NCBI GenBank assembly: GCA_017506865.1
Contig: JAFCMP010000011.1
Coordinates: 372,001 to 436,000, forward strand
DNA: 64,000 nt
Direction of reading: 5' to 3'
From: Tribonema minus
Taxonomy: Eukaryota > Sar > Xanthophyceae > Tribonematales > Tribonemataceae
Shown here: in pieces, positions 1-64,000 of the stretch
Layout: each line of letters begins with the position of its first letter
How positions within the stretch are numbered: the stretch's first letter is position 1
Program-made: the position numbers and the translations under genes
The notes under the pieces: generated by a model
The model's database searches: none
Seen by the model: only the letters and a program-made list of their open reading frames with translations
Told to the model about the DNA's origin: nothing

Positions 1-164
1 TGACTTTGCCTCTGTGCCTGAACTCAAAGTAACCAATTTTTACCAGTGCCGTCACAGATGATGCAAGCCTGCAGAGCTCGTGCAGAATCCAGGCCAAGTT
101 TATGCGTGCAGTCAACTTCACTGCGGTAAGGGGGATCAGTTGAACCATACGCTGAACCTCCGGA

Positions 165-393
165 TGAACTTCAATTCAAGAAGCTGCAAGAGAGACTCTA
201 GCCATCAAAGATGCGTCCCATCAGCTGAGAGAAATTATGCAGGGAATGCAACCAGGCAGTGTCATGCAGCTCCACGGCTTCACAGATGATAAACTGCAGA
301 TGCCTTGTGATCATGATGCAGCAGTGTCTGATGTGACACCACATGCTGCATCGCCTTGGTTGAAAGCCGTGGGGCAAAAGGCATGTGTGCAGT
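165..393 (+). other. Coding-like open stretch near left edge
   Basis: The frame after the TGA near 162 stays open for about 75 codons up to a TGA at 394-396. Its residue composition is balanced and protein-like (for example REIMQGMQPGSVMQLHGF). No convincing acceptor, donor or start codon could be paired with it. It may be an exon of the gene whose last exons seem to lie at 0.76-1.40 kb, or chance. No family was recognised. Confidence 0.22.
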
Positions 394-757
394 GATTGTA
401 TGGCAGCCGAAGTATGGTACTGATGCTCAATGTACTGGACCTCTCAGCAAATTGTTGCCTATAGCTATAGCATCATCCCCTTGCTTGATGAGCTGCAGGA
501 CAAGCGTAAATCACACTGCGGCACACAGGCCACACATCCGGGTACAGACGATCATACTGCAAACAACAGATGTGAGGCGCATGGGCATAGATAGTGTCAC
601 AGTGCAAAAGATGTGGCAGTGGACTAGGCACAATAGGGCAATCATACTCTTAGATGTTTAAGTTGGTATTTGTGTGGGTTTGCTAGCGTACCACAGCAAG
701 CCTTCCTTCGAGATCTCCAAAAGCCTGCAGTGCCATACTGATGCAGCACCCATAAAG

Positions 758-1399
758 CATCGCCTCCGCCAACCATCCTGCTGCCACCAGCAAAGCACGC
801 AAAGCTCTCTGTAAAAACCACATGACAACTATCACAGAAAGCGTAGCAACCACCAGGTGTAGGGGACTGCACGACGATGTATTTCCTTCGGAGCTTACTT
901 CCAGCTTGCCCGATTGCGGTACCCACCATGACACCGCTTCCAGCGCTGTACGAGATGGAGCCAGAAAGGCCCTCAGGATTGGCACAGCAGTAAACCTTAG
1001 CGATACGAAGTCCCCTGTCGATTGTCCTTGCCAAACTCGCCAAGCCGCCTGCTGCAGCACCTCTGCTGGAGAAGGACAGCCGCCCCACCGGGCACAGGTG
1101 ATGGCGGCGGTGGCGATGGTCGTGACTCTACGTGTCTGGTTGTGAAGGGTGAAGCGCTTGCGCCTGCAGGTCCTGCCGCTGCGACGCGGCGACAGGCAGG
1201 TCATGGCCAAGCCTACTCCCAGGAGCTCGACAGGTGTGCGTCGCCGCCCAAAACCTCCAAGACCAAGCGCAAGCAGCCTCGGCCCACAAACAATGTGAAA
1301 GTATCCCTGGAGCTACAGGCGAGGGCCTCAGCCTCACTTCCTTTGCGGCGTCAGCACAACAGCCGGCGTTCTCGGGAACGCAGAACGCGCGGCAAGTGA
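758..1399 (+). CDS. Possible last two exons of an unidentified gene
   Basis: A plus-strand frame is open from about 756 to 1145 and contains a CAG|GTGATG donor after 1097 in phase 0. An acceptor at 1194-1195 then opens, in the matching phase, a terminal exon 1196-1399 ending in TGA. The joined tail is basic and Ser/Arg-rich (KTSKTKRKQPRP near its middle, RRSRERRTRGK at the end), as in a nuclear or nucleic-acid-binding C-terminus. Competing minus-strand frames are also open across 642-1210, so strand and structure are uncertain. The 5' part of the gene was not found and no family is recognised. Any function would be a guess. Confidence 0.33.
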
Positions 1400-2236
1400 A
1401 GTTGACTTGAAGTTATGACTCCAGAGTTGAGACAGGACTGGGCAAAACGAGGACAGCATTGTTGTTTTGGGGTCAGCTGTTAGCAGGGGATAGTAGAATT
1501 GACATTTGCTCGTACCGAAGTCTTCCCGTCACTGGCGATGATGACCTCAGACTCTTCATGTCTGGAATGCCAACGCACTCACTCACCGTCGCTTGTGCTC
1601 TGGTGGACGGGCCAATTCAAAGCCAGACAAAGCTAGAGACTTCAACTCCCTGCGAAACAGGTGTACACTGTAGGTAACAGCCTGGGCCTGTCCGTGAGCT
1701 GCACATGTGTGCTGACACAACTGAAGCATATGTATACAAACATGGGTGACGCCTGTGTTTACAAAAATTATTGCATGTTGCCAAGCTTGCAAGCAAGCAG
1801 GCACTCCAGGTATGAGCTGCAGTGACTACTTTAGCGACAGCTATCCTTCAAAATTGCTTGTTCTATTGTGCATCACATGCATACGCGTATGCCAATGCTG
1901 CATGCATCAGCCTCCGACTTCACGAATCATTCTGATCCAACAGCTTTCACCTGAAGGAACACCATCGATGATGATCACTGTGCATGAGCCCACTTTCAGT
2001 TCAACTGGAATGTCACCATTTTGAAAGTTCAACAGTTTGGGGAGAGGCGCACATGTAGAGGAGCGTGCGCGTGCTGCTGTAGTGAGAAGCGAGCCTTGAG
2101 CCTGTGCGCCAAAAGCCCCTTTTAGCGCGTATCAGTTCCCAGACACACTTGTGATTTAACTGAGCGGAGCTTTCGTCTTCATACACACCGGATCTTCGGT
2201 GTTAGTGAGGCAAGCAGAATCTGATCTACTGCTAGC
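1400..2236. other. Intergenic region upstream of LARP gene
   Basis: No coding stretch with plausible splice sites was found here. The last 150-200 bases before 2237 presumably hold the promoter and 5' leader of the LARP gene, but I see no recognisable TATA box. Confidence 0.4.
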
Positions 2237-5200
2237 ATGACGAGCGTGGCGCCGCAACAGCAAAGCAGCGCGACACCAGCAAGCATGCGCTATACACTGG
2301 TGGAGGCGGAGCCCGATACACCGCAGGACAGGTGGAAGCGGAAGGGCAGCACAGGCAGCGCCACAGGATCAACGGGAGCGTCAAATGGAGGCAGCGGCAG
2401 CGGCAACAAGGGTGGAGGCGGTGACGGCCGCAGGAATGATGTCAGGAATGATGCCGCTGGCTATGGTGAGACCCGACACTGCATCATCCTTCATGCGCAT
2501 CCACTCTATGAAGCTCATAATAGTGGATGCGGTTCGGCAAGACGTCGTGGGCAAGTGCTCAAGGCGTCGGCGAATGCAAATCAGCTGCTCACGAATGACG
2601 TGCGTATGTGCACAACGAAAACCCACACCAGGCATATGCGAACTTCAACCTCCGTGTCCGCAACATGGTCATGCCTCGGAGGTACATCGTGTTGAACTGC
2701 TGCTAAAACATGCCGCCTTGGTTTGATGTTTGCTTCAAGCTTTCACAGGGTGCGTGGTTTTCACTGTTGCGAGTTGACTTGACACACCAGTAATACCTCA
2801 AAACCAAACCTGAACATATGTATATCCTCAGTTTGAGATGACACTTTCAGCAAACACGCGCTACATAGGTGCGATGCGGACAGCTGAAGCATTGTTCAAT
2901 GAAGTCCATGATATCAATGCAGGCAGAATGCATGTGACCTCAGGAGCTGTTTGTTTGGACTCATTGACTTTGGCGCTATTTGAGTTAGTGGGAAGATGCG
3001 TGCTTAGGCACCATGATATTTTGCATATACACGACGGCTGCGCAACGTCAATAGCTGAGGTTGATGATGCCACCTTCCTTTGGCTGTCTGCCAGATCAAA
3101 CATGGATGCATTGCGGCATTCAAATCGGCAACACCTTCAAGCTCAGTTGCCCCAATCTTACACGCTGTTGCATATCGCCAGGGCTAGCGTCTAAACTGAA
3201 CTCTTGCGCCAAACATGTTGCGCAGTGTGTTGCGCCAGTTGCGCCAGCTGCCCCGGCAAGTGACTCGTGGTGCAACTGGCGATACTCGCACATTTACTCA
3301 TGAGTATTACCTATACTCGCGAGTTTACTCACGAGTCTTGCCTAGGGTTAGCGCAATTAACTAGGGTTAGTCATGACCTTAACCCCAAACCTAACCGGTG
3401 TGTAAGCTTTATGGGCCTTAATAATGACTGTAGAAGCACTAGAAGCCTTAATAAGAGTTGCGCCAGTTGCGCCATGGCTAAACTAGTTTAGCCAGGGCTC
3501 GAAACCCAAAGTCAGTTGCGCCAAGGCCGCCTGAGTTTAGACGCTAGCCCTGCATATCCCCGCCTGAGGAGATAAAGCTCGCCACCGTGCCAGAGATGGA
3601 CAACCAAGGGACCCAAGCAGACACAACACTCGCGGCTAGTGCATGTGTTGCTAGAAGTGGTAATTGACAACCCAGGAGGCAAACATGAACAGCCACGTCA
3701 GTGCTCAACAGGACCCAACCTCAACATGAGCTGAGCTGTGCGCTGTCACCGCCCAAATCGGCTCTCAACTTGCTGTTTATGCTCTCGCATGGGCTGTCAT
3801 ACCAATATGAGCTTCAATTGTACATGTTCCAGGTTCAGCAAAATACTTGCCAAAATTAGCGTTTGTGATCTGGCACAACATCTCACTCAGCTACCTGAAT
3901 CGCATGAAGCCATACTCAGATACTGCTCTGACAGAAGTTTGCAGCAAAGTGCGCAGGGCACCATTTACCATATACATAGTTTTGCGGCTGGCCCATAGTT
4001 TTGAGGCTGACTCATGTAGGTATGGGGCCGCCTGCAGCACACTCCATGGTATGACAGCTGTTGACAAACGCCATCCCCAAGCCAGCCAACTGATGCATTC
4101 TGGACTATGTATGTGTATGAGTCTGCAGTACATACCTTGAACATTTATGTACCAGCTTGAAATATACGGTATTCATACGCGGTACTTTACAGTGCAATAT
4201 TCGTATCATCCGCGACACACTGCCGCGTGGAAACGAAGTATGCAGCTTGACACCTTCCACCAATTGCATGGCGGACAAAGTCAAGAAACACCGCAACCTG
4301 ATTCCATGCACAATGCGTTTCCTCCTACGCTCCAAAGGCAGGGGGCGGGGTGCGAGGCGCCCTGGCCGGGGGCCCCCAAACAGGGGGAGGGGGCCGCACA
4401 TGGGGGGTATGTATCCGGAGGGTGCTGGCTGCTGGGGAGGCCCCAGCTATATGGGCGGCACCAGCTTCTATGGGGTGCCGCCGTCGGATGCCAGGAGGAT
4501 GATCGCAGAGCATGCTGTGCACCAGGTGCAGTCTGATGATTAGTGTAGGCATGTCTAGTATTGACGTCATTATTTTCAGTCATACCGTTGGATGCTAAGA
4601 GGATGATCGCAGAGCATGCTGTGCACCAGGTGCATTTGACACATTGTTTTAGTGTAGGCATGTCCAGTATTGACGTCATTGTTTTGAGGTATATTGAGCA
4701 GCGTGCCCTGCACACTTGGCGCTCACTACGAACTGAATGAATTGAATTGCTGTTGCACTAAGGGAACCAACCGCCAGAGGATGATCGCAGAGCATGCTGT
4801 GCAGCAGGTGCAGTTGAAACGTTGTTTGAGTGTAAGCATGTCCAGTATTGACATCATTGTTATCAAGTATAATGAGCACGAAGATCACAACTGGATGTGA
4901 ATATGCTGCTGTGGTAGATGAAGCGCCTGGCACTGGATATTGCGCAAGACCTGATGAGGCTGGAGTATATACCTTCTTAAGTACAAGCTTCCGTGCAGCA
5001 ATTGCGAGCGTCAACATCAAGGCAAATGCGGAGTACATGTACCTTCAAAACGCTGTCAAGTACATGGGAAATGTAGTACAGCAGCACTAAGTCTGGCTGG
5101 CGCATGTCATATCACGCTTCCCGAGCTAGTTGAGATTTGACGTGCTGGAAGCCAGCCTTGTTCAGCATCAATGCTGTGGCAATCGCTATATACACCTAGC

Positions 5201-8038
5201 AAGGCGCATAGTTTGGGGTGATGCAACACGAATGCACAGCGATAGCAAGAATGTTGCATCATACTGCCACCTCCAGGTTTGTTGAGGTGCCTGCCTGTTT
5301 CCTCTTTCGACAAACAGCTGGTAAATGGCGTGCTTGCGGCATTGCCAGATAAGTACCAACAATGTGGCCATTGTCAACAATCTGGCCACTGATACTGATC
5401 TTCTGATGCTCCTTGCACTGCAGATGGAGTTCTATTTCAGCGTGCACAACTTGGTCAGCGACGTCTTCATGCGCAGGTTAGTTTCTCACTTACAAGGGAA
5501 GTTCAAGTTGAAGTAGCACAATGGAGATCGGCAGTCTTGATTCCCATAAGTCATCACATTCAATGCTTGTGCGGGTCATATCAGCCATCACATATCGTGG
5601 TACATACTGTTTTGATGATCATACTGCATACGTGTAGTTGCTGCCTTGAAGCTGCTCTACTGCCAACAGCATGGCAGTGCAAACAGTGCAGTGCTGCGTG
5701 ACATCTGCGACACATGCAACTTGATTGATCCTACAATTACCCATGTGTGTGCATAATGCTGCACGAAGGCACCCAGACTAAGCTTTGACACACAACAAGT
5801 ACTCCGGCTCGCGTTTCACTGTGACCGTCAACCTGTGACCTCACTCGCTGCTGCGCCTGGCACAGCTCAAGCACTTCAGATGTCACTCTGTTTTGTGACC
5901 TGGATTAATGTACGTGTGTGTATATCTGTTTTTATGCATATTTGTTTGTGCCATCCACAGCCACATGGACTGCGAGGGCTACATCCCTGTGGCATTTGTG
6001 GCCAACTTCCCCAGTGTAGCCAGGTACGTCTTTGTGCGTCTTGATATGATGCTGGTTTTTCCCATCAGAGCTCGGCACACCGTTATGTACTTTGTGTCGA
6101 TCAGGCGTCTCAGAGATGGCATAAACGCTGCCTCAGCAAAGGCGGTGTATTTCTGTTGATGCATGGAGCCTTGTCTGAGCAGGGTGACTGCGTGCATACA
6201 TTGTGTGAGCTATGTTCAAACCTCAAATCTGAAGTAAATTATTAAAGGTGCAGTCTTATTACAGGTGCTGCTGCCCGTTTCATTGTTGAGTTCAGGTGGT
6301 GATGCGTTGCTGCAGTAGCGAGAGCTCTGCTGGTGCTGCTCTGCTGAGTGCTGCTGCTCACTGTACACGTACAGTGCATCCAATGTACTGTACAGCATTG
6401 TACTGTCCTGATGGCAAAATATGGTCACTGCTGGTGTCAATTATGAGTCTTGTACAGCTGCTGTATTGTAAATAGTGATGGTGCCACATGCAGCAGGGTG
6501 CTGACGACGCACACCTTGTTGTTGTGCTGTGCTGCTGCAGTCTCGGTGCGGACTACAGAGACCTCCTGCAGGCGCTGCACAAGTAAGCACACACACACAC
6601 ACACATACACACACACACACCCCACATACACACACACCCCGCACGCACACACACACCACACACACTTACTTCGGTAAACTTGTAGGTACGTGTGAGGGCT
6701 AATGCAGAAGTAATACCTGAAGCGACATGGCTGCTCGACATTCACAACAGCAACCGCCATTCATAATCATGCCAGGCCGCTGCAAATCATGAGCACACAC
6801 GGCTGTGCGGATTGACCCTCATTAATATTTTGAAGTGAGTATGATACAGTAAACTGGTTCTCACTGTGTACATGTCGAAATGTATGCAGCATGCTTTAAT
6901 GGCCCGCGCATAAAAGAGGTGGGAGTACGCATTTGTAAGCCATCTGCATGAAACCTGATGTTCCGGTTAGGACGGCACAAATCGGCTTGCCACGTCCATG
7001 TCTTGTATTGCCCGCAGTTTCGCGAATGGAGGGTGTATTACCTCATATCCTATCTGTCTTGCGCAGTTTGTCCTTGCTCGCACTTCCATTTGAACTGGCA
7101 AGACTTACATTTTGTATACTCGCTTTGCTGGCCCTGGCGTCGCAGGTCGCATGTACTGGAGTGCGACGAACCCAACGAGACCATACGACTGAGGGAGGGC
7201 TGGGGCACGTGGCTGCTGCCAAACGCCAGCGGCGGCAGGGGTGCACCGCGCTACATCAAGCTGCCCTCTCCAGGAGCGGCAGAGATGAGCACTGCTGCCG
7301 ATGGTGAGTGCAGTGCATTGTACCCTTCGTGTACCCTTTGTGTACCCTTCGCGTACCCTTCAGGGGCTCGATGATCGTGTAGCAAGGTGTGCGGCATAGA
7401 GTTACGTGTGACGCTGTGCTGCAGTAGCCAGTGAACTGTGTGTTTGAAGTACATCGCAGTTTTCGCGTTTTCTCGAAAATTGATAAAAGTATGTCGTAGC
7501 TCATCTCAGAGCATCAAGTCGACAGTGCTGACTTGCAGGCAAGGCGTCACGCAAACATTCCTTGGCGCCTGTTCACTAGAAGTATAATGGTATATGGGCA
7601 TCGAAGTGGCCAGCCAGTTGAGGCAGCACATACATGAAGAACATACTGATGTTCACGCCGTCTGGCTACGCAAAAGCAAAAGCTCGGGTGACATGCATTT
7701 TCTTGTTGCCGTACTTCCTGTACATCCCCTTGCGACTTCTGTCCCTGCGCAGTGTCAATGTGAATGTGTGTGTGCATCACTGACGATGTGTCTGCACTTG
7801 GTGTGTGTGCCTGACAGCAGGCGAGTCACACGCGGCAGAAGAGCAGCCACCCACTGGCGAGCAAGCTCAACTTCAAGTTGACGGAGCAGCCCCATCGAGC
7901 ACTGTCGCATCTTCAACTGTGACTCCTGTTGATGCCCCGGCCGCTGGCAAAACTGCAACTGTTGGCGGCGCTCACAGCAAATCCGAAGCAGCGCCTCCCA
8001 AGCAGCAGGACGGGGATGCTGTTTCCGAGCTCAACTAG
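2237..8038 (+). CDS. LARP1-like La-motif RNA-binding protein, 7 exons
   Basis: Exons are 2237-2465, 4338-4525, 5424-5476, 5961-6023, 6541-6582, 7146-7303 and 7821-8038. All phases agree and give 316 residues. The La motif spans roughly residues 130-205: MEFYFSVHNLVSDVFMRR, then HMDCEGYIPVAFVANFPSVA, then the ALHKSHVLE segment, ending with GWGTWLLPN as in LARP1-type proteins (Trp-x-x-Trp followed by Leu-Pro). Aromatic and acidic residues typical of the oligo(A)/3'-end pocket are present. Before it lies an RGG/Gly-rich stretch (residues about 77-105); after it comes an Ala/Pro/Thr-rich tail with no RRM and no DM15 domain. LARPs bind mRNA ends and affect stability and translation, normally in the cytoplasm. 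The start is the first ATG of a Gln/Ser-rich leader. Intron 1 carries a MITE, and intron 2 carries copies of the exon 2 end. Assignment to LARP is firm; the LARP1 subfamily is likely. Confidence 0.9.
3180..3551. mobile_element. MITE with 18-bp TIRs and ~10-bp target duplication
   Basis: The sequence AGGGCTAGCGTCTAAACT at 3180 is repeated exactly in inverse at 3534-3551. The flanks GCATATCGCC (3170-3179) and GCATATCCCC (3552-3561) match at 9 of 10 bases, as a target-site duplication would. The 372-bp body has no ORF and is rich in TTGCGCCA and CTAGGGTTAG-like motifs. A TSD of about 10 bp suggests a non-autonomous Mutator-like element, though the superfamily is inferred. It lies in LARP intron 1. 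A diverged relative seems to be at 23.2 kb. Confidence 0.82.
4489..4866 (+). repeat. Three copies of LARP exon 2 end plus donor
   Basis: The real exon 2 end and 5' splice site (4489-4571, donor at 4526) is followed by near-copies at 4597-4686 and 4774-4866. Each contains AGGATGATCGCAGAGCATGC, the CAG|GTGCA donor and the same following intron sequence (a block resembling TGTCCAGTATTGACGTCATT). The later copies lie within intron 2 and keep usable GT donors. Confidence 0.88.
6584..6664 (+). repeat. (CA)n microsatellite beginning at a donor site
   Basis: An interrupted CA/CACACC tract starts inside the donor of LARP intron 5 (GTAAGCACACAC) and runs for about 80 bases. It produces spurious Cys/Val and His/Thr ORFs on both strands. 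Confidence 0.95.
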
Positions 8039-9085
8039 TTGTGCCCTTCACCGCATGCGCACCCCCCCTGTGCTTCATTCAGAGTAGAATGCCCGGAGGG
8101 TTGGTGTTTGCTGCCGAATTCCAACGCGCGCTCGAGCCTGGTGGTGCTGCAGCATTGTTCAGCGGCCTACAACTGCCCTCCTGCAGCTGCCTTGGGACTT
8201 GACTTGACCTGAGCTCTACAGACTCGTATTCAAGTACGCAGGTACAAGTCGATTGGCGGCCTGCCTAGCTCGTGCTGTAGCGAATGTCCGTTGCATGCAC
8301 AGACGCTTCACGAGCTGTCAGAGTTTACGGTTGCAGCGACAGCCCCCCCGCCTGATGAGAGTTCGCCAACACAGGAAGAACAGGAAGAACAAGACAGCAG
8401 ATGATTTGCGTATGGCCTATACGTTATGCAGAGGCGGGGGAAGGGTGTATTTGTTGGCAAGGGCAGTGGTGTTGTGTTGTGCGCATGCGCGCGCGGGTAG
8501 GTAGTATTGGGGATGGAGAAGCAGAACCAGCTGCAGATCACAGGACAAACATACCTCGGAGTACCATGGCACCAGCCTACAAGGGTCGTACAGCAAGGGT
8601 GCTCAATCTCTTTCCGCTTGAACTCCTGTTCCAATCAGTGCCGCAACTGGAAGTGATTCGCAAGGCAGTGACTACAGTGCTTGTTACATGGGTCATTTGT
8701 TACAATACACTTTTCGTAGAAGTATGCTGCATGTGAATGCGCAGCATGTGTGTGGCCGCATTTTGTTCGCTGGCTGGCATTTAGTTTTTTGGATCGATGC
8801 CATGATGCCAGCCTTGCGAATGGTTTGCGTGGTGCGGCACAGTGACTGCGACTCATCCACTTCACCTACCTACATACAAGATGAAAAAGCAAACCATTTG
8901 CAGATGCTGAGATAATCATGCAGTACTTGGCTGCCATCTGCATGACCTTTGGGGCACACAATCAGCAGCTTGAGACAAACAGCCATGCCCCGCATCATAC
9001 AGTCTCAGCACACAAGCTCCCGAGATCTCAGTGCTTTGACGTGTCGTTCACATGTACGACTTGAAGACTCAGACTCAGAGCGCTG
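8039..9085. other. Convergent intergenic region, LARP and OSCP1 3' ends
   Basis: This lies between the LARP stop at 8038 (+) and the OSCP1 stop at 9086 (-). It should hold both 3' untranslated regions. The ORFs here are compositionally poor and no further gene is supported. Confidence 0.5.
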
Positions 9086-12000
9086 CTACTTCAACGAGTC
9101 CATGAGATCCAGCAGATCATCTCCGCCCTTGCACTCCGATGCCTTGTCCTCTGCGCAGCGTCGCGGCAGGGGCGTGCGCTGTGCAGTCTCCTCTTCGTCG
9201 TCGGAGCTCCAGTCGTCTATGACCTTTGCTGCCGTATCGCGCCCTTCCTTGAGGTCGATCGTGATTGTCTGCATGCCAATGGTGCATAAATACACGCACG
9301 GCGTTGTGACATGTGATATGTATGCATGCGCTTCGTGTTGGTCACTGCTGTCACAGTTGTTTGGCGCCCAAGAGGTGCATACAACCTAGGGCATGCGCGA
9401 GCACCTCACAGCACTACTTCAAGCATGCCATGAAGCTTGTATTGCCCTATGTTGCATAGGCCCATGGGCATCAATGAGGCTGGCCTTTATCAGCACATCA
9501 ATAACTGGGGATGTCGATAGCTCTTGTTGACAGTGCAATTAATTGCAAACACCCGTGCCGTTGGCATCTACTAGTAGACGAGCGTGCTGGTGCAGTGCTC
9601 TGAGTGCTGATCACGTGTGGTGCCCATTGGTGCTCGCTCGCTCAGGGCACGATAAGCCAGATGATCACTATGGCCTGCGCATGAGATGATCACTATGGCC
9701 CTTGCATGAGTCACACCTGCCAGGTGACTTGCGTTACCCTTGACGGGGCAGGCACTTTTGTGCACTACTTCAAATGCACAGTAGTCTGGAGCAAATGGAG
9801 TGAATGATCACTGCTTGTAGAGTGAGAGCTACAAATCTCTTGAGTAGCAGCAATGTGGTGGTCACCTGTGCCTCAGAGTGAGAGCTACAAATCTCTTGAG
9901 TAGCAGCAATGTGGTGGTCACCTGTGCCTCATCCCCATCTTTGGCCTGAGCATCATCAGGAAACAGGTTGATCTTGAAGCGGCCATGCCTTCCATCGTCT
10001 GCTTGTTTAGATCAAAGAAGGCAGCAAACCAAACCACGCACGGTTCAGATTGAGTCGCTAGGACCGCAATAGAGATGCTGTGGTTGTCAGTGGAGGATGA
10101 ACAAGCTTGTGTTGGGGTGAGGTTTAAGCGTATAGTCTCCTGACAGTCTCCGCCTGGGCTGCAAGCTCCATGTGCCACCTTGGACCACATTGGTATGACT
10201 GCTGCATGTCAGCCAGAGATTGCGCCGCGTGTGGCTGCACACCAAGACCATCACCCCCTCCTCCTCATGCCCCCTGCTGGTGCCTGGTGTCTGGCTTTAT
10301 TTTTTGCCAAAAGTGCCGAAAACTTTGAAACAGGAGGGTAGCAGGTTGCAGACACAACCACGCTCTCAATGTCTGCAGATGATGACTCTCTAGGTATCAA
10401 TCAAGCGCGCCGTTGATCAGTAGTTGCCCAAAGCAAGATCAACAGCAGTCCAACTGCAGTAAGCAGAGCGTACCAGCGTAGACTACAGGCCTGCACAACA
10501 GTTTGCAGGTGCAAACTGCAAGTACTGGCAGAGCAACAAGATGGGACAGGCACCGGGCCGCTCGCTGCAGCACTGATGCTGGTGCAATGCAACAAGGCGG
10601 CAGGCAGCCTGGTTGAGGGATACAATGAGACCCGAGCAACAGCTTGGACTTGCAATTACCGTGCACAGTTTATGAGCATCGCGGCGGTTTCAACTCAGGG
10701 TCAAGAATTACCACTGACCTAGCATACGGTGGTGTCTGGCAATGAGCCAGCATGGCGTTACCCCTCTGCTGAAATGCCGGCAGCCTCCAACACATAGAAG
10801 CACTTCTGAGGAATAGAACCAGCTTGCGGCATCTGACAGGTCATGAGAATTCCGCAGTCGCACACCTTTGGTGGACGTGCCGATGAGTGATGCCAGTATG
10901 TTGAGCCCTGCAACAGCTGAATGCTGAGCGCTGTCACCACTACTAGTAGGGCTCGCCAGAGCCTCAGAGGCGCTGGTGTTGTAGGAGCGCGAGTGCGCCT
11001 GCGCTTGGAGCGCTTGCAGCGCACTCTGCCGCAGCGTCAGCTCCGCCTCGCGTGTTGCATCACTGCGACGCAATGAGCACGGTGAAGTTGATGTTCTATT
11101 GTTGAAGAAGACACGCCATCAGGGGATGGGGGCAGATGCGAGCATGCAAACGTGGTCATCATCCTTCGAGCATCTACCTGCGCCTGCAGTGATGAAGACA
11201 CTTATTGAGTTGCTGTCCATCATCAAGTGACCAACGTCTGCAGCAGCTTCTTGATTGGACGACAGCAGTTGACCAATTGGCAGCATTAAACCCCCCAGTT
11301 GTAGAAATTGTCATCAGGCTCGACGTTTTACGACGGCAGATTGTCATCAATGCCAAAACGAGTAGGTGAAAGCTAGGTTCTGCATGCCTTGATGTAGTAC
11401 AACCCATAAACCCTCTACTGCTGCTGCGGTTCACCACGACTGCCAACCCCTTCCGCACTCAGCTGCAGTGCACCCAGTGGGCACGGCTAGTGGAGCACGC
11501 CACACGACTACTGGCGGACGCCACAGACAGTGCATGTGAGGCGGCACGGGTGCGCCTCCACCATGGTGCCGGGGCGTTTGCTCATCAGGTTTCTCAGACT
11601 CTAGTGCAGCGCGGCTACAGGCTGCTGCACCTGCTAGCAGCGATGGCCTTTGGTAGGCAACCGGAGGGAACCGGTATGCCGCCTGCGGCCCGGCTGGCAG
11701 CGTTGCTGTCTGGCGACTTCGCGGAGCTACTGAGAAAGACGCTGTCAGCAGCAGCGGCGCTGCGGGCCCCCAAACCAAACAACGCAGCTATGGCGTCGGC
11801 ACAAACGAACTTCGATGCCGACTGGACGGAGGCTGACTCCAGGCAGCAAACAGCATGCGCTGCCCTCTCAGGCAAGCGACGGGGGGTAGGCTTGGCTGCC
11901 GCACGACTAGAGGCGCGTGAAGCATGCGCCCCAGCAGACGAGGTCACGGCACAGGTGCTGGCAGCAAAGCACCCTGAAACTGGCACCCGGCCGGGGGTAG

Positions 12001-15000
12001 TCGATACGCCAATGGAGCAAGTGCGCGGCCTGGTACGCGACGCCCGGCGGCACTGCTTACACAGCGCAGGGGTGGCAACGACCACCGGGCCAGCTGGCAG
12101 CGGCAGTCCTGTCTTCGAATCGGGTCAGGCACATGATCACAGCGATAGGCCTGAGGATGCTGCCAGCGCAGCCGGACGGCGCCTCGAGGTGGAGGCGGCA
12201 GACATACTGTCGACCTTGTCCGCAGCAGGGGCGGGGAAGGCAGGAGGGCTGGACGGCCTACGCTATGAACACCTCTTGATGGCCGCTGGGCCTGGTGCAC
12301 CAGTGAAAGCAGCCACCCGCCCCGTGAGCAGTGCCTCGCCAGGACTAGCTGGTGATTCAGAATCAGATGTGATGGAACCGGCATTCGCCCATCACCTGGC
12401 CAAGGTGTTCACGACGCTGCTTGTTGAGCCCGAACTGCTGCCGGAGCAATCGCAACGGCTTCTCCGCGCCGCGGCCCTCTCAGGCATAGGACAGAAGCGG
12501 CGTCCGATCGCCTGCTCCAGTGTCTGGCGCAGACTCCTCGGGTCCACAGCGGCACGGAGTGTCAAGGGCAAGATATCGGGGCTGCTGGCCTCCATGTCGC
12601 AGTTTGGCGTAGGATACCGGTCTGGCGTCGAGCATGTGGCAGCGCGCGCACGCGTGTGGCACAAGCTGTATGGCACCACTATCCAACTGGACTGTGAGAA
12701 CGCATTTAACAGTGTGGATCGCGCCGCCATTGTGCGGGGGCTTATGCTCTTCTGTCCGGAGCTGCTCCCGCACTTTGAGTCCGTATACTGTGGTGACACT
12801 GCCCCAGAGATGCGGGTGGAGGTGAACGGTGAAGCTCGCATTATCTGCTCCCACCTAGGGTGCCAGCAAGGGGACCCTCTAGGGCCGCTGTACTTTGCAG
12901 TGGCAGCGACCTTCCTACTCTTCTACCCTGATGGAGTGAATGCGGCGCCCGGCAGTATGCCGGCCTACGGCCACAGCACAGCGGAACCGCCAGCCCCGCA
13001 CTGCTCTTTCCTGGATGACCTCAACGTCGTGCTGCAAGCTGCCTACTTCGACGATGCAGCGGCCGCTGGGGTGGCAGAGGTGATCCGCCGGCTGGCGGCA
13101 GGGGGCCTACGCGTTCGACCAGACAAGTCGCTGGCCATCGCCATGCGCGGCACAGTGTTTGATGAAGCGGCCAGAGCACGCCTGCGCGCCCTTGACATAC
13201 CGTTTGTGGACACCACCATGCCAGAATCCAGTCAGGGCTTTACGTCGGTCGGGGTACCGGTAGGGCACCCAGCCTATGTGCACGCTGCCATGAGCAAGCA
13301 TCTTGTCGACGCAGGGACATGGCGATTGTCGTGGCAGCTAGCTGGAATGGCGCGGCATCACCTACAGGCAGCACAGTTCATTCTACGCAGGTCACTGACG
13401 AAGCGCATGGGCTTCTTAGCTCGGGTCGTTGACACGGCTTTGAGTGAGACATGGTTGCACGCGTTTGACGGGTTCTGTGCATGGACGCTCGAACGCATGC
13501 TGCATCTGCACGGCTGCTCTACCGCGGCAGCCATGAAGTCACACCTGCTGGCCGCCTGCACTGCTGGTGACAATGAGGAAGCCAGCAGTGGCAGCGTGCT
13601 GGTATTGCCGCGCTTGGGCCCGCCAGAACTCACGGACATCGCAGTGCCACTGCGGGCGTCACGGTTGCCGGAGCGACGAGGCGGTCTGGGCATGCCGCTT
13701 TTGGGGCTACTGGCACCAGCCGCATACACGGCCCAGGCATGCACAACACTGAGGCCGGCAATAATTCATGCCACTGTGGCAGCAGGGGCCCTGAGGCTCG
13801 GCACTGACGAACACGGCGCAGTCACCTGGTTCGCGCAGCACTCATGCGCAATACGCGAGGACCAGGGACTGCCGCCAATCATCGAGGCCGTGCGACGCTC
13901 TACGCGAGCGCTGACAGCTGATGGCGGCGAAAAATCACGCACAGCTGTGGCCGAGCAGCTCCCAGCATCGTTGCTACGGTGGGCAGCAGATACGACGGCC
14001 GCAGCGTCGACGCTCCCCACTGCGGTGCAAGCGATCTACGCCGCAACTGCCGTCACGGAGACAGTGACCACTGAGCCAGCCCCACACACCCACGGCATTG
14101 TGCCTGGCGCCGAGGCGGCCGCTGCGGCGGCGACCGTACCTGGCCCTCAAGCCGCTGCCGCGGCTGCCCCTTCCACGCCCGCTAAAACACAAACTAGCGC
14201 GGAAGAAAGCAGCTGCAGCGGCGGGCAGGAGGACGACGACGACGACTGGGAGGCCTATGCTGACGAGATCTGCAGGAAGGTAGTGCCCCGCCGCCGGCGC
14301 GGTCACTTCACGCACGGACTACAAGCCGGCCTTTCAAATGTTCTTCGACGTCAATACGAGGATTGCCTGGTGGAGGACCTAGAGGCTGCCTCGGCTGGTG
14401 CCGTGGGCAAGCCGACGCAGGCTGCACCTATTGGTGACTCGCGCGACACCAGCCGCCGCCGCCAACAGGCTAGCGCACGGGTCCTGGCGCAGCTGCGCAG
14501 CCAGCGTGCGTCCGGGGCAATGGCGTGGATGAGCGTGCCACCCACTGCCAATGACCGCCCGGGTGCGGCGCCCATGTCCAGTATGGCAGCAGCCACGATG
14601 ATTTTGATTGCGATCTTCATAGACGGGTGGGGCATACAGGGCGAGGTGTGCCCATGGCGGTGCAGTGATGTGAGCCCCACCTCCACGCATGCGATCAGCT
14701 GCCCCAGCCAGCACATACGGGGGCACAACGCGACACACACTGCCCAAAAGCGGTGCCTGCAGCGCATCTTGAGACAGCACCATGTCTCTATTGTCCGCAA
14801 TGAGGACGCTAGCGTCTTCAAGGTACCGGGGTATCGGGCGGACACAGTCATTGACCCAGGGTGTCTGCACTTTAGCAGCGCATACCGTAACAAGGGAATA
14901 GTGCTAGACACAAGTGTGCGCGCGCCCACAGCGAGCTCGTACCTGACAGGCAAAACAAATGCCTCGAACACGGACGGCTATGCTGCTGGGGTGGGGGAGG

Positions 15001-18000
15001 ACGCGAAAGTCAAGCACCACACCGGCACCTTGACGTCATCTTGGGCTTTTGTGCCATTCGTGCAGGAGTCGTACGGACGGCTGGGCAAGCAGACAAGCCT
15101 TTTTGTTAAGGAGTTGGCAATGCACTCAGCACTGTGCTCAGGGGGGGGGAAGGCAGATGTGTTACGCAAGGCCGGGTTAGCTAAGCGTCAGATCCTCATT
15201 GAGCTGAGCATATCGCTGGCGCGGGAGTTGGCGGAGCGCGTCATGGCGTACACACGTGGAGCGCGAATGCTGGGCTGTGTTGCGGCGCCGGTATCCAAGC
15301 TCCTAGGGCACAGCGCAGACTAGGCTGCTGCGTTGACGCAAGCTTTTCGATTGCATAGGCAACCCGGCCTCCCTTGGGCCTTTATAATACAAGTCCATAC
15401 GTACAACCCATAAAAGATCGCTCTCAGTCCACTAGCGCACACTGTACTCTGGCTGTACTGCTGGACTTGTATTTTCCTGTACAGTTGAAGCGTGCTACGA
15501 ACGTGGTTTCTCGTGTCATGCCATAACATATGGGACAATGGCTGCTCAGGGGCCCTTGCGCAACTTCATTGATTCCAAGTACACCGGATATTCGGCCTCC
15601 CTTTGGGCCTTGGTACAAACGCATTGTTCTTTCTGCATATTCAGCAGTCACCTGTCAATACCCTCAGCTCCCGGGTCCAGAGCGCAAGCATCCTTGGCAT
15701 AGAAGTTCATGCCCAGAGGACAGCTCGGATCCAGGAAAGTCCGCTGCGCCGGCAGGCATTTGTCTGCGCAACAATGAAAGGGGGCAGGGCACAAAGTCAG
15801 CAGCAGTGTCAGCTGGGAAAGTGACCGGCACACTGTGTCATATTGTGCGACACTCCGTCCCCCGATTCGCGGTGTCAAGATAAGTGGCAATCTGGAGATA
15901 CAACGCCGGCGCGGTCTAGCTCAATTTGAGAACCACTCAATGCTAACACCTGCACCACACGTCATCTTAGCATTGCTCACCATATTGGGTCATGAGTTAT
16001 GAGTCATGAGTTATGAGGTTATCAACATTCAGTGCTCAGAGACCCTCCGCATCATGATTTTCAAGTGCTTGGTGCATCAGAGTGTCTGCTGCGGCAGCAT
16101 GAGGAGCTGGGTCAGCAGCACAGTGCCACCAGCACAACTGCACTGCATGAGAGCGTCCTCACAACTCATTGCAGTCGCTACAGTTGGTGCCGTCGCCCTG
16201 TGCACCTCATCACTGTGGTATCGCCACTGTGGTGTTGTACTTCAAGTGTATCTTCACAGCAGTGCTCAACCATCGCAACTCACCCGCAAGAGGCATGCGC
16301 ACTAGCCGAGCGTGCGCCACGTTGCTGCCCTCGTAGAAGGTGATGGTGCCGGGGATCTGAGGCATGTTGAGAGAGCAGGCGTATGTAAAGGCAAGAAATA
16401 GATCATGATCTGCAGTTGCGGACGTGCAGTTTAGTGTTCACGTCCACTGATACAGCCACTCATCATCCACGCATCTTGACGTGGATGGGATTGATATGAT
16501 GTGGCAAAGTATGCGTGTGTAGTGGCGCACAACAGACGAATTCTAGGTGTACAATACCACATGCGGAGATGATTGTAAAGCATGGACTGTGGTCAAGCAG
16601 TGATCAACGATATATGCTCGCATTATTGGACATGTGGAGTTCGGGTAATCCTAATTACACTCAACTGCGGCTTCACGCACACATGAGTCGTTGATGCAGG
16701 CAGCTAGCAGAGTCTCATCAGCTCGCTTCAGAGGCAGACAATCCGGTACGTACCTGACCTCCTTTTGGCACGTTTCCTCTGGGGTTGAGCACTATCACGC
16801 CATCATTCCGCTGCACCTCGTGCTGCAGGAACAAGCTGACCTAGAACGGAAGGGGCAGACATCAAGCAGCAGCAAGCAACATCTTAGATGTACCCACTAA
16901 CTATCCTGCACTAACAAAAGTTCTCGCATTGTACGCTCAAGCACCCATTTGGATGCGTAGCTCAATGACTGCTGTCACTGCATTCTTACCAGTGTCTACA
17001 AGCAGTTGGTATTGACCAGGACGTCACACGAACTCAAGTCATCTTGAGAACAGCCCCTGCAGACACTTCGCACCAAAAAGAACATGGCATAGTCTACTCT
17101 GACAACAACCACTTTTGCTGTCACTGCCCAAGACGCCAACATCTTCTTGTTGCTGACTGCAGCACCTTGGCTGCAAGCACTGTGATGTAGCAGTATGGCA
17201 ATAAGAAGTCTTTATGTAAAGCTGAATGGTAGTGGTAACCTTCACCTAGCAAGCCAAGCTTCAACAGAACCATTGCTCACTTGAAGTATCTTCAACTTCA
17301 CCTGTATACCACACAGCGCAGCCGCCCCATATCATCCCGCTGCAGAATTCATTGACTTCACGAACAGCAAAAGCGGCTCCCCGCAACACAATGACGCCAC
17401 CATTCCTGCTGCATTTTCAGCCCTGGCCCATTGATTAATCAATACTTTGGTAGCTTTAAGTCTAGGCCTGTTCTGACCTTTGTTTTCCGGCCCTCGAAGA
17501 ACAGCAGCAGCTTCTGTCGCAACTCGAACCACTCGCCAGAGTCAAAAGCGCCGTACGTCGATATGCACAGTGAGATGGTGGCCACCAGAAGCGCCTGCAA
17601 CACAGTGCACATATCAGCATCAGTCAAGAACAGCAAGGGCCTGTTGCTGATCGTGCGCAGCGCCTGCACTTCATCCTTTCAACGAGCAGCGCTGATAAAA
17701 GCTGTCTATGAAAACGGATCGAAAGATCGTACAGCTTCTTTTAGTACTTTGCATCACTTAGACAAAGTGGCGCTTCAATTCTATTTGATTTGTGATTACA
17801 TTGCGCCCAGGGAAGTCCATGGCGAGATAATTGCGCACGAGTCAGCACAATGCAGCCTGCCTGGCACTGTCTTTGTTGTTTGTAATTGTCACACCTTCAA
17901 GCTGTTCAACAGGCAACTATGGCCTGAATGATGGCAGTACATTTGATGATGACTGGCTCTCGCACAGTCATAATCCCACTTCGTGCTCCGACTTGTATGC

Positions 18001-21000
18001 CTCAGAGGTAGCATCACAAGCACAAAGAATTTGCCAGACACAGTGGCCCTTCAGTTCTATTTGCCAGATTCGAGATAGCCAAATAGCCTTGCAATCGGGG
18101 CAGCGCATCGCAAGATGATTGACCAAGAGGCAGCACAGTGCAGCTGCGTGGTATTGTCTGTGTTGATTACAGTTGTGACACATCTGTACTGCTCAACAGT
18201 CAACCATGACCTGACTGTCTGGCAAGCACATAATGATTGGACTAGCACAGTCGTGATTCCACTGACGGCTTTGACTTGTATTGCCTCAGAGGTAGCATCG
18301 CAAGCACAAGAATGCTGCCTGGTGATTCACGTCTAAGTATTGTCTTCGCTGATTGCAATTCTTGCAGTGTGACACCATTGTGCTGCTCCACAGTGAACCA
18401 TGGTCTGAATGTGTGGCAATGCATATGATGATTGACTGGCTGCAGCACAATCCTGTTCCACTAAAAGCGTTGACTTGTATTGTCTCGGAAACAGCATTGC
18501 AAGCGCATCGCACCCGCCTGATGAGCACAGCACTCCTCAGTGGAGGTTGTGAGTAGACTATATCGACCTACCTCTGAAGTGGCGTCAGAGGCGCACAGAA
18601 TGCGCCTGATGGACTCTAGGTGGTTCAGCAGCACCTGCATGAGCTGGTGAGGCTGGTTGACCTGAATGACCTGCAGTACAGCACAGTACAGCCACAGCAA
18701 AATGGGTTCTGTCAACAATATGCCTTTTGAGAGCATCATGCATATGGACACTCTGTATATGGACACTCTTACGCCCTGGCCCACATTCAAAGTTCAAGGA
18801 GTTCTGTGCCCGTTGGCATCCTGCTTGTAGCGCATTCAAGCACTGCCCTGGTGGTGTTGGGGATTATCAACATCTCAACACCTTGTCTACGGCTGAAATT
18901 GGGCAGGCGCTGCATCAGACGCTTCTATTAACACTAGCACTTGACAACAACGGCGTACGGGTCAATGATTCATGCTTCAAGTTTTGAAATATCATATGCT
19001 CATCTCACCCCTGCCACTATGTGAAGTACCACTCAGGATCACTGATCACTACGACCATATTATGCTGGGTCCTGAAAGAAGACAAGCAACTTACCTGGAA
19101 CTTGAAGCCCATTGTAATGAGGTCATACAGCTTGTCCATGGAGTTGTCATTCAAGCACATGATGCTGCTGTGCGCCAGTTTCTTGAACACCTGCAGAACA
19201 CCAGCGAACGAGCAGCCGGCATTAAATCACAGCTGTAGAGTAGAAAAATATAATGCCCGGATGTACCTCCTTTACTTCCACTGAAGTGGTGGAAACCTTA
19301 CGACTTATGCAAGGCAGGCAGCTCATGTGCTCGTGCAATGCGTGTGCTCACAACACAGCATATACTGACCATTGCAGCATGAGGCAAACAGACAAGCAGT
19401 AACAACATACTTCCGAAGTACAAACACACAACGAGGATTGTAATCATACCAGGACGACAAACACATAATCCTTCACCAGCAACTTTGGTGGTATACTCCT
19501 GTTGACTTCAAAATTGTGAGAGCTGCGGGGCAGTCGAATCGTGACTTCTGCAGTGGACGGAATGAAGCGCGGCAGCATCACTTAACGCATTAGCACGACC
19601 CGTTCGGGTTTGGCAGTACTAATTCAATGGATCAGTGCGCTTGTGACTCTCCCTACTATGGCTTTGCAATCACTTCAATCGGCGTTGAGCTGAAAGTACT
19701 GTGTGAAACGAAAGCACTTCTGGAAGCCTCAAACCAGGGAGTGAGCTACCAGGCACAGCACCGCTGTCACTAACCTGACGTGTGTCCTTGCTTGAGTAGG
19801 GCTCCTGTGGCTGAAAGAGAACATCCTTCACAAACTGCACGGGTACGAGCAGCGCAGCGGGACGCGATTGTTTCAGGATCAAGCATCATGGCCACCAACA
19901 GGCAATCGATGATACAAGGTGATAAGCTTGCAAGGAGGCACATGTCTTATCCGTCATGCTAGTGTCCGCACTGAGAAAGTCTACTACATGACTGTGCTAC
20001 GGCTCAGAGGAGAAGAGGTGCAATGAAGGCCAATTGGTGCAGGGACTGTAGCTGGAAAACATGCTTGCAACGCACCACACTCAAATCGGCATGCAAACAG
20101 CATCTCATGCAGTAGATATTGACGTGAGTGCAGGCAGTCCACATATGATAAAATCTGTGGCTGTTGTCTCAGCACTCTACACCTTCATCATTGCAACCTG
20201 TGGCACTGTGCTGCATAATACTTCCGGAGTATATTAATTCGCCCCATACTACATACGCACGTGCTTGCAGTGGCTAGCCTACCACTTGAAGTTGAAGTTG
20301 AAGGAGCGCACGCCTCCGCCTGGCGTCCATGCGAAAGCGCAGTATATGCATGGAGTTGGTAAGTACGCACATGCAAGCCAAGCTCAGCTGTGGTGCTTGC
20401 TGATCCATGCTGAGACCGCGGCTAGCTGCAAAGAGTGGCCAGTTGCCACTGCACTGGCTACCCCGCATGCACTCGCTGGCTGCGCTGAAGAAACAGCAAG
20501 CGACACCGCGCTGACGTGCGCTCAGGCCACGAATGCTTCCAGCCCTTAAGATTTGACCCCACCTGACCATGTCTAGACCAGTGCTAATACCGTGCGTACC
20601 TCTGTGGCAAACATGGTGCGTGTCACGTCTGCCAGCACCCTGTTGGACTTGTCCTCGGGAACGTTCTGCGCCAGCAATCTCTGCACACAACACAAATAAT
20701 TGCAGCAGAAGCACAACCAGCAAACGCCGAAGCTTTTTCGTGAACGTTTTCCTGCTTCAAGTACAAGTATGGCGATGCCGTTTAGAAGTAATCGGCAATG
20801 CGCATCGAGACACTTTTAAGGAGTTCACAAAGACACATGTAGATTCTGGTTGCAAGTCCATGGATATCCACCATCTGGGCTTTTTCGCGCCCTGAGCGAG
20901 TATTTTAATTGAAAAGTGCAAGTATGAGCCCCTCCACATCTGGTTGTGTAAAGCGACCGGCCATGAAGGCTGTAGACGCAATTGCATGCAAAACGAATAC

Positions 21001-21556
21001 AGTCACCGCTAGGCACTGAAAGGCCCATGTATGTGCAAAATGAAAACGGGCATAGTTCTGTGTGTGTGTTGAGTAGGTAATCAGCAATAATGAGCCCGCC
21101 TCGGCAAGTTGGAAAATTTTCTGATTGCAGCAGCCCATGCCTTGAAAGCAGTACTCTGTGCCAAGCGGTTTACATGTGAAATGACAACTGGTGCATATCC
21201 AGTCTAGCCCAAGAGCAAGGTACACCGACATGTAAAAATACCTCCATGGTTCACGTGCGGTGTTCATGATCTCTGGCCTGCAGATAAATGCGAATAGTTC
21301 AATTTGTCAATGCGTTGACAAAGTTGTTAGTACAGGTGCACTCTTAGTTGCAATCATAGTTTCCACCATCGACTACTGCTGGAGTGTCGTGGTAACTGAT
21401 CCGCCACCACATTACACTACGACTGCTAGACAGGCTGGCTGCACACGGATTGTCGCCGATTCGCACCTGATTTAGGATGTACAGCATCTCACAGCCCATG
21501 TTGAGGACCAGCATCGGCATGGCCAGTAACGATCCTGGAGCTGGAGGTCCCGTCAT
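9086..21556 (-). CDS. OSCP1: OSCP1 homologue, 12 exons
   Basis: Exons in transcript order are 21556-21467, 20680-20600, 19834-19775, 19190-19095, 18670-18572, 17594-17478, 16840-16754, 16356-16284, 15763-15652, 11062-10866, 9998-9922 and 9268-9086. All phases agree and give 423 residues (the human protein is about 380). Landmarks match OSCP1 along its whole length: MLVLNMGCEMLYILNQ at the N-terminus, LFQPQEPYSSKDTRQ, AHSSIMCLNDNSMDKLYDL, FELRQKLLLFFEGRKTK, TITFYEGSNVAHARL, LGMNFYAKDACAL, FKINLFPDD, and the C-terminal GDDLLDLMDSLK. OSCP1 (organic solute carrier partner 1, also called NOR1) is linked to transport regulation and is conserved in ciliated lineages; its biochemical activity is unclear. 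The start is the first in-frame ATG. Intron 9 (15651-11063) holds an antisense retrotransposon. Introns after exons 5 and 11 carry donor-spanning duplications. The gene is divergent from VDAC. Confidence 0.93.
9820..9931 (-). repeat. Perfect 56-bp tandem duplication across OSCP1 exon 11 donor
   Basis: Bases 9820-9875 and 9876-9931 look identical. Read on the minus strand, each unit has the last bases of exon 11 (GAGGCACAG), the donor GTGACC and the first 45 or so intron bases. The exon-proximal copy (exon end at 9922) is taken as the real donor. The second is an exact decoy. Confidence 0.93.
11194..15640 (+). mobile_element. Non-LTR retrotransposon inside OSCP1 intron 9, antisense
   Basis: A nearly intact retroelement occupies the space between OSCP1 exons 10 and 9, in the opposite orientation to the gene. 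Its ORF is described separately. The right boundary must lie before 15652, where OSCP1 exon 9 begins. The 3' tail has two copies of a short motif (GGCCTCCCTTGGGCCTT at about 15367 and a one-base variant at about 15593) and no clear poly(A). No target-site duplication could be recognised, so both ends are approximate. Frames upstream to 11194 remain open apart from one stop, suggesting that the 5' part is truncated or frameshifted. Confidence 0.8.
11370..15323 (+). CDS. Reverse transcriptase / putative restriction-like endonuclease polyprotein
   Basis: The frame is open for about 1,317 codons from a TGA at 11367-11369 to TAG at 15321-15323. There is no ATG near the start; the first GTG is at 11490 and the first ATG near 11642, so the true start is unknown. 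RT motifs, counted from 11490, are: RPIA near residue 335, motif A (QLDCENAFNSVDR, Asp near 401), motif B (QQGDPLGPLYF, near 459) and motif C (FLDD, near 507-510). Near residue 1053 comes a Cys-x3-Cys...His-x4-Cys knuckle. Further on, YRADTVI and VLDTSVRAP resemble the PD-(D/E)xK core of restriction-like endonucleases. This order is that of R2/NeSL/CRE-type elements, which cut and reverse-transcribe at the target. Catalytic residues look intact, so the copy may be young. Confidence 0.88.
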   Translation, partial: KLGSACLDVVQPINPLLLLRFTTTANPFRTQLQCTQWARLVEHATRLLADATDSACEAARVRLHHGAGAFAHQVSQTLVQRGYRLLHLLAAMAFGRQPEGTGMPPAARLAALLSGDFAELLRKTLSAAAALRAPKPNNAAMASAQTNFDADWTEADSRQQTACAALSGKRRGVGLAAARLEAREACAPADEVTAQVLAAKHPETGTRPGVVDTPMEQVRGLVRDARRHCLHSAGVATTTGPAGSGSPVFESGQAHDHSDRPEDAASAAGRRLEVEAADILSTLSAAGAGKAGGLDGLRYEHLLMAAGPGAPVKAATRPVSSASPGLAGDSESDVMEPAFAHHLAKVFTTLLVEPELLPEQSQRLLRAAALSGIGQKRRPIACSSVWRRLLGSTAARSVKGKISGLLASMSQFGVGYRSGVEHVAARARVWHKLYGTTIQLDCENAFNSVDRAAIVRGLMLFCPELLPHFESVYCGDTAPEMRVEVNGEARIICSHLGCQQGDPLGPLYFAVAATFLLFYPDGVNAAPGSMPAYGHSTAEPPAPHCSFLDDLNVVLQAAYFDDAAAAGVAEVIRRLAAGGLRVRPDKSLAIAMRGTVFDEAARARLRALDIPFVDTTMPESSQGFTSVGVPVGHPAYVHAAMSKHLVDAGTWRLSWQLAGMARHHLQAAQFILRRSLTKRMGFLARVVDTALSETWLHAFDGFCAWTLERMLHLHGCSTAAAMKSHLLAACTAGDNEEASSGSVLVLPRLGPPELTDIAVPLRASRLPERRGGLGMPLLGLLAPAAYTAQACTTLRPAIIHATVAAGALRLGTDEHGAVTWFAQHSCAIREDQGLPPIIEAVRRSTRALTADGGEKSRTAVAEQLPASLLRWAADTTAAASTLPTAVQAIYAATAVTETVTTEPAPHTHGIVPGAEAAAAAATVPGPQAAAAAAPSTPAKTQTSAEESSCSGGQEDDDDDWEAYADEICRKVVPRRRRGHFTHGLQAGLSNVLRRQYEDCLVEDLEAASAGAVGKPTQAAPIGDSRDTSRRRQQASARVLAQLRSQRASGAMAWMSVPPTANDRPGAAPMSSMAAATMILIAIFIDGWGIQGEVCPWRCSDVSPTSTHAISCPSQHIRGHNATHTAQKRCLQRILRQHHVSIVRNEDASVFKVPGYRADTVIDPGCLHFSSAYRNKGIVLDTSVRAPTASSYLTGKTNASNTDGYAAGVGEDAKVKHHTGTLTSSWAFVPFVQESYGRLGKQTSLFVKELAMHSALCSGGGKADVLRKAGLAKRQILIELSISLARELAERVMAYTRGARMLGCVAAPVSKLLGHSAD
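17905..18545 (-). repeat. Three degenerate ~220-bp copies of OSCP1 exon 5 end plus donor
   Basis: The end of exon 5 with its donor (18572 side; minus-strand CAGAG|GTAGGTCG) is echoed in intron 5 by diverged units around 18470-18520, 18268-18315 and 17990-18040. These read CTCAGAGGTAGCATCGCAAG and variants on the plus strand. The units also share the following intron sequence (ACTGGCTGCAGCACA-like and AACCATG-like blocks), with a period of roughly 200-230 bp. Confidence 0.75.
20835..20905. repeat. Dispersed repeat, copy 1
   Basis: This stretch of about 65 bp shares CATGTAGATTC and, further on, CATCTGGGCTTTTTCGCGCC followed by CTGAGCGAG with 33593-33660. It lies in the intron after OSCP1 exon 1. 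The family is unknown; it could be the end of a transposable element. Confidence 0.75.
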
Positions 21557-21803
21557 GGCTCCCACCTTGTGCTCTCAAGTATCCTGAGTACTCAACCAAG
21601 CTGGCGGTTCCACCGGCGCGCCGCGCGCTGCAAACTTGAACTCGTGAGAAGTGTTTGCTTGCTTAGCTCACCAGTACCTAAGCGTTCAAGGAGCTGGCGA
21701 AATAGTAGTGGCAGCAGGAGTCGACCAGCAACGCCTGCGCCTGCCTCACCGGCAACCAACACCGTCTTGATCAGTCTGCAAAATATACTCTGAAGAAGAC
21801 AGA
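21557..21803. promoter_or_regulatory. Short divergent promoter, OSCP1 / VDAC
   Basis: Only 247 bp separate the OSCP1 start codon (minus) from the VDAC start codon (plus), so both 5' leaders and core promoters must fit here or overlap. No TATA box stands out. Shared or coordinated expression is an inference. Confidence 0.6.
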
Positions 21804-24800
21804 ATGGCCTCTTCTGCAGATGCTGCACCGGCGCTGCCGCCACTGCAGTATGCGGATCTGGGGCGCCCCGCCGTCGGTAAGTCTGCAAACTAAAGGCTGA
21901 TGCTTCACAAATGACACAACGCTGACACCCTGACAATTGTCCCAGCTACATGCTGTGCTATCTGAAAGCAAAAATGCTTCTTCTAGCTTGCATTGGTGGC
22001 AAGGAAGCTAATCAATGAGCGTTTTGACGCGGCCCGCGTCTACATAGTCATCCACATGTGGTATAGTCACACAAAGCTGGTCAAAAAGTGCTGAGGTTTT
22101 CTTAGGGTACTTTCTATCGCTGCGAATGTGTTGCAGTCGCACGTTCCGACTGCATGAAGAGCACGGGTCTGCAATGCGTGCTTCCAGGATGCAGCGGACA
22201 TTGTATAAAACATGTCACCAGCAGCTGTATTCAGATTTTCACACCATGCAGAAATTGCACAATTTTTGCAACGGTCACACTCAACAAGTTCACATTGCAG
22301 GTGCGCAATGCACTTGTAGATTGTCGTGCCACAAGCAAACTCAAATGCATACAATGCAAAACCACACCACCAAGTTCTGCAAGCTATGTCTTTGAGCTGC
22401 TGCACATGAGCTTACGGTGTAACTTGTCTTGTCACAGATTTGCTATCCAGGGACTTCGTCTTCACCAAGCGTCTGCTGCTGAGGGTGAGCAAAATACTGC
22501 CACAACTCTTTACTTACGGTTTCACACCTCTTCTCCATGATGCTTTGCGCGATCTGGATGGTAAAATGCATGCTACAGCAGAGAACAACACACACTGCAA
22601 CCGATGGATGGTGCAAGTACTTCAGGGGCACACATGTACATCTTGAAGCAGTGTGAATTGCATGCCCGCAGCTGCTGAGCATTTCGTCAGAGCGCACGGG
22701 GCGCATGATGTGAAATGAGGGTCCAGCTTTGACGTGCACAAAGATTCAAAGAGCACCTGCATGCTGCACACGTGTCTGGGGCACTGGCGCACTCCACTCT
22801 GACACACCGACTTCTTGGCTAACATAACTTTTCTAGCAGCCTGAGTAAACTTTGGATGGCAGTCTCATGTTGTCCTTCGACCTCACCGGCAATGTGTGAG
22901 GAATTGAAGGCTGTTGTTTTGTCCTGCAACCTCTTGGCACAGATGATGCAACACACCTGCTTTTCAAGAAATGCACCCTTGACACTTCTCAATACTTGGT
23001 ATCATGCACTGCAATTGTGTTGCCTCGTCAGCACTTTAAACATGAGCACCTGTTTCTTGCATGGATGGTACGCTGCGCAGACACAAACGCCGGGGGGTCT
23101 GGCATTCATAACTCAGGGCGATATGCTGGAGCAGCTGGAAGTGAGGGGCACTGGGGCGCAGGCCAATATAGTCAAGAGGTGCGTTTGTACAGGGCTAGTG
23201 CCCCAAACAACAGCCTTGGCGCAACTGAGTTCATGTTGGGGGCCAGGCGTATGATGCTTCTAAAGTACTGCTCTTTACTAAGGCCTGCAAAGCTTACACC
23301 ATGGCTAGAGTTAGAGGAGGGTCAGTGCTAGCCTTGATTATCACTCTAACCTAGGCAAGACTCGTGACCAAACTTGTGAGTCAACAACGATACTCGCAAC
23401 TTGCGCCAGGACTCTAACTGGCGCAACGGACGTTACCAGCTAGCGCAAGGGGGTTTAGGCGCTAGTATGTCGACGTTGTACGTGTCAGTGCACTCATATC
23501 ACTCAACAACCGGTTGGAGTATGTGCTGCCTAACCCTAACCCTAACCCTAACCCTAACCTAACCCTAACTCTAAACCCTAAACCCGAACCCTAAGTCACA
23601 GGCTGCACAGTGACATTGAGTGATCGACATGAGTCATGAGACAGGTTTATGTTCCTCATCGACGAATTTTTTGCTTGATTACGACCAGTACCCCTCACGT
23701 TGTGTGTTCACCAGATAAGATACGCTCCAACCTCACTGGACCGCAGCTGTGACCATTATGGGCACTCTGATGGGTGCTTTCCGGCATGTGAAGTTGAAAA
23801 ACAATGGAATGATGTGCATCAACACACTGCCGCGCATTACTCACATACCAGTTGCACCATACACCACACCGAGCGCGTAATCTGACAGGGAGCACTGCAG
23901 CTGCTGTGCCCGCATTGCGCCTCCCTTAAGATCTTGATGCCTGGTCTCAGAGTACATGACCCCCTTTCACCTCCCAGGGCACTTTCTCTTTCTCTCATGG
24001 GCAGGCAGACCCCCTTGCCACCAAGCTTTGATAGGTTTGATATCTGGTGCTAGACTGAAGACTCTGGCCCGCAATAGAAACGTGTTGTCGTCTGGGTGTC
24101 TTGTCTATGCGTGCACCTTTGTAGTGGACAGCAACAAGAAGTTTGACCCTGCCGCTGGTGGCGCTTGAACAGCTGTGTTTGCATCTGCATAGGAGGTGCA
24201 GTAAGACATGAAGCAGCTATGAAGTTTCTCAACCGCGTTTGTGCCATCATCTCAACATTTCCTACGGTGGAACATGCTTCAGTGCCTTGTCCTAGGAGTA
24301 TTATTTATCACAGCTACCTATCATTCATTACCGTGTCCTCTGTCATGTTGCCTGCAGCACACCAGCGGCGTGCGGAGCAGTGGGGATTGCACACAGCGCG
24401 CTTCCCTCGGGCCTTAGCCTGGATAACTTGCAGGTGAATTTTCTACACTCATGTTAGGGGTATTGTAGCGTCAGTAATATAATGGGAGTTTGTTAACAAT
24501 ATCAGCGCCTGGCAATTCAATGACCACTGCATCATTGCACTGACAGGCGTGTGGTACACTGACAGGGCGATTGGTACATTGTTTGTATATGATATTGTCA
24601 TGTCATATTCAAATGTATCAGGAACATCTTCATGCGAGCGTCAACAAGAGATCCTGAGGGCTCTGAAAATTTACGCCTCGCCATGACCTCAATCACAATT
24701 GCGCCGTTATTGCACCTTTGGCCCAGTTTGCTCTGTTGTTGTAAGTTGCTGAGGCTCGACCTTGGGTGCAGTCACTTGCTGTCCTATTGACGCGCCAGGC

Positions 24801-27800
24801 CTGATATCAATTGTAGTGAACCTCTACCGCCGTCATGATCACTGCCTGTCTGTAGTGGTAGTGGTAGTGGTAGTCTGGAGTGGCGCGGCTGGTGTCGCAG
24901 CTGCGGTTTGCTGTTCTTAAATGCATTCTGGGATGGTGTGCTCTTGTGACTTATCCGTGTAATCCATTGCGTGAACAAAGGATGCTGCTGTATTCCTTGC
25001 TCACTTGCTACAGTAAGTCTGACAACATGCGCTTTCATCTGTGTCCAGTTCACCTCAGATGGCAGGGTCGTGGTGGATGCATCGCTGGCAGTGGACCCTT
25101 CTCTCACCCTGGCCGTTAGTGCTGAGGATGGCCGCCAGGTGATGAGCATTGTCATCATGTCATTCTTCATTCTCATTGTCAGCCACTGCCTGTCGCGTTT
25201 GTCCCACCCTGGGCTTAGCAGCTGCCACACTCCCATAATGCTTGGAAGCAAAGCTTGCTACGGTGACCTTTTGTTGTGAGGCATTTGACCTGGGTCATGC
25301 ACTCAACAGTTGTAAGCCATGGAGTAGTTTTTTCAACTTAATGCATGTGCAGTTGTGAATATTCCTCTCAAGTGCACCACAAAACAGTGTGCAATTAGAG
25401 GAGCGTGCAACTGTACAGTTGTGGCACTACTCATTTTTTGTAGCCGCCAAGGGATCTATGCTGTAAGTTTTGTACATGATAATTGTAGCAAGATTAGTAC
25501 CCATGCAAGATGATGACGATTCGGTACCATATTGAAGTATCGTAGCGCGTTTGTGTGCAAGAGATTTCAGGTTGTTGCAGACGATAGATGACAATGCTGG
25601 CACCAGCACGCTCACCATGCCCCTGCTCTGCATATTTGATCTGCATGGTGACCGTCGAATGATGTGTATTGCATTTTCTCGCCACATCAAATTCAGTGCG
25701 TCCACATGGCTTTTGAAAAGTGCCAGGTTGTGCCTGCTCTGACTGCAGTTTCCTCGCCAGCTTGCCAATGTTCAATGCCCTCGTTTTGTTAAATTTCAAT
25801 CATTCAATGCCTCATCTGCTCACCGTCGTGCAGGAGGCGGGCAAGACAACGCCTCAGAGCCATGGCACCATCTCACTGCTTTACGCGAACAAGCTGGTGA
25901 GTTCAACCGCTGGTTAGAGTGAAATAGGTGGCGCTGAACCTGGTTAGGGTTTAGGGTTGGAGTTAGGGTTTAGGTGGGTTTAATTGTACTCTGGCACAGC
26001 ACAGTGCCTCTACGTTGGGTCTGTCAATCCAGGATGCCCACAAAAGTACTTCAGTGCTTGGATTTAAGCGCCAGCACAGTGTGCCACATGTATGTCTTTT
26101 AAAAAGCTTGCCATGATGGCATTGGTGCCAGTGCTAGCAACACCAGCAGCAGCACATGTTCCACCACAGTTGCTTAGCTGTGTACAAGCTCAGCGATGAG
26201 TCCGTCATCCTTGTGAAGTGGCAAATCTGAGTGTTTGCGTATGGAATTGCCATTTGTCTACACTGGCAGGAGCACACCTGCAAGCAGCTGATGCATGTTT
26301 GTTGAGTACAAGTAAATTTGGCTAGTGTCAAGCAGAAGCGCATGCCTTTGCTATCTGCCTCTCATCGCCAGCTACTCCGCAGCTGTATGAGTGAGTACCT
26401 GCACACACACTGTAACTTATACATGTACACAAGATGCAATAGAAACCAGTCAAGTTGAGTTGCGCAGGTGCACACTACAGAAGAGAAAGCAAGATGAGAT
26501 GTACTTCAGCACAAAATGGAATAGACAGCCGTCAAGTTGAGATGTGCACCTTTTTGAAACAGCCTTGCTAGCGGGGGATCGGTCTGAATGTCAGCACATC
26601 GTACACCTTAGATCTGACCACACCATTGCTAAAGACTGCCTTGGTGTACGCCTTGTTTGCTAACGCTGTCTTTCATATTTGCACTGTCTTTAAACTCAAT
26701 TGCTCATGCTGCATACCTACATACCTTGCCGCAGGCCACTCTGACAACAAAGCTGGATGTTGTGAATGGTCCCACAGCACACGGCACAGCGCTGTTCAGG
26801 TGAGACTTTCACATGGCCAGTCAAAACTGCTCTATTATGCCAGGGGCATCAATTTCAGATGTTCTCACTTTCGGTGCTGATGCAGGCAACTGTTGGATGC
26901 CTGATTATGGTGGGCTGCTCGCTACTTCAATCTTGCACTTGCAGTTGTACTTGAAGCTGGTGATCGTCACACACAGTTGTTGCCCACAGCAGCTCAGGTG
27001 CACCTGTTGGATGCCGCTGACGGTTGTGGCGCTCGCCACTCCCAACTACACTGTGAACACGCAGCACTGCATGCAGCTCTGAGGGCTCTCTTCTGCTCAA
27101 TTTCACGGCCGATGTATTCAGCTGGGCCATTGCCTTGCAGCTGTGATGTAGCTGAAACGCGTGCTGTGGTTCTTCTGTGCAACTCATGGGGTGACTCGAA
27201 ATTAAGGACAAGTTCAGATGGCACCTTGATGCGCATCTTGCCAGCAGACCTGCATTTGTGTTAGTCATGCAGCCTTGAATCCTGCTGTTTGGCACACCCG
27301 CAATGTCAACAGAAGCTGCAGTAATTGATGCTGCGTACGGCTGCATTGTATGGTCTGTGGTTGTGATGCTGATGCAGTGTGACTAGCACACACGCCTTTG
27401 AGTATCCAGCCTCGAACGCTAAAAGCTTGCACACGGAAGTCTTTTTGACCACTGTGGGTATGGTTGTACTGTTTGACTTGTGGCCAATTGCTGCAGCAGC
27501 GGCGACCACGGTTATTGGTGACTCGTGGCCAATTGGTGCAGCAGCGGCGACCACGGTTATTGGTGGAAGGCACTTGCGGCTAGCCATCCCTTGTCACCTA
27601 GAGCTCTACGAGCATTTGATTCGTTTTCATCCAGTCTTGCAAAAAGTTGTGGCTCACCAGGTGATGACGTATACCAATCTCACTTAGATGCGCTGCTTAC
27701 TGATTGAACTCTAGTTTAAAGTGATCCTTCAGCCTTTAGAGTGATTGGTTCTTCGATGCATGCAGGCACAAGACGCTCATGCACTACTGACAGCAACTGC

Positions 27801-30791
27801 TCCATATGATGGCTGTGTGTCATTTTTTGCGCATGTTTTTGCAAACAGGTTCGGACGCTGGGGACTGGGTGGTGCCTGTCAGGTCAACACGCAGCTGGAT
27901 GACAAGGGCAGAGGACCAGAACTTGTTGACAGGTGCGAGTAATTGACAGTTACAACTACTCACACCTGAACTCATTGACAGGTGTGAGTCACACTCATTA
28001 CCTGAACTCATGGACGTGTATTAACAACACTCATTACCTGAGCTCTTTGGCAGGTACAAGTCACACTCACTTACCCGAAGGTGCGAGTGAAATTCATTAC
28101 CAGAGTAGGACGTGAGCTCATTGACAGGTATCTATAACACTCACCACCTGAACTCGTTGACAGGTGCGAGTCACACTCACTTACCTCAACTCGTTGACAG
28201 GTGCGAGTAGAATTCATTACCAGAGTAGGCCCAGAACTCATTGCCAGGTACAAGTCACACGCACAGAGCTCGTGAATGGGTGACACTCACTACCTGAACT
28301 CATTGACACGTATAAATAACACTCTTTACCAGAGCTCATTGACGGGTGACACTCACTACCAGAGCTCATTGACAGGTATGTACAAGGAACACTCACTACC
28401 AGAGTAGGACCAGAGCTCATTGACAGATACAAGTAACACTCACTACCCAGCACTCATTGACAGGTTCAAATAACACTCACTACCACTTATTGACAAGTGA
28501 CACTCACTTCCAGAGGTCATTGGTAGGTAACGCTCACAACCAGAGCTCATTGGCAGGTACATGTAACACTCGCTATCAGAGCTCATTGACCGGTGATACT
28601 CACTACAAGAGCTTATTGACAGGTACAAGTCACGTTCACTTACCAGAGCTCACTGACAGGTAACGCTTGCTATAGAGCTCATTGCCAGGCACAAGTAACA
28701 CTCACTACCAGAGCTCATGTGACACTCACTGTCCGAGCTCATTGTAGTTCAGCCTGTGCAGGGGCGAAGGTCGCCTGGAGGGCCCGGTGCGTGGCCATTG
28801 GTGGTGGCGCACAATACTCATTATCTACGGAGTGCGTTTGACGTTGCCATTGACTTTGTGCAGAACAGTGCATCAGACCAATGCACGAAGGCTCAGTGAC
28901 AACAAGAACGTTCAAGTATCATCACTTCAGCACTGATGATCAGGAACCATCCACTGTGACCTACAGCAAAGACACCGTGGATATTTTGTTCTGTGCTCTC
29001 TGATTGTAGCACTTCGAAGAAGGTTGTTTTTACTAGCAATCAGCTCCACCCCCTGCTACTGTCAGCTGCAACTGCCCTGCTTCAGCGATTGCCAATTGCC
29101 ATAACTACAGAAGTACATGCATGCACGCAACAGCCAGAGGCAAGGTGAAGTGGTTTGCGGTGCTGCGGCAGCGACTAGCACAACTAGCACACAACAGTGA
29201 CTAGCAGCACCATTGCACGGCTGCACGAATGCTGCACATCTGTTATTACGATAGAATTATTGTGCGCTATCACTGCCCCTGATGATACTCGGATGGCCTT
29301 GGTCCACATTGACATGACTGTAGCAACACTAAGTCCTATTGTGCTGCGTCTATGCTGTATTTCGTTCCGCCCATTTGATACCAACAATGCACATTGCTTG
29401 CCCCCCCCCCCCCCGTTGCTGGTGTAGGAGTGGTGGCATAGGCTACTTTGGCGATGGCTGGCAGGCATCGGCAGTTACGGCAGTTGCCGGCAAAGACACC
29501 AGCACCGCCAGCCTCACCTTCCTGCATGCGCTGTCACCGGTGAGTCAGCTGTGCACTGCTGCACCGTGCATGATGCAATGCTGGCGTACGTAGCTAGCAG
29601 CATACAAACATATGTATATACATTGTGCGTTCCGGTAGATGCGACCGCAATCCCCGTGTCGTCAAGCCTTGCAAGTTGGATGTGTAGATTGATGATGCAA
29701 CTTTCATGCATCAGAACACTATGTCTCTGCGAATTCCTGCATACAGCGGCTGTTTGTGATGCAGTTTCGTGTTTCTATTCATCAGCAAAGTGCAGCAGAA
29801 ACTGAGCTGAGATTTTCACAACCTATGATTGCATGATTGCATTCACCTGACTTTTTTCTGCAATGCCAGGTACACAACAACATCTCTGCATTCACGAGTC
29901 TTGCCTCGCGCTTAACTTCATCAAATGTTTGTCGCTGAATGGTTCTGCAGGACCTGAGCGTTGCTGCATCGGTGGACTACAGCAACAAGATGCCAGAGCC
30001 GGCAATCAACGTCGGCAGCCTCTGCAAGCTGCAGTCAGACTCGTATGTCAAGGTAAGAGTGCATGAGACAATGCTAGCATCAAACCCTCCTTTAAGTACT
30101 TTTTTGAAAGCATGTTGCGGTTAGCTTTTTGCTCAGTGGTGCTTCCTTGAGAGACTGCCTGTATTGAGCTAGCAGCAGGTGATGGCAGGCTCAGCTTTTG
30201 GCACTTAAAATGACACCCTAGGGGCCCCTGAGTTGGCACAATGAGGCAGTCATTTACGTCTTGATCTGCCTGAGATGCACACATGCGTGCACGTTGACCA
30301 GCAGTAGGCTCGCAAGCATCTGTGACAGGGGCACTGGCAGCCTGGCTCAGAGTTCAGCATGGCACCAGTGGTGAGTGCAACCATGCGCACCTGCAATGAC
30401 GATGACTTGACCATGCATGTATCCATGCACCTGTGCCTGTTGGAAGACAGCGGACGCGATCTGCCGGCGCGTATGAGGTTTGTCTGATGACCAGACGTAT
30501 CAGGTACAGTGCAAATTATAATGTATTCATGTACTTCAAGAGGTATGACACTGACCCAATGACTCGTCACCTTTTGACTTCTGCCCCTTTCGTGCTCGTT
30601 TGTCCCCATTTGCTGTGATTCAGGCCAAGGTCAACAATCAGGCCGTGCTGAGCCTGGCCTTCTATCAGCAGATGAGCAAAGCCGTAGGGCTGACGTTTGC
30701 TGCGCAAATTGACACCAAGCACATCAATTCCGCACCTAGCCCGAGCTCAGCGGGACACAAGTTTGGGGTGTCTCTGACATTGACTCCATAG
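21804..30791 (+). CDS. VDAC: Mitochondrial outer-membrane porin (VDAC), about 10 exons
   Basis: Exons are 21804-21876, 22438-22484, 23081 to 23170 or 23178, 25049-25138, 25834-25896, 26735-26799, 27849-27932, 29428-29539, 29951-30052 and 30624-30791. Together they encode roughly 297 residues, normal for VDAC. Landmarks are the N-terminal LSRDFVFTKRLLLR segment, alternating-hydrophobic beta strands throughout, and the C-terminal porin region KAKVNNQAVLSLAFYQ ending IDTKH...GHKFGVSLTLTP. The protein forms the beta-barrel channel for metabolites in the mitochondrial outer membrane. Phase agrees at all junctions except exon 3 to 4: either the weak donor after 23170 is used, an upstream acceptor is used, or a micro-exon is missed. 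Intron 7 holds about 21 copies of the exon 7 end, and the exon 8 acceptor uses a 14-C tract. The family call is secure. Confidence 0.9.
23191..23467. mobile_element. Diverged inverted-repeat element related to the 3.2-kb MITE
   Basis: The left end AGGGCTAGTGCCCCAAAC and the right end, whose complement reads CTAGCGCCTAAACCC, are imperfect inverted repeats. Both resemble the TIR of the element at 3180-3551. The interior shares TTGCGCCA/TGGCGCAA motifs and CTAGGCAAGACTCGTGA-like blocks. It starts 12 bp after VDAC exon 3. Ends and target duplication are uncertain. Confidence 0.5.
23530..23590 (+). repeat. Interstitial CCCTAA telomere-like repeat
   Basis: About four perfect TAACCC units are followed by degenerate CCTAA/CCCTAAA units inside VDAC intron 3. 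It is flanked by gene sequence on both sides, so it is interstitial and not a chromosome end. Confidence 0.85.
24852..24875 (+). repeat. Short (GTAGTG)n tract
   Basis: About four units of the hexamer GTAGTG lie in VDAC intron 3. It appears to be a simple repeat. Confidence 0.85.
25941..25978 (+). repeat. Degenerate TTAGGG/TTTAGGG repeat
   Basis: GGTTAGGGTTTAGGGTTGG and related units lie in VDAC intron 5. The mixed six- and seven-base periodicity suggests an old telomere-like insertion. Confidence 0.7.
27480..27566 (+). repeat. 45-bp tandem duplication in VDAC intron 6
   Basis: Two units beginning GTGGCCAATTG and containing GCAGCAGCGGCGACCACGG at 27480 and 27525 differ at only a few bases. 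The stretch is open in one frame but is not needed for the porin reading frame. It may be an alternative exon or a plain intronic duplication. Confidence 0.85.
27933..28745 (+). repeat. Array of ~21 copies of VDAC exon 7 end plus donor
   Basis: The exon 7 terminus (CCAGAACTTGTTGACAG|GTGCGAGT, donor at 27933) is followed by about 21 variant units of 25-45 bp with the consensus ACCAGAGCTCATTGACAG|GT, then RNNAGT and a CACTCACT spacer. Most copies keep CAG|GT followed by AGT a few bases on, close to a 5' splice-site consensus. Some units carry an extra ATTCATTACCAGAGTAGG insert. In the porin frame, extension past the first donor meets TAA within four codons. Confidence 0.9.
29401..29414 (+). repeat. 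14-C homopolymer serving as polypyrimidine tract
   Basis: Fourteen consecutive C residues precede GTTGCTGGTGTAG, the acceptor of VDAC exon 8 (exon begins at 29428). No other strong pyrimidine tract is available for this exon. Confidence 0.85.
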
Positions 30792-32398
30792 ATCATGCCC
30801 TACATAGAGGTGCACACGCCACAAGTGGCAGGGAGAGGCCATGAGTTCTTGCTCTCTTACATTTGAAGGGGCCCAAGCGAACAAGCACTCAGGGGGTACT
30901 TCTCCCCTAGGAGCGGGTGTGTGTGGAAGCCTTGCGGCCATATGCTGGCTGCACGCCTTCTGTGCTTACCTGACAGGGTGTTCGCTGCGGAAGCCATGCA
31001 AGAGCTTGAACTATCAAGCTACCACTGACACAGAGAAAACACACCTCGGACACACTTGCGCAAAGCACTATGCTCTGGCAGGCAGTGCGATGAAGTGTTC
31101 ACACTTTGCAGGGGTAGTCGCATGTCGCATTGCACCATTGCTGACGGGGTAGAGCGGTGGATCGTTTGAGCACAAACCGCGTCATGAATTGAGCAATATG
31201 CATGTGTAGCGTTTGCCTTCTGCTCATTGAAATTCTTGGGTTTCACTGCTTGCTGTCTTAGCGGTGCCCATGTTGATTCTGGTGGCCAAACTGAATGGCT
31301 GAACTGCTTGCATCGCATGCATTGTGAATGCACACTTAGCCCTCCGCATCAACAGTCAAGTAGTAGTTTTTGATCTTTTGATTTGTAGTATCACCAGGGC
31401 ATAAAATTTGGTTTGCCTGCCTTTATGCGCTAAGCATCCAAGCACAACTCAATTCTGCCTGTATACTTTGAATTTAGGGTGCCGATCGCTTCCACTCACG
31501 ATCAACAGCAGCGTGAATGTGTCACAGGTGCTACTGCTAGCGTTCAATGAACAGTCTATCAGACACTGTCATGGCATTTGGTTGAAGGTGTGAGAGGGCC
31601 AGCAGCATCTGAAGCGAGCCACTTCTTTTGTCTCGTGGAAAGATTGTGGAGCATATGCCATCCATGCTGACATTGTCGTACGTGTAAGCCAGCTGTATTT
31701 GGAGCCTTCCGGTCAGCATTTGTGGCCTACCGGCACTCACAGAGCTCCAACTGCGTCCATGTGACAGCCTGACATATTGCCACACCGCATTCACGATACA
31801 CCGTCACTGCGGTACCTCTCGTTCCGGCCACACATAGAGCCGCTGCCAGGCTATTAGATGGTTGCTTTGTTGTACCTCAAATGAAACCAGCTTTCAGCGT
31901 GCTGACACCTGTATCTTGTTGCATCATGATGTTCATGGTTTCCGACATACAGCACATTGCTGTCATCATCGGTAGGTTTAGCAGCAAGAAGCGAGAGGTG
32001 GCGATAGGGGCGGCAATTCAGGCCCTGGAGGGCAGAGTGAAGGTGCATGCATTGTGCCTCTTGATTATTACTGGCCAGTCTGCATGTTTCAGGCGTGCAC
32101 GCGTGTGAGGGTGCACAAGAAACCACATGGCATGCACACTAGCAATTGCATGTGTGCATGGCCTGAGCCCCACTCTGCTTTGTGCACCGCGTGTTGAGTA
32201 CAGCAAAGTGTCCTGCTTGCTTGCAACAGTGCGTACACCCGGTCAAGCGGGTGTCTCGCTTGTTCAGACAATGTTGTGAGCAGCAGCAGCAGTAGCAGCA
32301 TCGGCTGTGTTGTAGATATCACTACTTGACAATAAGCAGTTTGCTGTGCAGCATTCAAGGTGCTGATATAAGGCAGTGATTGTGAAATGCTGTACACT
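30792..32398. other. Convergent intergenic region, VDAC and STK19 3' ends
   Basis: This lies between the stops of VDAC (+) and STK19 (-) and should include both 3' untranslated regions. One plus-strand stretch at about 31950-32040 is coding-like (HIAVIIGRFSSKKREV, with a possible AAG|GTGCAT donor at the end), but it has no partner exons. Nothing else was recognised. Confidence 0.4.
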
Positions 32399-35300
32399 CT
32401 ACGCACGTGGTATTTTGTAAATGTCGCCAGATGGTGTTTCCAGGCGCGTCAGCTGTCCTAGCCCTTCTAGGTCACGGAGATGGAACTTCATGGGCAGCGG
32501 GCTGGTCTTCAACTTCAACTTCAGCAGCTCCGATTTGCGCATCTCGCCATACCTGTGAGATGCAAACGCAGCGCAACACCAGTCAGCCCTGCCATGCAAC
32601 AACGTTTGCCCATGAGCACACTTGATGCATATAGCGTACGTTAGCATCAGACCCCCATAAAACCTGAAATTAAGGGGGGTGTTCACTCAACACCCTACTT
32701 GAAGTGGCACTGACGAGTGACCTAGGTGACCACACACTTGGCTGCGAAAACGAATCAGAGCTTGGCTCCAATACGAAAAGCATGGCAACCTGGGGCACGA
32801 GTGTACAGTTGATGCCTGCCCACACAGGCAATGGATGAGTTGCAGCCTAGGCAGCAGGTGCATGGATGTCTCAGCAATTTAGCATGGAGGCGCAAGAAAT
32901 GTCCCGCATCATTCCAAGCCTGTGAAACATGCTAATCACGACCTAACTCATTAAAATTCATTGTGGCCTCTGATCACACCTTAACTCAGTAAGATTCATT
33001 GTGGTTACTGGAACAAGTACGGAGCCAGCAATGAGGGTGTCATTGATAGCCTGCCTATGAAATATGGTTGATTGCAAGTGTGAAGTTCAAACACACACAT
33101 CACAAAGATTGGTAATGTCGTCTCTGAGACAGTTGAAATAGTGATGAACGGATGCGCCCTCAAGTATATCAGGTTGTCATGTATGTAGCCTTACGCTATT
33201 GGCAATGCAAAGTGCTGCAAGACTTTGATGAACACAAGAAACTCTATGCCAAACGTGGCGTTAAGGCGTGTCGCAAAGTGCATCTGAGCATGGCACACTT
33301 GAGCTTACCGTTTCCGCAACACTGCCTTCAGCACCTCAGTCTGCCCCTGGTAGTAAGCACAAATGTGCAGCACAAACAAATGGAATATAAATAGTGAGGA
33401 CATGATGAATGTTCTGCTCGCAGGTTGTCCTTTGTAGGTCAGGGTTGCGACGAGTTTGACATTGCCAGTGCCTGCAGCGATTGTACGCATGTACAATTGG
33501 AGGAGGACGTAGGGGAGGACCCCGAGATGATGCCATTTGGCAGCGGCGGCGTTTGAGTGGTTGTCGTTGCGACACTTTCAGACTGTCATACGACATGTAG
33601 ATTCCTTACAGCTAGATGCCAATCATCTGGGCTTTTTCGCGCCCTGAGCGAGAATTAATAAAAAGTACAATCACAGTGATCAAACAATGGTACAAAAAAC
33701 CAATGCATGTCATGTGCACATAAAACGTCTGCTGGCGCCAAAAAAAAAGGCCCAAAAGTCCTCGACGTCACATGACTTAGTGCATGTATGAGAGCAAGCA
33801 GTCCGTGTTCCAACATTGAAGTGATTGCCGTAGTTGACGCCACACTACCCGACAGCACGGTCACCATGCATGAGTTTCGACTACCTCTAGAAATGCCGAA
33901 GTGAACCAATATTTGGAGGAATTGTGTATACTTACTTTGGTCAGGTTCGCCATGACGGAACACGACAGCGGGGTAGTAAACCAGTAGGCACCTCCCTCCT
34001 GCATCCCAGAGCAGCAGCAGATGTTGCATCGCGTATGTTGCATCGTGTGAGGTCACTTGCTTAACGCGCAAAGCTGCTTTGTTTTGGCAAACACAACAAC
34101 AATTGCCATACTTCAAGTAGTACATGACTTTGTCCTCACAGAGTAATCCTCATTATAAACGAGACCTTGTTTGTTCTGATCCCCTGCCGCAAAATCTGTT
34201 CAAGCAAACCGCCAATTGACAAAAGCATTCAGAAGTGATGAAACGTGACACCTCCTGAGGACCTTACATGCACACACATGGCGAGTCTCAGAGCAGTTTA
34301 CTGAGTGCATGATCGCCAGGTATCGAAGCACTGTGCATGTGCGGTGTATGCACGACAGAAGCGGGCGATATCACCCTCTATTAAGCTCTGGTGGTACTCT
34401 ATTCAGCTGCACAGACGACACGGAGTGTTCAAGTGCCTAACTCCAGTGGAGAGTCAACTACCCCATACATTCTCTACACTGCACTGAACGACAAGCCATA
34501 TGCGATACGCCACGCAACGGCACACCACATACGATGCTCGCACAGAAGGTAATAGGCGTGCAGAGTCTGTTGCAAAAAAAAAAAACTTGCATCGTCAACG
34601 ATGTTGTGCAGCGGCCAGGGGTCATATGCGGCAAGGGATTACAGACTGCTTTGAGCACTCACGCTACCAGGACAAGCAATCAGTGTGCTTGCAAGAGCCC
34701 ATTTCTCCAGTGAGCGCTTTAGACAAAGTCCAAGGTTGCACAGTGTGTCAGACCAACCGCGATGGCTGCGCATCCACCCTCAGCTAATTTGCTTGCCAAA
34801 CCTTTGCTAGCGCACTCGTTGACCTTGGCTTATTGTCCAGTTGAACTTGTGTTGTCAAGGCTACCCTGCCTCATCCAGACTGAGGTGTGTGACTCGTTGT
34901 TGCGGCAACGTGATCAGAGTGACAAGCATAGCGCTCTATGAAGACGCCAGTAAATTACAGCAAGACTCAGACTTAGACTCACTCGGATGTCTCGCCTCGG
35001 CAGCAGCAGGTGGGCATCGCAAAGCGCCCTGACTGCACTCTCCAGTGCCTGTGGCCACTTCTCGCTTTTATTGAAACTTCCAACCACCACACTGCCATCT
35101 TTCCCACGCCTCGCCTTAGGCAGAGGCAGGGGTCCCCCTCTTGTTGCAGGAGTTGTCTTCTTTTTTGTTTTTGTTTTTTCAGCAGAGGAGCCACTGACGG
35201 CGTTGGATGTTGACGCGGCTGCGGTTGTGCCTGAGCACTGAGTCCATACTTGTTGAACTTCGTGCTGCATCACATGCATTCCCTGAAGGGGGGGGGGGAG

Positions 35301-38300
35301 GCGAGTTAGGACAGGCAGAGGCATCATCAAGGTTGTGACATGTTGCCAGCATCATCAAGGAGACAATCATCAGGCAATACCACTGGCAGCATCAGAGTGA
35401 TATTTTGAAGTATTGAAGATTGATATCTGTAAGATCGCAGTGGCGGCCATATACCCTTTCTCCCCGTGAAAGCAGAGGGCGTAATTAGCGTAATCACCAG
35501 GGGCAGCCGCAAAAGTTATAGCCACAAAGCATTGCGAGCAGTGAGGCACCAGCGAAGCAACAATACACCATGCACTTTCACGTTGTATTTTGTGTCCCAT
35601 GCTTTTCCAACAGCGCTTCAAGCAATTGCAATGGTGATGATTGTCGCAAGTCAGCACCCACACCCTGCTGCATGTCATGAATGCTTTGAAGCACATGTTC
35701 CTTCGAAAGAACACTTGTACATGCAGAGCCCATTCTTGAGACCGCCAACAAGGTGTGGCTGGGGCAGTTGCATTGATTGAGAAGGGCAGGTAACTATCCC
35801 ACCTAGACCACTGACTTCGTGATGCTCGAACGAATGCAATTGGAAGTATTACAAAAACTTGAAAACGAACAGTGGCATCAGCGTGAAAGCATACTGCTGC
35901 CTACCCTGTGCTTGTCCATCAAGGCTGCAAACAGCTGTAGTGGCGATGGTGGCGGCGGTTCGGGAGGGCTAGCATCGACTGGCTGCTGTGGTGAGCCTGC
36001 CTGCTTCACAACGCACAACCACAGCAGCCACAACAGGAAAAGTCTTGATTAGCACGATGCGGCAAGACACGTCAGAGACATGACACTGAGAAAATGACCA
36101 AGAACACCAACTTCAGCAGAGAAGGGATCTTCAGCGGTGTTACCAACTGTGCACTCAGATCTCTCAGACATGCCGTTGTAGATAATGCTGGAAAAAACTT
36201 GAAGTATGGTTGCGGCAATAGTGACAGGAAGCAAGAGTTGGCGTTATGCAGACCAACAACCCCTTTACTGCGGTGGAGACACTGCAGAGGGTGTGCAGGT
36301 GCTGAGCTCGGAGAAAGTGGATCCCATTTGCGTCCACACTATACTTTTGCCATGGCGACATCAACAGCAACTTTAAACACATCATGGTGGCAACCACAGC
36401 AAGTCGAGTACATGAACAGCCATATTGTACGTCAACATCTGGATCTCAGGACCAAGTAGATGGCGTGGCGGATAATGAACACGAGCACCAACAGTGTATT
36501 ATAATTTAGCCAAGAGGAGACTGTTGTCAATCCTACAAAAAGAGACGAAGATAGCAGTTCCACACCCCAATGCAGGTTGCGAATTAACATGATCAACGCG
36601 CAATGCAAGTTGCATCCGTAACGTCATGCATCCCAGAAAGCGTATGCCTTGCTCGACCAGTGTGCCAAAGGGATGCTTCAACGTACCCCACTGCAAGTTG
36701 ACACACATTGATGCACTGATGTAGTGCGCATATATGCATGTGGGCTAGGCAGTGGCGCTGAGGCAAAAGCGGCAGCAGCAGACTCAGTACGCTTTTGATG
36801 AAGTTCGTGACGCACGTGAGTTAACAACGGCAGACAGCCACCTGATGTGCAAAAAGAATTGCTGTTAGTATATGATCCGCCTGTGCTAACGGGTGCTTAA
36901 CTGGCGATTGTTATCCATAATTCGTGCACAAGTCATTTTCAACACATGACCTAGCACACAACCCACAGGAACACAAAAACAGTGGCCAAGCCTCACAGAC
37001 CACCTCCCAAACGCTATGCAGATCGCCTTTCACTGACAATGAAGCAAGAACAGTACTTCGTGTACTTGTAATTTGAAGTATGCGTCATAAGATGGTCTAC
37101 TTGCCCTGTGTGGACCAGGGGGAGGCAGAGTGCGTTGGGCCAGGACTGCCGATGCCATGCGCATGTACGCATCTGTCTGCAGCAGCGCATGGCACACCTC
37201 CTTGCCCACCATCAGCTGCAGTACAGCGTGCACGGGAGCAGTGAGCGGATGAGTGAAAACAAAGCAAATGAGAGGTTACGCGGGCACGCATGTAGCCGTC
37301 GCTATCATGATATCCAACAAAGCGCTATGTGGACACGCATGTAGTCGTTACTGCATGCAGAACACATTGATTGCTTCACATAACTATTGTCATGCCACAT
37401 CATTGGCGTGAGGAGGTGCTGGTCACGGTCCACTCTGCCGCTACTGGCAGCGCATGCAATCAACACATGGATCCGATTCAGTGGGCAGGTGCGTTGTTGA
37501 GTCAGCATGGTCTGAGTCCATTGCGGGCTCATGAGCATTGTGCGGTACTTTATCCGACTTGAGCGTGCAAAGGACAAACCACGCATCGCCACAGCGAGCT
37601 TGCACAGATTTACATTGCGATGCAAACTGTACACTAAGAAGAGCCCTGCGCTGGCACTCACAAGTAGCAGTTACTCTTACACTTACGACTTGCCCGCTGC
37701 TGGCAGAACAATCAAATGAATGCGTCCGCGAGCCAACCCATGGAACACGTGCAGACAAGGCGCCAGCAGCACCATGATCAATACTAAAGTACTTGCCTTG
37801 AACTTGCGAAGCTCGTTTGTTAAGCACATGCTGTTGAGCTCCCGGTCAACTGCAACAGAAAGCACCACCATGAGAGGGGGGGGGGGGGGGTCAGTGCGTT
37901 CAGACATGGGTGCCAGCAGTGCCAAAGGCCATCAACACTCGCCACGGCTGAAGGTCACAAGGAACACCGGTTCTGCCATCAGGAAATGCGAAAAGCAAGG
38001 TGCCATCCAGCGCTGATGCTGCTTCGAAGTGCATGGGAGCCACACACAACCTGTAGCCGTTGCCACCAAGCATGTGCCTGACTTTGACAGCCTCATTATG
38101 TGCAGGGAGCGCTCATGTCATTAATTAACTGACATATATGAGAATGGTCGCTCTCAGGCAAGTGTCACACCAGGGCGTGGTGTTGCACGACTATGAAGCA
38201 CAACCAGGATTCCTTACTTCAAGTAGGAGTTCCAAAGTATAATGTAGGAATTCCGGAGTATAATGTAGAATTCCGAAGTAAAATGTAAGAGGCGTAACTG

Positions 38301-39913
38301 ACCTGCAGTCCTGTTGGCCATGACAGTGTACAGCTGATGCTGCATGACGAGCCGCTCTATGCGACCGCCCCCCCTAGCTGCTAGCCCATACATGTCCTGC
38401 TGCAAAAACTGTGCAAACAGAAGGCGTGCGTAACTGTGACGTTATGCATGTACTTGCAAGCATTGAAGATCGTGACTCACAGCACACTGTGTACAACTGG
38501 TACAGCTATTACGCAGAGGTGTACCACCACATCCCAAAAAGGTGACAGTTGGAAAGCCACTGACATACTCACGTCAGCCGCTAAACAAGTGCACGCAAAT
38601 GCCGCGTAGTCTCCGCCAATGAATGTGCCACACATCCCATTGTAGCGTTAGACTTTCATAATGCAATGTCCCCAACAGAAGTCGGCATGACAGCAGGGCT
38701 GTACTGTCGTAGTACCAGCGACGCTTGTGTGCAGGTAAGCAATAACCACAAGCATAATCAGAATGTGTGGACTGTACAAGTCGCTAGAGCATCAGATGAC
38801 AGTCACCTCAATTCTCAAGAGAAAACGCGGGTGAAATGTAGGTTGGCCTGGTGGTGCTGTACACAAGCCTGATAGTAAGGCTTGGTGAGTGGTGCCTGCG
38901 TGATGTTGGCATGCGCACAGCTGCTGTCAATGATGTTGGGCGCTGCTGTCACTAATGCCTACGTGTCAGGCTTTCAGCGGGGGCCAAAGTGACATGGGCG
39001 GCCGTGTGGTTGATAATGCGCAGAGTCCTGGCCAACTCATACTCGCCGCAGTACCAGACAAACGACTCTCAGCACAGATGATTGTAGGCGGCAGCAAAGA
39101 CCTTCCTACTGTAGTGCGCCGGCGAAGCCTTGTTGCATGCAGCAGCAGCATCAAGTGTCTGTGCCAGGCCTTCAGAAGCAGCAGGCCGCTCTGTCGGGCC
39201 GTTCCACTGGTGAGGCGACACCTCTGCCGCAGCGTTAAATTGCAAATGTTTCAGCCGGCTGTGGTCCACAAGTGAAGCTGACCAGGTGTACGATGACGGT
39301 TCGTGAGCTAAGTCTTTGCACTGCGCTTTGCAGCATAATCTGGTGTCAGCCACTGCGTTCAAAGGTCACTGAACCGCAGACGCGTGCATGGCGTGTACGA
39401 GCTTGCCTGTATGGCTGTCAGGGTGTCATTCGTGTCGCCAAGCCCAGCCAGATCACCGTACTCATCATCAACATCTCCATCAAAGGGAGGTGATGCCTGC
39501 CTTTGGCCTTGGTCCACGCCAGGTCCTGTACCTCCAAGTGAGCTTGCAGGCGCCACTGCGTCCGACGGCTCTGCAGCACCGGTTTCCACGCGTAACGGCA
39601 GTGACGATAGCCGACGCCTCTTGTGCGATGCCGCGCCGCTGTTTTCCTCCGAATTGCGATGCCGCTGCTGTCGTTGTCCTTCGCTGTCGCTGTCGTCCTC
39701 GGAAGATGAAGTGTCGAGATCGTGCAGACTCGGCCTGAAGGCTGAAACGGATGTCTTCGCTGCTGTGCTTGCTGCAGTGACATTGACAGCACTGGTGGTA
39801 CCATCAGCACCAATGTTTTCGGCAGAACGCTTCGCAGAGCTGTAGGATCCCTGATCGCGTGTCCCAGGCTGATCTGAAGCTGCGGCCTGCGGCTGTTGTC
39901 GGATATCCGACAT
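32399..39913 (-). CDS. STK19: STK19/WHR1-like winged-helix protein, 9 exons
   Basis: Exons in transcript order are 39913-39399, 39258-39222, 38399-38303, 37849-37797, 37215-37105, 35282-34983, 33998-33936, 33346-33309 and 32552-32399. All phases agree and give 455 residues. The first 170 residues are disordered, with an acidic Ser stretch (DTSSSEDDSDSE) and a basic SHKRRRLSS patch that could be a nuclear signal. The conserved part contains LVMQHQLYTVMANRTAVDRE, then EGGAYWFTTPL, then GQTEVLKAVLRKRYGEM and FHLRDLEGLGQLTRLETPSG, matching the winged-helix core of STK19. STK19 is now described as a DNA-binding winged-helix factor (WHR1) in transcription-coupled repair and not a kinase; no kinase motifs are seen here. 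A low-complexity insert (about residues 285-340) enlarges it. Introns 4 and 5 use GC donors. It is divergent from SGTA. Confidence 0.85.
33593..33660. repeat. Dispersed repeat, copy 2
   Basis: This matches 20835-20905 in CATGTAGATTC and in CATCTGGGCTTTTTCGCGCC followed by CTGAGCGAG, in the same orientation. It lies in an STK19 intron. Confidence 0.75.
35288..35298 (-). repeat. 11-C tract at STK19 exon 6 acceptor
   Basis: Eleven G on the plus strand read as eleven C followed by TTCAG on the transcript, immediately before exon 6 (starts at 35282). It forms nearly the whole polypyrimidine tract. Confidence 0.85.
37876..37890 (-). repeat. 15-C tract upstream of STK19 exon 4 acceptor
   Basis: Fifteen plus-strand G give a C-run about 26 bases upstream of exon 4 (starts at 37849), in the branch-point/polypyrimidine region. 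Confidence 0.8.
38228..38290 (-). repeat. Three ~21-bp tandem units after STK19 exon 3 donor
   Basis: Three units resembling AATTCCGGAGTATAATGTAG lie in intron 3, starting a few bases past the donor at 38302. The exon itself is not included. Confidence 0.8.
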
Positions 39914-40077
39914 GTGCGCGGTTGATAGCAGAGCACACTCCGCTAATGCCTGGCTGTGCTGTGTGGGTGCGCTCCTGAAGAGTTGCACACGAGAAAGGTG
40001 AAGTTCGCCTCAACTTCAAACAGTTGGACCAAATTTAGCTCTCTCGAGGCCTTACGACGCGAACAAGAGCAGCAGGG
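39914..40077. promoter_or_regulatory. Very short divergent promoter, STK19 / SGTA
   Basis: Only 164 bp separate the two start codons, so leaders and core promoters are shared or overlapping. No TATA box was recognised. Confidence 0.65.
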
Positions 40078-43000
40078 ATGGCTGCTGACCCCAAAGCCAT
40101 CGCTTTTGCGGTGGTGCAATACCTAGAAGGACTGGCAGGAAGCAGCGATGGCGCTGTTGACGACGTGTCCCAGCTGACAGCGGCAGCCACTGCCCTCAAG
40201 TAAGCGAGCAAGCGAGTTCACAGGCCTCATGGCTGTTGCTGCTACTGCTTGAGCATCGCAGCGTTCTTCCTCAAAACTTCAGAATGCACGGCTTTCTGTT
40301 GATGTGCGTTGACTTTGCGTAAAGGTGTGATTTCATGATGGTAATCTCGTCTTCATGCTGCGACACACGACACACAGGGCGGCCTTTGGGGTGGACACGG
40401 CGGATGCGGCGCAGGCCAAGGAGCTTTCCTACGAGCCGGCCACGCTTGACTCTATCTTTGCTGCGGGCGTCAAAGCCACAGGTGCCCGAAGACATGCTTC
40501 GCCGATAAGCTCATGATTCCTTCGTCTCGGATCTTTATTACCACCAAGTCCAATTTATTTGTGTTGTTGAAACCAATGCCTATCATTGACCCAGTCAATC
40601 ATGCAGAGCGGTCAGGCTGTGACAAATCGGTTGTCATCAGTGACTAGCTTGGACGATGTGATCGCCATATTCAGCTTCTACAGACTTCATCAAGTTGATA
40701 CATAGCGTTGCACGTCCAAAAAAGCGCAGATCGCATGAGTATATTGTGCCAGGGAATAAGTCAGTGAATCAAATGAATATTTGAAGCGCAGTTTGACAGT
40801 GTCCACCGCGAATAAGCGCATGCTTTGGAGGGCACCTTTTGGTATCGGTAGTGTCAAGGCACACACATGGCGATCGCGCTGCTGCAGTACATACATGTTT
40901 TGTACGTGCAAATACTTGTTTTCATGACAGTGTTGTTCATCCACTGCTGCATGTTACAGCATGACCTCAAGCTGCAATACTACAACCGTCGATATGCTAC
41001 ACATGATTTGATGCATCAATGCACTGCTGATCCAGTGTGCACTGCGATAGCAGGGGTTCAGGACGATAACGGTACGGTATACTTCCACATAGCTCCACAT
41101 TGTTCCAAATTGTGCTCATGAAATATGCTACACACCACCCGTTTCACACAAGCACACAAGATTTACCAAGATGCATATTTTGTGGCTGCCAGGTGCGGTG
41201 ACGGCGTTGCAGGAGCGCGAGGCCATGATGCAAAACCCCCTGTTCAAGAAGTTTGTGGGGGTGATATCTGCAAAGGCGCCTCTGGCAGCAGAGGGGACCC
41301 CAGAGTATGATGTACAGATGAACAAGATCATTGCCACTTTCAAGACCAAGTTTGGCAACAAGGTACGGGCAGGTTTCTTGTACTGTTCCGTATTCAAGTG
41401 CATGAGCATGTGCAACGCTGTCTGATCGACACCATGCTTGTCTGGCATACTGGCAGCAGCCTGCATGGTGATATGCATGCTGCCACCGCCATTGCCATCA
41501 TTGCAATTGATTACTGCACGGTGTGTGTATGCTGTCCCAGAGTCTGCGCTGGCACTGCAAGCCCAGTGCTGCTCATCTAAGTGCTCTCATTGGAATGTAT
41601 GTATACATATATGCGCGTGCCAGGCAGCACCTGCACCCGCTGCACCTGCGCCGGCGGCTGCTGAGGAGGAGGAAGAGGAGGAGGAGGAAGCTGACGAGGA
41701 GGAGGAGGAGGAGGCGGAGGATGAGGTGGACCCTGAAGCAGGTCAGAGTCAGACTCAGAGTCAGAGCTGTATGTATGTATGCATGTATGTAGGCATGAGT
41801 CAGTGATACAGGTGATGTTGGTATCAGGGAGAGAAGGAGGAGGAGGAGGGGGAGATGAGGTGGACCCTGAAGCAGGTCAGAGTCAGAGTCAGAGGTCTAT
41901 GTAGTCATGAGTACCACTGCTGGTCAGTGGTTATGTAGGTATGAGGCAGAGAATGAGGAGAAAAAGGATGCGGAAGGTTAGAGGGTATGTATGTAGGCAT
42001 GGCTACTTCCTAAGCAGTCTGATGGTGAAGCAGGTCAGAGGGTGTATAGGTATGAAACAAAAAGCGCAACAGGTCAGCAGGGATATGAAGGTATGATTAG
42101 TGTATAATGCAAGCCAATGGAGGAACCGCATCATGAGTCATGATAGATGAAGGGCGACGTTGTCATTGGAGCGGGAATACGGCGAGTGTGGTGGGGGTTT
42201 CACCAGCAGAATTGGCGTCAAGTGCATGATGTAATGTGCAGCATGCAGCGAGTGTGGTGGGGGTTTTACCAGCAGAATTGGCGTCAAGTGCATGATGTAA
42301 TGTGCAGCATGCAGGGGCAGTGCATGTGTGTGTTGATAGCTTTGGGTCTGAAAGTCCGGGATTATCTGCATGTCATTCGATTAGTTGGTTGGTACTTTTC
42401 CAGGTCACTGCCACGACAACAAACATCAACCCACACAAGGACGTGACAACGGCTGCTGTGCTGTGCACTTTGGTCACACCAGTTTGTGTCAACATCTGAT
42501 AGTATTGCTGACTACGGAAAGTTGACCCTCTTGCAGCGGATTCCGGTGGCCTGGCAGCTGTAATTGGCCAAATTGCACTGTGGTGATGAGCATTGCGATA
42601 ATGAAACTCAAGACAGCCGTGGAGGCCTTTTGCAGTGGCGCCTGACGTCATGCCGTTGACGGTGGATGTGATGACAATTGAAAAAATTCAGCGCGCTTGC
42701 ATTGTGACGTTCGGGATCCAGCAATTGCAATGCAAGCACTGATGCTTGTAAGCCTCAACCGCTGCACATAAAAACTGCAGTATGAGCCAGGGGTGCGAGG
42801 GACATGAAGTACAGTAGTGGCATGCGTGCCGCTGGTACGAATGTCGTACACGTCTACTTATTACCGCACAAACATCACCAGCGTCCTCAAGAGTCATCTA
42901 CAAGAGCAAGAGCGCATACACATGAAACCACATGCAACATGGGGTGTCTGGGTTTGAAAGGCGGCAGATTGTATAATGTTGTTGAAGTCCAACCTTCAAC

Positions 43001-46000
43001 TGAACTGCGTCCGCCATCTCATGCAAGCTGTCAAGTCTTGCTTGATGGTATCTGTGTTGCCGTTCATGCGCATCTTACTTTCTTTCGAGGCATCATACCA
43101 GAATGCAGTACATGAGGCATCATTGTACATGTACATGGTGTTGACAAATTATGCTTCCATGCTTTCTGGTGTTTTTGTCGACAGAGGCCAAGGCGGAGGC
43201 AGCAAAAGCGGAGGGCAATGAGTACATCAAGGTGAGGTTTGGGGAAGGCGGGGGGAGGGGGGGGGGGGGCTGGGTGCACTGGTATTAAAGCGCTTACACC
43301 AGCTCCGCGTATCCCGTTCATAGCAGAGTTTGTCCGCAGCAGATTGAGCTACAGAAGACAGTTGTTTACGGACCTGAGCCAACCCTGGTAGCATTTGTAC
43401 ATCGTATACTACGAATGATCACATCTCATAAAGTTTGCACTGCTGCGAATGCGGTTACGCTGACAGACATTCAATGTAGTAACACGTGTACACGCAAGTT
43501 CAAGTCTGCAACATCGCAACTTCAACCGTCTTATCAGTCACTCTGTGATTGTGGCTACCTCCACAGACGCAAGCGTTCCGCAAGGCCGAGGCTGCGTACT
43601 CACGTGCACTTGACCTCAGCCCCACCGGACCCAACAGCCACATCTACCACTGCAACAGGGCTGCGGCAAGGTACGCATTGCTGGTATCATGTAGGGTTTG
43701 ATGGTACTCTAACTCGCAGCAATGCACGCCTGTGCAGAGGATCATGTGTAGCCCTGGTGTTTTGAACACGGTAAATGCCTTGGCGTCAGCCTGAAATGGC
43801 CTTTCTGAAGCACTGCCATACAACCCTGGTGGTCTCGGTCATGACTATTGCTGGCCTCTGTACTATTGCATCATGAATGCTTTGCTGACCTGTTGTGACA
43901 AGCTTTTCGTTCGAACATCACACACAACTTCCACAATGGCAGCGCGCGGTACATTGTTCTTAGCAAGCGCGAGCGTGTACATTTGATTTTTTTTTTGTCA
44001 GGTGTACTGCCCACTCATGTTGTGCGGTTGGTGCAAATATGCAGTCCAGACAATGCGCGTATCACACACCACCACTTGCTACTTCAACAGATGTGCTGCT
44101 CATTCATCACCATGCTCTGAGCCTCACCACCATGCCAGCATGTATTTTTGTATGCGTGACATGTCTGCGATGATTGCTCACCAACTGGGGCGGCTGCCGT
44201 CACACTCTCAACAACCAACTTCAATGAGTCACCAGGCCTATTTTTTGTTGTCTGTTGGCACCTGAGCCTTCCCCACTCTGCTAGGATTGGGGCCAGGGCT
44301 AACTTTAGGGTAGTACTCATGCTGTGTGTCAATGCCCTCGTGTCACGTTGCACGGCTCAGGTGTTTCCTGAATGACTGGGACGCCGCAGTGGAGGACTGC
44401 CTGGCGTCCATCGACCTGTCTCCTGCGTACATCAAGGCATACGCGCGACTGGGGTAAGTTGCCCACATAACGTGTTATTGTACCTACTACGTTGCAAGCA
44501 TGCAGACCTGTTTGACAATCACCAACAGTAATTTTCACATCAATTGGCATCATAGCAGTAATCGCCTCTATCGTCTTTTGCAGTTTTGCAAACATGCCGT
44601 CTATTAACCATAGCAGGAGCCATAGAATTGGTCAAGATTGAACAAATGTGTGTACAGCTTGGGTCGCTGACACACAACCACCCAGCTGTGCCCGCAGCAC
44701 CATCACCTGAGTGCAAGATGCAATTCCCTTGCCAGATTACACCACATGCCAGACAGCACCTGAGCATGTAAAGAAGTATAGGTTGATGCCACACCCAGCG
44801 CTTGCTGGGAGCCCTCAATCATCCAACTTCACCTGCTGTCGCGCCGCCTTTGTCTTCATGTTCAGCTGGCGTGCACTCAAATTTCACAGAGGAAGAGCGG
44901 CGGATCCTGCATGTGCCAAGAAGTGGGCTTTTGCAGCAGCCTGTTGCACCTGTTCAAGTTTTTGACGCACATTCTGTTGTAAGGATCTGTTCTGCCAGCG
45001 AGCATGATTTCCTCTCTGCCTGTGCATTCTGTCACTATACTGTACTGCATGTGTGCAACTTACGCTCCTTGTTGTCCGGTGCTAATTTTATGCGTCGTGC
45101 TTTTACATGCTCCTACTTTTGGTGTATTGCAGATACGCATACTACAACATGGAAGATTGGGAGGCGGCCGTCAAGGCATACACCAAGGTATGCATGTATC
45201 TTTGCCAGCTGTGGTCTTATTTGTGCTCTCTAAGAAGCGACGAGTGCAAATTTGTTGGTGTGCTAGTGGTACATGAAGACATAACAGCGCGCCTGAGGAC
45301 CTCTGAAAGCTGGCTCATGCCGACATCTTGAAGTATTCACATGCAGAATCATGAAGTGCCTGCAACACTCTCGCATCAACAGCAAAGCATGCCAGGGCAG
45401 GGGATAAAGTGCGTCTGTGTTTACATTTTACAGCATAATGTTTGTGTCGCACTTGTTTTGCACTGCAGGACATGAGCATACTCTTTGAGCAAGTGCAGTA
45501 CATAGATCTAGGTGATGTAAAGCTGTTTGAGGAACCTTTGTTGAGTGACATTCCCTTCAACTGCAGGCACACAGTGCGGCCAACAGCTATTAGCTGGTCA
45601 TGATGCTCACCACCATACAACCCCATCACGTGATCTCATTGCGTGCAGGCCATTGAACTGGAGCCCAATAACACGGCCAACAAAGAGTCGTTGAAGAAAG
45701 CAGAGGCCAAACTCAAGGCCGTTAGGTCAGCATCCAGCAGTGTCGCCAGGGGTGCCCCCGCTGCCGGCGGCGCTGGCGGCATGGACATGAGTGCTCTAGC
45801 AGGTATATCACAACTTCAACTGTGTCTTGCGGTTGAGTACACTGCATTGATTGTTCGCCCGGTTCACATGCCCTTCTTCCTTCAGTTGTTTGTTTGCGGA
45901 TGTGCGTGTAATGAGGCAATTTGCAGCATTATCATCGTACTCATGCAGAATTTAATGGCCTCCTCTTTTATGACAAATGACAGAATGGAGTACCTGCTAG

Positions 46001-48338
46001 TTGTTGTATTCTGTGATGGTTGCTTTTGTATGCACAGCGGGGTGCGGTGGATACCATAGATACCATACCTGGTACCCATATATGCCTTGCTACCGCCACA
46101 ACCACCCTTTGTGCATCTGAAGCTCTGTGCATCTGAAGCCCGAGCATGCCACCTTGCCAAGCTGACTACCGTATGCTATAACACTGTGCAGGCATGCTGG
46201 GGGGTGCAGGCGGAGGCGAGGGGGGTCTGGCAGGCCTGCTCAACAACCCTGCCATCATGAAGATGGCACAGGACCCCGCAGTCATGAAGATGGCACAAGG
46301 TATGTAGGTGTCGTCACGTCGGTCACCTTGAGAACATGAGAGCAAGCAGTGAAAGTATGCCTTGTGGCACAGTGGCATGAGAGTTGTGAACACAACTAAG
46401 CAGGGCTATCCATAGGGGGCTGCATGCCATTTGTTGAAGCAGGGTCGCTCGCTGGCAGGACATCAAAATTGTGAACCACCAGACAGTGTTTGACGCGAAC
46501 TTAGTTGATGCTGGGGTCACATGGGAGTTCAGCCACCATGAGACGTCTGCCGGTCTATGCAGTCACTGCGACGCTAGTATGCCTTGTGGCGCAGTGGCAC
46601 CAGAGCTGTCAATGCACCCTGCACACTGGCACATTGTGAACCTGGCAGCATTGTCAGTGTGTTTACCTGCACCCCTGTAACCTGCAACTCGCTGCTGTCT
46701 GTGTTCTCTGTGTTGACGCATCGCAGGCATGATGTCAAACCCGGCCATGATGGCACAGATGCAGCAGATGATGGGCGGCGGCGGCGGTGGTGAGTTCACA
46801 TAGCAGTCTGTTTCATCTGAAGTCAAGTTTAGCTCTCAACCTACCTGGTTTGGCTACATCTAATTGTGAAAGACTCGGCTGACATGATGCCATGAAGGCA
46901 CATGCAATGGCGCCACATTTATCGGTGCTTATTCAGTGTGCCGTTCGCACAGTGCTACCCCTAGCACTTTGAGGCATCTGCATGTAGGCAGACAATGGCG
47001 CACAGGCAGGCATGATGCGGTGCAGGTGGAGCGGCTATGGGCGTGCTACTTACTTCTACTTTGGTCGCTTTCAAGACAACAGGTGCTTTCTTTGTACAGC
47101 GCCCTTCCCAAGCCTCGTTTGCGCACATTGAGCAGTGCATGCACATTTTGAAAGATTACTGTAGTGCAGGATTGTGGCTCCATGTATGTGCACACTGCGC
47201 GGTCATCCACGCTCAACTGCGACACTGCTTGTTTTTGCCATCAGGCATGCCCGACATGAGTGCTTTGGCTGGCATGATGGGCGGCGCGGGGGGTGCGCCA
47301 GGGGGCATGCCCCCGCCCCCTGCATCGGGCAGCAGGGGTGCTGGCATTCAGGATGTGAGTAGAGTGATGCTCTAGTTTTTCATATGTTTTGATTGTGTTC
47401 TACGTGTCATCGACATGATAGTGTATATGCCGGGGGGCATGCCTCCGCCCCCTGCATCCGGCAGCAGGGGTGCTGGCATCCAGGATGTGAGTAATATGGT
47501 GCTTTGGTTTCTCATGTTTGATGTGTTTCCACGCATCATCGCCATGATTGTGTATATGCGCAGCACATCTGGAATGCATGGTTCTGTCAGGGTGTGAGTA
47601 GAGGCACACGCAGAGACCATCTCGAACTGCATGCATGGAGCTGTTGGGATATCAGTGAAGGCGCATACACACAGAGAGAAGGAGAGATGAGCTGTTGAAT
47701 GCATTTTGTGGTCACCCTGCACTCAAGCACAATGAAGCATCAGGGTTGCAGGGTCCATGTTTCACTCAAGCACTTGAAAAGCATTAGGATTGACGCGTGG
47801 GATTCGGCAAGTGGTGCTGTAAAAAATACAATAGTATCATTATTCCCCTTGTTGCGAATGTAAGTACTGATTGCTGATGTTCAACACGTGTGTTTTGTGT
47901 GCAGGATCCGGAGATGATGGAGCTGCAGGAGCTGATGCAGCGCGAAGGCCCAATGGCAGCTATGCAGAAGGTCAGGACATTTGAATTCTGTACCTCTTTG
48001 CATTCTAACCTGTACTTCAGATTAAAACTTGCTTCAGCGCGCTTAGTACCGCGCCTTGCACTGTTCAAGGCTCGCGATGGCCCGGTATGTGTGGTGCGCA
48101 TGTGATAGACTCAATCTTCCATTTCCGCAACATACCTTTTGTAGCATCTCTATTCACGCACTCTGCATGCTGCCCTTTTTTACATCAGCGCGGAGTGACG
48201 CAACTCCAGGGCCCCAACTGATGCTCTTTGTCCCTCTTCCTGCATTTGCATTTGCACCTTCAGGTAGGAAACAACCCGCGGCTTCAGGCCAAGATCATGG
48301 AGATGATGCAGAAGGGTGGCATGGGGGGCATGTCATAA
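40078..48338 (+). CDS. SGTA: SGTA/Sgt2-like TPR co-chaperone, 14 exons
   Basis: Exons are 40078-40199, 40378-40481, 41193-41362, 41624-41741, 43185-43231, 43567-43670, 44361-44453, 45133-45187, 45649-45802, 46192-46299, 46727-46789, 47245-47354, 47905-47970 and 48264-48338. All phases agree and give 462 residues. Residues 1-75 match the SGTA/Sgt2 dimerisation domain (AFAVVQYLEGL, AAFGVDTAD, LDSIFAAG). Residues 133-171 form an Ala/Pro then Glu-rich insert unusual for SGTA. Three TPRs cover about 175-300, with EGNEYIK, HCNRAAAR and YARLGYAYY carrying the Asn and Arg residues of the Hsp70/Hsp90 carboxylate clamp. The Met/Gly/Asn-rich tail has NNPAIMKMAQDPAVMKMAQ and MMSNPAMMAQMQQMM, then a DP-type end (DPEMMELQELMQREGP, NNPRLQAKIMEMMQKGG). 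Such proteins pass tail-anchored proteins to the GET/TRC pathway. The STI1-like final module resembles Hip/Hop. Confidence 0.94.
41700..42045 (+). repeat. Copies of SGTA exon 4 end plus donor
   Basis: The exon 4 end (GATGAGGTGGACCCTGAAG then CAG|GTCAGAGTCAGA, donor at 41742) recurs almost exactly at about 41833-41893, including the preceding GAGGAGGAGG run. A shorter copy (GGTGAAGCAGGTCAGAGG) lies at about 42024-42041. Both are in intron 4 and retain the GT donor. Confidence 0.9.
42183..42314 (+). repeat. 66-bp tandem duplication in SGTA intron 4
   Basis: Two units, 42183-42248 and 42249-42314, beginning CGAGTGTGGTGGGGGTTT and ending GTGCAGCATGCAG, differ at about one base. No exon sequence is included. 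Confidence 0.93.
43240..43269 (+). repeat. G-rich tract just inside SGTA intron 5
   Basis: G-runs ending in 13 consecutive G (43257-43269) lie 8-38 bases after the exon 5 donor (43232). G-runs near donors can enhance splicing in other eukaryotes; a role here is inferred. Confidence 0.8.
47297..47600 (+). repeat. Copy of SGTA exon 12 end plus donor and intron start
   Basis: The second half of exon 12 and its donor (GGCATGCCCCCGCCCCCTGC ... GCATTCAGGAT|GTGAGT, donor at 47355) is repeated at 47428-47488 with few changes, followed by the same intron sequence (CGCATCATCGCCATGATTGT versus a similar block near 47405). A third, degraded end lies near 47560-47598 (GGGTGTGAGTAG). The period is about 133 bp. 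Confidence 0.9.
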
Positions 48339-49301
48339 AAGCAGCAGTGCTCTTCAAGCAGTCTTGTCTGCTGTTCTGCAGGCATGAAGGATTAGTGAGA
48401 GAAGCTCACACATCATCGGCATTATGCTACCGTTGCCGCTGGCGCGAATGCCGCTTGCTAAGACGCCAGCCGCCATACATGTGTCAATGCACAAGTCGCG
48501 TGACGTTCTGCCAGTACATTATTCATGGCATGCGGACCTGTGACTGGCAATGGATGTGATCAACTACTGTGCTTTCTTTGTGCGTGCGTGCTTCTTTGCA
48601 TCTGCTGTGTTGATCAGTGATACTAGAGCTGGTGAGCATGTGCATGAGCTTGTGACATCATTTATGTCAACTGAACCTTCGTCGAAGAGGTTCACCAATT
48701 CCATGGATTCGAATACGAACAGGTAGCAGGACTGCCAACTAAGGTCTACATAAAAGCTGACTGCATGCACATGCCCAAAGGCACAGCAAGATGAAGGCCT
48801 GGCAGGCTTGTCATGCATTGTAGGAGCCAATGACTCGGCACCTGACAAGAACAATGAAGAATATGATGAATGCAATGGCAAAATCCTGTAGTACATGAAC
48901 AGTGAGGCAAAGCCACAGAGAGACAGCAACAATGCAGCACATTGATTGTTTTGGTTACTGCATTGATGCCTGACAGCTTGTGTGGCGCTAGCGATGCCTG
49001 TCAGGTGAAGTCCCTTCCATCAGCCATGAGTCATGAGTCAATTGCACACCAGCTCTCTGAAGCACTCATGCATGGTATCAGATGCACTCGAGCAGCTCAA
49101 GAGCTATGTATGCGCTGGTGCACCAATTATGCTGGTGGCATGTGCCAGTATGGTGATTTTGTCAACGACAGCCTGTGGCTGCCTTCTTCTATCAGCACCC
49201 ATTGTGATGTGTCAACAGTTCACCAAGAGAAATGCAAGGCCAGGCGGTGGTCAAATGGATACCTGCTTAGGGTGTCTCAAGACAAAAGGTGTGTATTCAC
49301 T
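48339..49301. other. Convergent intergenic region, SGTA and IQ gene 3' ends
   Basis: This lies between the SGTA stop and the proposed stop of the minus-strand IQ gene. It should hold 3' untranslated regions. No further gene is supported. Confidence 0.45.
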
Positions 49302-52300
49302 CTATGTCATTCTTTGGGAGGAGGTCGTCTTTGAGTGGTCCCTTCGCCCTCTCCGGCATGCTGCTGCCGTCGCCTTTGCCGGTCCTGCCGATCCTGCAAG
49401 AGAAAGTTTTGTGCAAGAGTTAGTGGGTGAATTGATGCATATTTGCCAGCAAGTGCACACATGTGCTTGACAAGAGATGAGGTTAATATCCCGTATAAGG
49501 GTGGCCCAGCATGCAACTTCATGTGCTCATGATGGTGTCAGCAATGCATAGTCATATGAGGTCAACGAGTGCAGTATCTGCTGCGCATTCTGGTGCATGT
49601 ACTCGTGCTCGTATCATGTATGCAGCACGAGAAGCTCCAAGTTTACTCGACTATGTCCTCTTCCTGTGCTAGTCAAGCAACCAACTGCAAGTGCTATCGT
49701 GTGCAGTATTTCGCGTGCTCCAGGGCGAGCAATATACTTTAAGTATAAATGACCGCCACAGACAAGCTGGCCGGTTGATGCGTTTGTGCAGGAACTTGTG
49801 TGAAATGGTAATGATTACACAACTCCCGCACTGCATGCTGTCCAGAGCATCGGACTGATGATGACAATGATTTAATGCTGATTGGACAACTCAGTCGATG
49901 AGTGCCAAGTGATGCAAACATGCCTATAAGTAGTTGTTGTGGCATCATAAATAATGAGCTGCACGCATATGGCTTGTAGAGAGCCTATCACTGCCTTTCA
50001 GCAAGACTGAAAACAAAAAACTTATTTGATGTACTTCTGCTCGTTCAGAATGATCCAAGGAACGCTTAAACGCCTTTTGTTGCACAAGAGGTCACCAAAT
50101 GCTGTTCTTGTGATCCCCTCATTGACCAGCAGGAACTATCAGCTACATGTGTTCATATTTCGAAGTAAACTGTTGTTGTGTACTTTGAGGTAATTGAGCG
50201 TTGGCACCTCCTGGCTTAACTGACATTTTAGGCCGTGTGACGTGCCCGCAACTGAGTGACTGTGGCACTGCTCAGGCGAAGCCCTCAAGTCAATGATGGG
50301 GCATAAGAACCTTCATAAGAACGCATGATGATACTGATTCTAGGCACTGGACTACTAGTACGCTCTGCAAAGTCCGTGGGTCAGTGCAGCGATCGAATCT
50401 CTTCCCATTAGAAGTTGCTGCCTGTCGTACAGGGCGAAACATGACATAGACAAGAAGCTACATTGCTACATCTACCCTGATGTTGACTTGAGCAGCACTA
50501 GCATAACAAAGCACATCTGTATCATGAACTGCATCATCTGCACGATGCTGGACAAATTGCGCCTCTTTGTTTTCTTGTGATTTTCTTACCGCCCTGATGT
50601 CGTAACGAATTTGATTGCCGCTCGCTCGCTCCAAAGTATAATGTACGATGCAGCCAACTGTGCAGGGCAATAAAGGAGACATACACAGCATACGATGCAA
50701 TCGGAGTCAAAGCAGTGCGGCAAGCGCTGCAAAAGTGCTGTAAACATCGGTTGCAGCAGAACCTCTGAGTGGTATGACATTACAACAATGAGCACTGTTA
50801 CTCGCAGGCTCAAGTCTCCTGCCAACATACTTGGATAGGCCACGCTACACAGCAAGCAGGCGATGGGCAAAGCATACGAACTCGCTGGTCGATACAGCGT
50901 ATTAGTGTTGTACCTGTCAGTCCTGCGCACATGATCAGCGTCGCCTTGGCAAGTCGGTCTCCCATTGCCCTCCTCTCCGCGCTTCCAGCTACTGTGCACA
51001 CTCTGGACGTTCCTCAGGTAGTGACGTCCCTAAAGTTGAAGTTGCATTTGCCGACAGGTTATGCACGTTCTACGGCGGGCAGAACTCAACGGCCGACAGC
51101 ATCCATCGTAGGGCGTCGCACCTCATGCTATCCGTGGCGCGTTACGCAACCAAGTTCCTGTGGGGCAATACTGATGCAATATCACACAACATCGCAACAG
51201 ATCGCGCCGCAGCGCCAGCCGCGCCGCAGAGGGAGGCTGGTGGGGCAGACATCACATCAAGCAGAGACAGCGGAAAGTGGTGGGCGCGGTGCAGCTGTGC
51301 CACAGCACTCTCGTCCGAAACCTTAATTAAACTTCAACATGCCCGAGTGCTGATTTGCGAGCGGTTTTGCTAATCAATCCAGCCTGAAAACCCACGACAA
51401 TGCAGGCTGTGGTGGGACGTGCTTCTGAGCAGAGAGAGCAACTAACACCAGCAGACTGTCTATGAATCCAACTGTACATATACAACTGTACATATCTCAC
51501 GTACATATGAGATGAGGGATACCTTGGGCATAGGGCAAAAAATAAGCCAATGTGCCTCAAAGGTATACCACTGAGCAGCTCTTTGGCGGCACCCTTCCGG
51601 CCGGGAATCCGCTCCACGCCTTCGGGCGATTTGAGGGGACAACCGCGTTTACGGGCTTTTCAAATAAGTCCCTCAATCCGGTCCAAGATGGCAACATCCT
51701 GCGCTGCGCGTCTATTCTGTTCCAGTGGCCCCTCGCTGACAAGAGCATACATAGAGCTAGAGCTTGAATGTACTACTAGTAGACCACAGTATACTTCAGC
51801 CAGATAGACTAGAAATACTCTAGATAGTCCAAACACGCTAGAGACTAGACAGACAGTCTGCGACAGAGTGCCAGTGCAGAAGTAGTGACTGCTCTTGGCT
51901 CAGAGCACGCCCCGCCTTGCAAAGACATACCAAAACCCCACACCAAAGACCTCACAACACACCCCACCCCCACAGCCCCACACCCCACCCAATCTCCGCA
52001 GACCACACATCCCCTCCCAAACATACCTTCAGAAAACATCCAGGCACCCACACCCGCTGCGCATCGTGATCCGCCAGTGATAACCCCAATGTGGCCACGG
52101 ACATGTGACAGACCTGCACAGACCGATGATCCAGTCTCCACAGGCCCACAAAGTCTGACCGCCCCAGGCAGACACACACGCGCACACAACAGTCAATCAA
52201 GCCAAGCACTGCAATCAACTATGACGAGTTCAGAGACCTCCACCTCAACCCCTCTGCTTCAGATACATGTGTGACATTCCATTGACCACTGGCAGACGAG

Positions 52301-55300
52301 ATACATATGGTTGCTCTAACATTGACCAGCACAGCCAGAACTGAACCACCAGAGTAGTACACGTGTCTTGATGTTGAGTCAGTTGACAGAAGTAATTCAA
52401 GTTGGCCATATCTTATACCACAGGAAGCCTACACATGACACACTTTCAAGTTGACATACATCAACATGCATGTGCAGCAGCATCGCGGTTCATGGCATGT
52501 GGACTAGTCAACTGGTCAGTTAAGTAGTGACATCCATGCACTACAGTAACTGTAGATCTATCAAATGATCACCTGAGAGTGATTCATATGTTATGCAAAT
52601 ACACATCGTAAGCAGCTGACGCACAGTCATGTGGGCATATGCGGCACCCGGTGCCTCGTCAAGCATTGGCACTTTTACTTCCAATTGGCTCAAATACTCG
52701 TGGCACATGCTAGCAGAGCCTGAATACCATCATAACCAGACTAGTATTAAAGTATTGCTGATGCTGGCAGCACACAAATAGCGTCTAGTGTAGAGCTGCT
52801 GACCATCAGCCAGCACAACTCTGGCAGTTGGAACACTTTTCCAACTGGTTCTATCGATTGTAGATAACTTCGAAGGCTCTAGCTGGCAGCAGTATGAGAG
52901 ATGCAGACACTGGCCCGCACTACTTGAGCCTGGCGGAGCTTGCTCCACGACCTGATGAAAACAACAAGCGAGCAGAGAGCATCGTACATGTGATGTGTGC
53001 ATGACAGTTTCTCATTGGCGCTAGCCCACCCCACAGTAACTGTCAGGCCATAAGCTTGCACAAAGCCCAGTGCAAGGGACGCAGGCGCAGCTCACCAAAA
53101 CAAATTGTCAGCGTCTCTGGACCTCGCATGCGTGAGCTTTCGTGCACCACGTTTCTTTTGCAAAGCCTTGACCTGTGCTAAGGCAGTCATATCGAAGCAG
53201 TGAGTAAGCGAGTAGGAAACTTATACTAGTAGTTTTGAGGGGCATGGTCAGGACTCTTGACGTTGTCCTGAACTCATGCAGTAGCACTTGGAAATGTCCA
53301 ACCAAGCATGGCGTGTACTATGGCTGGCACTGTTTATTGCGCTTGTACTTAGGGTTTCCGCGCCTCATGCAAAAAAAAACACAGTACTTGAAGTACATAG
53401 CTTCCTGCAGTCAGCAGGCTGTTTGATGGCCAGACCGGAGTTTTCCAGCATTTCCATACAGTATGCCATACTTCACCATTTTGATGACCTACCTGAGTTC
53501 TTAGTTTTTGAGTTGCCGGTGAAGCGAGCGATAAGTCAAAAAGCAAAGCCGCAACAACTCCATACCCATCCAGGCACAAAACCACACGTATGGCACATGA
53601 CTATAGCTGTGCAGTGATGCCGCCAAAATGACAATGTAAAATAACATGCAGGTGCGCTCAAAAGTCTCACCTAAGTAGCCGACATTGCGGGCAGATGCAG
53701 CTCGAGACAGCACTGTCCTGCCGCCATTTGCCTGTCCAACAGCGCTCTGAGTCACACTCTGAATCACAGTGCTGCTGGTAGCGAGTCTCCGAGGCCTCAT
53801 CACTTCACTGTGTTCACTCGTGGAGCTCAGTCTGTGTGTGATGTTGGCCGGACGCCTGAGGAAGGCAGGTATGTATGTATGGCGATTGAGGACGAGCTCG
53901 CGACACCATCAACGCTCTGCAAGCAAGCATATGCAGACGTCATGAATGCTAGTGTGGTTTGCATGTTTTGACTCCTTCAGTACATAGCAGTGAAGATGGT
54001 GGTGCACGTTGCCGATGATAACGCCTTGTTGCATGTCACCAAGTTTGTTTAACTTAAAGCGCGCTCGATGAGCTGAGTCTGCTGACACATCACATTGCCC
54101 AAAAACGTGAGGCTGTCATTGTGTTTGTGACAATGAGTTGAGCTGACTTGTGCGCTCGTGCATGCCCCCTGAGCAGCAATGCTAGGTATTAGAAGTACAA
54201 GACTTCTGCCGCAGGACCTCCCAACACGCAAGACAAGAGGGTTATTCATGAGCAATTCAGTCGAGCTCACGCATCTTGGTGCCAACCACCTGGCTCTTTA
54301 CTCGCTTTGACGCATCACCGCATGCCTTGTGGATACTGCCTTCAGTTGCTTCTCTTGCTGTTCACAGGATGTGGGAATAGTAGTTAGCACCACTGCCCGA
54401 GCCTATTCTGATGTGGGCGGGCTCTGCTGCTGCAGCCACTGTCACTAGATCAGAAACACGTAAGAAGCTTCAATGGCATTGTGAGGATTGCATATCAAGT
54501 GAATGCTTTGAAGTTGTTGTTTTCCACAACGCTCAACTGGCAAAAAAATATGCTTCACTCACCTGGTCGGTGTGAGCCTCTTGTTTGTTTTGTCAACTAG
54601 TGCAGCAGCCAACCGGGCTGCTGCAGCCTTGGCCTTGGCTTCTGCTTCTGCAGAGGCCGCTGCCACTGCTGCCTGCGCCTGCGAAGCAATCAGCAACAGT
54701 AAACACGTCAGCAAGCAGACTTTTTGAAAATTATCATCTTTGAAGGAATTAAGGGCGGAGGGGTGCACTCAAGGCCGTGCTCAGGGCCATGCTCAGGGCA
54801 GAAAAGATGTCACATGTGTTGACGATTGGCTATCATTGCCGCTTTGCGCCCTACTTCGAGGTATGGTGTGGCAGGATGAACGCAGTATGGCACGGTTTTT
54901 AGTGCACAGGTATTCAGCCAGAGATATGGTGCCAAGATCAGGGAGGTTGGTGCTTGAGCACCATTGTGAGCTTAACAGCCATTGAAAGTCTCAAGCCCCA
55001 GTCAGCCCTAGGGCTGTGTATTGCAGAAGATGTAGAGTGGGTTTGCCGTGCCGAACAACATCATGGTCTACACACTGAGTCAAATCGTGACTGGCGAACC
55101 TCTAGCAAGCATACTCTTTTGAGTCAAGTTTTGAGTAATATATCTACATGCATGCATACCTCCAGCACCATGGCCTCCCTGATGTCCCCCTCTAGTTTGA
55201 GGAAGTCCAGTGCAAACCGCTGGTAGCACAGCACAGGAGCAGTGCCAGCACCGGAGGCCCCTGTGTCGTGCAGGAAAAGGCCAGAGCATGTGCTGAGCAA

Positions 55301-58300
55301 GGCTGACGCATCAATAACCGCACCTGTCATTGGATTCCCGGCATGTAAGCATACATGAGACCTGACGCTGAGCCTCGTGATTTGACAAGCAAGTGTGGCA
55401 AATTTTCAATTTTACATCTGTTAACTTGCATGAACGCATAAGGTGCCAGTAGATTTTTGCAGCGACATGCTGCTGAGTGAACTTCAGCATCCAGCGACCA
55501 TCTGGTAAAGCACTACTGTTGAGGTTTACAATCCTGACAACCAGTGATGCGCTGCAGCACAAGAGCGGCCAAGTCCACTATTGTGAAGGCAGACCAAGAC
55601 GCAGCACAAACTCTGTGCGGCCTAACGGCCGCCACACCTGTAGGTAACTGCACTTTCAACACGCACTTAAATCAGAACGACACAAGCGACGACTTGTTTG
55701 GACAGTCCCCGTCGGAGACACACTGTCATTCCACAGCAACTACCTATTTCTAGAGGTAATGCTTGACCCTGTACGTTGAAAAGTTGAGGTTGCATAGTTG
55801 AAGTTGCTCACCTGCACCGTGCGGGCCCGCAGGTGTACTTGTACTACCGGCACCCGCAAAGGACCTCAGCTGGTCAGGGGTGCTGCACGTGAGCATGCGC
55901 TTGGCGTCTTGAGCCGTGAGCAGCGGCTGTGTCACCGCAACCATGTCCTTCATATGAGCCTGGTTGAAGTGGGGCATACAGCAAGCATGGGATTGTAATT
56001 AGAGCCCGGATGCAAGGAGCCACTGCAAGTAGGTGTTGCACCAATGACAAAACAAAGCAGTGGCTGTGTCGCCGCAACCATGTCCTTCATATGAGCCTTG
56101 TCGATGCAGGGCACACAGAATAGAGGGGATGAGATAAGGATGACAAGGAAAGTTAGAGTACTAGTTGCTGTGGTTGTGCCCTTCATGTGAGCCTTGTCAA
56201 ATTGGGTCACACAGAGGGCATGAGATTGAGATTAAAGCTAGGATCACTGCAGTAGGTGCTGCAACAACAACAAATCAAAGCAGCGGCTGTGCCACCGCCA
56301 CCATGTCCTTCATGTGAGCCTTGTCAAGGTAGGGCACATAGCAAGCATGAGATTGGGATTAGAGCCAGGATGCAAGGAGCAACTGCAAGTGGGTGTTGCA
56401 CCAATGACAAAACAAAGCAGTGGCTGTGTCACCGCAAACATGTCCTTCATATGAGCCTTCTTTGAGAAAGGTCACTTGGGAGGCATGGAGTTGGGATGAG
56501 AGGGAAGGTGAGATGTTTGATTGTGCATTTGCAACACGTTGAGAGTTTGTCGCCGCAACCATGTCCTTCATATGCGGCTTATCAAAGTAGGGCACATAGG
56601 GGGCATGAGATTGAGATGAGAGGGGAGGTAAGAGGCATAGTTGTTCTTCTGGAACACACGTTGAGAGTGTGGTGCCGCGGCCATATCCTTCATGTGAGCC
56701 TTGTGTGTTCAAGTAGGTCAGCGGGGGTAAAGTTGGGGTAAAGGTGAGAATGCAAGGAGTCACTGAATCTGCAGAGACTAGGGAGAGGTCATGGGGCACA
56801 GACATGCTCAGGCTGTGTGACAGTGAGTGTGCAACAGTCAATGAACATCAAAAAGACTGTGAAGACACACACGCGTATTGTAACCCTCGTACATCTGCCT
56901 ACTACATTGGTGAGCGCACATAGACAGCACTCAGCGCATGGCTGTTGAAGCATGGATAATCAGTCTCTACCAGCCTATACCTACTGACGCAATGGACTTA
57001 AACCTCATGCGTGCACTTCAAATTACTCTTCAACATATATACTTCAAATACAAAAGTAATCTCTCACCGTGTTGATGCTGTCTAGTCGGTGACTGCGCAG
57101 TATCTCCCGCAGGTGCGATTCTTGCGAAGTCATGTATTTAGTGCCGTGGTTGTCACCCATCTCCGCACCAAGCGCCAGCAAAACCTGAGGGCCATGAACA
57201 CAACAGTGCAAATTAGTTTTGCAATTGACTGACGATGCTGCAAATTGAAAGGTGACCAATTGATTTTCTCATTGATGATGCTTCCAATTTGATGGTGACC
57301 ATGCGTTTCTTTTCCAAGCGCCGATAAAGCCTGTGCCTTCAAATGACATCATTACATCTTTATCAAGAAACTGCACAATCTTCTCAGTGTCACGGAGAGA
57401 AAAGCTGGCAACGGAGTGGTCGGTGAGACAGCGCAGATAGCTATCGGGTGCATCAACAAGACGAGCAGCCACGGGACAGTGTGCTGCATTGCTGTAGCAT
57501 GTTATATGTCAGGTAACTTGCGTCAGAAGCGCCCAAACTCAACTGCGGGCCCTAATGCATGTCAAAAAGTCTGTCATCGAATGATGTGCCGGATCCTTTG
57601 GCAACTTCCAGGCCAACCGCAACAGGGGCGAATGCCATGTTAACAAGATGAAGCGTCTTGATGAATGTAACTGTTTGGTGCACACACTCACTTCATGTCC
57701 CTTCATCTGCTTCAACAGAGCCGCGAGAACAGATGCCAGCCACACGTCATGTCATTTTGTTAAAGTGAGATCGCACATACTGTACATACATACCCTCTTG
57801 GCTCGCAGCACACCCAGTGCAGCCACAAAGGCCTTGTTCTTAGCCCCCTCCTCTTCAGGCTGCTCTGCGGCTGGCGGTGGAGGCAGGATAGCTCTGAACC
57901 CCCTCCGCTGCTGCAGTCTGCATGGCATACAAGGAAGAACATGTGTGTGGCGCTCTCAATGACAGCATCGTGTTAAAGCCATGTCCCTTGAAGTATGCAC
58001 AGTGAGTAAGCAGCTCATTCCGCATCACATCAGCGTTGAGGGTCACATACTCAGTATCTCCGATACGCAAGTGGTCCGTGCCCTTGACCAGCATCACATG
58101 CTGCAGCAGAGCAACATTTGATGGCATGTATATAGATGTACCGTGATGTGATGCACCTATGCTAGTGCAACAACACCTAAGGTGGACCATGGCATACAGC
58201 AGCACTTGCACATGGCCCTACCTGCTGGTATGACTTGTCTCCTTGTCCCCTGACCCCAATTGGAATCTTGATTTGACCCTAGATAATCCTAACCCTCTTG

Positions 58301-61300
58301 GGGAAGAGTCAAACTGGTGCTGATGGCAACGATGCTGGAGCACAATCTAGCACTGTTGACTGCAGCTCTACATAGATGTGTCCGCTAGCCAGGCCTTCAG
58401 GTCACATAGAATGAGCCAGCGTTACGCCTCCACCTTGCGGGTTTGATAAAAGGTGCATGCGACAATGTCAGTCAGCATCACCATAATGTGCCAGGGTTGT
58501 GGGAGCTGCAGTCCATCCTAGGGGTACCAAAACACAATTTGACTTGCCCCACCTGAGCATCTGGAGCTGGCGCAGGTGCTGCAAGTGGCCCGCTTCCAGC
58601 ACACGTGCGCGTTGCTCTTCTTCCTCATCATCTTCAAGCAGAGATGGCTGTACACAGGGGCAGCAATGATCAAGGTTAGAGCTGGCTTTGATGTGGGGTG
58701 ACACTCCTACTCCTGTGATGTTCTTCATCATCTTCCAGCGAGACGGCTGCACATATGTAGGGATGGCAACATTCAGCAACTTCAGGCAAGTTCACCTGCA
58801 GGCAATCACGAAGCGCAGGCTGCTGCTTGCATGTCGCATTCAGAGGGTGCTGCAGTGAAACTTTCCAAGGTAGACAGGGGGTTGCTGAGCTGGGAACTGG
58901 TCATTGAGGACTGTTGTGAGATTCAATGGAGCACAGGTCGAATGCATGCCAATGTTGGCGACATTGTCGGCAGCTCGGAAAGGTGTGGGGTCATGCTCAT
59001 GGTCAAAGGGCATGCATCTGCAAGGGCACAGGTGTGTGCTGAGCACTGGACTGCTAATTGAGCAGTGTTGATTTGGGTGAAAAAGTTACTTGCGGCATTG
59101 CAGACGTTCCTCATCATCCTCCAGCAAAGAGAGCCGCAGACAGGGGTTACAGTTGTTTTGGTGTGCGGTGACCCTCCTCTCATATCCTATAGGGTGATGT
59201 GTTGAACTTCTGCATTGGTCATTTTGCCAACAGAGAGACGACTGCAGATGCAATGGCAACATCTAGGCTCAGAGTGCCACTGCTGCAGATGGAAAATGAC
59301 GCTTATCTTTGGAAAGTGCAAGACGCAGCGAAAGCTGAGGTTGGAGCACATTGACTGCAAGTTGATGCTGAATGCGCAGCTGATTTTCTGGAAAGGTACC
59401 ATCACTCACTTGATCCCCCCTTGACATCATGGATGGAGATGCCCACGTGCCTGACTCAAATGACTGCCGCATCAGCAGACACAGCAGCAGCACAGCAAGG
59501 GGGGAACGGGTAGGGGGTAGGTCTAGGGTAAGGGTAAGGGTAAGGGTAAGGGTTACGGTCACTCGTGCTTGTTTCCTGTATGTGGTGATTTGATGCTGCT
59601 GCCTGCTGGTGTGCGACATGTTTTACTGCTTCAAGTACGCCTTGGTGCCTTTCAAACATACAGCTCTTAGTGAGGAAAGGCTATTGAGGCTTAATGCTAC
59701 ACCGAGGGTTGCTGCCGCTTCCGGTAGCTGTGCCTGCTGCAATCCTGACCAGCTCTGAAGCATCTCGACACTGTGACTGTATTCCAGAGCACCTCGACAC
59801 TCTGATTTTACTCCTGTCTGAACCCGTTGGCATCCCCTGTTCCAGCCTTGCGCTTGGCACTGGGCAGATGCACATGATGACATGCGTATCTTCCCTTGTA
59901 AACATACGCGCTCGGCTGAGCCGAGAACAGACTTCATGCACCGGTGCTGCAGGAGTTTGCCTACACCACCGGTTTTTCACTTCTTGACATATGGCTGGAA
60001 AGTGGTTGCGGAAGTTCAATCATGGGACCATGAAGTTGAGGCGATGAATTTGCAGCAAAGTCCCCATACAAATATGCACTCGTCAGCTGACGTGCCCTGT
60101 GGATGCCGGTGCGAGCTGACAGAGTAGCAGGATGACATGTGCGGCAGCTGTTTTTTTCCTATTGTACAGCACAACAAAGCCAAAGCTGATTCTGGCTTAG
60201 AATGATCATGATGCTGCGACATCTAGCATTTGTGCATGTTACCGTCAGACTACAGGAAACGCGCAAAGACACAACCGACTGTGCACTGCAACATCATGCG
60301 CACCTGTCGCCGAGGTGACCCAATGGACAAGAAAGATGCCTGCCGGTTCATCCGCTGCAGTGATGGGGGGCGCTTCTTGCGAAACCCTGCCGCTGCAGCC
60401 AGTGGAGAGCCCGGTGGTGCACCAGTGCTCAGCACGCCTGCCATCACAGGGCTCAGCAGAGTTGCAACAAATGTGCATTTGAGGGCAATATACGCCGTAT
60501 ACACGCTGAATACACGCCGTATAGATATACGGGCCATTTTGAGAATAACAAGAGCTGCACGTACCGGAGGTGCACCAGTGCTCAGCACCCCTGTCATGTC
60601 ATCGGCAGAAAAACATAGTGGGTTGTGTATGAAGCACTTGCTGTGCTGTTCAGACTGATGACTGCAGCCAGCAGCGAAGTTTCATTGCAGGCAATACAAT
60701 CGCTGTGCATGTCGGTCGAGGCAAGTACTACCTGATTCAGAGCAAATGCGAACGGCAACAATGAGTGTCTATGACAGGTGCCAAATGTTCAACTTGTCTT
60801 GAACTCCTAGCATACACAGAGGGTACCTTCGACAACATTATGGTGATACAACAGTGCTCAGTAACATCGAATACAGATTTAAAGCATATTTGCTACCTTG
60901 AGGAAACCCACTTTGACTACTACAGTGCTGCTCAGCAGTGAAACCCAAGTACTCATGTTTGTGAAGACAATGTCACACCTTGCTGCTGTTGCTGCTGTTG
61001 GGACTGAGGCACCGCGTGGCCCTGCTGCAGTTGCTGTTGCTGCTGCTGCCTCACACGTGCAGCGATAATGGCTGCGCGTTCGATGCGCCACCAGAGCAGC
61101 CGCAGAAGCTCCAGACGTGCCGCCTTGCAGGCCAGGTAGTCTTTCACATAGCGCTGGCTTCGCACAACCAGTGTCCGGAAGCGGTTTATTCTCGCCTTGT
61201 ACCTGGCATGCACATGGAGCGTACACACCGATGCCCTTGTGAACATCAAAGTCGTTTGGACGTGGTCTGAAGTAACTCAAGCAAGCGATTGACTGACTAC

Positions 61301-63445
61301 CCTGCTGTACATTATTGACATCTGCGTGCGCTTCACGCTAAGTAGGCAACCACTTCTTATCCTTGTTGCGGCAAAGTGCGGACTGTGAGCAACTGCAAGC
61401 AGTCAGGACATGTCTTGCCTTGCAATAGAGGTGCAATAATGGGAATATAAAAAACATATGCACGCGGTTGTCAATCAAGCAGCAGTCCACAGCAACGACA
61501 TCTGCGAGTACAAGCGATGCACTACATGACACTTTGGATACATGTGCACTCAATGGAGCGTCAACCTGAGATCGCAGCAAACGAGGTGCTATTTGCTTGC
61601 TCCAAACAGTGGTACAGGTTGACCAAGCAATATCTGGTACGCACCTGATGGCTTTGCCAATGCGATGGCAGAAGTCACGTACGCAGTCTGCTGCCTGTAT
61701 TCGACGCAGCTCCTGCAGCCTCTTGGCCACCTCAGGCTCCAGCTGCTGTGCGCTGCGCATTCCGCAAAAGCGCAATGCCAAAGATGTTGAGGAAAATAAC
61801 GACCAGAGATCATGAAGCAGTTCGCACTTCATGAGAACAAGTCATGGTAGTGGTCAACATGAGGAATCATGTTCAACTTGAGCGGCAACAACATGCCTTG
61901 GCGGCTTGTCATGATGGCGAAAGATAGCCTTAGTTGCTGCCCCAGCGGCATAGAAATGCTCCCATGTGTGCGTAAGCTGTGCACATACAACACACATGGG
62001 TAGCGTCAGTTGGCAATGCCAGCAGCGAAAGCGCAACACTAGCACTCTTGGACGATGTGACTGCACAGAAGCCTTAGGCAGCTTGTGGCCTCGTTCTCAT
62101 CAGTTCATGTGCCACACCAGCAAGTACAGTGATCTCACGGCAAGTGCAGTTGATAGGGGACATTGTGTCGTAGCTAGCTTATGTACACATTGAGGCGTGT
62201 AGTACCATGAATACAAGCCCATGAGCACACATCGAGGCACACTTTGATATTTTATGTAAGAGGTACTTCGAGGTATGTTGGCAGAATCCTGCAGAATTGG
62301 TGGCCAAGGCCTTTTTTTGGACAACACTTCTCAACTTGCGCATCTTGATTGCTTATGTTCAGCTTTACGTACCAGCCTCGAGTCATGTTTCTATGCTGAC
62401 ATTAGCTGCTGTGCCTAACTGAGCTGTTGAGGTTCCATTGCAAAGTGTCAGTGCGCAGGTACATTCAGTCAACAGTACACCATCTCTAGGCCAAAAGATG
62501 TACATTCAACATCATCTTCAACATGACGTGACTCTCCCGCACTTGCCTTTTCTCTGCCAAGCGTGGGTCTGTCTCAAGGCCCAGTACCAGCTGCTTGCGC
62601 CACAGCGTCTGAATCCTGTAAGCAGCTTGCTCGCGCTTGAACCGCATAGCCTTGATGACCGCAAACTACAGTTTAATGCAGAGACATACAAGCATCACAA
62701 TGGCAACAGCGACGAGTCAGCAGATTGCAATATGTTGTAGGAGCCATTTGTAAATGTTCTCACACGCTGGACGCATAGTACCGCCTCAGAACCTACTGAT
62801 ATGGGTGTAAGGCGGTGAGCTGCCCAGTTTGTGAAAGCGCTCACGTGCTAGAATTACACGTCTGTGCCTGTCGTAGTCGTGTGCATGCCCCCCCCCCTTC
62901 ACACGCCACAATGTGCAGATTATTGAGGGGCCAGGAACTCTGAGAGCACTGGACATGACCAACAGCAATTGCGCTGTGCATGCATCAAGATGCTACATCA
63001 TTAGCGGTCATACAACAGACCCGTTTTTGGTATCAGTGGCCCATGATACACCATGCGCTGTCAGCGGCCCAGCACACGTGACACGTCTCACAGCCCACTG
63101 AGTGATGTGAAGATGATCAGCAGATCCTGTCGCTGCGGGGTCCACATGTCTGCATGGCAAACACGTCGCAAGGAAGCGCCTCTCTCTCTCACACACACAA
63201 GCATGATAATGCCATCTCAGTACGTATCTCCATGTAAAGCACATGGGTACATGCGCAGTTGCCGAATCGGGGTGACTAGTACCCACCTGCCAGTGGGCCT
63301 CGGAGCGTCGTGCCATGAAGTGCGTTCTCAGCGCCAGAGCAGACGCCAATAGCATGCTGCGCTGCAGCTGCAGCCGCTGACGTTCCTGCACACGCGCGCG
63401 CCGCAGTCTCTCTGTGGTGGTGCTCTGCAGCAACGCTCGCCGTTT
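49302..63445 (-). CDS. Large IQ-motif, coiled-coil protein, 5' end outside window
   Basis: Supported exons in transcript order are 63445-63287, 62665-62547, 61752-61645, 61202-60979, 60437-60304, 58647-58553, 58161 to about 58000, 57910-57794, 57184-57068, 55959-55812, 55323-55160, 54678-54563, 53855-53671, 50991-50914 and 49393-49302. Phases agree except around the 58.16-kb exon, whose end is unresolved. The last two exons are less certain. The N-terminal part is basic and helical (ERLRRARVQERQRLQLQRS), with an IQ-like motif (AAYRIQTLWRKQ) and a helix RYVKDYLACKAARLELLRLL reminiscent of tails of cytoskeletal or axonemal proteins. Then come a poly-Gln region, an acidic EDDEEEEQ stretch and an Ala/Glu/Lys helix (AEAEAKAKAAAARLAAALVD). 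I do not recognise the family; TCP11-like or ciliary proteins are possibilities only. The 62.5-kb exon uses a GC donor. Three exons have acceptor-spanning duplications. Confidence 0.7.
51019..51373 (+). other. Coding-like fragment inside IQ-gene intron
   Basis: A plus-strand frame is open for about 118 codons to TAA and reads like protein (FADRLCTFYGGQNS, MLSVARYATKFLWGNTDAIS). A second overlapping frame, starting at 50931, is also open to 51326, so coding status is unsure. It lies opposite the proposed IQ gene. It may be a remnant of a mobile element or a small nested gene. No family was recognised. Confidence 0.3.
51552..51767 (+). other. Second coding-like fragment in same intron
   Basis: About 70 codons are open with well-balanced composition (TEQLFGGTLPAGNPLHAFGR, SILFQWPLADK). 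There is no clear start or splice partner. It is on the same strand as the fragment at 51.0-51.4 kb and may derive from the same source. Confidence 0.3.
51885..52274 (+). other. C/A-rich Pro-Thr-Ser ORF region
   Basis: The plus strand is strongly enriched in C and A (many CCCCAC/CCACAC words), and a frame rich in Pro, Thr and Ser stays open for 129 codons. Such strand-skewed segments occur at the 5' end of some retrotransposons, but no RT follows here. It could equally be low-complexity intron sequence. Confidence 0.3.
55925..56715 (-). repeat. Seven-unit array of IQ-gene exon start plus acceptor
   Basis: The exon that begins at 55959 (minus-strand CAG|GCTCATATGAAGGACATGG) has six upstream copies with acceptor junctions near 56098, 56196, 56319, 56454, 56577 and 56699. 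They share GGCTCATATGAAGGACATG, the following GGTTGCGGTGACACAGCC-like exon bases and preceding intron sequence. The period is about 100-140 bp. Confidence 0.9.
58620..59265 (-). repeat. Copies of IQ-gene exon start plus acceptor (58.65 kb)
   Basis: The exon start at 58647 (minus-strand CAG|CCATCTCTGCTTGAAGATGA) has diverged upstream relatives at about 58728-58765 (CAG|CCGTCTCGCTGGAAGATGA), 59105-59150 (CTTTGCTGGAGGATGATGAGG) and 59225-59262 (CTGCAG|TCGTCTCTCTG). Shared intron words precede them. Confidence 0.75.
59523..59554 (+). repeat. (GGGTAA)n t-repeat
   Basis: About five units of AGGGTA lie in an IQ-gene intron. The unit GGGTAA differs from the GGGTTA telomere-type repeat elsewhere in the window. 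Confidence 0.85.
60400..60602 (-). repeat. Duplicated start of IQ-gene exon at 60.4 kb
   Basis: The exon start at 60437 (minus-strand GGCAG|GCGTGCTGAGCACTGG) has a copy at about 60570-60594 (GACAG|GGGTGCTGAGCACTGG, then TGCACCTCCG|GTACGT). The copy has both an acceptor and an immediate donor, so it could act as a 28-nt mini-exon, but adding it would shift the frame. Confidence 0.8.
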
Positions 63446-64000
63446 CTGCAGGTAGTGAAGTTGAAGTTGTAGTTGAAGTGTGAAGCTGCAGCGCTCAGCA
63501 ACTCGCGTGCACTGCAGCTGCTCTGTTCCGGTACACTGCAGCTGATTTTGCAGTCAACAAAGAGTATGATGAGCATCACTCAGCTGCCCGGTACACACAT
63601 ACGCGCACACAACCTGGGGCAAGAGCGTCGTGCTCAGATACGATGTTGAAGTTAGTGGGCATGCTGAAGCTGTAACTCTCTGACCCTTGTCTCAAGCAGC
63701 TGCCCAGCTGTACCAGCATCTGTTTCGCTGCCTCCGGCGTTGCAGTGCCATATAGCAGCTATGCCATCAGGAGCAGCGCTCCATTGCACTCTCGGCTTGC
63801 GCAGTGATGTCGTGCCTGCAAGTCATCTGGATTATGCCAACCCCTGTGCACGTCCATCAACTTTTATTGTCACCAGTGATAGTGCGTCGATGGCACTTTT
63901 TCTGGCCATCGCTCTGCTTTTAAGTGGTCCCTAGCAGCAGTAATAGCTGCAGCAGTGCACACACGCCACCACCCTTGCGCATGGTCGTGTCACTTTTGCA
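63446..64000. other. Right edge, IQ-gene intron or upstream exons not resolved
   Basis: The first mapped IQ-gene exon has an acceptor at 63446-63447 (CTACCTGCAG), so the gene continues upstream. I could not find a convincing further exon before the window end. TTGAAGTTGTAGTTGAAG-like short repeats lie at 63458-63480. Confidence 0.4.

What the first reader, a model, noticed from the sequence alone, without database searches (positions are those of the whole stretch)
4489..60602. Recurrent tandem arrays that copy exon-intron junctions in five neighbouring genes
Nine separate loci in 64 kb show the same design. A block made of the last or first tens of bases of an exon, its splice site and the adjoining intron is repeated in tandem within the intron. 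Six span donors (LARP exon 2, OSCP1 exons 5 and 11, SGTA exons 4 and 12, VDAC exon 7) and three span acceptors (IQ gene). Copies range from identical (56-bp unit in OSCP1) to degenerate (about 220-bp units in OSCP1 intron 5), so the process looks continuous. It may be the main way introns lengthen here and supplies decoy splice sites. I know of no standard name for it. Function, if any (splice-site buffering, alternative splicing, U1 or U2 recruitment), is inference.
Basis: partly seen in the sequence, partly recalled or inferred. Interest (0 to 1): 0.9.

Follow-up and report, generated by a model that had tools for sequence, protein, structure and literature searches.

The report
Splice junctions copied into neighbouring introns
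In this alga's genome, pieces of genes that straddle an exon-intron border are copied again and again into the adjoining intron, which lengthens the intron and fills it with decaying look-alike splice sites.

Summary
Units that hold an exon end, its splice site and some intron are repeated in LARP, SGTA (two introns) and, degenerately, OSCP1; other listed arrays are real but rest on exons that no database match supports. The same design recurs on other contigs: densely in VPS41 and CDC50 genes, and at conserved exons of three dynein heavy chain genes. Shuffled sequence gave no such pairs. In genes with Pfam support, 25 of 109 introns carry a junction copy. For units of about 59 bp or more, junction-spanning copies outnumber intron-internal ones beyond uniform placement (one per array 28 of 41; expected 9.5, or 14.9 allowing for slower decay of exon-containing pairs). 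Shorter units show no clear excess. The copies look like non-coding decoys: divergence is 7% at codon positions 1-2, 15% at position 3 and 16% in intron parts, and 9 of 10 gaps in exon parts break the frame. Decoy donors score as high as real ones. Best reading: recurrent local duplication by break repair or slippage, tolerated because splicing keeps the exon-proximal site, so introns grow. Splice-site buffering is not supported. No RNA was available, so splice-site use is inferred.

The parts
4481..4878 (+). LARP: three copies of exon tail + donor + intron start; real donor after 4525; copies 4481-4584, 4585-4688, 4773-4878
   Evidence: La domain
9819..9931 (-). OSCP1 (C-terminal part, exon read by eye): two identical 56-bp copies; 9 exon bases + donor in the unit
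   Evidence: gene finder did not call this exon
17760..18507 (-). OSCP1: degenerate array of 195-276 bp offsets downstream of the exon 18571-18670; exon tail recognisable in a copy up to the donor
   Evidence: Oscp1 domain
27915..28744 (+). VDAC: about 19 degenerate 30-36 bp copies of an exon tail + donor (real exon 27850-27931 not proved)
   Evidence: Porin_3
41696..41960 (+). SGTA: copy of 46 exon bases + donor (41741|41742) + intron start, offset 135, 78%
42182..42314 (+). SGTA: 66-bp tandem pair wholly inside the same intron (control type)
47297..47559 (+). SGTA: 132-bp tandem copy of 58 exon bases + donor (47354|47355) + 76 intron bases, 84%
55919..56704 (-). IQ-like gene: several copies (offsets 127-137 and multiples) of an acceptor with exon start
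   Evidence: gene without Pfam match
60411..60597 (-). IQ-like gene: 34-bp pair, 91%, each with an AG acceptor (weak)

Best explanation
Short stretches of genic DNA are duplicated locally and recurrently in this genome, either head to tail or as direct repeats with unrelated filler between them, as slippage or repair of staggered breaks would leave. When the stretch overlaps a splice junction, the copy next to the exon body keeps serving as the real exon end and the other copy becomes intron. It is not translated and drifts. The protein is unharmed, so such events survive, introns lengthen, and each intron gathers decoy splice sites that fade. Shown: the copies, their neutral decay, equal donor scores, other contigs. 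Inferred: that the exon-proximal site is the one spliced, the repair mechanism, and the reason for the excess over uniform placement, part of which is slower decay of pairs that contain a constrained exon.
For: Clean homology cases: SGTA, LARP; dynein L016 with exon tail [24 protein letters not shown], donor, and three decoy copies, one with a 1-base deletion (PF03028 E=1.1e-30); L018 and L020. Excess of spanning copies: 71 of 116 against 28 expected; Pfam-supported genes 44 of 62 against 15.1 (23.6 with doubled visibility); one per array 28 of 41 against 9.5 (14.9). Decay in 42 clean events of 71: mismatches at codon positions 1/2/3 are 39/530, 33/535, 79/532, intron parts 298/1834; 9 of 10 exon-part gaps not a multiple of three. 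Decoy donor scores: median 5.26 against 5.36 for real, 0.79 for random intronic GT. Exact tandem arrays share only 0-4 bases beyond the unit (from coordinates). Filler can hold telomere-like repeats: 26 such loci in the block, 25 in introns or removed copies, 0-3 in five random sequences. Arrays occur once in the genome: 3 of 3 tested.
Against: Many VPS41 and CDC50 copies end 0-20 bases past the donor (13 of 28 donor cases), tighter than random breaks would suggest. Acceptor AG kept in 19 of 19 decoys against 165 of 206 control AGs (p=0.028). Youngest tandem-adjacent arrays are not junction-spanning. Short units show no clear excess. The gene finder is home-made and self-trained.
Confidence: 0.68

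Rival explanations
1. Junctions play no part: tandem duplication is uniform, and junction-spanning copies only look enriched because pairs containing a constrained exon stay recognisable longer and because the gene finder is drawn to copies.
For: Youngest tandem-adjacent arrays: 0 spanning, 3 intronic, 1 intergenic. Short-unit arrays: 3 spanning, 26 intronic. Exon-part divergence is lower than intron-part divergence, as this bias needs.
Against: Dynein and SGTA cases need no gene finder.
Confidence: 0.3
2. The decoys are selected: they buffer, delay or route splicing (spare sites, recursive splicing at AG|GT, or recruitment of U1/U2).
For: All 19 decoy acceptors keep AG (p=0.028); decoy donors are as strong as real ones.
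Against: Decoy GT is kept in 19 of 23, not different from controls (136 of 190; p=0.33); exon parts drift and take frame-breaking gaps; donor-type decoys come from exon tails and so bring no branch point or pyrimidine tract of their own (inference).
Confidence: 0.1
3. The copies are alternative exons (tandem exon duplication with exclusive splicing).
For: The gene finder reads some copies as exons, and some decoys keep long open frames (L018).
Against: Only 2 of 176 collapsed events hold a whole exon; most copies carry one splice site; frame-breaking gaps.
Confidence: 0.04
4. The repeats are introner-like or other mobile elements.
For: The genome has dispersed repeats, e.g. a ~135-bp one at window 20768-20905 with at least 40 scored matches, and retroelements.
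Against: The VDAC, SGTA and LARP arrays each match only their own place in the genome, and the copies carry the host gene's own exon.
Confidence: 0.02

Closest known systems
Neointrons and intron lengthening by staggered double-strand-break repair in Daphnia pulex (PMC4202315; passages seen)
   Same: Direct repeats left by staggered breaks, repeats of terminal exon bases, and a passive trend to longer introns.
   Different: There the exon-derived repeats are 4-12 bp and belong to the birth of the intron; here copies are tens to hundreds of bases, recur in established introns and carry whole splice sites.
Intron gain by tandem genomic duplication of AGGT-bearing exon segments (PMC3443670 passages; PMC4974935 search listing only)
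   Same: Tandem duplication that contains a splice-site sequence next to coding sequence.
   Different: There the duplication makes a new intron with repeats at both ends; here an existing intron grows and repeats at both intron ends are rare.
Direct repeats near intron splice sites (PMC11782384, abstract and outline seen)
   Same: Direct repeats at intron-exon borders attributed to break repair at insertion.
   Different: 4-30 bp repeats that pair the two ends of one intron, not serial copies of one junction.
Introners (PMC9860276, passages seen)
   Same: Large-scale intron change in eukaryotic genomes.
   Different: Mobile and dispersed; these arrays are local and unique.
Dual-specific splice sites in polyubiquitin (PMC10809524, search listing only)
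   Same: Repeated coding units whose borders resemble splice sites.
   Different: There repeats are coding units; here the copies lie in introns and drift.

Membership tests
Intron gain by tandem genomic duplication | The sequence around the donor is repeated around the acceptor of the same intron | tested here: not met
   Score >=28 in 12 of 286 introns against 11 of 858 mismatched pairs, a small excess mostly in GC-rich simple sequence
Intron gain by tandem genomic duplication | The intron is absent in relatives without the duplication | not testable with these tools
   No relative of this eukaryote is held
Staggered double-strand-break repair footprints | Direct repeats of local sequence, adjacent or separated by filler | tested here: met
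   Head-to-tail cases (LARP, SGTA) and spaced cases with unrelated filler (CDC50, VPS41)
Staggered double-strand-break repair footprints | Little or no microhomology at the break | tested here: met
   0-4 bases beyond the unit in five near-exact tandem arrays, from coordinates; slippage is not excluded
Introners | Many dispersed copies in the genome | tested here: not met
   One match each for three arrays
Tandem exon duplication with exclusive splicing | Whole exon with both splice sites duplicated in frame | tested here: not met
   2 of 176 events hold a whole exon; 9 of 10 exon-part gaps break the frame
Tandem exon duplication with exclusive splicing | Copies appear in transcripts | not testable with these tools
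   No RNA data

The most novel reading that the evidence does not exclude
The duplications are aimed at splice junctions: breaks or templated copying occur preferentially around spliced sites, so that a footprint of exon tail plus about 3-19 bases of intron is copied into the intron, perhaps through co-transcriptional R-loops or RNA-templated repair. The genome would then write copies of its own splice sites as a direct by-product of splicing.
Probability: 0.15. Interest if true: 0.88.

Novelty: new variant of a known kind. Interest (0 to 1): 0.66.

Why it matters
How introns lengthen, and how the spliceosome tells a real site from an identical copy tens or hundreds of bases away, are long-standing questions. 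Here about a quarter of the introns in the genes with homology support (25 of 109) contain copies of their own junction at graded ages, so one RNA experiment could measure how position, strength and decay decide which of two near-identical sites is used. It also gives a route by which duplication, not mobile elements, enlarges introns, and a hazard for gene annotation: my gene finder called many decoys as exons.

Tried and rejected
A recurring GTAGGYATG word seemed to mark copy ends; counts were too few and not general. Direct repeats joining the two ends of whole introns were looked for and largely not found. The first codon-position and gap counts (63 of 71 events: 72/870, 63/876, 127/865; 3 of 39 gaps multiple of three; GT 22 of 28, AG 33 of 33) included intervals broken by earlier collapsing and were redone on 42 clean events. 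The gene finder's first versions produced tiny exons and decoy exons, hence the collapsing of copies before prediction. The keep-first/keep-last choice was noisy: the exon-distal copy was kept in 27 of 71 spanning events. The pair scan misses units shorter than about 59 bp (smallest offset seen 59), so short arrays were counted apart with TRF. A wider genome sample and the species name could not be obtained.
Full report
Setting. The window is part of contig C11 of an unnamed 158-Mb eukaryotic genome in 554 contigs. The genome encodes many chlorophyll-binding antenna proteins (92 exon-level matches of PF00504). For one of them the best PDB matches were multi-domain LHCI chains (9vfj), followed mainly by ACPI/CAC antenna chains. 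No RuBisCO small subunit family was found at E<=0.001. I take it to be an alga of the red plastid lineage; that the ACPI/CAC names are cryptophyte ones, and the inference from the missing small subunit, are recalled knowledge, and the species is not known.

Checking the loci. Self-comparison found 11 arrays in the window (46 pairs) and Tandem Repeats Finder adds shorter ones. SGTA was rebuilt by hand from 12 exons that join in one open frame and matches TPR, STI1 and SGTA_dimer models. Two of its donors, at 41741 and 47354, are copied with exon tail and intron start into the intron. LARP has three copies around the donor at 4525. The OSCP1 exon ending at 18571 has a degenerate copy above the random range. 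For 9819-9931, 27915-28744 and 55919-56704 the arrays are plain, but the exon is read by eye or by the gene finder only. Two further loci of 34-40 bp are weak.

Beyond the window. I took one 200-kb block of another contig (C445:800001-1000000) and trained a hidden Markov gene finder, written for this purpose, starting from the SGTA exons. Its predicted proteins were spot-checked with Pfam: VPS41 (1.1e-34 and 3.4e-16), CDC50 (4.7e-30 for the C-terminal and 2.7e-27 for the N-terminal half), an RRM protein (1.4e-19), OSCP1 (1.4e-46), VDAC (about 2e-15); a HEAT-like prediction had no match. In VPS41 the finder called the same exon end up to five times in a row. The block has 95 arrays in 233 pairs. 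Among 28 loci of about 3 kb that searches had brought in, one of them inside the window, 19 have arrays, 32 arrays in 91 kb, counting some arrays twice where loci overlap, and 0 pairs in shuffles.

Evidence free of gene prediction. Of 17 exon-level matches to the dynein heavy chain family, at least three have arrays over the end of the matched exon. L016...[30 protein letters not shown], then a GT donor, then three decoy copies, one with a single-base deletion. L018, reverse strand: GHWVLLQNCHLAIR and a donor, with three further copies, one of which reads AT where the donor GT was. L020, reverse strand: LTTEPHAAFPPVLLQSALK and a donor, with one shortened copy. At least five of the 17 matches lie in open frames of more than 900 codons, where no intron is near.

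Is it more than placement? I undid duplications in silico, keeping the copy that gave the better gene score (18 events in the window, 158 in the block), predicted genes again and classed each kept copy. Window: 7 junction-spanning, 11 intron-internal. Block: 64 spanning, 34 intron-internal, 50 exon-internal, 2 whole-exon, 2 intergenic, 1 gene edge, 5 lost in later steps. Keeping only spanning and intron-internal copies, and placing intervals of the same length at random in the same gene, 71 of 116 span a junction against 28 expected. In genes with Pfam support it is 44 of 62 against 15.1; with one event per array 28 of 41 against 9.5. A pair that contains a constrained exon diverges more slowly and stays visible longer; granting a full doubling, the expectations are 23.6 and 14.9. 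The scan sees only offsets of about 59 bp or more. For 20-57 bp units TRF gives 3 spanning and 26 intronic arrays, so there is no clear excess. The youngest tandem-adjacent arrays are not spanning. I therefore hold the excess as likely for longer units, and its cause as open.

What the copies are. In 42 clean spanning events the exon parts differ at 7.4%, 6.2% and 14.8% of codon positions 1, 2 and 3 and the intron parts at 16.2%. This is the pattern expected when the exon copy in use is constrained and the other drifts: half the neutral divergence at positions 1-2, nearly all of it at position 3. Nine of ten gaps in exon parts break the frame, in 5 of the 42 events. Decoy GT is kept in 19 of 23, controls 136 of 190 (p=0.33); decoy AG in 19 of 19, controls 165 of 206 (p=0.028), a possible but thin hint of constraint. 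Decoy donors score as high as the exon-proximal ones (median 5.26 and 5.36; decoy at least equal in 16 of 23), far above random intronic GT (0.79). So sequence alone does not tell the spliceosome which site to use; position next to the exon body must (inference).

How they arise. Some arrays are head-to-tail (LARP 45+59=104; SGTA 58+76 against an offset of 132). Others, mainly in VPS41 and CDC50, are spaced: a CDC50 exon tail of 70 bases, donor and 10 intron bases recur 193 bases on at 91%, with unrelated sequence between. In 13 of 28 donor cases in the supported genes plus one HEAT-like prediction, the copied stretch ends 0-20 bases into the intron. Near-exact tandem arrays share only 0-4 bases beyond the unit (coordinates), and some filler holds telomere-like repeats. 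This fits repair of staggered breaks with filler, or slippage. The arrays are not mobile elements: three tested ones match only themselves.

How much it adds. Undoing visible copies removes 36-47% of the non-exon sequence of VPS41 and CDC50 but 4-10% in the window genes and the RRM gene; introns with a junction copy have a median length of 653 bases against 451. As older copies fade, these are lower bounds.

Literature. Ten searches listed no paper, among the titles and abstract starts shown, that describes serial junction-spanning copies lengthening existing introns; most subscription journals are not in the library. The nearest is the Daphnia neointron study, of which I saw passages (PMC4202315).

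Verdict. A real, genome-scale variant of duplication-driven intron growth, non-adaptive on present evidence, with an open question of why junctions are favoured.

Noticed in passing
window 11370-15320 (+): A 1317-codon open frame with a reverse transcriptase domain (RVT_1, E=1.5e-7) lies within the OSCP1 region, on the opposite strand; near-identical pieces are read in the 200-kb block.
   Followed up: partly
window 20768-20905: A ~135-bp repeat with at least 40 scored matches (83-93%) on many contigs, inside the OSCP1 region.
   Followed up: no
window 23529-23594; L026-L045 (block): Interstitial TTAGGG/CCCTAA stretches, almost all in introns: one in the window and 26 in the block, 25 of them in introns or removed copies.
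   Followed up: partly
window and block: The word GTTGAAGTT/AACTTCAAC is strongly over-represented (10 in the window, 49 in the block), mostly in introns; it also occurs inside the L016 dynein array.
   Followed up: no
L019, L023, L025: Dynein loci with 75-79% GC and open frames above 1000 codons, unlike the 51-58% of the window and block: a mixed assembly or strong compartment differences.
   Followed up: no
G000:C70/C489, C296/C490, C79/C1: Antenna-gene matches with identical or mirrored positions and scores on pairs of contigs suggest uncollapsed haplotypes or recent duplications that would allow allele comparison.
   Followed up: no
L043-L044 (block 174017-181533): Genes with regular in-frame protein repeats (leucine-rich-like, and 265-270 bp repeats with regularly spaced introns) give many exon-internal and intron-internal pairs of another kind.
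   Followed up: no
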